NCBI GenBank assembly: GCA_903813345.2
Contig: CAIIXF020000013.1
Span: 191,008 to 255,007, forward strand
Source of the DNA: Owenia fusiformis
Lineage: Eukaryota; Annelida; Polychaeta; Sabellida; Oweniidae
Length of the DNA stretch: 64,000 nucleotides
Reading direction: 5' to 3'
A program made the translations under genes and the position numbers. This document shows, in pieces, positions 1 through 64,000 of the stretch. The notes beneath the pieces are model-generated. The model was not told where the DNA came from. It worked only from the letters and a program-made list of their open reading frames with translations, and made no database searches. The first letter of the stretch is position 1; each line of letters begins with the position of its first letter.

Positions 1-2250
1 GTTTTTCCCAAATTTTTTGGAAGGATAACCTACCGAAACCTATCACTTGCTTAGCCCTTGTTTTACACCATTCAATTTTCAGGAAATTTGAAATTTGTTG
101 CTTTAGCCATGAGTTCAGTGTAGCATCGCCATTCAAGTCATGAGGAACTGACAAACTCAATACTATAAGCATCAGAAGCATAATACATTTGAGTGCTGTA
201 CAGCAATAGTGTACACTCACCTTGTATTATTGCAAAGCTCTTTACAATGATAGCTCTGCCTCCTAGATGACGTGGTTCTAGAGCTGCATGTTCCCTGCTG
301 CTGCCCTCGCCATAGTTCTCATCTCCTTCTACAACCCATGAAAGTCCATTGGCCTGTATCAAAAGAGCAGCATGTTTGAAACTCTTAATTTCACATGTAA
401 TGTATGCATTAAAAATATGTTATTTACAATGTCCAAGACAACAAATGCATATGTATCAGGCTCCTGGTGACATTTTGTTACTTTGAAACTGGAAAGGGGT
501 TCACTCTAACCCCCTTGGCTACAGGCTTGTGGTACACCATCATACTCTCCAGTCAGATTATTACTACTTTTCAACTATCAATTTTACTACCTCCAACCAA
601 AACCTGTGAAGTTCATTTGCCTGCAGGAAATACAAAAGGCATGAACATATCTTATATATTTCAACAATTTAAATAGAAGACTATACTAACCCTATGAGTA
701 AATTGTTTGATATGTTGTCAAGATGTCCTCTGTATTTCAACAAACACAGCATAGAAATACTGTATATCATTATGTTTGGATAACTGAAATACAAACAGAT
801 ATTTTAGTGACATTCTGGTACATTACAAAGGCAACACGATTAAACATCACAGCTTCTAACAAATTATTTTCTAAGAACTATTGGTAATGATTTGTAATAC
901 TGATCGGGATCTACTACACTGATGAGCTTACATTATCAGCCACTAGTCATGCCCCATTACCCTCATTTACAATACATTAATAACTGTAAACTAAGGAAAC
1001 ATGTACTGATCATTAAGTCACAGCACTTCTTGTGATTTGTCTTTGACCTATGACTACTGACCTATACCGGCGATTACTAGAGTGCTGCTAACTCGATAAA
1101 AGGCTGGCGCTGGCTAGAATTGTCTATGGTTCTAGCCATGATAAAGATACCAGTTCTTCAACTCGACAATGGGAAGAACTGCTCTACCATAGTGACTAAT
1201 ATGTCATGATATGACATCTAAAGAGTCAATAAAAGATATACATATACTGATCATTAAGTAAATACCTTGATTAGAATACCCACAATTATCTTCCAGATCT
1301 TTGCCAGACCATTTCTCAAATGGTGTCAGTAGTTGTAGACGCTTACTTTCAGGGGATACGTCCACTTGGAGACTAGAGCCCTCTGCTGGTGGTTCCTGGT
1401 ATGTGTCCTGACCTGGAAGGTTGTCACCATATGGTGCGCCTAGCATAAACTTGGAACCTAAATAAATATGTTCATCACCATATGGTGTGTCTTCTAGCAT
1501 AAACTTTGAACCTAGATAAATATTAGGTAGTAAGCTAGCACCCAAAAATGTATTAGTTTGTGAACAAATTGAAATTCTTATGTATTTTTATGTGATACTT
1601 CAGAAAATTTTTGTCTGACGCGCCATATCCGGGGCGAACATTGTCAAATTGGGGTTTTCGACCCTAAAATGGAAAACTACAGGGGGTACTTTATCATCAT
1701 TGAATAAATCATTCAGTTGGTCTTCAATCATCATGATAATTATGCTGAGAATTGATGAGATCGTTTTGAGGTAAATATAGTCTAATTGATTTCACATCAA
1801 CAACTGAATACTTCAGTAGTATGTTTCAAGATTGTGGAAACCACAATTTTTGTTCAAAATATCCTTAATTTTGGCAAAACCTGAACATGTACATCATGTA
1901 GAATATGGATTTTTTCACGAATTCGGATCAATAGATATCAGAACATTTTAGCACACTCAAAATAACCAGTACAGATCAAACATTTAAATTTTCCAAACTT
2001 TAATACTGATAGAAGTAAAGGTCCCAGCCTCGTTTTGGTTTTCAAAATCTTGTAGAATCTGCGATTTGGGGGATGCATTGAATGATACGTTTAGAAGCTT
2101 ATATTTCTTTTAAAATATTCAAATTGATTTGAATAATCATCTTCAATTTCCTCCCGATAATCGATCCATTATAGATAAATTAATCGAAACAAGCATTCAA
2201 GTGTTTTAGGATACAAAAACAAAACAGAACAGATGTATGATAATTAGAGG

Positions 2251-2369
2251 TTATGTCACTATCGTTGCATATATGCCCGAGAGTTTCAGTGATAAACATG
2301 TTGGCCCGACCTTGGGAGGGACATTGATCACTGAGAACCGAGGGCATATGTGCAACTATAGTGACATAA
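2251..2369. mobile_element. ~120-bp foldback element, piece 1
   Basis: TTATGTCACTATCGTTGCAT with ATGCCCGAGAG pairs with the inverted GAGGGCATATGTGCAACTAT and GTGACATAA. The arms are about 45 bp around a short loop containing CCCGACCTTGGGAGGGAC. It is intronic. Equivalents are 19507-19626 and 51513-51632. The piece 1 loop lacks two bases (ATGTTGGCCC versus ATGTATGGCCC). Confidence 0.7.
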
Positions 2370-3420
2370 ACGATTTATAACATACCTATGATGATCTAGT
2401 CTGATCAGAAAGTACTGTTTTCTTATCTAATTGTCTAGCTATGGTTCGGAAATGATGATTTATCCCCATGTTTGTATCTTACGAGTCAATTTGACCTGGG
2501 CCTAATGTATGACGTAGTTCCAGCGCTTGACCAATGAGAAAGTTAGCAGGCGCGGGCTTTTCAAAAGTTATATTGACCCGCTGTCTTGTGAACACTCTAC
2601 ACTATACCTCATCATAGATATGTTATAATGATAATTATTGACCTATGATAAACATACCATTATGGGCAGTGAGTTCATCTATGAGTGGGCTGGTGATGTC
2701 ACAAATGTATGAGTGGCAAATTTGGCATCATTGCGACAAGTTAAGTTCCTGTTATATCACCCTTCTTGACATCACGTTTGTCAAGCACCATACCAACTGC
2801 CTCTCCAAGAACAACTGCCTACAATAAAGAAACAAACATATGGGCCATCATTGTAAATTCAAAGCCACATCTGATTCATAGTATTTCAGCTAATCTAAAT
2901 CTAAATTCCTAAGTTTATCAACATGGAAAAAGATGATTATGACATATCACACAAACATAGCTGCAACAAATGACTTGTGTTTGCTTAAAAAGGTTAAGAC
3001 GCTTGATCATTATGTTCAAGAGATGTTTGTTAAACTGATTCAATAATTTTGTAAAATGAGTTATTATTGTCCATACACGGTCTGCTCTGTCTTAAGAAAC
3101 AAGCCATATGCATATGAACAGCTCAAAGTATTGCTTTGATTTTTCCAGACATACATGTACCTGTCCATCTCTTTCAATGATAGCTCTGATCTGTTCTGAG
3201 CCAGGTGTGATTGTGAATGCAGCCTTGGCCTTGACACCTTTATCCAAACACTGCTTGGCTATAGCTGCAGATCTGCTCATTTCTTCATAACTGCTGTTGG
3301 TACAACTTCCAATCAGACCTAAACATTAAAATCAATAGAGTTAGCATTACAGAATTCAAATTTTTATATGTACTCAAAAGATTGTATGAAATTTTCAAAA
3401 TGAAATTACTTTATTATTTA

Positions 3421-3992
3421 CAGGTTGAGCCAAAAAATGTAACCCTAACGAATCTTAATAACTCAGTCATCCAGTATGGGCATTGAGTCATATTTGGCAC
3501 AACTGACCCTTGTTCAATGTACTTTCATTCTTTTAAGTTTCATTTTTCTACTCAAAAGGTTATGATTTTATGGCCATTTTACAAAACATGCTCCAAATGC
3601 CAAAACATACCAAAACCACACAATATGAATCGCCAAAATTTTACCTTTGGGGCTATTTCAAATATAATGTGTACATTAAAAACTCTTAGAAGCATCAGAG
3701 AGTTGAAACAAGATATTAGAAGGGAAATGAGAGCCTTTACACAAGATATTTGTGAGCGTGTAGTCAGAAAACTTCACCCGATGTGTTAAATTTGATTCAA
3801 AACACAAGACTGTCATTTTGAGGATGTTTTTTAAAATGGCTATAAAATCATGACCACTTTGAGTGGACCCATGAAACTTAGTAAAATGAAAAACATTGAA
3901 CAAGGGTAACTTTTGCCAAATATGATTTTAACCCCATACTGGATAAGGAAGTTATAAAGATTCGTTTGGGTTACATTTTTTGGCTCGCCCTG
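3421..3992. mobile_element. 572-bp TIR element (mariner/Tc1-type MITE), piece 1
   Basis: Outer ends CAGGTTGAGCC and GGCTCGCCCTG are flanked by TA on both sides. The inverted ends extend about 150 bp each, through AAAAAATGTAACCC and GAACAAGGG. The middle reads as an ORF only by chance. The TA target and CAGG..CCTG ends fit Tc1/mariner-derived elements. It lies in an intron of the aconitase pseudogene, between the 3161 and 4167 blocks. Confidence 0.8.
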
Positions 3993-4494
3993 TACTTGGG
4001 TGGTTCTGTCAGATTTCAATGTTATTTCGCAATCTTATTGTATCTTAAGACAGAATTAATTCAATATTCAGGAAGTTCATATAAACTTCCTACATAGATA
4101 CCATGTGGGGTAACTCTCAAAATATTTCTACACAAGCTGTAACATTGAAATGAAGTTGCTACATACCAACTTTGATGTCCAAAGGCCAGTCATTCTTCTT
4201 GGTTCTGTCTCCAAGCTTCTGTATGGGATGTGGAAAGTCAGAAGTGAATGGACCATTGACACGGGGCTCAAACTGGAATACAGAAAATAGCAATTCGAAA
4301 TTTGAATTGTTCCATTATTTATAATATGGCAACTGGCACAGATGCTTTATTTTTTCAACCATACTATTAAAAGTTATGAAATTAAAACTGATATTACAAC
4401 ACAAACAGATAATAATTAAATAAAAACACAGAATTAAACTCCGTGCCAAGAACTGATGGCCAAGAACTGATGAAAAGTCAGTCCACCCCAGTAG

Positions 4495-4550
4495 GGATTG
4501 AACCTACTATCCCAGATACATAAGTACCTACGACTACACAATACTTCAGG
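4495..4550 (-). repeat. tRNA-like T-arm / B-box fragment (possible SINE remnant)
   Basis: The minus strand has GTAGG-TTCAATC-CCTAC, a perfect 5-bp stem with a 7-base loop like a tRNA T arm, and a B-box-like GGTTCAATCCC. No acceptor partner, D arm or anticodon arm could be folded, so it is not a working tRNA gene. The copy in piece 2 (T arm at 17370-17386) has loop TTCAAGC; piece 3 has it at about 53756-53812. Confidence 0.3.
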
Positions 4551-5110
4551 CTTTGGCATTCTATCCATGAATTAATCTATAACAGATGTGCTCACTTTAT
4601 TATGCCTAACTCACTCAGATTTATCTCAATAAGCTGATCATATTAACATCATTTATCTGCAGCAAGGAGATCTTGCCTCACATCATCAGCAGTCTCACCT
4701 ATACCTGCAGCCAATACACATTCAATTTAACTAAAATTATTTTATGTCTATGTTAATATTACATCCTTCTCACAGGACAGATTGCTATAAAGTAATAATA
4801 TAAAAAGGATTGGACAGAAGGGTTATGCCTATGGTAAGCCTCTCCAAGTGAATAGCAATGCTTTAAATGCCCCATATAAACTTATATCATAGTCTTATCA
4901 TGAAAAAGTAATATTTGAATGATTAAACTATATGTCAAACTTTGCATGGTGCCTTTAACCATGTCTTACTCCAAAGATTAGAGAACAATGGACATGATTA
5001 ACTTTTGAAAGACTATCTTGAAACTAGACAACAGCAACGCCAAAGCATAGCAAATCCCATTGAACAGTCATGGCTGGCATACTAACAAACAAAGAATATA
5101 GCAAAAATAA

Positions 5111-5520
5111 TGGCGACCTTCTACCAAAAGTGTCATTAGACAGTGTGCCATGCTTATAGTATTCACATACCAAATATGAACAAAATCGCTCCACTACTTT
5201 TCGAGTTATAGTAAAATATGTTAAAATGGCGGCCATTTTTCAAAATGGCCGCCTTCTACCAAAAGTGGCATTAGACAGTGTGCCATGCTTATTGTATTCA
5301 CATACCAAATATGAACAAAATTGCTCCACTACTTTTCCAGTTATAGTAAAATACGTTAAAATGGCAGCCATTTTTCAAAATGGCCACCTTCTACCAAAAG
5401 TGTCATTAGACAGTGTGCCATGCTTATAGTATTCACATACCAAATATGAACAAAATCACTCGACTACTTTTCGAGTTACAGCAAAAATCATAAAATAACG
5501 AGTAAAGGCCCCCTTTTACA
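5111..5520. repeat. 135-bp tandem array, three units
   Basis: CCTTCTACCAAAAGTG recurs at 5117, 5252 and 5387, exactly 135 bp apart. Each unit carries CAAATATGAACAAAATC and AAAATGGC..CCATTTT. The same array is at about 16370-16760 and 54374-54780. Short ORFs through it simply reflect the repeat. Confidence 0.9.
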
Positions 5521-5639
5521 AGATGGCTGCCATGTGCTTCTTTAATATTTACATTTCTAGCTTTATTAATGTCCTTTATAACTTTTTACATATAAAACAT
5601 ATTGCTATTACAGTTTTACATATTGCACCTAAATAACTG

Positions 5640-5905
5640 TAAAATCGGCATTAAAATGGCCATCATTTTTAAATGAGCGGCCATTTTCAAATGAGCGGCC
5701 ATTTTGAAAATCGGCTTTCGAGCAGAACTTTTAAAACCATAGGGTATATGTGTACAAAATATGAACAAAATCGGGTCAACTGTATTTGAGTTATTGCCTG
5801 GACGGACATATGTACGTACGTACGTATGGACGGATGGACGGACGGACAGGCAGACGGATGGAGGTGTTCCCTATATCCCTCCGAACTTTGTTCGATGGGA
5901 TAGTA
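5640..5905. repeat. ACGG-type microsatellite with terminal hairpin module
   Basis: A GGACGGAC run follows the 135-bp array and is followed by CCCTATATCCCTCCGAAC..GTTCGATGGGATA. That end can fold, because CGAAC pairs with GTTCG and ATCCC with GGGAT. The same hairpin and microsatellite combination is at 15945-16080, 55060-55165, 11755-12050, 61140-61250, 24425-24520 and 46720-46820. Confidence 0.7.
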
Positions 5906-7019
5906 AATGTATATTGACAGTATACATTATACATTTTTCACCATGTTTGGTCAGTCATCGGTGAGGGTATAACAAATACATGTATACCTGATCTGTTGGT
6001 GGCATCAAAATATGCTTTCATACAGTGGTTGTACGGAAACAAAGATGTTGCAGCACCTATTTCAGCTCCCATGTTCCATATTGTATCCATACCTAAACAG
6101 TAATAAACACATGTATAAAGGTTGATTGCCCGGAAATATTTACACAATTGAACATGTTGAACAACTAATATACATACTTTTTGTGGCTTGGTTGAATGGC
6201 TATGAATCCCAAGTTCCGATGTGTCTCATCAAGAAGACAATAGAGTGACAGAGATTATGTCAAGCCGAGTTTATAATTTTTGTGCGAATTTTCTTCTTGG
6301 ATCGAACAATTTCATTTTAATTTGATTAACTTATATTACGATAGGTGGCAAAAGGTCTCAAGGTAGGTCAAGTGACACAAAACAACAGATCATATGACTG
6401 CTCAGCTTCAATTTTGCTCTTGCAGTCGAAACTGAAACTTCTTTCATCGATATCTAGGTAATTTTTTCAGCCTCCAGTATTTTGACAAAAGTAAGTTCAG
6501 GTCGTAGCCATTCTTCGAGGCACATTTGAGGCACCAACGATTTTTTGAGTTTTTCTAAGGAATCATTCCCGATTTCCAGCTATTGCACCTTTAATTGATT
6601 AGTTATGTTTTTGGTATTATAGAATAAAGGGACTTATTTTCCAAACACTGGCTATGATACTGAACAGTATAAAATATAATTATTCATACTCATGTACATG
6701 TATGATCAAAATCTTTTAATGCATTTTTATTTTTTTCTACTGAAAATGCAATTTTAAAGTGCGCAAATATAAATCACTTGAAACAAGAATATGCACATAT
6801 AGTAAAACAAGTGGAAGATATTTGAAAATACTTGAAGTGGTTTACCTTTACAAGATATGGAGTGCAAGCCTGGGCCAAAGTATTCTATAATGGCTCCTGT
6901 GCCTCCTTTAACTGTGAGGATTGCCTGTCACCTTAAGGATACCATCCTTTGGTGAGGTCCACTCACTCAACTCTCCTGTCAGCTTAACTCCAATCATCTA
7001 CAGTCAAAACATAAACATG

Positions 7020-8985
7020 TACCGTATTCTCCCTAATGAGTCCACAGCCATTTTCAGGGAGGGGGTCAAAAATGAAACAAGAACACAAATGTGTACAATA
7101 TGTCCCCACCAATGGGTGATCCCGTCAAATGGTTATCCCGAAAATGAGTAGACAAGACTTTACCATTACAATTTTGGGACGGAAAATGCAAATGACCACT
7201 TTAAAATTTACCCAGAATGCCAAAAAATTAGTCAGCTCTAGATTTTCATACTAGAAACCATCCCTGAAAATTTGAAATTGATCAGTCAAACAGTAAACCA
7301 GAAAACGCGTAAACAAGACTTTACAGACAAGATTTTAGGACAGAAAAATCCAAAATGGCTGCCTTGACATTTGCCCAGAATGCCTAACAAGAACACAAAT
7401 GTGTACAAAATGTCCCCACCCAATGGTTATCCTAAAAATGAGAAGACAAGACTTTACCGACACAACTTGAGGACAGAATATCCAAAATGGCCACCTTTAA
7501 ATTTACCTAGAATGCCCAAAAATTAGTCAGTTCTAGATTTTCATACCAAGAACCACCCCTGAAAATTTGAAATTGATCCCTCACACAGTTAACCAGAAAA
7601 CATGTAAACAAGACTTTACAAACAAGATTTTAGGACGGAAAATCCAAAATGGCTGCCTTGACATTTATCCAGAATGCCAAAAAACTAATATCTTCTAGAT
7701 TTTCATACTCAGAATCATCCCTGAAAACTTGAAATTGATCTACCAAACGGTTCACCTGGAAATGCGCAGACAAAACTTAACAGACAAGATTTTAGGACAG
7801 AAAATCCAAAATGGCTGCCTTGACATTTATCCAGAATGCCAAAATCTATTCAGATCTAGATTTTCATACTAAGAATCATCCCTGAAAATTTGAGATTGAT
7901 TTACCAAACAGTTCACCTGGAAATGCGTAGACAAGACTTGACAGACAAGATTTTAGGACAGAAAATCCAAAATGGCTACCTTGACATTTACCCAGACTGC
8001 CAAAAAACTGATCAGATCTAGATTTTCATACTAAGAATCATCCCTGAAAATTTGAAATTGATCTACCGCAGAGTTCACCTAAAAATACGTAGACAAGACT
8101 TTACGGGCAAGATTTTAAGATGGAAAATCCAAAATGGCTGCCTCGACATTTACCCAGAATGCCAAAAAACTAATCGGATCTAGATTTTCATACTAAGAAT
8201 CATCCCTGAAAATTTAAAATTGATCTACCAAATGGTTCACCTAAAAACGCGTAGACTAGACTTTACAGGCAAAATTTTAAGACAGAAAATCCAAAATGGC
8301 TGCCTTGACATTTATCCAGAATACCAAAAAACTAATCAGATCTAGATTTTCATACTAAGAATCATCCCTGAAAATTTGAAATTGATTTACCAAACAGTTC
8401 ACCTGGAAATGCGTAGACAAGACTTTACAGACAAGATTTTAGGACAGAAAATCCAAAATGGCTACCTTGACATTTACCAAGACTGCCAAAAAACTGATCA
8501 GATCTAGATTTTCATACTAAGAATCATCCCTGAAAATTTGAAATTGATCTACCACAGAGTTTACCTAAAAAAGCGTAGACAAGACTTTACGGGCAAGATT
8601 TTAAGATGGAAAATCCAAAATGGCTGCCTTGACATTATCCAAAATGCCAAAAAACTAATCAGATCTAGATTTTCATCCTAGGAATCATTCCTGAAAATTT
8701 GAAATTGATCTACCGATTAGTTCATCTGGAAATGCGTAGACAAGACTTTACAGACAAGATTTTAGGACGGAAAATCCAAAATGGCTGCCTTGACATTTAC
8801 CCAGAATGCCCAAAAACTAATCAGATCTAGATTTTCATACTAAGAATCATCCCTGAAAATTTGAAATTGATCTACCAAATGGTTCACCTAAAAATGCGTA
8901 AAAAAGACTTTAAAGACAAGATTTTAGGACAGAAAATTTCAAAATGGCCGACAGGCTTTTACAACAAAGTACACCTGACCTGTAC
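7020..8985. repeat. ~162-bp tandem array, about 11 units, piece 1
   Basis: Units centred on CCAAAATGGCTGCCTTGACA and TCTAGATTTTCATACTAAGA recur with a period of 161-163 bp, for example AATGGCT at 7648, 7809, 7970, 8296 and 8457. The array lies between the 6846 exon and a GACAGACAGATG run. It resembles the core repeats of pearl/Helitron-like elements. Equivalent 56350-58235. Confidence 0.9.
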
Positions 8986-9353
8986 GGATGGACAGACAGA
9001 CAGATGGACAGACAGACAGATGGACAGACAGACAGATAGACAGACAACCAGACGGACGGACGCGCCTAGGCCGACAATATGGCCCCACACTATGTGGTGG
9101 GGAGATAAAAAGCAACAGTGAAGCCGTTTTTCTTGAAGTTTGCAGACAAGGATTTTAGCATTTGACTTCAAAATGGCCGACAGGAAGTAGGTATCGAGTT
9201 AATTTTTTTCATCCACATCTGTATGCACTCATAAGTTAGCCCTGAAAATTTGAAGGTGATATCTGTAGCGGTTTTGGAGAAAACTGCCGGATGTACAGAC
9301 AGACGGACGCGCCTAGCCTGACAATATGGCCCCACACTATGTGGTGGGAACAT
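8985..9353. repeat. GACA/GACAGATG microsatellite and duplicated terminal hairpin
   Basis: A GACAGACAGATG run is followed by CGCCTAG..CCGACAATATGG and CCCCACACTATGTGGTGGGG, a short hairpin. The same tail recurs about 240 bp later at 9305-9353 after a single AGACAGACGG. The equivalent is 58250-58605, with fewer microsatellite units. Confidence 0.75.
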
Positions 9354-10329
9354 AAAAAATGAAGCAAAATGTGCACTTTTTCTATAATCAATTGCATTTT
9401 CTTGTATATGGATGAAGATATTTTATTGTAAGTTAAAGATCTGTTACATCTTTTCCCAGCAATACAAAATGTAAAAATCAAAATATTTGCTCAATCTAAA
9501 ATTGATTGAGTAGCTTCTAACAAGCTTTCGAACTTTGACACTGATAAAATAAAATATGCTGAATCAGCACTTTTGAGCCTGAACTGTCACCTGCAGGCAA
9601 TAATCAATAACAATGCAACATAGAAATTTCATCAATACTGATACAACTAATGCACAAAATATAACTAGTATGACAGTATGCTTTAATTTGACATTGATGT
9701 CTACTTACCCCCCCCCCCTCCATAACCAAAGGCCAGATATTTAGTTAATTTTTTTCTTTTTTCTTATCTAATAAATCCTGTATGAACTCAAAAATGTTTA
9801 TATGTATTGAGGCATGAATTATGTATTTCCTTGATTTTATTTCAGTTCTAGAACCATCTTGGAAGAGAAGATATACAATAACATGTAATTAGCATAGAAC
9901 TTAAAGAATGTCTATATTTGGACATCAAAGGGTTATAATCATACTTTTCTTTAGGCAGACATCATTAAAATAACTTATAAGCCTAAAATATAACATATTT
10001 AGATTGTGGCAATATAAGATTCCCCAGAATTAAGGAGGATTATTTCATTATAATTTTTTGAAATTTTACCCCTCTGAAAATTATGGGTGGGGGGTACAAA
10101 ATCAATTTTCTCCCCAAAAACAGCTCTAGAACTTTGTACATGCGGATAAAAATGTTTTAAATGGTTCACAGATCCACTAAATAAAATTTACGATTTGTTC
10201 CATCCAAAATCATAAGGGCCATTTTTGTAATGAATTCGGTGTACTAATACCTGTTAATTCATAAATACATTCACTAAAATATAATTATCTCAGAAATAGC
10301 AATTAGAGGATAAGTTAGCTATGACTTAC
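9354..10329. other. Intron sequence without recognised features
   Basis: AT-rich and largely unique, with a C-run near 9710. No exon, RNA or repeat was identified. Equivalent 58606-59594. Confidence 0.5.
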
Positions 10330-11039
10330 CTTTGGGCATTTCAGTTCCCAGGGTATATCAGCCACGACATCTACAGCATCAACGCTACTCTATATAGGCC
10401 CCTAAGACCTCCTCCATTGGAGATGTGGCCGTCTGTACCGATCATCAAAAGACCTGGGAAAGCATGATTCTCAAGGACAATCTATAATAGACAGGCAATA
10501 CCTATTTATTTTGTTTACAAATATTGTGAAAGATTAAATGTTCCAATTGTTTAGCTTTCATTATGCATTCATTCCCAAAGAGACAAATGTAATCTACATT
10601 TCACAATTTAGAAAAGATTCCAGCATACACAAAGGGAGAATTAATTTCATTGAACAAAATAAACAATGAATGCACTCAAGATGTTTCATTGGTTAATATC
10701 ACAAAATAAATAAATTCCTCATAGGAGACAGTAAGCCCTTTGACATTCAACAAGATTTTATAAAGATGTAACTGGTGAATGATTCCACTGCAAGGCTTCC
10801 AGAAGCCAACATCATACTGTACAAGTGGTATTTAATCTGAGTGGTTAATTTGTTGAATGGTCAAATTATATCATTTTCCTAATTTTAATTTTCCCAATGG
10901 CAAGAAACTGTCAATCCTGACAGGAGAATACATTGGTAATCAGTATAAAGATAACCAGAACAAGGGCAACGGCAACGCCAAAGCGTAGCGAATCCCATCG
11001 AACAGCCATGGATGGCATTTTTACAAACAAAGTATATAG

Positions 11040-11500
11040 CAAAAATGGCAGGCATTTTTCAAAATGGCCGCCTTCTACCAAAAGTGTCATTAGACAGTGT
11101 GCCATGCTTACAGTATTCACATCGCAAATATGAACAAAATTGCTTTACTACTTTTCGAAATATTATAAAATACATTAAAATGGCGGCCATTTTTCAAAAT
11201 GGCCACCTTCTACTCAAAGTGTCATTAGACAGTGTGCCATCCTTATAGTATTCACATACCAAATATGAACAAAATCGCTTCACTACTTTTCGAGTTATAG
11301 TAAAATAGGTTAAAATGGCGGCCATTTTGAAAAATGGCCGCCATTTTGAAAAATGGCCACCTTCTACCAAAAGTGTCTTCAGACAGTGTGCAAGGTTTAT
11401 AGTATTCACATACCAAATATGAACATAATCGCTCCACTACTTTTCGAGTTACAGCAAAAATCGTAAAATAACGAGTAAAGGCCGCCATTTTTCAAGATGG
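11040..11500. repeat. 135-bp-type tandem array upstream of the exons, piece 1
   Basis: Same family as 5111-5520, with CCTTCTAC(C/T) units. It is followed by an ACGG run and the CCCTATATCCCTCCGAAC hairpin at 12008-12050. Piece 3 (60300-60870) has one more unit and a T-run insertion near 60460. Confidence 0.85.
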
Positions 11501-11772
11501 TTGCCATGTGCTTCTTTAATATCTACATTTCTAGCTTTATTAATGTCCTATATAATCTTTTTACATCTAAAACATATTGCTATTACAGTTTTACATATTG
11601 CACCTAAATTACTGTAAATTCGGCACTAAAATGGCCGCCATTTTGAAATGAGCAGCCATTTTGAAAATCGGCTTTCAAGCAGAACTTCTACCCCCATAGG
11701 GTATATGTGTACAAAATATGAACAAAATCAGGCTAACGGTATTTGAGTTATTGCCCGGACGGACGGACGGAC

Positions 11773-12001
11773 GTCTTGTAATATATAGATACGGATGGAC
11801 GGACGTCTTGTAATATATAGATACACTGTCCCACATGTTTTGTTAAAGAGCAACTGAAGCATACAATCTTTCCACAAAGATAAATTCAGACCAACATTTA
11901 GATATCTACATCATATAGGTAGATTATAATTGATTTTATTTATTTGTCATATCCAGTATTTAATTTATTATAGGTTTAAACCCATATTAATATTGAAGTC
12001 A
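11773..12001. repeat. ~235-bp segment present only in piece 1
   Basis: Within the ACGG run, GTCTTGTAATATATAGATAC occurs twice (about 11773 and 11807), followed by unique DNA up to CACGGAGGCG. Piece 3 goes directly from the ACGG run to GGAGGCG at 61211. Confidence 0.75.
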
Positions 12002-12258
12002 CGGAGGCGTTCCCTATATCCCTCCGAACTTCGATCGATGGGGTAACAAATCATTTTCACTGGAAAACTTAAAACTTTGCCTATGATAGACATGTATTCA
12101 AAATTGAATAATATAATAAATACTTTAAGACTACAAATATGGTTGGTCTTTTAGACATGGTCAGTCTTTTACACATTTTCCTCAAATCCTGTTTTGATGT
12201 TAGCTGTGGAAAAAGCTTCGTAAAACCCATATGACTAGTGTCTACTTATTGTACTTAC

Positions 12259-12371
12259 CTTCCAGTCCATCCTGGGGGAAACTATATCACATGTCAAGGT
12301 GTCACCTTATGGATTCTAGCTCACTCTGTGACAGCACCTCTGCCAGTGTCACTGCAGATCAGTGTGAGATA
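12259..12371 (-). pseudogene. Decayed duplicate of the 14.85-15.0 kb exon-like block
   Basis: The minus strand reads LICSDTGRGAVTE then stops, matching LICSDTDKGAVTIE at the end of piece 1. It rejoins at ATTAGGTG..CCAGGATG and the same GGAAG/GTAAGTAC donor, but about 57 bp are missing and stops are present. The equivalent in piece 3 is 61465-61577. It is an ancient tandem duplication about 2.6 kb apart with one copy decayed. Confidence 0.55.
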
Positions 12372-13581
12372 CACTTAGCTCCACACTAAAATTCATATTG
12401 AAAATGCTGTTACTTTTAACAGTGTACATTAAACAATCCTAAGGAGCTTACATTTATGACTCAAACCTCTTTTTGTAATTTTTAAATAAAAATCATGTGG
12501 CTTTTTGGAAAGGCCAATTAATAAATCATAATAGCAGTTGTTATTCATCCAACACTAATTTTCCATGTTAAATTAACTGATGAATGGATATTTGATAATA
12601 TATTAAGAGGTTATTTTCTTCTTTGGCATCCACTTGATTTTAAAGCTTAACACATTGTAGAAATGTAGGAGCCACAGCCCTGTGCTCAGAGTGTAGATTC
12701 TTTACAGGAATGGATATCCTGACTTTCAACCAAAAATATTAATTTGTAGTCTCAAACTTTGAGAAACTTGGCACAGCTTGTGAGCTAGTTTGATGACCTT
12801 GAATATTTTACTTTTCAGAACTCTTGTCATTAAACTGACCAAAATTTGAATCCAAAATCAATTACATTTTTGAAGGTCAACTAAAGGTCAAATCTCAAAA
12901 ATAAGGTCATATTTGAACTGAAAAATAGGTTGAAATGAAACAGGTTGAAAAATAACCTATTTTTAACACATCAATCATCATTGACATCTAATATCTCAGA
13001 AACAGTAACAATTTAATGTTGAGCAATTTGAAGAGAATCTAGTTACAATTAATTTATTACAAGAAATAATGAAGTATAAGGACTTTGAGAAACTTGGGAA
13101 ACTTGCCATAAACTTGATATATGAGAAACTATTTTTTCAAATGTTATTGAGCAAAGAACAGGTCCATTTAACAGGCCATTGGTCCACTTAGACTTTTTCC
13201 AAAAAACTCATTATTCCATTTACCTTTAAAACTGATTGCAATTTGTAGATAAACCTTTTTCTTGAGATGTGCAATTTCAAAAAGTGGCATTAGTTTTCAG
13301 TTTCTTTGAAAAATTGGCAGTAAGAACCCCTATCACAAGGCTGTCTGAATATGGGTACACACTATGTTTACCATCAAAATAATATCAAAGCTTACCATTA
13401 CATACACTTTATTATATGGAACATATGGCATACAAGCATTCAGAGGGTAGAACATTTAACAAAATCTAGCTATTTATGAAGTTTACTAATGCAAATCTGG
13501 AAAACATTGTCATTTTTTGTTTAATTTTTTTATCAAGTTTTAGCATGGTGCTCATTTCCTTTCGTTGAAAATATAACCATC
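12372..13581. other. Non-coding AT-rich stretch with an AGGTCA-rich dispersed repeat
   Basis: Bases 12730-13090 (AAACTTGG, GACCAAAATTTGAATCCAAA, AGGTCAACTAAAGGTCAAA) resemble 38310-38510 in the LINE-rich region, so they belong to a dispersed repeat. Otherwise nothing was recognised. Equivalent 61578-62750. Confidence 0.45.
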
Positions 13582-13676
13582 AGCCCACACTCCCACAAAA
13601 AAGATATTGAAACTGTATAATGCAGAGAAAGTAAAGTAGCTTCTCTGCAAATATCATTTTTGTGGGAGTGTGGGCT
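13582..13676. mobile_element. 95-bp foldback hairpin, piece 1
   Basis: AGCCCACACTCCCACAAAAA pairs with TTTTTGTGGGAGTGTGGGCT. Inside, GCAGAGAA pairs with TTCTCTGC. It is a near-perfect nested hairpin. Equivalent 62751-62845. Confidence 0.75.
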
Positions 13677-14845
13677 CACCACTAAAACTGAACTTTTATG
13701 ATGAAAATAAGGCTGACTGGTTTATGTTTTCAATATGGCTGCTAACCTGGGCATACATGTACACTACATAACTGCATGTACAGATTAGGCCATTCAAAAT
13801 TAATTATATGTTTGCATTCTGATGAAGGGCCTTCATTATATTAATAAAAACTACAAAACCTTTATTTATTTAAAGGGTTTTATATATTAACAAGTACAGA
13901 GTACATGGGAGCATTTTGTTTTTTCTGAAAACATGGAATTAAGTGACATTAATTATTAAAAATCTTTGAATGGCCTAAGTGTTTTTCTAAATAGGGAATA
14001 AGTAGAAATTATTTTAGGCAATCCTTTAAGTGTCATGCCATTTATATATGATGCTGCCTTAGATTTTATGATATATTTTGAAATTCAAATATGGGAATTG
14101 CAAATTGGCAAATAACTTTAAAACTAAGCCTCCATACAGACATTTAATTTCAAATTCCAATGCAAATGCCAATGGGCATTTATTAAAAGTGACCATATAA
14201 CTATTTAGAATATGGCAAACATGTTTAGAAAACTGGCGAGAAGCAATTGAAATAAGAAAATCCATTCTCATGGAAGTGCCCTTGTGTGCATTTAATTGCA
14301 GCCATTTTATCCTAATTGCCCATGGGCATTTAAAATAATAATCACATCCTAACTCTCAAAACATGCTTGTATTAGGATACTGTTGGAGTTTCAAAAGGCA
14401 ACAAGAACATTCATTTTTGAAACAGGAAAATTTAGTCCCCCACCCAAAAAATGCCCATATGGGGATTTATTCTCAAGATTTTCATGTAATTGCCCGTGAG
14501 AATTTATTAAAAATATTTTTATTTCCATATACATGTCTTATTATCAGTCACAATCAAATTAAGCCAATTGCTTTCATTTCTTGTGTTAGAAAACAGCAAA
14601 ATTTTGACAAAAATAGCAACTCTCAAAGTTGACCTTTAAACCACCCTAATGTCAAGGTCAAATGTCAAAACTCTCAGAAATCACATTTTAAGTAATAAGT
14701 TATACTTCCTCTTCAATTCCATGTCAATATATACTTGTTTTGTAGGGGGGCTAAAAGAGGGGTTTACCGCCACCTGTCCCTTCAAGAACTGCATAGCAGT
14801 CTTAATTTGTGCGGCCAATGACCAATGGCTCGGCTATCACTTGTA
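13677..14845. other. Non-coding stretch with spaced GCCCATGGGC-like motifs
   Basis: AATGGGCATTTATT, GCCCATGGGCATTTAA and AATGCCCATATGGGGATTTA recur at about 14170, 14318 and 14450. No coding pattern was seen. The 3' end (AATTTGTGCGGCCAATG, 14807) matches the LINE-region repeat at 33650 and 38520. Equivalent 62846-64000. Confidence 0.4.
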
Positions 14846-14850
14846 CTTAC

Positions 14851-14934
14851 CTTCCAGTTCATCCTGAAGGAGACTATGTGACCTGCCCAGGTATCACCTA
14901 ATGGTTTGTTGCCATGGTCATGTCTCAGATCTGT
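14851..14934 (-). CDS. Exon-like block of an unidentified gene (84 bp)
   Basis: On the minus strand an acceptor-like TTCTTATAG is followed by 28 codons, TDLRHDHGNKPLGDTWAGHI and VSFRMNWK, and then GTAAGTAC, a strong donor. The same frame upstream of the acceptor reads LICSDTDKGAVTIELDTLL up to the gap, interrupted only by the TAG of the splice site. The protein family was not recognised and it is not aconitase. A decayed duplicate lies at about 12259-12370. The second N gap-bounded piece does not contain it, and piece 3 ends before the matching site. Confidence 0.45.
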
Positions 14935-15000
14935 CTATAAGAATAACAGTGTATCTAGCTCAATTGTGACAGCACCTTTGTCAGTGTCACTGCAGATCAG

Positions 15001-15500
15001 NNNNNNNNNNNNNNNNNNNNNNNNNNNNNNNNNNNNNNNNNNNNNNNNNNNNNNNNNNNNNNNNNNNNNNNNNNNNNNNNNNNNNNNNNNNNNNNNNNNN
15101 NNNNNNNNNNNNNNNNNNNNNNNNNNNNNNNNNNNNNNNNNNNNNNNNNNNNNNNNNNNNNNNNNNNNNNNNNNNNNNNNNNNNNNNNNNNNNNNNNNNN
15201 NNNNNNNNNNNNNNNNNNNNNNNNNNNNNNNNNNNNNNNNNNNNNNNNNNNNNNNNNNNNNNNNNNNNNNNNNNNNNNNNNNNNNNNNNNNNNNNNNNNN
15301 NNNNNNNNNNNNNNNNNNNNNNNNNNNNNNNNNNNNNNNNNNNNNNNNNNNNNNNNNNNNNNNNNNNNNNNNNNNNNNNNNNNNNNNNNNNNNNNNNNNN
15401 NNNNNNNNNNNNNNNNNNNNNNNNNNNNNNNNNNNNNNNNNNNNNNNNNNNNNNNNNNNNNNNNNNNNNNNNNNNNNNNNNNNNNNNNNNNNNNNNNNNN
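15001..15500. other. Assembly gap, 500 N
   Basis: Exactly 500 N, beginning at base 15,001. The sequence on its right is the reverse complement of 6352 downward, so orientation flips across the gap. Confidence 1.
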
Positions 15501-15944
15501 TTTGCCACCTATCGTAATATAAGTTAATCAAATTAAAATGAAATTGTTCGATCCAAGAAAATTCGCACAAAAATTATAAACTCGGCTTGACATAATCTCT
15601 GTCACTCTATTGTCTTCTTGATGAGACACATCGGAACTTGGGATTCATAGCCATTCAACCAAGCCACAAAAAGTATGTATATTAGTTGTTCAACATGTTC
15701 AATTGTGTAAATATTTCCGGGCAATCAACCTTTTAACATGTGTTTATTACTGTTTAGGTATGGATACAATATGGAACATGGGAGCTGAAATAGGTGCTGC
15801 AACATCTTTGTTTCCGTACAACCACTGTATGAAAGCATATTTTGATGCCACCAACGGATCAGGTATACATGTATTTGTTATACCCTCACGGATGACTGAT
15901 CAAACATGGTGAAAAATGTATAATGTATACTGTCAATATACATT

Positions 15945-16080
15945 TACTATCCCATCGAACAAAGTTCGGAGGGATATAGGGAACACCTCCATCCGTCTGC
16001 CTGTCCGTCCGTCCGTCCGTCCATCCGTCCGTCCGTCCGTCCGTCCGTCAGTACGTCCGTACATATGTCCGTCCAGGCAA
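15945..16080. repeat. TCCG microsatellite with hairpin module, piece 2
   Basis: The hairpin ATCCCATCGAAC..GTTCGGAGGGAT is followed by a long TCCGTCCG run, longer than in pieces 1 and 3. Confidence 0.75.
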
Positions 16081-16369
16081 TAACTCAAATACAGTTGACC
16101 CGATTTTGTTCATATTTTGTACACATATACCCTATGGTTTTAGAAGTTCTGCTCGAAAGCCGATTTTCAAAATGGCCGCTCATTTGAAAATGGCCGCTCA
16201 TTTAAAAATGATGGCCATTTTAATGCCGATTTTACAGTTATTTAGGTGCAATATGTAAAACTGTAATAGCAATATGTTTTATATGTAAAAAGTTATAAAG
16301 GACATTAATAAAGCTAGAAATGTAAATATTAAAGAAGCACATGGCAGCCATCTTGAAAAAGGGGGCCTT

Positions 16370-16760
16370 TACTCGTTATTTTATGATTTTTGCTGTAACT
16401 CGAAAAGTAGTCGAGTGATTTTGTTCATATTTGGTATGTGAATACTATAAGCATGGCACACTGTCTAATGACACTTTTGGTAGAAGGTGGCCATTTTGAA
16501 AAATGGCTGCCATTTTAACGTATTTTACTATAACTGGAAAAGTAGTGGAGCAATTTTGTTCATATTTGGTATGTGAATACAATAAGCATGGCACACTGTC
16601 TAATGCCACTTTTGGTAGAAGGCGGCCATTTTGAAAAATGGCTGCCATTTTAACATATTTTACTATAACTCGAAAAGTAGTGGAGCAATTTTGTTCATAT
16701 TTGGTATGTGAATACTATAAGCATGGCACACTGTCTAATGACACTTTTGGTAGAAGGTCG
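16370..16760. repeat. 135-bp tandem array, piece 2
   Basis: Reverse-complement copy of the 5111-5520 array with three units. Confidence 0.9.
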
Positions 16761-17172
16761 CCATTATTTTTGCTATATTCTTTGTTTGTTAGTATGCCAG
16801 CCATGACTGTTCAATGGGATTTGCTATGCTTTGGCGTTGCTGTTGTCTAGTTTCAAGATAGTCTTTCAAAAGTTAATCATGTCCATTGTTCTCTAATCAT
16901 TGGAGTAAGACATGGTTAAAGGCACCATGCAAAGTTTGACATATAGTTTAATCATTCAAATATTACTTTTTCATGATAAGACTATGATATAAGTTTATAT
17001 GGGGCATTTAAAGCATTGCTATTCACTTGGAGAGGCTTACCATAGGCATAACCCTTCTGTCCAATCCTTTTTATTATATTATTACTTTATAGCAATCTGT
17101 CCTGTGAGAAGGATGTAATATTAACATAGACATAAAATAATTTTAGTTAAATTGAATGTGTATTGGCTGCAG

Positions 17173-17267
17173 GTATTGGTGAGACTGCTGATGATGTGAG
17201 GCAAGATCTCCTTGCTGCAGATAAAGGATGTTAATATGATCAGCTTATTGAGATAAATCTGAGTGAG
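17173..17267 (+). pseudogene. Aconitase exon YDQLIEINLSE with nonsense codon and lost donor
   Basis: It reads GIGETADDVRQDLLAADKGC, then TAA (17232-17234), then YDQLIEINLSE. The stop replaces the residue before YDQ. Copies 1 (4610-4704) and 3 (53873-53967) have a second stop two codons earlier (TGA for GGA). The phase-0 end is GAG followed by TTAAGC (TTAGGC in copy 1) where a donor such as GTAAGC is expected, so the splice site is damaged in all copies. Confidence 0.88.
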
Positions 17268-17604
17268 TTAAGCATGATAAAGTGAGCACATCTGTTATAG
17301 ATTAATTCATGGATAGAATGCCAAAGCCTGAAGTATTGTTTAGTCGTAGGTACTTATGTATCTGGGATAGTAGGTTCAAGCCCTACTGGGGTGGACTGAC
17401 TTTTCATCAGTTGTTGGCCATCAGTTCTTGGCACAGAGTTTAATTCTGTGTTTTCATTTAATTATTATCTGTTTGTGTTGTAATATCAGTTTTAATTTCA
17501 TAACTTTTAATAGTATGGTTGAAAAAATAAAGCATCTGTGCCAGTTGCCATATTATAAATGATGGAACAATTCAAATTTCGAATTGCTATTTTCTGTATT
17601 CCAG

Positions 17605-17709
17605 TTTGAGCCCCATGTCTATGGTCCATTCACTTCTGACTTTCACATCCCATACAGAAGCTTGGAGACAGAACCAAGAAGAATGACTGGCCTTTGGACA
17701 TCATAGTTG
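17605..17709 (+). pseudogene. Aconitase exon FEPHVYGPFTSDF, one-base deletion in this copy
   Basis: In copies 1 (4167-4272) and 3 (53430-53535) the block is 106 bp and reads NGPFTSDFPHPIQKLGDR then NDWPLDIKV, followed by a proper GT donor. In copy 2 one C is missing after GACTTT, so the frame breaks in this copy only. AG acceptor CCAG precedes it. Confidence 0.87.
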
Positions 17710-17883
17710 GTATGTAGCAACTTCATTTCAATGTTACAGCTTGTGTAGAAATATTTTTAGAGTTACCCCACATGGTATCTATGTAGGAAGTTTATATGAA
17801 CTTCCTGAATATTGAATTAATTCTGTCTTAAGATACAATAAGATTGCGAAATAACATTGAAATCTGACAGAACCACCCAAGTA

Positions 17884-18455
17884 CAGGGCGAGCCAAAAAA
17901 TGTAACCCAAACGAATCTTTATAACTTCCTTATCCAGTATGGGGTTAAAATCATATTTGGCAAAAGTTACCCTTGTTCAATGTTTTTCATTTTACTAAGT
18001 TTCATGGGTCCACTCAAAGTGGTCATGATTTTATAGCCATTTTAAAAAACATCCTCAAAATGACAGTCTTGTGTTTTGAATCAAATTTAACACATCGGGT
18101 GAAGTTTTCTGACTACACGCTCACAAATATCTTGTGTAAAGGCTCTCATTTCCCTTCTAATATCTTGTTTCAACTCTCTGATGCTTCTAAGAGTTTTTAA
18201 TGTACACATTATATTTGAAATAGCCCCAAAGGTAAAATTTTGGCGATTCATATTGGGTGGTTTTGGTATGTTTTGGCATTTGGAGCATGTTTTGTAAAAT
18301 GGCCATAAAATCATAACCTTTTGAGTAGAAAAATGAAACTTAAAAGAATGAAAGTACATTGAACAAGGGTCAGTTGTGCCAAATATGACTCAATGCCCAT
18401 ACTGGATGACTGAGTTATTAAGATTCGTTAGGGTTACATTTTTTGGCTCAACCTG
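17884..18455. mobile_element. 572-bp TIR element, piece 2
   Basis: Same element in reverse orientation. The TA at the right border is changed to TG here. Same length as the other two copies, so it predates their separation. Confidence 0.8.
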
Positions 18456-18557
18456 TGAATAATAAAGTAATTTCATTTTGAAAATTTCATACAATCTTTT
18501 GAGTACATATAAAAATTTGAATTCTGTAATGCTAACTCTATTGATTTTAATGTTTAG

Positions 18558-18715
18558 GTCTGATTGGAAGTTGTACCAACAGCAGTTATGAAGAAATGAG
18601 CAGATCTGCAGCTATAGCCAAGCAGTGTTTGGATAAAGGTGTCAAGGCCAAGGCTGCATTCACAATCACACCTGGCTCAGAACAGATCAGAGCTACCATT
18701 GAAAGAGATGGACAG
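18558..18715 (+). pseudogene. Aconitase exon [14 protein letters not shown], intact, first Fe-S cysteine kept
   Basis: This 158-bp block reads [20 protein letters not shown] and continues to [19 protein letters not shown]. The Cys of GSCTNSS is the first of three cluster ligands in aconitases. The block is intact with AG/GT borders. Equivalents are 3161-3318 and 52424-52581, which have RAIIERDGQ in place of RATIERDGQ. Confidence 0.9.
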
Positions 18716-19057
18716 GTACATGTATGTCTGGAAAAATCAAAGCAATACTTTGAGCTGTTCATATGCATATGGCTTGTTTCTTAAGACAGAGCAGACCGTG
18801 TATGGCCAATAATAACTCATTTTACAAAATTATTGAATCAGTTTAACAAACATCTCTTGAACATAATGATCAAGCGTCTTAACCTTTTTAAGCAAACACA
18901 AGTCATTTGTTGCAGCTATGTTTGTGTGATATGTCATAATCATCTTTTCCCATGTTGATAAACTTAGGAATTTAGATTTAGATTAGCTGAAATACTATGA
19001 ATCAGATGTGGCTTTGAATTTACAATGATGGCCCATATGTTTGTTTCTTTATTGTAG

Positions 19058-19218
19058 GCAGTTGTTCTTGGAGAGGCAGTTGGTATGGTGCTTGACAAAC
19101 GTGATGTCAAGAAGGGTGATATAACAGGAACTTAACTTGTCGCAATGATGCCAAATTTGCCACTCATACATTTGTGACATCACCAGCCCACTCATAGATG
19201 AACTCACTGCCCATAATG
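19058..19218 (+). pseudogene. Aconitase exon with CGPC region deleted and frame broken
   Basis: Frame one gives AVVLGEAVGMVLDKRDVKKG. Another frame gives NRNLTCRNDAKFATHTFVTS and then a TAG. In functional aconitases the run between these holds CGPCIGQW and NTIVTSYNRN, whose two Cys bind the cluster. Neither Cys is present here. The block is 161 bp in all three copies (2658-2818, 51921-52081). I infer at least two internal deletions plus nonsense. Confidence 0.85.
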
Positions 19219-19506
19219 GTATGTTTATCATATGTCAATAATTATCATTATAACATATCTATGATGAGGTATAGTGTAGAGTGTTCACAAGACAGCGGGT
19301 CAATATAACTTTTGAAAAGCCCGCGCCTGCTAACTTTCTGATTGGTCAAGCGCTGGAACTACGTCATACATTAGGCCCAGGTCAAATTGACTCGTAAGAT
19401 ACAAACATGGGGATAAATCATCATTTCCGAACCATAGCTAGACAATTAGAGTAGAAAACAGTACTCTCTGATCAGACTAGATCATCATAGGAATGTTATA
19501 AATCGT

Positions 19507-19626
19507 TTATGTCACTATAGTTGCACATATGCCCTCGGTTCTCAGTGATCAATGTCCCTCCCAAGGTCGGGCCATACATGTTTATCACTGAAACTCTCGG
19601 GCATATATGCAACGATAGTGACATAA
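19507..19626. mobile_element. ~120-bp foldback element, piece 2
   Basis: Reverse-complement copy of the 2251-2369 foldback, with the same arms and loop. Confidence 0.7.
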
Positions 19627-20357
19627 CCTCTAATTATCATACATCTGTTCTGTTTTGTTTTTGTATCCTAAAACACCTGAATGTTTGTTTCGATTAATTT
19701 ATCTATAATGGATCGATTATCGGGAGGAAATTGAAGATGATTATTCAAATCAATTTGAATATTTTAAAAGAAATATAAGCTTCTAAACGTATCATTCAAT
19801 GCATCCTCCAAATCGCAGATTCTACAAGATTTTGAAAACAAAAACGAGGCTGGGACCTTTACTTCTATCAGTATTAAAGTTTGGAAAATTTAAATGTTTG
19901 ATCTGTACTGGTTATTTTGAGTGTGCTAAAATGTTCTGATATCTATTGATCCGAATTCGTGAAAAATCCATATTCTACATGATGTACATGTTCAGGTTTT
20001 GCCAAAATTAAGGATATTTTGAACGAAAATTGTGGTTTCCACAATCTTGAAACATACTACTGTAGTATTCAGTTGTTGATGTGAAATCAATTAGACTATA
20101 TTTACCTCAAAACGATCTCATCAATTCTCAGTACAATTATCATGATGATTGAAGACCAACTGAATGATTTATTCAATGATGATAAAGTACCCCCTGTAGT
20201 TTTCCATTTTAGGGTCGAAAACCCCAATTTGACAATGTTCGCCCCGGATATGGCGCGTCAGACAAAAATTTTCTGAAGTATCACATAAAAATACATAAGA
20301 ATTTCAATTTGTTCACAAACTAATACATTTTTGGGTGCTAGCTTACTACCTAATATT

Positions 20358-20418
20358 TATCTAGGTTCAAAGTTTATGCTAGAAGACACACCATATGGTG
20401 ATGAACATATTTATTTAG
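20358..20418 (+). repeat. Tandem duplication of an exon start with its splice acceptor
   Basis: TTTATCTAG followed by GTTCAAAGTTTATGCTAGA at about 20356-20383 is repeated as TTTATTTAG GTTCCAAGTTTATGCTAGG at 20410 onward. Both continue to CACCATATGGTGA. The unit is about 54 bp and contains the polypyrimidine/AG acceptor plus the KFMLxxxPYGD codons. It is present in all copies (around 1458-1520 and 50721-50780). Confidence 0.75.
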
Positions 20419-20610
20419 GTTCCAAGTTTATGCTAGGCGCACCATATGGTGACAACCTTCCATGTCAGGACACATACCAGGAACCACCAGCAGAGGGCTC
20501 TAGTCTCCAAGTGGACGTATCCCCTGAAAGTAAGCGTCTACAACTACTGACACCATTTGAGAAATGGTCCGGCAAAGATCTGGAAGATAATTGTGGATAT
20601 TCTAATCAAG
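20419..20610 (+). pseudogene. Aconitase exon GQDTYQEPP / [12 protein letters not shown], frameshift near its end
   Basis: It reads [15 protein letters not shown], then [14 protein letters not shown] (GQDTYQ in copies 1 and 3), [15 protein letters not shown] and [13 protein letters not shown]. The final DILIK, which should continue into the KVKGKC..DHIS exon, lies in a different frame. About six residues before GQDTYQ are missing compared with the family. Equivalents are 1266-1457 and 50529-50720. The following exon with TTDHISAAGPW was not found. Confidence 0.87.
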
Positions 20611-21522
20611 GTATTTACTTAATGATCAGTATATGTATATCTTTTATTGACTCTTTAGATGTCATATCATGACATATTAGTCACTATGGTAGAGCAGTTC
20701 TTCCCATTGTCGAGTTGAAGAACTGGTATCTTTATCATGGCTAGAACCATAGACAATTCTAGCCAACGCCAGCCTTTTATCGAGTTAGCAGCACTCTAGT
20801 AATCGCCGGTATAGGTCAGTAGTCATAGGTCAAAGACAAATCACAAGAAGTGCTGTGACTTAATGATCAGTACATGTTTCCTTAGTTTACAGTTATTAAT
20901 GTATTGTAAATGAGGGTAATGGGGCATGACTAGTGGCTGATAATGTAAGCTCATCAGTGTAGTAGATCCCGATCAGTATTACAAATCATTACCAATAGTT
21001 CTTAGTAAATAATTTGTTAGAAGCTGTGATGTTTAATCGTGTTGCCTTTGTAATGTACCAGAATGTCACTAAAATATCTGTTTGTATTTCAGTTATCCAA
21101 ACATAATGATATACAGTATTTCTATGCTGTGTTTGTTGAAATACAGAGGACATCTTGACAACATATCAAACAATTTACTCATAGGGTTAGTATAGTCTTC
21201 TATTTAAATTGTTGAAATATAGAAGATATGTTCATGCCTTTTGTATTTTCTGCAGGCAAATGAACTTCACAGGTTTTGGTTGGAGGTAGTAAAATTGATA
21301 GTTGAAAAGTAGTAATAATCTGACTGGAGAGTATGATGGTGTACCACAAGCCTGTAGCCAAGGGGGTTAGAGTGAACCCCTTTCCAGTTTCAAAGTAACA
21401 AAAGGTCACTAGGAGCCTGATACATATGCATTTGTTGTCTTGGACATTGTAAATAACATATTTTTAATGCATACATTACATGTGAAATTAAGAGTTTCAA
21501 ACATGCTGCTCTTTTGATACAG

Positions 21523-21655
21523 GCCAATGGACTTTCATGGGTTGTAGAAGGAGATGAGAACTATGGCGAGGGCAGCAGGAGGGAACATGCAGCTCTAGAA
21601 CCACGTCATCTAGGAGGCAGAGCTATCATTGTAAAGAGCTTTGCAATAATACAAG
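21523..21655 (+). pseudogene. Aconitase exon [22 protein letters not shown]
   Basis: It reads [18 protein letters not shown] and [18 protein letters not shown], then KSFAIIQ before GTGAGT. This is the C-terminal swivel-domain signature of aconitases with the catalytic Ser and substrate-binding Arg. Copy 2 has SRREHAA where copies 1 (221-353) and 3 (49484-49616) have SSREHAA. The block itself is otherwise intact at 133 bp. Confidence 0.9.
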
Positions 21656-21922
21656 GTGAGTGTACACTATTGCTGTACAGCACTCAAATGTATTATGCTT
21701 CTGATGCTTATAGTATTGAGTTTGTCAGTTCCTCATGACTTGAATGGCGATGCTACACTGAACTCATGGCTAAAGCAACAAATTTCAAATTTCCTGAAAA
21801 TTGAATGGTGTAAAACAAGGGCTAAGCAAGTGATGGGTTTCGGTAGGTTATCCTTCCAAAAAATTTGGGAAAAAAAACGAAATTTGAGTGCTTTTGAGAG
21901 TAATGTAGACCCATTACATATA

Positions 21923-22927
21923 CAGGGTGTTCAGGAAATAAAGATAATAATGACATAACTTTTTAATAAAATTTGCAGGGATTATAGTTTAAACATATTT
22001 AAACTTACTTTTGGAGTTTCAGCTTCAAGCGATTTGATTTGTCATTTCTGTGGTTGGCATAGCAACGCAAGTAGCGCTAAGGCGGGGCATATGGAATGAC
22101 TGCAGTAGTTTCTGTGCAACATTTAGCATGGCAAACCGATTTTGACTCCATATTTAAAGCTTTCTTGGTGCATCTCCATGATAAAATTCTCCTATTGCTT
22201 TGTTTTATGATATAAAAGTCAAATAAATGCTTTTTAATGATATTCAGTGGAATTTTCATGACTTAATGCAGGCATTACATAGAAAGCGACTCGGGATGCA
22301 ATTTCTCTTCCACTTGGACAATTCCCCCTCCCATACTGCTGCCATAATCACTAAAAAATTGAGTAGGCCTAGCTGAGATTAGAGCAACTCAAGCATCCAC
22401 CGTATTCACCCAACCAAGCGCCAAATGATATATACTTCTTTGCTGAATCAAAACAGGACTTAAGAGGACATGCATTTGAGAATACTCATACCATACGTTC
22501 ACATTTGTTAAACAGACTTTAGGAAATGAGCCAAGAAGAATTCTGTGAAGTATTTGAAGAAGGTTCAAGAGGCAAAGAGTTTGTGTCTAGAATGGGGGAA
22601 ATTTTGTAGAATAAATTGATAAATTGGCAAAGAATTTCGGGCTTTTAGTTATAACTACATTTAAGCATCCGTTTTAAGTCATAAACACAATAGAATCTCT
22701 TTTTAAAACATTTAAAACATGCAAATATACTGTAGTTATTCCACCTGCCCCGCCTTAGCGCTACTCGCGTTGCTATGACAACCACAGAATCAACCAATCA
22801 AATCGCTTGAAGCTGAAACTCCAACAATATGTTAAACTATAAAACTATAATCTCTGAAACTTTCAATGCAATCCATGAATAAATAAAAAAGTTATGATAT
22901 TATTATCTTTATTTCCTGAACACCCTG
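21923..22927 (+). mobile_element. Mariner-type element with decayed transposase, piece 2
   Basis: Ends CAGGGTGTTCAGGAAATAAA and TTTATTTCCTGAACACCCTG are flanked by TA. A second inverted part near each end includes GCCCCGCCTTAGCGCTAC. The centre encodes FHLDNSPSHTAAIITKKL and, after stops and a frameshift, HPPYSPNQAPNDIYFF and KQDLRGHAFE. These are the second and third catalytic Asp regions of mariner transposases (DN..HTA and YSPxLAPxD). It is non-autonomous and inserted in a pseudogene intron. Equivalent 48241-49219. Confidence 0.85.
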
Positions 22928-22929
22928 TA

Positions 22930-23930
22930 CTTTCAAATTTGGAGGAAAAAGTATTTTCATAGGAAAAAAATTAACAAATATGACATTAATTTTGAGACCC
23001 TTGGTTGACAACCTACTCGCCCCAAAAAATAAATCCAGATTTGTAATGGGGTCAGATTTTGGTCAATTTTTCCCTGGAATTTCCTGAAATTCCTGAAAAC
23101 TTAAAGCCATGTGAACTTAACCCTTACACAGTTAGGCTATAGAGAATGACACCAACGGTTAGGGGGGGGGCAGAACATAGGGGTTTTTCGTTTCAAGTCA
23201 AAAAATGACAATAACCCAGATGCGAGTAGAAATAATCTTGATTTACCTCATTAAAAATTAAAACTTCAGTCAAAGTAATATCATATTTGAAATCTACATG
23301 TAAAATTACATCTAGAAATGTGGTTTTAAAAAGTGTTTATCAACTTTGAAAAATTAATTTTCTTTGAAAATGTGACTTCTAGCTCGGGGAGATTCCCCAT
23401 AGACCCCATGCTATAAAATCACAAAAAATGAAATATTTTTTCTTTTAGTGGACAGATAATATTTTGCTTTCCTGGACATATTTTCATGAGTATAAGTATC
23501 AGACACTTAAGGGTTATATGAAAATTGAGCCACTTAAATTGCTAATATTCAAGTTTAAGGGAACTTTCTTATATACCTGCCATGTTAATTGACCCGAATC
23601 AGCCACCTGGTGGTGAAACTGGTAACTACCTACTCGCATTTGGGTAATTTGGGTATTTTGCGAACTTTGACCAGTTCTAACTTTCCTCCTAGGGGGTTAG
23701 AGTCACAATTACGGTATATTTCAGTTGAATGGGGAAATACTTCTTTAAGGTACACAGTATACTCATTTATTAAAAAGAGTTTGTAAGAAGTGATAATTTC
23801 CCTGACATCTAAATATCGCTAAAATAGGTCTTGTCTCAAATATGTGAATTTACTATTGAAATCAATACATAGAATGTAGAATGGGTTTCTATTCTGAGTA
23901 TGTTGCAACTGAAAATCATTGATTTGTTTT
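22930..23930. other. Intron stretch, no gene
   Basis: It holds a G-run (23162-23170) and low-complexity DNA. No exon was recognised. Equivalent 47231-48238. Confidence 0.5.
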
Positions 23931-23933
23931 CAG

Positions 23934-24051
23934 AAACTAATCTTGAGAAACAAGGTATGCTGCCCCTTACATTTGCAGACCCATCAGACCATGATAGAGT
24001 CCAACCCACTGACAAAATATCTCTAGTAGGACTAACATTGCCCCAGGAAAG
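23934..24051 (+). pseudogene. Aconitase exon [19 protein letters not shown], frameshift before its end
   Basis: Joined to the previous block it reads [23 protein letters not shown], then [12 protein letters not shown]. The terminal IAPGK (family FAPGK) lies in a shifted frame, so there is a small deletion after GTAGGACTA. The donor GTAAGC is good. The equivalent is 47113-47230. Copy 1 does not reach it. Confidence 0.85.
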
Positions 24052-24424
24052 GTAAGCTCTCTTTTCTGATTTCAGCGCTACTTGAGTGCTCATTTCAGTA
24101 AATATTAGTACTAAACTGAGCACTTATAACACGAGTACTGATTTATTGCAAGTTTTAGTACTAAATGAGTACTCATATGATGAGTGATAAAATAGCAATT
24201 AAATAATTTCCTTGTTCAAAATGGTCAAAAACTGCATGATTTTGGCTGGGGGAGGGGGGGGGTCCGCTCAAACCCTGTGGACCCCCCTGGCTACGAGCCT
24301 GCTATGAGCACTGACTAAGTGCATTTTTTGAAATGAGTACATATGTCTTGAATAAGTACTAAATTAGCACTCTTGGCATGAGTGCTCATAAATGCGCTTT
24401 TGCCAGAGTGCTAATTAAGTACTA

Positions 24425-24800
24425 ATTATCCCACCGAACGAAGTTTGAGGGGGATATAGGAAAGCCGTGCATTTGTCCGCCCGCTTTCTGTCCGTGCGTT
24501 CGTCTGTTCGTTTGTCCGGGCGACAACTCAAATACCAGATGATGGATTTGATTCAAATTTTATAGGCTTATGCCTTATGGGTGTAGAATATCTGCTTGAG
24601 AAGAAATTTTCAATATGGCCACTCAATTCAAAATGGCCCCATTTTTTGTAAAAATATAAATGTTGATAACTTCCATACTAGTTGATGGATTTGGTTCAAA
24701 TTATATATGCTGATGCCTAGGGACAAAGGAGCTTTGCCAAAAAGAAATTTTCAATAGAAAGTCGGGATATACATTCCTCTGAAGGTTCCAAACTGTGTGA
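24425..24800. repeat. Hairpin plus TCCG-type repeat module, piece 2
   Basis: ATCCCACCGAAC..GTTTGAGGGGGATAT is followed by degenerate TCCG units and AACTCAAATACCAGATGATG. It is a diverged member of the family at 15945-16080. Equivalent 46500-46820. Confidence 0.6.
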
Positions 24801-25131
24801 GCACAGGACCATGGGTCCTTTATTCTAATTCTAATTTTTCTTAATGACAAGAAACTTTCCATGGGATAACATTATGAGGATAATATTTTCGACATTTAAT
24901 TCTCCGAACCTGACAAAAATTAAGCAATAGGCAAATTAAATGATTAGGCAAAATTACCACTAATACATTATACTAAGTTAATTTTAAAATTTGAATGAGA
25001 AAATGGTAAAAATATTAGAATAGATGTTTTAAATAAAGAATAACATATTTTTATGTACAATTTTAAATCTTTATCTTTTGAAATGTTTGATAAAAATTGA
25101 TGCATCTTAATGTTATCAAATTTTATTTCAG

Positions 25132-25302
25132 AATGGTACATCCAATGGTTGGAAGAAGTTCCAAAAGAGGAATCGTGAATACAAAGCATTCACGAAAAAC
25201 ATAGTGGTGTTTGATCCTAACTGCCAAGTGTATGGCCTCTATGAACTGACTTTGAGACTATGGAGACTGGGATATACATCCTCTGTCAGCTCTGAATACT
25301 GA
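25132..25302 (+). pseudogene. Possible terminal exon downstream of the aconitase pseudogene
   Basis: An AG acceptor (TTTATTTCAG) precedes 57 codons starting NGTSNGWKKFQKRNREY and ending in TGA at 25300-25302. This reading frame does not resemble aconitase. Another frame holds SALNTD near the end, like the GSALN of aconitase C termini, and VHP near the start. It could be the degraded last exon or unrelated. Equivalent 45947-46117. Confidence 0.35.
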
Positions 25303-25490
25303 TTATAGACATTTTTGTTCATTTATCATCAACAAGTTTAACATATGCTGAATATCAATGAATGATTTTATCAATGAGAGTGAAAGTACTAGACTTTTTA
25401 TTTAGGTGACTATATATTTTGAAGGATTGCCTAGGAGGCTACTTTGTAAATTTACCTATTGTACATATACATATTGTAAATTTACACTAG

Positions 25491-25680
25491 GTGATTGTAG
25501 ATTTTTTAGTGCCATTGTAGACAATTTGAGACTAGATCTTAAGGTGATTGTAGATTTTTTAGTGCCATTGTAGACAATTTGAGACTAGATCTTAAACTGA
25601 TTGTAGAATTTTTAGTGCCATTGTAGACAATTTGAGACTAGATCTTAAAGTGATTGTAGAATTTTTAGTGCTATTGAAGA
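25491..25680. repeat. ~53-bp tandem array, four units
   Basis: GATTGTAGA(A/T)TTTTTAGTGC starts near 25494, 25545, 25598 and 25650, each followed by AGACAATTTGAGACTAGATC. Equivalent 45570-45765, also four units. Confidence 0.9.
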
Positions 25681-26126
25681 GGTCACCACGTGTTATACAG
25701 CAAACTGGAGGTTACTGTAGATTTTCTATTTTTGTCATATCATAAGTATATCTCAATATGGATATGTTATGGAGCAATTTTTAAAGATCAATATCGGAAA
25801 AGTAACTCTATTTGAACAAACCCCTCCCTCCCCCCTTATAATTGTGTCTGAGAAATGTTGATATGCATCATTTCGAAAGTCACATTAATCTAACACTAAG
25901 ATACACTAAGGTTTAAAACTATAAATGAATACATAAGTGAATCCATAGGTGACACAAAGTTAAAAGACTGCCTTGGAAGAAGGTGAATGTATAATAATAT
26001 AATATAAATCGGTATGCACCTGCAGTACAATAGCATTAAAGAACTGTTGGGTCATTTAAATGGACACGTTAAAGGCATTTGGATGCATACAACACATACC
26101 CATTGGCTTAGATGGATTGTGCCGGC

Positions 26127-26225
26127 TTACAAAGTCAGTAATTGGAAGATCAGCTCGCCAAATACTCAAACTTTCCTGCTTCAGAAACAAATCTAATTTT
26201 GTTAAATCATTTTTGTACAAGTATT
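26127..26225. repeat. ~100-bp segment present only in piece 2
   Basis: After GTGCCGGCT, piece 2 has ~100 extra bases (TACAAAGTCAGTAATTGGAA onward) before the T-run. Piece 3 joins GCCGGCTG directly to the T-run (complement near 45110-45128). Confidence 0.7.
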
Positions 26226-26559
26226 TTTTTTGACGATTTTGTTGTTTGGTTCAGTGTTGTTTTTTTATCTAGACCAGAATACATTGACAAAACTTTCATA
26301 TTTGTTACTTCAGGATTGCCATAAATAGGGTTCAAAAAGATAATTTTTAGTATAATTTTACTTTGTTGTGATCTTTTTATTTTCAGTGCTCAGTAGTACC
26401 GAAAGTGCACTGGATGAAAAATTCCCAGGCCGATGTCAGATTAATGCTTATGACCCCCCTCCCTCCCCCTAACTCTTCAAATACAGTTAATTTTCTGATA
26501 TCGATCTTTTGAAATGCTCCATTATACAACAACATTGAAATTTATGGTTGTTGGCATTT

Positions 26560-28080
26560 CTCTACTACGGAGAACTATATCATAGACTTGCTTCATTCCT
26601 CGTGGTGACCATATAATTTCTATGGTTATTGTACAGTGTAGACTGTATGCTGTACAGTGACCTTGAGATGACCATAGATAGGGTCATTGGTATTTCTCTA
26701 TTTTGGGAAACTGTCCATCATAGACTTGTCATAGACTCTGTTGCGACTGTATATTTTCTATGGTTGCTGATCTTGTAAATTTACACACTAAATTTACACT
26801 GACAGAGATTGACTCAATTAGGGACTAGATCCTGAATTGAATATAGAGTTTCTTTTGCCATTGTAGAGGTGACTGTACGTCATACAGCAGCCTTTAGGTA
26901 ACTTTAGATTTTCTATGTTCATCATAGCATAGGTATTCCCAATTGAGAAATGTTGTTTGACAACATTGAAATCTATGGTGGTTATTGGCATTTCTCTACT
27001 TAGGGAGAATTATGTCTGTAATAGACTTGCCATATTTTTTATGGTGACCATATACTGTTAATTCAGTGGTTATCATCGAGGATGTACAGTGACCTCAGGA
27101 CGACTGTAAGTTTTCTACGGTCGTTGGTATTCTCAATTTTGAGAAACTGTGTCTACCATAGACTTCCCTTACACTCTGTGGCGACTGTAGATTTGCTATG
27201 GTTTCCCTATAGGCTAATTTGTAAAATTACATCTTGTAACTTTACATTGATAGAGATTGACTCAATTAGGGATTAGATCTGAGCTGAGTGTAGAATTTCT
27301 ATTGCCATTGTAAAGGTAACTGTATGTCATACAGCAGCCTTTAGGTAACTTTAGATTTTCTATGTTCATCATAGCATAGGTATTCTCAATTGAGAAATGT
27401 TGTTTGACAACATTGAAATCTATGGTGGTTATTGGCATTTCTCTACTTAGGGAGAATTATGTCTGTAATAGACTTGCCATATTTCTTGTGGTGACCATAT
27501 ACTATTAATTCCATGGTTACCATTGAGCATGTACAGTGACCTCGAGACAACTGTAAGTTTTCTATGGTCGTTGGTATTTCTCTATTTTGAGAAACTGTGT
27601 CTATCATAGACTTCCCTTACACTCTGTGGCGACTGTAGATTTGCTATGGTTTCCCTATAGGCTAATTTGTAAAATTACACCTTGTAACTTTACATTGATA
27701 GAGATTGACTCAATTAGGGATTAGATTCTGAGCTGAGTGTAGAATTTCTATTGCCATTGTAGAGGTGACTGTACGTCATACAGCAGCCTTTAGGTAACTT
27801 TAGATTTTCTATGCCTGTCATAGAATTGGTATTTCCCAATTGGGATATGTTGTACAACAACATTGAAATCTATGGTGATTATTGGCATTTCTCTACTTAC
27901 AGAAAACTATGCCTGCCATGACTCGCCGTATTCCTTGAGGTGGCCATATAGTTTCTATTGTTACCATAGAGGCTGTAGAGTATAGGTTGTATGATTCATA
28001 ATGACCTTGAAGCAATTGTATATTTTTTTATAGTCATTGGTATTTTATGGGAAACTGTGCCCACCAAAATACAATTTGTG
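26560..28080. repeat. ~448-bp higher-order tandem array, about three units, piece 2
   Basis: CATACAGCAGCCTTTAGGTA recurs at about 26881, 27328 and 27777 (spacing 447 and 449). Within units, shorter GTAGATTTTCTATGGT and GGTATTTCTCTA motifs recur, so the array is hierarchical. Equivalent 43265-44830. Confidence 0.85.
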
Positions 28081-29480
28081 TATGACTTTTGACAAACAGC
28101 TCATTTTAACTCAAATGCTTCTCTACATGTATATAGATCATGTAGGCCTATACTTAAGAGTTCAAAAATGTAAATAGATGCATGTTCAATAAAATTAAAG
28201 TTGATTTTTTTTTTACTTTTCATGAGAATAATTACTATATGAAAGTTGTTATATTTTTCATATTTGTCTTAGTATTCTACTTTAATACAGTTTTAAATAA
28301 ATTCATAAAATATGAAACTATTAAACATTTAATAAATTATCAATAGTTATAATCATGGATATTATGATATAATATAATTGTATAAGTAAAATAGTATCAA
28401 CATACATACCAATCAATATTGTTATTTTCCTGTCGTTTAATGACAGTGTTGACATGCTTTGTTTATGTAATCATTGACATTAACCTTTTATTTGTGTAAG
28501 GGAACATAGACATACAGCAAATGAAAATTTCATGCAAAATATCAAATCATAATTAAAGATCTGTTAAGCATTATGAATTGCATTATGGATTGTTTGAAAT
28601 GTTGCTGTTTTTAAGCAAAAGAAAGAGTACATAAGAACATTTAAAGCCCAGTCTGTTATTATTGATCTATTTTGTACTTATTCATATGATATATGTACTG
28701 AAAATATGTATGAAAACTTTATTTGACTAATTCCTGATGTTTTAACCAAAATTCTAAAAAAATATGTTTCACACACCCTTTTCCTTCAGCTTTTAAGCTG
28801 GACTGCAATGTAAAGCTGCGATGTATCAATAGATTAAGAAATTATGGTTGTAGTGATATCATAAGTAATTGTTGTTATTCCTCAATAGAATTTTTATATG
28901 TTAAATATTTGTTCTGTTCTTGCTGGTGATATTTGATATTCTCTTAGAAGTTTCAGAATCTGATTTGTACGTTACCAAGGAGTGGTTACATTTTAAGAAC
29001 AAACAAACTACTAGCCTAACCAATCAATGACCTAAACCCAACAACAAATCAAACAGCCAAACAAGCAAGCGATAAACCAAGTTAAAAGTTTGAATACCTA
29101 AGGTCAAGCTCAAAAACTTGGTCAATTCAAAACGACAATCTGAACATTTTTGTTAACCATCATTCTCCACACAGATATCTCAATAATTGGGTCAAAATAC
29201 CTTCTGACGGGAAAAGGCTGGCTATCTCTATGCTACAGGACAAGTGAGACCCTATAAAAGCCCACAAGATATTTAGAATAAATTGTACGGGATATCAAAG
29301 AAGGGGCTTTGTTTGATAACCAAATCCAAAAATTAGGTCATTCTGACCTTTATATTTCAAAATATAGGTCATTCTATTATGAAGTTTAAAATGGCCCTTT
29401 GAAGAAAAAATCTCTGTCATTTGTCTGTTACTATCAATAATCAAAATAAATATTATATATATTTAGTTTTTATCACACCA
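28081..29480. other. AT-rich unique stretch, no gene seen
   Basis: A possible polyadenylation signal AATAAAATTAAAG lies at 28189. Otherwise there are no exons or repeats. Equivalent 41885-43262. Confidence 0.5.
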
Positions 29481-29504
29481 TCGGTGGAATATAGTCGCCA
29501 TAGA

Positions 29505-29548
29505 TACTGGTCGTGGTCGTGATCGTGGTCGTGATCGTGATCGTCCCG
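29505..29548. repeat. GTGGTC/GTGATC hexamer microsatellite
   Basis: Alternating GTGGTC and GTGATC units. Piece 3 (about 41787-41832) carries more units. On the opposite strand it translates as an Asp-His run, which is an artefact of the repeat. Confidence 0.85.
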
Positions 29549-29552
29549 CTTT

Positions 29553-30050
29553 TTGTCATCGCCGTTTAAGGAAAACTGCTCATCAGATTTTCTCCAAATT
29601 CGCAGAGATGATAGAGTATATGAAGTACTAGAGCTGATTAACTTTTGGGTGGCCATCTTTTTTCTGGCGGCCATTTTGAAGGTTTTTCGAAAAATCTTGT
29701 CATCGCCATTTCAGGAAAACCGCTCATTGGATTTCCTTCAAATTTACACAAATGATAGAGGATATCAAGTACTAGAGCTGATTAACTTTTGGGCGGCCAT
29801 CTTGTTTTCTGGCAGCCATTTTGAAGATTTTTCGAAAAATCTTGTCATCGCCATTTCAGAAAATCCGCTCATCGGATTTCCTTCAAAACACACATGATAG
29901 AGGATATGAAGTACTAGAGCTGATTAACTTTTGAGCGGCCATCTTGTTTTCTGGTGGCCATTTTGAAGGTTTTTCGAAAAATCTTGTCATCGCCATATCA
30001 GAAAAAACGCTCATCGGATTTCCTTCAAAAAAGTCAAAAAATGTATATCA
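29553..30050. repeat. ~144-bp tandem array, about four units
   Basis: CTCAT(C/T)(G/A)GATTT(C/T)CTTC recurs near 29580, 29724, 29868 and 30010. Units contain CTAGAGCTGATTAACTTTTG and GGCCATCTTGTTTTCTGG. Equivalent 41290-41785. Confidence 0.9.
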
Positions 30051-30340
30051 AACTATTGAATATTGATGTTCTTTATGTTTCTTTGAGATCAATTGTTCAC
30101 CAACTATGGGTCACAAAAGAATAGTGAATTTTTAATTGATGTCATAGTGAGAAAGAAAAAGGGGCTCCATTGAAAAACACTTCAAGTAATTAACTAATGC
30201 AAATCAGTATCTTGATCAATTGCTCCTATACAGTTTGCACTAAAGTGGCACTAAAATACTGAATTTATTATTTTACATCACAATGAAAAACCACACAGGA
30301 CAACATTTGAAAGCACATAAAATATATCATATATATATAT

Positions 30341-31169
30341 CAGGTGTCCCAAAAAAAATGAGCCACTTTTTGACAAGTATTATCTCGGCAACTGATGAAC
30401 CAAATTCATTGAAAATTTGTACAAAGTAGCCCAGGAGTATCGGTTGCAAGGTATAAAGATATGAAAAAGACCAAGTAAATGTTATGTGAGTACTAAGAAA
30501 TTCAAGATAGCATGTCATAATAGCCCATACTGGAGCAACGTAATGAGAACTTTATAGCATTTCTCCCCAAAAAATGAGAAGCAATTTGACAAGTAATTTC
30601 TCAGCAATAGATAGCCTAAGCCAAATTCTTTGAAAACTTTACCTGAGGCACTTAAGGTTATCCTCTGCTAGTGCCATGAATATGTAAGGGATTGGTCTCA
30701 TAGTATGTGTGTATTTTAGAATTAAGGACAGTATGTCAAAATAAACAATATCAATGTAAAAGTCACTTATTAATGCATTTTCGAGCAAAAATACTTTTCC
30801 GCATTTATTCTTACAATATCACCTCCAATGAATTTGAGAATGAACTGGATTTTGGATATTTGGGATGAATGAAAAGAATTAACCAGACATCACTCAGCTC
30901 CCATCGAATGCAATGAAGACTGAGCAAGCGAAGATGATAGCTGGTACAAACATTTTTGAAGTCTTATATCAGAGCTCCGGTTTGGGAATTTTTGACATGC
31001 AGTTTTGAATTTCTTAGAACTCACATAATATTTACTTGATCTTTTTTATATTTTTACAACTTGCTAAGGATACTCTTAGGCTACTTTGTACAAATTTTCA
31101 TTGAATTTGGTTAATAAGTTACCGAGATAATACTTGGCAAAAGGTGGCTCATTTTTTTTGGGACACCTG
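30341..31169. mobile_element. 829-bp TIR element, present in piece 2 only
   Basis: Ends CAGGTGTCCCAAAAAAAATG and CATTTTTTTTGGGACACCTG have inverted arms of about 170 bp. A partial internal copy of the arm starts near 30567. It sits in a TATATATA tract. At the matching place in piece 3 (about 40995-41010) the flanks join directly, giving an empty site. No transposase was seen, so it is non-autonomous, and the ends fit a Tc1/mariner-like MITE. Confidence 0.82.
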
Positions 31170-31267
31170 CTATATATCTTTACATAATTGTTTTATTTAG
31201 TCTATAATGGTGTAAAAGAGCACATTCCTGTTTCTTCATTATAATATGTTAGTCTCAGATTGTATGA

Positions 31268-31370
31268 CACTTTAGCCTTGCCCAAGTCGGTCTCTTTTAC
31301 TTATCTTGATTTCTATAATTCAGGACCTGAGATAAGTAAAAAAAATACCGACTTGGGCAAGGCTAAAGAC
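31268..31370. mobile_element. ~103-bp foldback joined to the LINE 5' end
   Basis: CACTTTAGCCTTGCCCAAGT with CGGT..TTTTACTTATCT pairs with AGATAAGTAAAA..ACCG and ACTTGGGCAAGGCTAAAG. The loop is about 25 bases. Its right arm abuts the truncated LINE at 31371. Equivalent 40803-40909. Confidence 0.7.
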
Positions 31371-32822
31371 ACTTAAGGTGACAACATTTCAGACATATCA
31401 ATATCAGAAATCAATACCACTGGATATGGCATTGACATTGGAGGGACTAACATAGGTATCTTAGCATATGCAGATGATATTATTTTGATCTCCCCAAGCT
31501 CAGATAATCTACAACAACTACTCAATATTTTAAATGAATGGTGCAAAAAGTGGAGAGTACGGATTAATAAAGACAAAACCAAAATAATGCATTTCCGCCC
31601 CAAAAATGTAAATTGATGCCAGAAACAATTTATATGCGGTTAAATAACACTTGATTACACACATGATTATAAATATCTTGGACTGTATTTTAATGAACAC
31701 CTAGACTATAATGAATCAGTAAAAATACTCGCAAAATCTGCCAGCCGAGCTCTTGGAGCGGTGATTGCCAAATTTAAATCCTTTGGAGGATTTCCATATA
31801 AAGTATACACAAGACTTTTTGAAACTATGGTTCAGCCAATTCTCCTATATGGGACTGGAATATGGGGTACACAACAGTATCCATGCATAAATGCCATACA
31901 GAACAGAGCATGTCGTTATTTTCTCTGCCTTGGGAAATGTAGCACCAAACGTAGCCACCACCGGAGACATGGCATGGCCTTCAATTTACACTAAACAGCG
32001 TGTGGAAATTGCACGTCTGTTCTGTAGGCTAACTAACATGGACCACGATCGTCTCAATAGGAAAGTCTTTATATGGTCATCATCATGCACTTTTCTAGGA
32101 CGATCAAAGTCATGGGAAATGCTGACTACCTTGTTTTTTGAATCGTCTGGAACAGAATACTTCAATGAACCATATATATCTAATGTAAAGACAAAACTTC
32201 AAGCCTTCAAGTAACTGCTTATTTCGGCGGATCACACCACATGGATGCATAATCTTTGGGATGACAGCAAAGCTCCAATGAATGGTAACAAGTTACGTAC
32301 CTACAGGCTACACAAAACACATGCAGTTGAACCTGAGGGTTAAAACCAGCTGAGTAGGAACCAGAGGAGGCACATAGCTCAGCTTAGATCAGGGACACTG
32401 AAAATCCATATAGAGACTGGCAGATACTGTAGACCACCAACTCCCATTGAGAACAGACTTTGTTCATGTGGAACAGGCTCAATTGAAGATGAAAGACACA
32501 TTCTTTTATCTTGCAAATATGTATGAACAACAAAGGCAAGAACTTATAAACAAAATGAATATTCTATACAGTGACTTATCAATGCAATAACCTAGTTCAA
32601 TATGCTCTCATTATGAACTCAAACCTACATAGGACATTAGCCAATACATTGATTAATATAATGAAACACAGAAGAACATTAATATTTTAATATGGATAAA
32701 CTGAATTTATTTTATACAGTATTTTAAAAATAAATTTTTAATGTACTAAATTTTATAGTCTCTCCTAAGCCGGCAACGGCTTGATGTCCAGGAGACATGT
32801 GAGACTTTAATAAACAAATATA
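31371..32822 (+). mobile_element. 5'-truncated non-LTR retrotransposon (LINE), piece 2
   Basis: A frame from 31380 encodes LAYADDIILISPSSDNLQQL (YADD at 31467-31478) and stops at 31614. Another, from 31660, encodes YLGLYFNEHLDYN, IAKFKSFGGFPYK and QPILLYGTGIWG. A third gives TTGDMAWPS and RLTNMDHDRLNRKVFIW. It ends near 32525 with a zinc-knuckle-like CSCGTGSIEDERHILLSC. At least two frameshifts and the stop TAA at 32212-32214 break it. The 3' tail with AATAAACAAATA ends near 32822. This is a dead copy of a jockey/CR1-like RT. Equivalent 39358-40799. Confidence 0.87.
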
Positions 32823-32871
32823 CACATACATATCCTTTGGATATAAAAGGTCAGGCCTAGTTCTTGACCTA

Positions 32872-33425
32872 GTATTCAAGCAGCCCAGGTACATTCCCTA
32901 GTTAGGCCTAACTTTGTAAGTAGGTTTGAGTAAGGCCTTCTACAGGGTGTTCAAAAAACGCAACCCAAAGAAATCGCTATATCTTGAGTTCATTTTTCAG
33001 GAAGATAGTAGAGATCAAAGATGTATAGCTCCTGTAGCTAGTTGGTTGAAAAACATAATGCCTTTGACACTCGCTCAAAAGATATTCTTAATAGAAGAAT
33101 ACTTGAAAACGAAGTCAAGGGTGTTAAAAACAAATGCAATTGCAATAGTATTCAAGCAGCCCAGGTACATTCCCTAGTTAGGCCTAACCTTGTAAGTAGG
33201 TTTGAGTAAGGCCTTCTACAGGGTGTTCAAAAAACGCAACCCAAAGAAATCGCTATATCTTGTGTTCATTTTTCAGGAAGATAGTAGAGATCAAAGATGT
33301 ATAGCTCCTGTAGCTAGTTTGTTGAAAAACATAATGCCTTTGACACTCGCTCAAAAGATATTCTTAATAGAAAAATACTTGAAAACGAAGTCAAGGGTGT
33401 TAAAAACAAATGCAATTGCAATAAA
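32872..33425 (+). mobile_element. Mariner-type terminal fragment, tandemly duplicated (~276-bp unit)
   Basis: TACAGGGTGTTCAAAAAACG occurs at 32942 and 33218 (276 bp apart), each preceded by GTAGGTTTGAGTAAGGCCTT. Each is followed by MPLTLAQKIFLIE(E/K)YLKTKS, like the N-terminal helix-turn-helix (DUF4817-type) seen in some invertebrate transposases. Only the start of a transposase remains. Equivalent about 38695-39250. Confidence 0.65.
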
Positions 33426-33585
33426 ACCAAACAACTTCCTAACCACAGTGTTTTGGTACTTCAAATTTGACAGCAGATGGTCGTAATGCCTTCTAAAGTC
33501 TGCCTTGACCAGGACGCATGACTGTGTTTTGAAATATTTTTCTATAACGATTGTCTTTTGAACAGGTGTTCAAGGCATTGTGTTT

Positions 33586-33680
33586 TTGGCTCACACAGTG
33601 AGCCTATGGGATCGACCAGGCGTCCGTTGGTCCGTCCTTCCGTCCGTCCGTCAACATTGGCCGCACAAATTAAAACTGCT
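33586..33680. repeat. Dispersed repeat head with TCCG run
   Basis: GGCTCACACAGTGAGCC, a hairpin, is followed by CGTCCGTTGGTCCGTCC and AACATTGGCCGCACAAATTA. It recurs at 38509-38600 in piece 3, and its inner end also occurs at 14807-14825 and at 63970-63987. Confidence 0.6.
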
Positions 33681-34220
33681 ATTCGGATTGAGTCATATCC
33701 ACATTCATTTTACGCATACCCATAATGTCTATTTGACTTTTATCATCGCCATTTCCCAAGTTCGCCCGGTTTCCGAGAAATTGCGGATTTTGACGTCAAA
33801 AAGTCAAATTTTCTGTAAATACTAGACACTTTTTAAGTAGAACTTTTAAATAACTTTTAGTAGTTGCTGTATATGCAACTTATGCCTTCTGAAGATTTCA
33901 AAGCTCTGGGAATTACAGTTTTTGGTGTTTACTCTATAAAATTTTACAAAAAGTAGAACTTAATCATTTTCAGGAAACTTTCTCATGTATAAAGTCAATG
34001 GCAGGTTTTGTGATTGACAAGTTTCTCAAAGTTTGCCTTATACTTGATCATTTCTTGCAATGAATTGCATCATTACTAGCATTACTAGATTTAAGCATTC
34101 CCTACATATTGCTCAATATATGTAAGCATAAAATTTTTACAGTTTTTGGTCAGCTTAACAGCTTAATTACAAAAGACCTTACTGAGCTCTGAATAAGTAT
34201 AATTTTCAAGGTATGGTATA

Positions 34221-34470
34221 AGGAAGCTAAAGAAACGAAAGTGTCTAGCCAGGACGGCATTTCAAATGAACATCTCATTCACGGAGGTGAGTCCCTAATA
34301 AGCATTCTAGCTACGCTTTTCAACCTGATAACATTCACAATGACTCCACCACTTGCTTTTTCGCAAGGTTTAATAGGGAAATAACGCAAAGGTGGTCAGA
34401 AATCGAGGCTTGATCTTTATAACTATAAAGAAATTACCGTTCTCCCTGTGATAGAAAAGCTATGGGAGTC
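34221..34470 (+). mobile_element. LINE reverse transcriptase fragment
   Basis: The frame encodes SSQDGISNEHLIHGGESLIS, then LATLFNLITF, a TAA after GLIGK, and LYNYKEITVLPVIEKLWES. These match the RT fingers/palm blocks (DGISNE.L..G, Y+.I.LLPVI.K+.E) of non-LTR elements. It is broken by stops. The counterpart in piece 3 is about 38010-38255 on the minus strand. Confidence 0.75.
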
Positions 34471-34739
34471 ATAAGTGAAGGTTCGGATTGACAAAGCGCA
34501 CTTCTGGAACCAGATTTCACAAGAGCCCTCAACAGAATGCTTATGAAAAGGGACTCAGCTGCACGACTTGCAACTTTAACATTACTGGGACAATCAATTC
34601 CAAGAGTGAGCTTGGTCAGAAAACATTTATGGCAGGTCTTCACAGCGAGTAATCCAAAAACGAAAGTTTTCACAGAAATTTTTTTTTCCAAGTAACATGA
34701 TGAAAAAACTCGCATCCAAAATATTGAAGAACAGCTAAA

Positions 34740-36500
34740 AAAGTGGTTAAATAGTGAAAACTCAAGATTTGACCTAGTTATTGACCTTTGACCTAAATAT
34801 AAATTTGACCTAATTTCCGAGAAAGTCAGTCACATTCCCATAACTTCTGAACCGAAAGTTGGATTGAAATTTGATTTGCAGATTCGGACTCCTGAAAATA
34901 TTTTACCTTTGTTTCATAATTCACATGTTTAATTTGGAAAACTCTTTATCTTGACCTAATTTTCAGACACCATATCTCAAAAGTGGGTCAAGAAACTTTG
35001 TGACGGCAAAAGGCTAACACTATTAGAAAACTTTTTGCTATCTGTATACCAAATTTAGAAGAATATCATTAAAGTGTAGTGTCCAATTCGCAAAATTAAC
35101 GAAAACCATGAATTTGACCTAAATTTTGACCTTGGCTTTTCAGTGTCCAAATTTTGAATTAAAGTAGGTTTTGAGGACCTATTTTATGGCACGCTTCCAT
35201 TAATTGTATTTTTATTCTGTCAGTATCTTTTATATTTAAAATTTGTAATTTTCTGCTGCCCTATTGACATAACATGGGATATCAAAATAGCAATTTTTTG
35301 ATTTTTCAAAACGCCATTACTTCCAATCCGGGGGTCTTTGCTACCTGTTTAAAAGATTTTGAAGCAAATCATTTAAGTGTAGTGTCAGAATCGCAAAAAT
35401 AAGTTAAAACTATAAATTTGACCTGCATTTTTACCTAGGCATTTTGGTGTCCAAATTTTAAAGCTAGATAGCATTCGAAGTCCCTTCCTTCTATAGGCTT
35501 TCATTACGTAAAGCTGTACTCAGTCTATATCTCGTATTTTACACTCCAAAAAAATCTTTTTTTCCCATTGCCATAACATGGGGCACCAAATTTAGCGATT
35601 TATGAGCTTTCAAAACGCCATAACTTCCAAACCAAAAGTCGGATTGAAATTTGGTTTGCAGATTCGGATTCCTGTGAAAATTTGACTCTTAATTCATAAC
35701 TCAAACGTTAAATTTGGAGAACTTTTCATGTTGACCTACTTTTCGGACACTATATCTCAAAAGTTGGTCAAAATACTTTCTGACGGCAAAAGGCTAACAC
35801 CATTAACACACTCTTTGCTACCTGTATACCAAATGTTGAAGCAAATAATTAGAGTGTAGTGTCAGAATCTAAAAAATAAGTTAAAACTATAAATTTGACC
35901 TAGATTTTGACCTAGGCATTTTGGTGTCCAAATTTTGAAGCTAGATAGCTTTTGAGGTCCGTTTATTTTATAGGCTTTCATTATGTGAAGCTGTACTCAG
36001 TCTTATATCTCGTATTTTACACTTCAAAAAAATCTTTTTTCCCATTGCCATAACATGGGGCACCAAATTTAGCGATTTTTGAGCTTTCAAACCGCCATAA
36101 CTTCCGAACAAAAAGTCATATTGAAATTTGGTTTGCAGATTCGGATTCCTGAGAAAATTCTACCCTTTATTCATAACTCATACGTTAAATTTGGAGAACC
36201 TTTTAGTTTGACCTACTTTTCGGACACCATATCTCAAAAGTGGGTCAAAATACTTTCTGACGGCAAAGGCTAACACTATTAGCACACTCTTTGCTACCTG
36301 TCTACAAAATTTGGAAGCAAAGCATTGAAGTGTAGTGTCAGAATCGCAAAAAATAACTTAAAACTATCAATTTGACCTAGATTTTGACCTAGGCATTTTA
36401 GTGTCCAAATTTTCAAGCTAGATAGCTTTTGAGGTCCCCTTCTTTTACATGCTTTCATTATGTTAACCTGTATTCAGTCTACATTTAGTATTTTACACTT
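34740..36500. repeat. ~477-bp tandem array running into gap 2
   Basis: AATTTGACCTxxATTTTxAC recurs at about 35109, 35416, 35893 and 36370. The last spacings are 477 bp and the 35109-35416 unit is shortened. Units share CTCAAAAGTxGGTCAA and CATAACATGGG. The partner in piece 3 (37001-37580) starts inside the array. The repeat probably caused the assembly break. Confidence 0.85.
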
Positions 36501-37000
36501 NNNNNNNNNNNNNNNNNNNNNNNNNNNNNNNNNNNNNNNNNNNNNNNNNNNNNNNNNNNNNNNNNNNNNNNNNNNNNNNNNNNNNNNNNNNNNNNNNNNN
36601 NNNNNNNNNNNNNNNNNNNNNNNNNNNNNNNNNNNNNNNNNNNNNNNNNNNNNNNNNNNNNNNNNNNNNNNNNNNNNNNNNNNNNNNNNNNNNNNNNNNN
36701 NNNNNNNNNNNNNNNNNNNNNNNNNNNNNNNNNNNNNNNNNNNNNNNNNNNNNNNNNNNNNNNNNNNNNNNNNNNNNNNNNNNNNNNNNNNNNNNNNNNN
36801 NNNNNNNNNNNNNNNNNNNNNNNNNNNNNNNNNNNNNNNNNNNNNNNNNNNNNNNNNNNNNNNNNNNNNNNNNNNNNNNNNNNNNNNNNNNNNNNNNNNN
36901 NNNNNNNNNNNNNNNNNNNNNNNNNNNNNNNNNNNNNNNNNNNNNNNNNNNNNNNNNNNNNNNNNNNNNNNNNNNNNNNNNNNNNNNNNNNNNNNNNNNN
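36501..37000. other. Assembly gap, 500 N
   Basis: Exactly 500 N. The left flank is a ~477-bp tandem array; the right flank is the reverse complement of 35,335 downward. The piece between the two gaps is exactly 21,000 bases. Confidence 1.
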
Positions 37001-37580
37001 ACCCCCGGATTGGAAGTAATGGCGTTTTGAAAAATCAAAATATTGCTATTTTGATATCCCATGTTATGTCAACAGGGCAGCAGAAAATTACAAATTTTAA
37101 ATATAAGAGATACTGACAGAATAAAAATACAATTAATGGAAGCGTGCCATAGAATAGGTCCTCAAAACCTACTTTAATTCAAAATTTGGAAACTGAAAAG
37201 CCAAGGTCAAAATTTAGGTCAAATTTATGGTTTTCGTTATTTTTGCGAATTGGACACTACACTTTAATGATATTCTTCTAAATTTGGTATACAGATAGCA
37301 AAAAGTTTGCTAATAGTGTTAGCCTTTTGCCGTCATAAAGTTTCTTGACCCACTTTTGAGATATGGTGTCTGAAAATTAGGTCAAGATAAAGAGTTTTCC
37401 AAATTAAACATGTGAGTTATGAAACAAAGGTAAAATATTTTCAGGAGTCCGAATCTGCAAATCAAATTTCAATCCAACTTTCGGTTCAGAAGTTATGGGA
37501 ATGTGACTGACTTTCTCGGAAATTAGGTCAAATTTATATTTAGGTCAAAGGTCAATAACTAGGTCAAATCTTGAGTTTTC
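37001..37580. repeat. Piece 3 start of the ~477-bp array
   Basis: Reverse complement of 34755-35335. It begins abruptly in a unit next to the N gap. Confidence 0.8.
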
Positions 37581-37682
37581 ACTATTTAACCACTTTTTTA
37601 GCTCTTCAATATTTTGGATGCGAGTTTTTTCATCATGTTACTTGGAAAAAAAAATTTCTGTGAAAACTTTCGTTTTTGGATT

Positions 37683-37826
37683 ACTCTTATCAATTTTCTT
37701 CTCCTTCTTCTCTTAAATTGCTGTACAGCCGGTAAATTATTATCAAGAATCGACCTTAGAGCCCAAGCTTGTGTAGCTTAAGAAACAGCCCTGCGTGCCA
37801 TATGGAATCGAATGTTTAAGCGCTGT
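37683..37826. repeat. ~140-bp segment present only in piece 3
   Basis: Between GGATTACTCTT and GCGCTGTGAAGACC piece 3 has about 140 bases that piece 2 lacks (junction near 34648). On the minus strand it extends the frame ending KHLWQVFTALKHSIPYG. Confidence 0.65.
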
Positions 37827-39357
37827 GAAGACCTGCCATAAATGTTTTCTGACCAAGCTCACTCTTGGAATTGATTGTCCCAGTAATGTTAAAGTTGCAA
37901 GTCGTGCAGCTGAGTCCCTTTTCATAAGCATTCTGTTGAGGGCTCTTGTGAAATCTGGTTCCAGAAGTGCGCTTTGTCAATCCGAACCTTCACTAATGAC
38001 TCCCATAGCTTTTCTATCACAGGGAGAACGGTAATTTCTTTATAGTTATAAAGATCAAGCCTCGATTTCTGACCACCTTTGCGTTATTTCGCTATTAAAC
38101 CTTGCGAAAAAGCAAGTGGTGGAGTCATTGTGAATGTTATCAGGTTGAAAAGCGTAGCTAGAATGCTTATTAGGGACTCACCTCCGTGAATGAGATGTTC
38201 ATTTGAAATGCCGTCTTGGCTATACACTTTCGTTTCTTTAGCTCCTTATACCATACCTTGAAAATTATACTTATTCAGAGCTCAGTAAGGTCTTTTGTAA
38301 TTAAGCTGTTAAGCTGACCAAAATTTACATCCAAAAATCAATTTGAAAAATCATTTTTTACCTTTCGAAGGTCACTGAAGGTCAAGTAAAGGTCCTAAAA
38401 CTAATGTCAGATTTGAACTCCTGGCAATTTGTAGATGATTTTCAAAAAAAAATTTGGTCAAATTGAAGCAAATTGAAAAATAACTTATTTTTACTGTTTT
38501 TTTTAGCAGTTTTAATTTGTGCGGCCAATGTTGACGGACGGACGGAAGGACGGACCAACGGACGCCTGGTCCCATAGGCTCACTGTGTGAGCCAAAAACA
38601 CAATGCCTTGAACACCTGTTCAAAAGACAATCGTTATAGAAAAATATTTCAAAACACAGTCATGCGTCCTGGTCAAGGCAGACTTTAGAAGGCATTACGA
38701 CCATCTGCTGTCAAATTTGAAGTACCAAAACACTGTGGTTAGGAAGTTGTTTGGTTTTATTGCAATTGCATTTGTTTTTAACACCCTTGACTTCGTTTTC
38801 AAGTATTTTTCTATTAAGAATATCTTTTGAGCGAGTGTCAAAGGCATTATGTTTTTCAACAAACTAGCTACAGGAGCTATACATCTTTGATCTCTACTAT
38901 CTTCCTGAAAAATGAACACAAGATATAGCGATTTCTTTGGGTTGCGTTTTTTGAACACCCTGTAGAAGGCCTTACTCAAACCTACTTACAAGGTTAGGCC
39001 TAACTAGGGAATGTACCTGGGCTGCTTGAATACTATTGCAATTGCATTTGTTTTTAACACCCTTGACTTCGTTTTCAAGTATTCTTCTATTAAGAATATC
39101 TTTTGAGCGAGTGACAAAGGCATTATGTTTTTCAACCAACTAGCTACAGGAGCTATACATCTTTGATCTCTACTATCTTCCTGAAAAATGAACACAAGAT
39201 ATAGCGATTTCTTTGGATTGCGTTTTTGAACACCTGTAGAAGGCCTTACTCAAACCTACTTACAAAGTTAGGCCTAACTAGGGAATGTACCTGGGTTGCT
39301 TGAATACTAGGTCAAGAACTAGGCCTGACCTTTTATATCCAAAGGATATGTATGTGT

Positions 39358-40799
39358 ATATTTGTTTATTAAAGTCTCACATGTCTCCTGGACATCAAGC
39401 CGTTGTCGGCTTAGGAGAGACTATAAAATTTAGTACATTAAAAATTTATTTTTAAAATACTGTATAAAATAAATTCAGTTTATCCATATTAAAATATTAA
39501 TGTTCTTCTGTGTTTCATTATATTAATCAATGTATTGGCTAATGTCCTATGTTCAGTTCATAATGAGAGCATATTGAACTAGGTTATTGCATTGATAAGT
39601 CACTGTATAGAATATTCATTTTGTTTATAAGTTCTTGCCTTTGTTGTTCATACATATTTGCAAGATAAAAGAATGTGTCTTTCATCTTCAATTGAGCCTG
39701 TTCCACATGAACAAAGTCTGTTCTCAATGGGAGTTGGTGGTCTACAGTATCTGCCAGTCTCTATATGGATTTTCAGTGTCCCTGATCTAAGCTGAGCTAT
39801 GTGCCTCCTCTGGTTCCTACTCAGCTGGTTTTAACCCTCAGGTTCAACTGCATGTGTTTTGTGTAGCCTGTAGGTACGTAACTTGTTACCATTCATTGGA
39901 GCTTTGCTGTCATCCCAAAGATTATGCATCCATGTGGTGTGATCCGCCGAAATAAGCAGTTGCTTGAAGGCTTGAAGTTTTGTCTTTACATTAGATATAT
40001 ATGGTTCATTGAAGTATTCTGTTCCAGACGATTCAAAAAACAAGGTAGTCAGCATTTCCCATGACTTTGATCGTCCTAGAAAAGTACATGATGATGACCA
40101 TATAAAGACTTTCCTATTGAGACGATCGTGGTCCATGTTAGTTAGCCTACAGAACAGACGTGCAATTTCCACACGCTGTTTAGTGTAAATTGAAGGCCAT
40201 GCCATGTCTCCGGTGGTGGCTACGTTTGGTGCTACATTTCACAAGGCAGAGAAAATAACGACATGCTCTGTTCTGTATGGCATTTATGCATGAATACTGT
40301 TGTGTACCCCATATTCCAGTCCCATATAGGAGAATTGGCTGAACCATAGTTTCAAAAAGTCTTGTGTATACTTTATATGGAAATCCTCCAAAGGATTTAA
40401 ATTTGGCAATCACCGCTCCAAGAGCTCGGCTGGCAGATTTTGAGAGTATTTTTACTGATTCATTATAGTCTAGGTGTTCATTAAAATACAGTCCAAGATA
40501 TTTATAATCATGTGTGTAATCAAGTGTTATTTCACCACATATAAATTGTTTCTGGCATCAATTTACATTTTTGGGGCGGAAATGCATTATTTTGGTTTTG
40601 TCTTTATTAATCCGTACTCTCCACTTTTTGCACCATTCATTAAAAATATTGAGTAGTTGTTGTAGATTATCTGAGCTTGGGGCGATCAAAATAATATCAT
40701 CTGCATATGCTAAGATACCTATGTTAGTCCCTCCAATGTCAATGCCATATCCAGTGGTATTGATTTCTGATATTGATATGTCTGAAATGTTGTCACCTT
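39358..40799 (-). mobile_element. 5'-truncated non-LTR retrotransposon (LINE), piece 3
   Basis: Same insertion as 31371-32822. At the position of the TAA in piece 2 this copy has CAA. The C-terminal frame therefore runs from 40205 to 39831 (MAWPSIYTKQRVEIARLF to HKTHAVEPEG). The frameshifts upstream remain, so it is also inactive. Confidence 0.85.
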
Positions 40800-43264
40800 A
40801 AGTGTCTTTAGCCTTGCCCAAGTCGGTATTTTTTTTTACTTATCTCAGGTCCTGAATTATAGAAATCAAGATAAGTAAAAGAGACCGACTTGGGCAAGGC
40901 TAAAGTGTCTTATAATCTGAGACTAACATATTATAATGAAGAAACAGGAATGTGCTCTTTTACACCATTATAGACTAAATAAAACAATTATGTAAAATAT
41001 ATATGATATATTTTATGTGCTTTCAAATGTTGTCCTGTGTGGTTTTTCATTGTGATGTAAAATAATAAATTCAGTATTTTAGTGCCACTTTAGTGCAAAC
41101 TGTATAGGAGCAATTGATCAAGATACTGATTTGCATTAGTTAATTACTTGAAGTGTTTTTCAATGGTGCCCCTTCTTCTTTCTCACTATGACATCAATTA
41201 AAAATTCACTATTCTTTTGTGACCCATAGTTGGTGAACAATTGATCTCAAAGAAACATAAAGAACATCAATATTCAATAGTTTGATATACATTTTTTGAC
41301 TTTTTTGAAGGAAATCCGATGAGCGTTTTTTCTGAAATGGCGATGACAAGATTTTTCGAAAAACCTTCAAAATGGCCACCAGAAAACAAGATGGCCGCTC
41401 AAAAGTTAATCAGCTCTAGTACTTCATATCCTCTATCATGTGTGTTTTGAAGGAAATCCGATGAGCGGATTTTCTGAAATGGCGATGACAAGATTTTTCG
41501 AAAAATCTTCAAAATGGCTGCCAGAAAACAAGATGGCCGCCCAAAAGTTAATCAGCTCTAGTACTTGATATCCTCTATCATTTGTGTAAATTTGAAGGAA
41601 ATCCAATGAGCGGTTTTCCTGAAATGGCGATGACAAGATTTTTCGAAAAACCTTCAAAATGGCCGCCAGAAAACAAGATGGCCACCCAAAAGTTAATCAG
41701 CTCTAGTACTTCATATACTCTATCATCTCTGCAAATTTGGAGAAAATCTGATGAGCAGTTTTCCTTAAACGGCGATGACAAAAAGCGGGACGATCACGAT
41801 CACGACCACGATCACGATCACGACCACGACCAGTATCTATGGCGACTATATTCCACCGATGGTGTGATAAAAACTAAATATATATAATATTTATTTTGAT
41901 TATTGATAGTAACAGACAAATGACAGAGATTTTTTCTTCAAAGGGCCATTTTAAACTTCATAATAGAATGACCTATATTTTGAAATATAAAGGTCAGAAT
42001 GACCTAATTTTTGGATTTGGTTATCAAACAAAGCCCCTTCTTTGATATCCCGTACAATTTATTCTAAATATCTTGTGGGCTTTTATAGGGTCTCACTTGT
42101 CCTGTAGCATAGAGATAGCCAGCCTTTTGCCGTCAGAAGGTATTTTGACCCAATTATTGAGATATCTGTGTGGAGAATGATGGTTAACAAAAATGTTCAG
42201 ATTGTCGTTTTGAATTGACCAAGTTTTTGAGCTTGACCTTAGGTATTCAAACTTTTAACTTGGTTTATCGCTTGCTTGTTTGGCTGTTTGATTTGTTGTT
42301 GGGTTTAGGTCATTGTTTGGTTAGGCTAGTAGGTTGTTTGTTCTTAAAATGTAACCACTCCTTGGTAACGTACAAATCAGATTCTGAAACTTCTAAGAGA
42401 ATATCAAATATCACCAGCAAGAACAGAACAAATATTTAACATATAAAAATTCTATTGAGGAATAACAACAATTACTTATGATATCACTACAACCATAATT
42501 TCTTAATCTATTGATACATCGCAGCTTTACATTGCAGTCCAGCTTAAAAGCTGAAGGAAAAGGGAGTGTGAAACATATTTTTTTAGAATTTTGGTTAAAA
42601 CATCAGGAATTAGTCAAATAAAGTTTTCATACATATTTTCAGTACATATATCATATGAATAAGTACAAAATAGATCAATAATAACAGACTGGGCTTTAAA
42701 TGTTCTTATGTACTCTTTCTTTTGCTTAAAAACAGCAACATTTCAAACAATCCATAATGCAATTCATAATGCTTGACAGATCTTTAATTATGATTTGATA
42801 TTTTGCATGAAATTTTCATTTGCTGTATGTCTATGTTCCCTTACACAAATAAAAGGTTAATGTCAATGATTACATAAACAAAGCATGTCAACACTGTCAT
42901 TAAACGACAGGAAAATAACAATATTGATTGGTATGTATGTTGATACTATTTTACTTATACAATTATATTATATCATAATATCCATGATTATAACTATTGA
43001 TAATTTATTAAATGTTTAATAGTTTCATATTTTATGAATTTATTTAATACTGTATTATAGTAGAATACTAAGACAAATATGAAGAATATAACAACTTTCA
43101 TATAGTAATTATTCTCATGAAAATTAGTAAAAAAAAATCAACTTTAATTTTATTGAACATGCATCTATTTACATTTTTGAACTCTTAAGTATAGGCCTAC
43201 ATGGTCTATATACATGTAGAGAAGCATTTGAGTTAAAATGAGCTGTTTGTCAATAGTCATACAC

Positions 43265-44830
43265 AAATTGTATTTTGGTGGGCACAGTTTCCCATAAAAT
43301 ACCAATGACTATAAAAAAATATACAATTGCTTCAAGGTCATAATGAATCATACAACCTATACTCTACAGCCTCTATGGTAACAATAGAAACTATATGGCC
43401 ACCTCAGGGAATACGGCGAGTCATGGCAGGCATAGTTTTCTGTAAGTAGAGAAATGCCAATAATCACCATAGATTTCAATGTTGTTGTACAACATATCCC
43501 AATTGGGAAATACCAATTCTATGACAGGCATAGAAAATCTAAAGTTACCTAAAGGCTGCTGTATGACGTACAGTCACCTCTACAATGGCAATAGAAATTC
43601 TACACTCAGCTCAGAATCTAATCCCTAATTGAGTCAATCTCTATCAATGTAAAGTTACAAGGTGTAATTTTACAAATTAGCCTATAGGGAAACCATAGCA
43701 AATCTACAGTCGCCACAGAGTGTAAGGGAAGTCTATGATAGACACAGTTTCTCAAAATAGAGAAATACCAACGACCATAGAAAACTTACAGTTGTCTCGA
43801 GGTCACTGTACATCCTCAATGGTAACCATGGAATTAACAGTATATGGTCACCACAAGAAATATGGCAAGTCTATTACAGACATAATTCTCCCTAAGTAGA
43901 GAAATGCCAATAACCACCATAGATTTCAATGTTGTCAAACAACATTTCTCAATTGGGAATACCTATGCTATGATGAACATAGAAAATCTAAAGTTACCTA
44001 AAGGCTGCTGTATGACATACAGTTACCTTTACAATGGCAATAGAAATTCTACACTCAGCTCAGAATCTAATCCCTAATTGAGTCAATCTCTATCAATGTA
44101 AAGTTACAAGATGTAATTTTACAAATTAGCCTATAGGGAAACCATAGCAAATCTACAGTCGCCACAGAGTGTAAGGGAAGTCTATGGTAGACACAGTTTC
44201 TCAAAATTGAGAAATACCAACGACCGTAGAAAACTTACAGTCGTCCTGAGGTCACTGTACATCCTCAATGATAACCACTGAATTAACAGTATATGGTCAC
44301 CATAAGAAATATGGCAAGTCTATTACAGACATAATTCTCCCTAAGTAGAGAAATGCCAATAACCACCATAGATTTCAATGTTGTCAAACAACATTTCTCA
44401 ATTGGGAATACCTATGCTATGATGAACATAGAAAATCTAAAGTTACCTAAAGGCTGCTGTATGACGTACAGTCACCTCTACAATGGCAAAAGAAATTCTA
44501 TATTCAATTCAGGATCTAGTCCCTAATTGAGTCAATCTCTGTCAGTGTAAATTTAGTGTGTAAATTTACAAGATCAGCAACCATAGAAAATATACAGTCG
44601 CAACAGAGTCTATGACAAGTCTATGATGGACAGTTTCCCAAAATAGAGAAATACCAATGACCCTATCTATGGTCATCTCAAGGTCACTGTACAGCATACA
44701 GTCTACACTGTACAATAACCATAGAAATTATATGGTCACCACGAGGAATGAAGCAAGTCTATGATATAGTTCTCCGTAGTAGAGAAATGCCAACAAACAT
44801 AAATTTCAACGTTGTTGTATAATGGAGCAT
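43265..44830. repeat. ~448-bp higher-order tandem array, piece 3
   Basis: Reverse-complement counterpart of 26560-28080, colinear with only small differences. Confidence 0.85.
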
Positions 44831-46964
44831 TTCAAAAGATCGATATCAGAAAATTAACTGTATTTGAAGAGTTAGGGGGAGGGAGGGGGGTCATAAGCAT
44901 TAATCTGACATCGGCCTGGGAATTTTTCATCCAGTGCACTTTCGGTACTACTGAGCACTGAAAATAAAAAGATCACAACAAAGTAAAATTATACTAAAAA
45001 TGATCTTTTTGAACCCTATTTATGGCAATCCTGAAGTAACAAATATGAAAGTTTTGTCAATGTATTCTGGTCTAGATAAAAAAACAACACTGAACCAAAC
45101 AACAAAATCGTCAAAAAAAACAGCCGGCACAATCCATCTAAGCCAATGGGTATGTGTTGTATGCATCCAAATGCCTTTAACGTGTCCATTTAAATGACCC
45201 AACAGTTCTTTAATGCTATTGTACTGCAGGTGCATACCGATTTATATTATATTATTATACATTCACCTTCTTCCAAGGCAGTCTTTTAACTTTGTGTCAC
45301 CTATGGATTCACTTATGTATTCATTTATAGTTTTAAACCTTAGTGTATCTTAGTGTTAGATTAATGTGACTTTCGAAATGATGCATATCAACATTTCTCA
45401 GACACAATTATAAGGGGGGAGGGAGGGGTTTGTTCAAATAGAGTTACTTTTCCGATATTGATCTTTAAAAATTGCTCCATAACATATCCATATTGAGATA
45501 TACTTATGATATGACAAAAATAGAAAATCTACAGTAACCTCCAGTTTGCTGTATAACACGTGGTGACCTCTTCAATGGCACTAAAAATTCTACAATCACT
45601 TTAAGATCTAGTCTCAAATTGTCTACAATGGCACTAAAAATTCTACAATCAGTTAAAGATCTAGTCTCAAATTGTCTACAATGGCACTAAAAAATCTACA
45701 ATCACCTTAAGATCTAGTCTCAAATTGTCTACAATGGCACTAAAAAATCTACAATCACCTAGTGTAAATTTACAATATGTATATGTACAATAGGTATATT
45801 TACAAAGTAGCCTCCTAGGCAATCCTTCAAAATATATAGTCACCTAAATAAAAAGTCTAGTACTTTCACTCTCATTGATAAAATCATTCATTGATATTCA
45901 GCATATGTTAAACTTGTTGATGATAAATGAACAAAAATGTCTATAATCAGTATTCAGAGCTGACAGAGGATGTAGATCCCAGTCTCCATAGTTTCAAAGT
46001 CAGTTCATAGAGGCCATACACTTGGCAGTTAGGATCAAACACCACTATGTTTTTCATGAATGCTTTGTATTCACGATTCATCTTTTGGAACTTCTTCCAA
46101 CCATTGGATGTACCATTCTGAAATAAAATTTGATAACATTAAGATGCATCAATTTTTATCAAACATTTCAAAAGATAAAGATTTAAAATTGTACATAAAA
46201 ATATGTTATTCTTTATTTAAAACATCTATTCTAATATTTTTACCATTTTCTCATTCAAATTTTAAAATTAACTTAGTATAATGTATTAGTGGTAATTTTG
46301 CCTAATCATTTAATTTGCCTATTGCTTTATTTTTGTCAGGTTCGGAGAATTAAATGTCGAAAATATTATCCTCATAATGTTATCCCATGGAAAGTTTCTT
46401 GTCATTAAGAAAAATTAGAATTAGAATAAAGGACCCATGGTCCTGTGCTCACACAGTTTGGAACCTTCAGAGGAATGTATATCCCGACTTTCTATTGAAA
46501 ATTTCTTTTTGGCAAAGCTCCTTTGTCCCTAGGCATCAGCATATATAATTTGAACCAAATCCATCAACTAGTATGGAAGTTATCAACATTTATATTTTTA
46601 CAAAAATGGGGCCATTTTGAATTGAGTGGCCATATTGAAAATTTCTTCTCAAGCAGATATTCTACACCCATAAGGCATAAGCCTATAAAATTTGAATCAA
46701 ATCCATCATCTGGTATTTGAGTTGTCGCCCGGACAAACGAACAGACGAACGCACAGACAGAAAGCGGGCGGACAAATGCACGGCTTTCCTATATCCCCCT
46801 CAAACTTCGTTCGGTGGGATAATTAGTACTTAATTAGCACTCTGGCAAAAGCGCATTTATGAGCACTCATGCCAAGAGTGCTAATTTAGTACTTATTCAT
46901 GACATATGTACTCATTTCAAAAAATGCACTTAGTCAGTGCTCATAGCAGGCTCGTAGCCAGAAG

Positions 46965-47010
46965 GGTCTGCTCAAACCCTGTGGGGGGGTCCACAGGGTT
47001 TGAGCGGACC
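46965..47010. repeat. 46-bp inverted duplication in piece 3
   Basis: GGTCTGCTCAAACCCTGTGG is followed by GGGGGT and CCACAGGGTTTGAGCGGACC. Piece 2 (around 24262-24290) has only one arm. Confidence 0.75.
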
Positions 47011-48240
47011 CCCCCCTCCCCCGGCCAAAATCATGCAGTTTTTGACCATTTTGAACTAATATTTACTGAAATGAGCACTCAAGTAGCGCTGAAATCAGAA
47101 AAGAGAGCTTACCTTTCCTGGGGCAATGTTAGTCCTACTAGAGATATTTTGTCAGTGGGTTGGACTCTATCATGGTCTGATGGGTCTGCAAATGTAAGGG
47201 GCAGCATACCTTGTTTCTCAAGATTAGTTTCTGAAAACAAATCAATGATTTTCAGTTGCAACATACTCAGAATAGAAACCCATTCTACATTCTATGTATT
47301 GATTTCAATAGTAAATTCACATATTTGAGACAAGACCTATTTTAGCGATATTTAGATGTCAGGGAAATTATCACTTCTTACAAACTCTTTTTAATAAATG
47401 AGTATACTGTGTACCTTAAAGAAGTATTTCCCCATTCAACTGAAATATACCGTAATTGTGACTCTAACCCCCTAGGAGGAAAGTTAGAACTGGTCAAAGT
47501 TCGCAAAATACCCAAATTACCCAAATGCGAGTAGGTAGTTACCAGTTTCACCACCAGGTGGCTGATTCGGGTCAATTAACATGGCAGGTATATAAGAAAG
47601 TTACCTTAAACTTGAATATCAGCAATTTAAGTGGCTCAATTTTCATATAACCCTTATGTGTCTGATACTTATACTCATGAAAATATGTCCAGGAAAGCAA
47701 AATATTATCTGTCCACTAAAAGAAAAGATATTTCATTTTTTGTGATTTTATAGCATGGGGTCTATGGGGAATCTCCCCGAGCTAGAAGTCACATTTTCAA
47801 AGAAAATTAATTTTTCAAAGTTGATAAACACTTTTTAAAACCACATTTCTAGATGTAATTTTACATGTAGATTTCAAATATGATATTACTTTGACTGAAT
47901 TTTTAATTTTTAATGAGGTAAATCAACATTATTTCTACTCGCATCTGGGTTATTGTCATTTTTTGACTTGAAACGAAAAACCCCTATGTTCTGCCCCCCC
48001 CCCCGCTAACCGTTGGTGTCATTCTCTATAGCCTAACTGTGTAAGGGTTAAGTTCACATGGCTTTAAGTTTTCAGGAATTTCAGGAAATTCCAGGGAAAA
48101 ATTGACCAAAATCTGACCCCATTACAAATCTGGATTTATTTTTTGGGGCGAGTAGGTTGTCAACCAAGGGTCTCAAAATTAATGTCATATTTGTTAATTT
48201 TTTTCCTATGAAAATACTTTTTCCTCCAAATTTGAAAGTA

Positions 48241-49219
48241 CAGGGTGTTCAGGAAATAAAGATATTTATTCATGGATTGCATTGAAAGTTTCAGAGATTA
48301 TAGTTTTATAGTTTAACATATTGTTGGAGTTTCAGCTTCAAGCCATTTGATTGGTTGATTCTGTGGTTGTCATAGCAACGCGAGTAGCGCTAAGGCGGGG
48401 CAGGTGGAATAACTACAGTATATTTGCATGTTTTAAATGTTTTAAAAAGAGATTCTATTGTGTTTATGACTTAAAACGGATGCTTAAACGTAGTTATAAC
48501 TAAAAGCCAGAAATTCTTTGCCAATTTATCAATTTATTCTACAAAATTTCCCCCATTCTAGACACAAACTCTTTGCCTCTTGAACCTTCTTCAAATACTT
48601 CACAGAATTCTTCTTGGCTCATTTCCTAAAGTCTGTTTAACAAATGTGAATGTATGGTATGAGTATTCTCAAATGCATGTCCTCTTAAGTCCTGTTTTGA
48701 TTCAGCAAAGAAGTATATATCATTTGGCGCTTGGTTGGGTGAATAAGGTGGATGCTTGAGTTGCTCTAATCTCAGCTACTCAATTTTTTAGTGATTATGG
48801 CAGCAGTATGGGAGGGGGAATTGTCCAAGTGGAAGAGAAATTGCATCCCGAGTTGCTTTCTATGTAATGCCTGCATTAAGTCATGAAAATTCCACTGAAT
48901 ATCATTAAAAAGCATTTATTTGACTTTTATATCATAAAACAAAGAAATAGGAGAATTTTATCATGGAGATGCACCAAGAAAGCTTTAAATATGGAGTCAA
49001 AATCGGTTTGCCATGCTAAATGTTGCACAGAAACTACTGCAGTCATTCCATATGCCCCGCCTTAGCGCTACTTGCGTTGCTATGCCAACCACAGAAATGA
49101 CAAATCAAATCGCTTGAAGCTGAAACTCCAAAATTAAGTTTAAATATGTTTAAACTATAATCCCTGCAAATTTTATTAAAAAGTTATGTCATTATTATCT
49201 TTATTTCCTGAACACCCTG
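48241..49219 (-). mobile_element. Mariner-type element with decayed transposase, piece 3
   Basis: Same insertion as 21923-22927 and flanked by TA. It is 26 bp shorter because the inner part of the 48241-side end is deleted after AAAGATA. Confidence 0.85.
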
Positions 49220-51512
49220 TATATGTAATGGGTCTACATTACTCTCAAAAGCACTCAAATTTCGTTTTTCCCAAATTTTTTGGAAGGATAACCTACCGAA
49301 ACCCATCACTTGCTTGGCCCTTGTTTTACACCATTCAATTTTCAGGAAATTTGAAATTTGTTGCTTTAGCCATGAGTTCAGTGTAGCATCGCCATTCAAG
49401 TCATGAGGAACTGACAAACTCAATACTATAAGCATCAGAAGCATAATACATTTTAGTGCTGTACAGCAATAGTGTACACTCACCTTGTATTATTGCAAAG
49501 CTCTTTACAATGATAGCTCTGCCTCCTAGATGACGTGGTTCTAGAGCTGCATGTTCCCTGCTGCTGCCCTCGCCATAGTTCTCATCTCCTTCTACAACCC
49601 ATGAAAGTCCATTGGCCTGTATCAAAAGAGCAGCATGTTTGAAACTCTTAATTTCACATGTAATGTATGCATTGAAAATATGTTATTTACAATGTCCAAG
49701 ACAACAAATGCATATGTATCAGGCTCCTAGTGACCTTTTGTTACTTTGAAACTGGAAAGGGGTTCACTCTAACCCCCTTGGCTACAGGCTTGTGGTACAC
49801 CATCATACTCTCCAGTCAGATTATTACTACTTTTCAACTATCAATTTTACTACCTCCAACCAAAACCTGTGAAGTTCATTTGCCTGCAGAAAATACAAAA
49901 GGCATGAACATATCTTCTATATTTCAACAATTTAAATAGAAGACTATACTAACCCTATGAGTAAATTGTTTGATATGTTGTCAAGATGTCCTCTGTATTT
50001 CAACAAACACAGCATAGAAATACTGTATATCATTATGTTTGGATAACTGAAATACAAACAGATATTTTAGTGACATTCTGGTACATTACAAAGGCAACAC
50101 GATTAAACATCACAGCTTCTAACAAATTATTTACTAAGAACTATTGGTAATGATTTGTAATACTGATCGGGATCTACTACACTGATGAGCTTACATTATC
50201 AGCCACTAGTCATGCCCCATTACCCTCATTTACAATACATTAATAACTGTAAACTAAGGAAACATGTACTGATCATTAAGTCACAGCACTTCTTGTGATT
50301 TGTCTTTGACCTATGACTACTGACCTATACCGGCGATTACTAGAGTGCTGCTAACTCGATAAAAGGCTGGCGCTGGCTAGAATTGTCTATGGTTCTAACC
50401 ATGATAAAGATACCAGTTCTTCAACTCGACAATGGGAAGAACTGCTCTACCATAGTGACTAATATGTCATGATATGACATCTAAAGAGTCAATAAAAGAT
50501 ATACATATACTGATCATTAAGTAAATACCTTGATTAGAATACCCACAATTATCTTCCAGATCTTTGCCAGACCATTTCTCAAATGGTGTCAGTAGTTGTA
50601 GACGCTTACTTTCAGGGGATACATCCACTTGGAGACTAGAGCCCTCTGCTGGTGGTTCCTGGTATGTGTCCTGACCTGGAAGGTTGTCACCATATGGTGC
50701 GCCTAGCATAAACTTGGAACCTAAATAAATATGTTCATCACCATATGGTGTGTCTTCTAGCATAAACTTTGAACCTAGATAAATATTAGGTAGTAAGCTA
50801 GCACCCAAAAATGTATTAGTTTGTGAACAAATTGAAATTCTTATGTATTTTTATGTGATACTTCAGAAAATTTTTGTCTGACACGCCATATCCGGGGCGA
50901 ACATTGTCAAATTGGGGTTTTCGACCCTAAAATGGAAAACTACAGGGGGTACTTTATCATCATTGAATAAATCATTCAGTTGGTCTTCAATCATCATGAT
51001 AATTGTGCTGAGAATTGATGAGATCGTTTTGAGGTAAATATAGTCTAATTGATTTCACATCAACAACTGAATACTACAGTAGTATGTTTCAAGATTGTGG
51101 AAACCACAATTTTCGTTCAAAATATCCTTAATTTTGGCAAAACCTGAACATGTACATCATGTAGAATATGGATTTTTCACGAATTCGGATCAATAGATAT
51201 CAGAACATTTTAGCACACTCAAAATAACCAGTACAGATCAAACATTTAAATTTTCCAAACTTTAATACTGATAGAAGTAAAGGTCCCAGCCTCGTTTTTG
51301 TTTTCAAAATCTTGTAGAATCTGTGATTTGGAGGATGCATTGAATGATACGTTTAGAAGCTTATATTTCTTTTAAAATATTCAAATTGATTTGAATAATC
51401 ATCTTCAATTTCCTCCCGATAATCGATCCATTATAGATAAATTAATCGAAACAAGCATTCAGGTGTTTTAGGATACAAAAACAAAACAGAACAGATGTAT
51501 GATAATTAGAGG

Positions 51513-51632
51513 TTATGTCACTATCGTTGCATATATGCCCGAGAGTTTCAGTGATAAACATGTATGGCCCGACCTTGGGAGGGACATTGATCACTGAGAA
51601 CCGAGGGCATATGTGCAACTATAGTGACATAA
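51513..51632. mobile_element. ~120-bp foldback element, piece 3
   Basis: Third copy of the same intronic foldback. Confidence 0.7.
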
Positions 51633-52683
51633 ACGATTTATAACATACCTATGATAATCTAGTCTGATCAGAGAGTACTGTTTTCTTATCTAATTGTCTA
51701 GCTATGGTTCGGAAATGATGATTTATCCCCATGTTTGTATCTTACGAGTCAATTTGACCTGGGCCTAATGTATGACGTAGTTCCAGCGCTTGACCAATCA
51801 GAAAGTTAGCAGGCGCGGGCTTTTCAAAAGTTATATTGACCCGCTGTCTTGTGAACACTCTACACTATACCTCATCATAGATATGTTATAATGATAATTA
51901 TTGACATATGATAAACATACCATTATGGGCAGTGAGTTCATCTATGAGTGGGCTGGTGATGTCACAAATGTATGAGTGGCAAATTTGGCATCATTGCGAC
52001 AAGTTAAGTTCCTGTTATATCACCCTTCTTGACATCACGTTTGTCAAGCACCATACCAACTGCCTCTCCAAGAACAACTGCCTACAATAAAGAAACAAAC
52101 ATATGGGCCATCATTGTAAATTCAAAGCCACATCTGATTCATAGTATTTCAGCTAATCTAAATCTAAATTCCTAAGTTTATCAACATGGAAAAAGATGAT
52201 TATGACATATCACACAAACATAGCTGCAACAAATGACTTGTGTTTGCTTAAAAAGGTTAAGACGCTTGATCATTATGTTCAAGAGATGTTTGTTAAACTG
52301 ATTCAATAATTTTGTAAAATGAGTTATTATTGTCCATACACGGTCTGCTCTGTCTTAAGAAACAAGCCATATGCATATGAACAGCTCAAAGTATTGCTTT
52401 GATTTTTCCAGACATACATGTACCTGTCCATCTCTTTCAATGATAGCTCTGATCTGTTCTGAGCCAGGTGTGATTGTGAATGCAGCCTTGGCCTTGACAC
52501 CTTTATCCAAACACTGCTTGGCTATAGCTGCAGATCTGCTCATTTCTTCATAACTGCTGTTGGTACAACTTCCAATCAGACCTAAACATTAAAATCAATA
52601 GAGTTAGCATTACTGAATTCAAATTTTTATATGTACTCAAAAGATTGTATGAAATTTTCAAAATGAAATTACTTTATTATTTA

Positions 52684-53255
52684 CAGGTTGAGCCAAAAAA
52701 TGTAACCCTAACGAATCTTAATAACTCAGTCATCCAGTATGGGCATTGAGTCATATTTGGCACAACTGACCCTTGTTCAATGTACTTTCATTCTTATAAG
52801 TTTCATTTTTCTACTCAAAAGGTTATGATTTTATGGCCATTTTACAAAACATGCTCCAAATGCCAAAACATACCAAAACCACCCAATATGAATCGCCAAA
52901 ATTTTACTTTTGGGGCTATTTCAAATATAATGTGTACATTAAAAACTCTTAGAAGCATCAGAGAGTTGACACAAGATATTAGAAGGGAAATGAGAGCCTT
53001 TACACAAGATATTTGTGAGCGTGTAGTCAGAAAACTTTACCCGATGTGTTAAATTTGATTCAAAACACAAGACTGTCATTTTGAGGATGTTTTTTAAAAT
53101 GGCTATAAAATCATGACCACTTTGAGTCGACCCATGAAACTTAGTAAAATGAAAAACATTGAACAAGGGTAACTTTTGCCAAATATGATTTTAACCCCAT
53201 ACTGGATAAGGAAGTTATAAAGATTCGTTTGGGTTACATTTTTTGGCTCGCCCTG
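52684..53255. mobile_element. 572-bp TIR element, piece 3
   Basis: Same element in the piece 1 orientation, with TA flanks intact. Confidence 0.8.
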
Positions 53256-54373
53256 TACTTTGGTGGTTCTGTCAGATTTCAATGTTATTTCGCAATCTTA
53301 TTGTTTCTTAAGACAGAATTAATTCAATATTCAGGAAGTTCATGTAAACTTCCTACATAGATACCATGTGGGGTAACTCTCAAAATATTTCTACACAAGC
53401 TGTAACATTGAAATGAAGTTACTACATACCAACTTTGATGTCCAAAGGCCAGTCATTCTTCTTGGTTCTGTCTCCAAGCTTCTGTATGGGATGTGGAAAG
53501 TCAGAAGTGAATGGACCATTGACATGGGGCTCAAACTGGAATACAGAAAATAGCAATTCGAAATTTGAATTGTTCCATTATTTATAATATGGCAACTGGC
53601 ACAGATGCTTTATTTTTTCAACCATACTATTAAAAGTTATGAAATTAAAACTGATATTACAACACAAACAGATAATAATTAAATGAAAACACAGAATTAA
53701 ACTCCGTGCCAAGAACTGATGGCCAAGAACTGATGAAAAGTCAGTCCACCCCAGTAGGGATTGAACCTACTATCCCAGATACATAAGTACCTACGACTAC
53801 ACAATACTTCAGGCTTTAGCATTTTATCCATGAATTAATCTATAACAGATGTGCACACTTTATTATGCTTAACTCACTCAGATTTATCTCAATAAGCTGA
53901 TCATATTAACATCATTTATCTGCAGCAAGGAGATCTTGCCTCACATCATCAGCAGTCTCACCTATACCTGCAGCCAATACACATTCAATTTAACTAAAAT
54001 TATTTTATGTCTATGTTAATATTACATCCTTCTCACAGGACAGATTGCTATAAAGTAATAATATAAAAAGGATTGGACAGAAGGGTTATGCCTATGGTAA
54101 GCCTCTCCAAGTGAATAGCAATGCTTTAAATGCCCCATATAAACTTATATCATAGTCTTATCATGAAAAAGTAATATTTGAATGATTAAACTATATGTCA
54201 AACTTTGCATGGTGCCTTTAACCATGTCTTACTCCAATGATTAGAGAACAATGGACATGATTAACTTTTGAAAGACTATTTTGAAACTAGACAACAGCAA
54301 CGCCAAAGCATAGCAAATCGCATTGAACAGTCATGGCTGGCATACTAACAAACAAAGAATATAGCAAAAATAA

Positions 54374-54780
54374 TGGCGACCTTCTACCAAAAGTGTCATT
54401 AGACAGTGTGCCATGCTTATAGTACTCACATACCAAATATGAACAAAATCGCTCATCTACTTTTCGAGTTATAGTAAAATATGTTAAAATGGCGGCCATT
54501 TTTCAAAATGGCCACCTTCTACCAAAAGTGGCATTAGACAGTGTGCCATGCTTATTGTATTCACATACCAAATATGAACAAAATTGCTCCACTACTTTTC
54601 CAGTTATAGTAAAATACGTTAAAATGGCAGCCATTTTTCAAAATGGCCACCTTCTACCAAAAGTGTCATTAGACAGTGTGCCATGCTTATAGTATTCACA
54701 TACCAAATATGAACAAAATCACTCGACTACTTTTCGAGTTACAGCAAAAATCATAAAATAACGAGTAAAGGCCCCCTTTT
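54374..54780. repeat. 135-bp tandem array, piece 3
   Basis: Third copy of the same array, again three units. Confidence 0.9.
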
Positions 54781-55249
54781 TCAAGATGGCTGCCATGTGC
54801 TTCTTTAATATTTACATTTCTAGCTTTATTAATGTCCTTTATAACTTTTTACATATAAAACATATTGCTATTACAGTTTTACATATTGCACCTAAATAAC
54901 TGTAAAATCGGCATTAAAATGGCCATCATTTTTAAATGAGCGGCCATTTTCAAATGAGCGGCCATTTTGAAAATCGGCTTTCGAGCAGAACTTTTAAAAC
55001 CATAGGGTATATGTGTACAAAATATGAACAAAATCGGGTCAACTGTATTTGAGTTATTGCCTGGACGGACATATGTACTACGTACGTACGGATGGATGGA
55101 CGGATGGACAGGCAGACGGATGGAGGTGTTCCCTATATCCCTCCGAACTTTGTTCGATGGGATAGTAAATGTATATTGACAGTATACATTATACATTTTT
55201 CACCATGTTTGGTCAGTCATCGGTGAGGGTATAACAAATACATGTATAC

Positions 55250-55354
55250 CTGATCTGTTGGTGGCATCAAAATATGCTTTCATACAGTGGTTGTACGGAG
55301 ACAAAGATGTTGCAGCACCTATTTCAGCTCCCATGTTCCATATTGTATCCATAC
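55250..55354 (-). pseudogene. Aconitase exon with [17 protein letters not shown], intact
   Basis: This 105-bp block reads [19 protein letters not shown] then [10 protein letters not shown], close to the conserved block of mitochondrial aconitases. No lesion is present. Phases match both neighbours (2+102+1). Equivalents are 5988-6092 and 15758-15862. Confidence 0.9.
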
Positions 55355-56107
55355 CTAAACAGTAATAAACACATGTTTAAAGGTTGATTGCCTGGAAATA
55401 TTTACACAATTGAACATGTTGAACAACTAATATACATACTTTTTGTGGCTTGGTTGAATGGCTATGAATCCCAAGTTCCGATGTGTCTCATCAAGAAGAC
55501 AATAGAGTGACAGAGATTATGTCAAGCCGAGTTTATAATTTTTGTGCGAATTTTCTTCTTGGATCGAACAATTTCATTTTAATTTGATTAACTTATATTA
55601 CGATAGGTGGCAAAAGGTCTCAAGGTAGGTCAAGTGACACAAAACAACAGATCATATGACTGCTCAGCTTCAATTTTGCTCTTGCAGTCGAAACTGAAAC
55701 TTCTTTCATCGATATCTAGGTAATTTTTTCAGCCTCCAGTATTTTGACAAAAGTAAGTTCAGGTCGTAGCCATTCTTCGGGGCACATTTGAGGCACCAAC
55801 GATTTTTTGAGTTTTTCTAAGGAATCATTCCTGATTTCCAGCTATTGCACCTTTAATTGATTAGTTATGTTTTTGGTATTATAGAATAAAGGGACTTATT
55901 TTCCAAACACTGGCTATGATACTGAACAGTATAAAATATAATTATTCATACTCATGTACATGTATGATCAAAATCTTTTAATGCATTTTTATTTTTTTCT
56001 ACTGAAAATGCAATTTTAAAGTGCACAAATATAAATCACTTGAAACAAGAATATGCACATATAGTAAAACAAGTGGAAGATATTTGAAAATACTTGAAGT
56101 GGTTTAC

Positions 56108-56259
56108 CTGTACAAGATATGGAGTGCAAGCCTGGGCCAAAGTATTCTATAATGGCTCCTGTGCCTCCTTTAACTGTGAGAATTGCCTGTCACCTTAAGG
56201 ATACCATCCTTTGGTGAGGTCCACTCACTCAACTCTCCTGTCAGCTTAACTCCAATCAT
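56108..56259 (-). pseudogene. Aconitase exon with IGVKLTGELS, one-base insertion
   Basis: It starts MIGVKLTGELSEWTSPKDG and continues ILKVTG, then one extra base (GGC-A-ATT) shifts the frame. The remainder, [18 protein letters not shown] and SISCTG, reads only after skipping that base. The length of 152 is exactly one more than the 151 needed to keep phase with both neighbours. The same insertion is in copy 1 (6846-6997). There is no homopolymer at the site, which argues against a common long-read error. Confidence 0.88.
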
Positions 56260-56349
56260 CTACAGTCAAAACATAAACATGTACCGTATTCTCCCTAATG
56301 AGTCCACAGCCATTTTCAGGGAGGGGGTCAAAAATGAAACAAGAACACA

Positions 56350-58235
56350 AATGTGTACAATATGTCCCCACCAATGGGTGATCCCGTCAAATGGTTATCC
56401 CGAAAATGAGTAGACAAGACTTTACCATTACAATTTTGGGACGGAAAATGCAAATGACCACTTTAAAATTTACCCAGAATGCCAAAAAATTAGTCAGCTC
56501 TAGATTTTCATACTAGAAACCATCCCTGAAAATTTGAAATTGATCAGTCAAACAGTAAACCAGAAAACGCGTAAACAAGACTTTACAGACAAGATTTTAG
56601 GACAGAAAAATCCAAAATGGCTGCCTTGACATTTGCCCAGAATGCCTAACAAGAACACAAATGTGTACAAAATGTCCCCACCTATGAGTGATCCCGTCCA
56701 ATGGTTATCCTAAAAATGAGAAGACAAGACTTTACCGACACAACTTGAGGACAGAATATCCAAAATGGCCACCTTTAAATTTACCTAGAATGCCCAAAAA
56801 TTAGTCAGTTCTAGATTTTCATACCAAGAACCACCCCTGAAAATTTGAAATTGATCCCTCACACAGTTAACCAGAAAACATGTAAACAAGACTTTACAAA
56901 CAAGATTTTAGGACGGAAAATCCAAAATGGCTGCCTTGACATTTATCCAGAATGCCAAAAAACTAATATCTTCTAGATTTTCATACTCAGAATCATCCCT
57001 GAAAACTTGAAATTGATCTACCAAACGGTTCACCTGGAAATGCGCAGACAAAACTAAACAGACAAGATTTTAGGACAGAAAATCCAAAATGGCTGCCTTG
57101 ACATTTATCCAGAATGCCAAAATCTAATCAGATCTAGATTTTCACACTAAGAATCATCCCTGAAAATTTGAAATTGATTTACCAAACAGTTCACCTGGAA
57201 ATGCGTAGACAAGACTTGACAGACAAGATTTTAGGACAGAAAATCCAAAATGGCTACCTTGACATTTACCCAGACTGCCAAAAAACTGATCAGATCTAGA
57301 TTTTCATACTAAGAATCATCCCTGAAAATTTGAAATTGATCTACCGCAGAGTTCACCTAAAAATGCGTAGACAAGACTTTACGGGCAAGATTTTAAGATG
57401 GAAAATCCAAAATGGCTGCCTCGACATTTGCCCAGAATGCCAAAAAACTAATCGGATCTAGATTTTCATACTAAGAATCATCCCTGAAAATTTGAAATTG
57501 ATCTACCAAACGGTTCACCTGGAAACGCGTAGACTAGACTTTACAGGCAAAATTTTAAGACAGAAAATCCAAAATGGCTGCCTTGACATTTATCCAGAAT
57601 ACCAAAAAACTAATCAGATCTAGATTTTCATACTAAGAATCATCCCTGAAAATTTGAAATTGATTTACCAAACAGTTCACCTGGAAATGCGTAGACAAGA
57701 TTTTAGGACAGAAAATCCAAAATGGCTACCTTGACATTTACCAAGACTGCCAAAAAACTGATCAGATCTAGATTTTCATACTAAGAATCATCCCTGAAAA
57801 TTTGAAATTGATCTACCACAGAGTTTACCTAAAAATGCGTAGACAAGACTTTACGGGCAAGATTTTAAGATGGAAAATCCAAAATGGCTGCCTTGACATT
57901 TATCCAAAATGCCAAAAAACTAATCAGATCTAGATTTTCATCCTAGGAATCATTCCTGAAAATTTGAAATTGATCTACCGATTAGTTCATCTGGAAATGC
58001 GTAGACAAGACTTTACAGACAAGATTTTAGGACGGAAAATCCAAAATGGCTGCCTTGACATTTACCCAGAATGCCCAAAAACTAATCAGATCTAGATTTT
58101 CATACTAAGAATCATCCCTGAAAATTTGAAATTGATCTACCAAACGGTTCATTAAAAATGCGTAAAAAAGACTTTAAAGACAAGATTTTAGGACGGAAAA
58201 ATCCAAAATGGCCGACAGGCTTTTACAACAAAGTA
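56350..58235. repeat. ~162-bp tandem array, piece 3
   Basis: Same array. Small differences include a 20-bp indel near 56685 and a shortened unit near 57690. Confidence 0.9.
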
Positions 58236-59594
58236 CACCTGACCTGTACGGATGGACAGACAGACAGATGGACAGACAGACAGATAGACAGACAACCAGA
58301 CGGACGGACACGCCTAGGCCGACAATATGGCCCCACACTGTGGTGGGGAGATAAAAAGCAACAGTGAAGCCGTTTTTCTTTAAGTTTGCAGACAAGGATT
58401 TTAGCATTTGACTTCAAAATGGCCGACAGGAAGTAGGTATCGAGTTAATTTTTTTCATCCACATCTGTATGCACTCATAAGTAAGCCCTGAAAATTTGAA
58501 GGTGATATCTGTAGCGGTTTTGGAGAAAACTGCCGGATGTACAGACAGACGGACGCGCCTAGCCTGACAATATGGCCCCACACTATGTGGTGGGGACATA
58601 AAAAATGAAGCAAAATGTGCACTTTTTCTATAATCAATTGCATTTTCTTGTATATGGATGAAGATATTTTATTGTAAGTTAAAGATCTGTTACATCTTTT
58701 CACAGCAATACAAAATGTAAAAATCAAAATATTTGCTCAATCTAAAATTGATTGAGTAGCTTCTAACAAGCTTTCGAACTTTGACACTGATAAAATAAAA
58801 TATGCTGAATCAGCACTTTTGAGCCTGAACTGTCACCTGCAGGCAATAATAACAATGCAACATAGAAATTTCATCAATACTGATACAACTAATGCACAAA
58901 ATATAACTAGTATGACAGTATGCTTTAATTTGACATTGATGTCTACTTACCCCCCCCCCCCCTCCATAACCAAAGGCCAGATATTTAGTTAATTTTTTTC
59001 TTTTTTCTTATCTAATAAATCCTGTATGAACTCAAAAATGTTTATATGTATTGAGGCATGAATTATGTATTTCCTTGATTTTATTTCAGTTCTAGAACCA
59101 TCTTGGAAGAGAAGATATACAATAACATGTTATTAGCATAGAACTTAAAGAATGTCTATATTTGGACATCAAAGGGTTATAATCATACTTTTCTTTAGGC
59201 AGACATCATTAAAATAACTTATAAGCCTAAAATATAACATATTTAGATTGTGGCAATATAAGATTCCCCAGAATTAAGGAGGATTATTTCATTATAATTT
59301 TTTGAAATTTTACCCCTCTGAAAATTATGGGTGGGGGGTACAAAATCAATTTTCTCCCCAAAAACAGCTCTAGAACTTTGTACAAATAAAGAATTTTTTT
59401 TTAATTTCTTTATTTGAAATTTTAAATGGTTCACAGATCCACTAAATAAAATTTACGATTTGTTCCATCCAAAATCATAAGGGCCATTTTTGTAATGAAT
59501 TCGGTGTACTAATACCTGTTAATTCATAAATACATTCACTAAAATATAATTATCTCAGAAATAGCAATTAGAGGATAAGTTAGCTATGACTTAC

Positions 59595-59746
59595 CTTTGG
59601 GCATTTCAGTTCCCAGGGTATATCAGCCACGACATCTACAGCATCAACGCTACTCTATATAGGCCCCTAAGACCTCCTCCATTGGAGATGTGGCCGTCTG
59701 TACCGATCATCAAAAGACCTGGGAAAGCATGATTCTCAAGGACAAT
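59595..59746 (-). pseudogene. Aconitase exon with GTDGH..NGGG and IPWELKCPK, 7-base deficit
   Basis: The first half reads [10 protein letters not shown] then [15 protein letters not shown]. This is the substrate-binding GTDSHTPNGGG region, with the key Ser replaced by Gly. The second half reads [18 protein letters not shown], but in another frame. The block is 152 bp where family spacing predicts 159, so about 7 bases are missing between the halves. In the first frame this gives an early stop. The copy 1 equivalent is 10330-10481. Borders are AG upstream and GTAAGT downstream. Confidence 0.85.
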
Positions 59747-60299
59747 CTATAATAGACAGGCAGTACCTATTTATTTTGTTTACAAATATTGTGAAAGATT
59801 AAATGTTCCAATTGTTTAGCTTTCATTATGCATTCATTCCCAAAGAGACAAATGTAATCTACATTTCACAATTTAGAAAAGATTCCAGCATACACAAAGG
59901 GAGAATTAATTTCATTGAACAAAATAAACAATGAATGCACTCAAGATGTTTCATTGGTTAATATCACAAAATAAATAAATTCCTCATAGGAGACAGTAAG
60001 CCCTTTGACATTCAACAAGATTTTATAAAGATGTAACTGGTGAATGATTCCACTGCAAGGCTTCCAGAAGCCAACATCATACTGTACAAGTGGTATTTAA
60101 TCTCAGTGGTTAATTTGTTGAATGGTCAAATTATATCATTTTCCTAATTTTAATTTTCCCAATGGCAAGAAACTGTCAATCCTGACAGGAGAATACATTG
60201 GTAATCAGTATAAAGATAACCAGAACAACGGCAACGCCAAAGCGTAGCGAATCCCATCGAACAGCCATGGATGGCATTTTTACAAACAAAGTATATAGC

Positions 60300-60870
60300 A
60301 AAAATGGCAGGCATTTTTCAAAATGGCCGCCTTCTACCAAAAGTGTCATTAGACAGTGTACCATGCTTACAGTATTCATATCGCAAATATGAACAAAATT
60401 GCTTCACTACTTTTCGAATTATTATAAAATACATTAAAATGGCGGCCATTTTCAAAATTTTTTTTCAAAATGGCCACCTTCTACTCAAAGTGTCATAGGA
60501 TAGTATGTCATGCTTTTAGTATTCACATACCAAATATGAACAAAATCGCTCCACTACTTTTCCAGTTATAGTAAAATACGTTAAAATGGCGGCCATTTTT
60601 CAAAATGGCCGCCTTCTACCAAAAGTGTCATTAGACAGTGTGCCATCCTTATAGTATTCACATACCAAATATGAACAAAATCGCTTCACTACTTTTCGAG
60701 TTATAGTAAAATAGGTTAAAATGGCAGCCATTTTGAAAAATGGCCACCTTCTACCAAAAGTGTCTTCAGACAGTGTGCAAGGTTTATAGTATTCACATAC
60801 CAAATATGAACATAATCGCTCCACTACTTTTCGAGTTACAGCAAAAATCGTAAAATAAGGAGTGAAGGCC
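60300..60870. repeat. 135-bp-type tandem array, piece 3
   Basis: Homologous to 11040-11500 with an extra unit at about 60480-60610. An ACGG/ACGT run (61140-61215) and terminal hairpin follow. Confidence 0.85.
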
Positions 60871-62750
60871 GCAATTTTTTCAAGATGGTTGCCATGTGCT
60901 TCTTTAATATCTACATTTCTAGCTTTATTAATGTCCTATATAATCTTTTTACATCTAAAACATATTGCTATTACAGTTTTACATATTGCACCTAAATTAC
61001 TGTAAATTCGGCACTAAAATGGCCCCCATTTTGAAATGAGCAGCCATTTTGAAAATCAGCTTTCAAGCAGAACTTCTACCCCCATAGGATATATGTGTAC
61101 AAAATATGAACAAAATCAGGCTAACGGTATTTGAGTTATTGCCCGGACGTACGGACGGACGGACGTACGGACGGACGGACGTACGGACAGACGGACGGAC
61201 GGACGGACGGAGGCGTTCCCTATATCCCTCCGAACTTCGATCGATGGGATAACAAATCATTTTCACTGGAAAACTTAAAACTTTGCCTATGATAGACATG
61301 TATTCAAAATTGAATAATATAATAAATACTTTAAGACTACAAATATGGTTGGTCTTTTAGACATGGTCAGTCTTTTACACATTTTCCTCAAATCCTGTTT
61401 TGATGTTAGCTGTGGAAAAAGCTTCGTAAAACCCATATGACTAGTGTCTACTTATTGTACTTACCTTCCAGTTCATCCTGGGGGAAACTATGTCACATGT
61501 CAAGGTGTCACCTTATGGATTCTAGCTCACTCTGTGACAGCACCTCTGCCAGTGTCACTGCAGATCAGTGTGACATACACTTAGCTCCACACTAAAATTC
61601 ATATTGAAAATGCTGTTACTTTTAACAGTGTACATTAAACGATCCTAAGGAGCTTACATTTATGACTCAAACCTCTTTTTGTAATTTTTAAATAAAAATC
61701 ATGTGGCTTTTTGGAAAGGCCAATTAATAAATCATAATAGCAGTTGTTATCCATCCAACACTAATTTTCCATGTTAAATTAACTGATGAATGGATATTTG
61801 ATAATATATTAAGAGGTTATTTTCTTCTTTGGCATCCACTTGATTTTAAAGCTTAACACATTGTAGAAATGTAAGAGCCACAGCCCTGTGCTCAGAGTGT
61901 AGATTTTTTACAGGAATGGATATCCTGACTTTCAACCAAAAATATTAATTTGTAGTCTCAAACTTTGAGAAACTTGGCACAGCTTGTGAGCTAGTTTGAT
62001 GACCTTGAATATTTTACTTTTCAGATTAAACTGACCAAAATTTGAATCCAAAATCAATCACATTTTTGAAGGTCAACTAAAGGTCAAATCTCAAATATAA
62101 GGTCAAAAATAACCTATTTTTAACACATCAATCATCATTGACATCTAATATCTCAGAAACAGTAACAATTTAATGTTGAGCAATTTGAAGAGAATCTAGT
62201 TACAATTAATTTATTACAAGAAATAATGAAGTATAAGGACTTTGAGAAACTTGGGAAACTTGCCATAAACTTGATATATGAGAAACTATTTTTTCAAATG
62301 TTATTGAGCAAAGAACAGGTCCATTTAACAGGCCATTGGTCCACTTAGACTTTTTCCAAAAAACTCATTATTCCATTTACCTTTAAAACTGATTGCAATT
62401 TGTAGATAAACATTTTTTCTTGAGATGTGCAATTTCAAAAAGTGGCATTAGTTTTCAGTTTCTTTGAAAAATTGGCAGTAAGAACCCCTATCACAAGGCT
62501 GTCTGAATATGGGTACACACTATGTTTACCATCAAAATAATATCAAAGCTTATCATTAAATACACTTTATTATACACTTTATTATATGGAACATATGGCA
62601 TACAAGCATTCAGAGGGTAGAACATTTAACAAAATCTAGCTATTTATGAAGTTTACTAATGCAAATCTGGAAAACATTGTCATTTTTTGTTTACTTTTTT
62701 ATCAAGTTTTAGCATGGTGCTCATTTCCTTTCGTTGAAAATATAACCATC

Positions 62751-62845
62751 AGCCCACACTCCCACAAAAAAGATATTGAAACTGTATAATGCAGAGACAG
62801 TAAAGTAGCTTCTCTGCAAATATCATTTTTGTGGGAGTGTGGGCT
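62751..62845. mobile_element. 95-bp foldback hairpin, piece 3
   Basis: Same hairpin as 13582-13676, with a single A/C difference in the inner stem loop. Confidence 0.75.
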
Positions 62846-64000
62846 CACCACTAAAACTGAACTTTTATGATGAAAATAAGGCTGACTGGTTTATGTTTTC
62901 AATATGGCTGCTAACCTGGGCATACATGTATACTACATAACTGCATGTACAGATTAGGCCATTCAAAATTAATTATATGTTTGCATTCTGATGAAGGGCC
63001 TTCATTATATTAATAAAAACTACAAAACCTTTATTTATTTAAAGGGTTTTATATATTAACAAGTACAGAGTACATGGGAGCATTTTGTTTTTTCTGAAAA
63101 CATGGAATTAAGTGACATTAATTATTAAAAATCTTTGAATGGCCTAAGTGTTTTTCTAAATAGGGAATAAGTAGAAATTATTTTAGGCAATCCTTTAAGT
63201 GTCATGCCATTTATATATGATGCTGCCTTAGATTTTATATTATATTTTGAAATTCGAATATGGGAATTGCAAATTGGCAAATAACTTTAAAACTAAGTCT
63301 CCATACAGACATTTAATTTCAAATTCCAATGCAAATGCCAATGGGCATTTATTAAAAGTGACCCTATAACTACTTAGAATATGGCAAACATGTTTAGAAA
63401 ACTGGCGAGAAGCAATTGAAATCAGAAAATCCATTCTCATGGAAGTGCCCTTGTGTGCATTTAATTGCAGCCATTTTATCCTAATTGCCCATGGGCATTT
63501 AAAATAATAATCACATCCTAACTCTCAAAACATGCTTGTATTAGGATACTGTTGGAGTTTCAAAAGGCAACAAGAACATTCATTTTTGAAACAGGAAAAT
63601 TTAGTCCCCCCCAAAAAATGCCCATATGGGGATTTATTCTCAAGATTTTCATGTAATTGCCCGTGAGAATTTATTAAAAATATTTTTATTTCCATATACA
63701 TGTCTTATTATCAGTCATCATCAAATTAAGCCAATTGCTTTCATTTCTTGTGTTAGAAAACAGCAAAATTTTGACAAAAATAGCAACTCTCAAAGTTGAC
63801 CTTTAAACCACCCTAATGTCAAGGTCAAATGTCAAAACTCTCAGAAATCACATTTTAAGTAATAAGTTATACTTCCTCTTCAATTCCATGTCAATATATA
63901 CTTGTTTTGTAGGGGGGCTAAAAGAGGGGTTTACCGCCACCTGTCCCTTCAAGAACTGCATAGCAGTCTTAATTTGTGCGGCCAATGACCAATGGCTCGG

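Follow-up and report, generated by a model that had tools for sequence, protein, structure and literature searches.

Layout of the window and its scaffold

The window, the whole stretch of 64,000 nucleotides analysed here, covers C13:191008-255007 of the Owenia fusiformis assembly GCA_903813345.2, where C13 is contig CAIIXF020000013.1, an unplaced scaffold of 659,916 bases (~660 kb). The assembly contains 498,259,871 bases (~498 Mb) in 525 contigs. Among the probe matches, megabase coordinates occur on C1-C12 only, and these are called the large contigs below. The accessible portion of the genome publication (PMC9977687) gives 12 chromosome-scale scaffolds and 505.8 Mb for Owenia fusiformis.

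Three pieces set on two 500-N gaps compose the window, in the orientations + - + and 98-99% alike. The first piece (P3, window 1-15000, C13:191008-206007, plus) is one version of a sequence block and measures 15,000 bases if the window start is taken as its left edge. The second (P4, window 15501-36500, C13:206508-227507, minus) is another version of exactly 21,000 bases, reversed relative to P3 and P5. The third version (P5) occupies window 37001-64000 in plus orientation with its left part, and as a whole (C13:228008-279007, plus) has exactly 51,000 bases, extending to the right beyond the window. The two spacers are located at window 15001-15500 and 36501-37000. The first-pass annotation had placed the orientation flips at these positions, and N runs of 500 each lie exactly there; the exact 21,000 bases of the middle piece and the exact 500 N of both gaps, which it had also stated, are found as well.

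Four pairings occur within the window. Window 2-6352 aligns with 21874-15501 (minus, 98.6% identical), 15501-24115 with 55614-47049 (minus, 98.3%), 34647-35335 with 37686-37001 (minus, 98.1%) and 1-11459 with 49264-60711 (plus, 98.0%). These lengths and identities are far beyond chance level, and the alignments agree with the earlier pairing of 15501 with 6352 and of 37001 with 35335. The earlier description as nested inverted repeats stands for the inverted arms and fails for strict nesting, the order alternating + - +. The stretch of P4 past the start of P5 (window 35335-36500, plus) is a tandem array with a period of ~477. Two further arrays differ in length between P3 and P5, namely a period-162 array (window 7431-8948 in P3, 56404-58212 in P5) and a period-135 array (window 11042-11339 and 60312-60846, respectively).

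The window pattern is part of a longer run, in which P1-P7 are all versions of one block, with the orientations - + + - + + -. The first-pass count of three versions holds for the window, and the run continues on both sides of it in C13. To the left are located P1 (C13:89711-140507, minus, 50,797 bases) and P2 (C13:141008-181007, plus, 40,000 bases), and to the right P6 (C13:282805-306804, plus, 24,000 bases) and P7 (C13:307305-343304, minus, 36,000 bases). An eighth piece of 36,797 bases (C13:52414-89210), left of P1, has only scattered repeats in common with the block versions. Four of the six joins among P1-P7 turn the orientation, and all four turns sit on a 500-N run; the two non-turning joins carry longer N runs. 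Between 41 and 345 kb of C13, six of nine N runs are exactly 500 long and the remaining three are longer.

The window holds 15 open reading frames of at least 130 amino acids, 12 of which cross the Ns; the other three (131, 135 and 141 amino acids) have no Pfam match at E 0.01, and an Rfam scan of the window yielded nothing at the gathering cut-off. Several elements were observed nearby. An inverted ~2-kb pair, 99.5% identical (C13:41429-43413 and C13:52814-54791), flanks a long N run. In P1, an open frame on the minus strand (C13:139438-140505) runs for 356 codons up to the cut end of the piece and encodes many C2H2 zinc fingers (Pfam). P6 carries a frame of 244 codons with a zf-RVT domain (C13:288223-288954, minus), situated in a 2.4-kb stretch absent from P5, and is probably a retroelement fragment. 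In addition, inverted ~0.9-kb pairs, 83-84% identical, occur in P6 (C13:297119-301422) and P7 (C13:318385-324013) inside segments absent from P5, and may perhaps be the terminal repeats of inserted elements.

Cut ends and piece lengths

Six of the eight pieces between N runs in C13:41-345 kb have lengths that are exact multiples of 1,000 (40,000; 15,000; 21,000; 51,000; 24,000 and 36,000), the lengths depending on the bordering N runs, which exceed 500 on one side of five of the eight pieces and may there not be true gaps. Runs of 500 N delimit only three of the eight at both ends (50,797; 21,000; 36,000). Under uniform residues the probability of six on-grid lengths among eight is 2.8e-17; leaving out P3, with its assumed left edge, five of seven lengths are on the grid (2.1e-14, uniform residues). 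The two off-grid lengths, 36,797 (C13:52414-89210) and 50,797 (C13:89711-140507), have the residue 797 in common, perhaps from a shifted bin grid. The six unplaced contigs with block matches and a measured length include three whose lengths are multiples of 1,000 (C104, 29,000; C100, 29,000; C432, 13,000) and three others (C415, C482 and C499). The editing bin of 3D-DNA is 1 kb. Spacers of 500 N at joins are used in published 3D-DNA assemblies of other genomes, according to the parts of those descriptions that are accessible.

The other versions allow the cut ends to be inspected directly. P1, P2, P3 and P5 are uninterrupted at the position where P4 starts (window 15501), and P1, P2 and P5 are uninterrupted at the position where P3 ends. 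A probe placed past the P3 end matches the unplaced contig C432, which is exactly 13,000 bases long, with query base 168 falling on C432 base 13,000. The last base of P3 pairs with 255174 in P5, 111071 in P1 and 164620 in P2, and the end base of C432 pairs with 255175, 111070 and 164621, respectively. The abutment of P3 and C432 is thus exact, with neither gap nor overlap, in all three versions that span it. Because the two ends are adjacent in P1, P2 and P5, P3 and C432 were once one contig that was later cut. At window 15,000 the sequence truly continues into C432 instead of into the inverted piece at 15,501. At the far end of C432, the ten terminal bases match P5 at 268213-268222. A continuation of this far end into P7, predicted before the sequence was retrieved, was refuted, the match stopping 170 bases short.

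No N-free piece contains a second copy of the block or a block turn (eight pieces, up to 51 kb). Repeats within these eight pieces, of at least 500 bases and either more than 3 kb apart or inverted, amount to six pairs, each below 1 kb and none of them more than 87.4% alike.

The nested inverted repeat is a scaffolding artefact and not a biological feature. The automated cutting and joining at rounded coordinates proposed in the first-pass annotation gains strong support from the six of eight pieces on the 1,000 grid and by the continuation of P3 in the 13,000-base C432. The arrangement very probably arose by cutting, flipping and 500-N joining during Hi-C scaffolding, acting on real, near-identical versions of a multi-copy block. 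Hi-C scaffolding, presumably of the 3D-DNA kind, would have broken long contigs on a 1,000-base grid; some of the cut pieces would have stayed as separate contigs, while others would have been flipped and joined by 500-N spacers into the unplaced scaffold C13, so that each orientation turn in the window would be one such join. Scaffolds made by 3D-DNA/Juicebox with misjoin cutting show the same 500-N spacers, the same pieces in bin multiples, cut fragments kept as separate contigs and orientation errors among near-identical contigs; they differ from the present case in that the software behind this assembly is inferred. The pieces themselves are real sequence: a block measuring 50 kb or more, present in no fewer than five versions that along most of the sequence diverge by roughly 1-2%. 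This would be a multi-copy block proper, possibly with both alleles of some copies, the paralogy being the likely reading. Near-identical copies would make Hi-C reads ambiguous, and the block would then be neither placed nor ordered correctly.

Relations and number of the versions

Five versions (P1-P5) overlap at one point, C13 240-246 kb. In a 5-kb region where all five are present, substitutions separate the members of each of the ten pairs by 0.88-1.68%, transitions being as frequent as transversions or more so. After gapped columns and columns with more than two states were dropped, 151 two-state sites remained, 125 of them private to one version and 26 informative. Twenty of the 26 separate P1 and P2 from P3, P4 and P5, and six conflict. 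The relations also shift along the block. Between P1 and P2 the difference, mostly 1-2%, drops to 0.2-0.5% over C13 168-173 kb; between P2 and P5 it is as small as 0.1% near C13 176 kb. Such shifts suggest that sequence may have been exchanged between versions, or that the contigs switch between versions within their length.

Probes along the block match in different numbers of places. The core probes at C13 237, 241 and 243 kb have full-length matches in C13 only (4, 5 and 5, respectively, among the matches listed). For the probes at 255 and 257 kb, matches at or close to full length are confined to C13 and C432, and for the probe at 276 kb to C13, C104 and C499; on C2 the latter is matched in part, as is one further probe. 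The probe at 271 kb matches in 11 places, including C2:32,590,654 (99%), C104, C415, C482, C100 and C499; nine of these matches span all or nearly all of the probe, and two are partial or split. The right part of the block has a copy on C2, near 32.59 Mb. Two other probes touch repeats: one, with matches of 95% on C2 and 93% on C7, seemingly falls on a dispersed repeat, and another, holding a dispersed repeat, has 96% matches on C9, C4, C1 and C11 that cover ~900 of its 1001 bases.

A control search with forkhead genes, covering one gene family, gave 38 matches, all of them on the large contigs, with no duplicates on unplaced contigs. Forkhead domains were found on nine of the 12 large contigs and include two tight clusters, one of four and one of three. 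This distribution is in line with the accessible part of an earlier study (PMC9539403), in which the forkhead genes of Owenia fusiformis lie on nine of 12 chromosomes and foxQ2 is tandemly duplicated on two chromosomes. For this one gene family, the result argues that duplicates are not kept genome-wide in the assembly.

The first-pass annotation had described the pieces as uncollapsed haplotigs. Its cutting and shuffling of near-identical versions holds, and alleles alone do not suffice, as five versions overlap at one point. That all versions are alleles of a single locus, retained by the assembler and then shuffled by scaffolding, is unlikely. Alleles could differ to the extent seen here (~1-2%, plus insertions and deletions), cutting and shuffling are demonstrated, and the reading would hold if several animals were pooled. 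However, a diploid locus has at most two alleles, against the five distinct versions at one point (assuming one diploid donor) and the eleven places, two of them partial or split, matched by the 271-kb probe. Moreover, probes at C13 237-245 kb lack a full-length chromosome copy among the matches listed, and the forkhead genes lack duplicates on unplaced contigs. The accessible methods text of the genome publication (PMC9977687) further states that the long reads came from the sperm of one male, and that purge_haplotigs was run before Juicer and 3d-dna.

With two alleles per locus, five versions overlapping at one point require at least three loci, given a single diploid donor and faithful contigs. 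The preferred reading is a block truly present in several copies, perhaps including alleles, that could not be placed by scaffolding. Segmental duplications can remain unplaced in draft assemblies, and the present case resembles them in that large near-identical blocks are piled into unplaced scaffolds.

The Helentron and the history of the block

P5 harbors a single open frame of 3,134 codons on the minus strand (C13:258534-267935), 3.5 kb to the right of the window. Its Pfam domains are OTU, Herpes_teg_N, DUF6570, Helitron_like_N, PIF1 and an Exo_endo_phos endonuclease, so that Rep (PF14214), a PIF1-type helicase (PF05970) and a C-terminal endonuclease (PF03372) are united in one frame. By its domain content, the frame is identified as a Helentron, a rolling-circle transposon. 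The corresponding frames comprise 2,670 codons in P1 and, in P2, two overlapping frames of 2,465 and 650 codons. Two kinds of deubiquitinase are a known feature of Helentron architecture (PMC9741609, as far as its accessible text goes). The same domain set, namely the Helitron-type Rep, PIF1 helicase, C-terminal endonuclease, OTU and Herpes_teg_N, is shared with known Helentrons carrying OTU and herpes-tegument-like (VTD) deubiquitinases, as described in the accessible parts of PMC9741609 and PMC4067079, whereas the P5 element differs from them in its one open frame of 3,134 codons.

A 1.3-kb Helentron probe found 33 matches, 29 of them off the large contigs. Six are near 99% identity, eight near 91%, 14 at 80-82%, and five are lower or partial. 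The four on large contigs lie on C2, C3, C5 and C6, with 91% identity on C5 and 81% on C3 and C2. Comparison of the Helentron frame with the C5 copy over 975 codons gives a dN/dS of 0.13, and between the P1, P2 and P5 frames it is 0.34-0.39. Non-coding fragments beside the Helentron show only 77-84% identity when C5 and P5 are compared. The copy at C2:32.58 Mb (C2:32582001-32592000) differs in its likeness to P5 from one side to the other: the Rep side is ~80% identical, and the deubiquitinase side together with ~5 kb beyond it is 95-98% identical. This sharp change of identity within the frame suggests that modules may have been exchanged between copies.

One tentative reading is that a block of at least 50 kb with an intact giant Helentron may have been amplified recently to several genomic places, with modules exchanged between its copies. 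Quite unlikely is the reading in which the whole block is a single giant mobile element, namely a Helentron carrying long cargo, and the versions are separate insertions. The 3,134-codon frame lies inside the block, 28 of the 33 probe matches fall in bands near 99, 91 and 81% identity, dN/dS is as low as 0.13 over the 975 codons compared with C5, and the split of the versions is mostly tree-like, all of which would suit such an element. In contrast, ~25 kb to the left of the Helentron frame, with interruptions, are common to P1, P2 and P5, so the copies have shared rather than independent flanks, and three probes left of the frame have full-length matches in C13 only, among the matches listed. 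Hardly credible, lastly, is a true palindrome or amplicon-like inverted duplication cluster with its joins falling in gaps by chance: the sequence is multi-copy in the assembly and the scaffold order sets copies head to head, but all four orientation turns sit on a 500-N run, none of the eight N-free pieces of up to 51 kb contains a block turn or two block arms, six of the eight lengths are on the 1,000-base grid, and the sequence cut off at window 15,000 is in reality continued in C432.

The scaffolding origin of the arrangement bears on the use of this genome. Anyone using the scaffold as it stands would see a palindrome or a cluster of inverted duplications, and the misarrangement would pass into structural-variant, synteny and copy-number analyses of the genome. 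Such a cut can be demonstrated from the sequence itself, without reads, by bin-sized pieces together with an unplaced contig whose end abuts exactly, as verified in the other versions. If the multi-copy reading is true, the assembly also conceals a block of considerable size that was amplified recently and contains a seemingly intact Helentron. Should the amplification reading also be true, Owenia fusiformis would harbor either a giant modular rolling-circle family or a segmental duplication driven by the Helentron, and the copies may be concentrated in a compartment of the genome that resists placement in assemblies.
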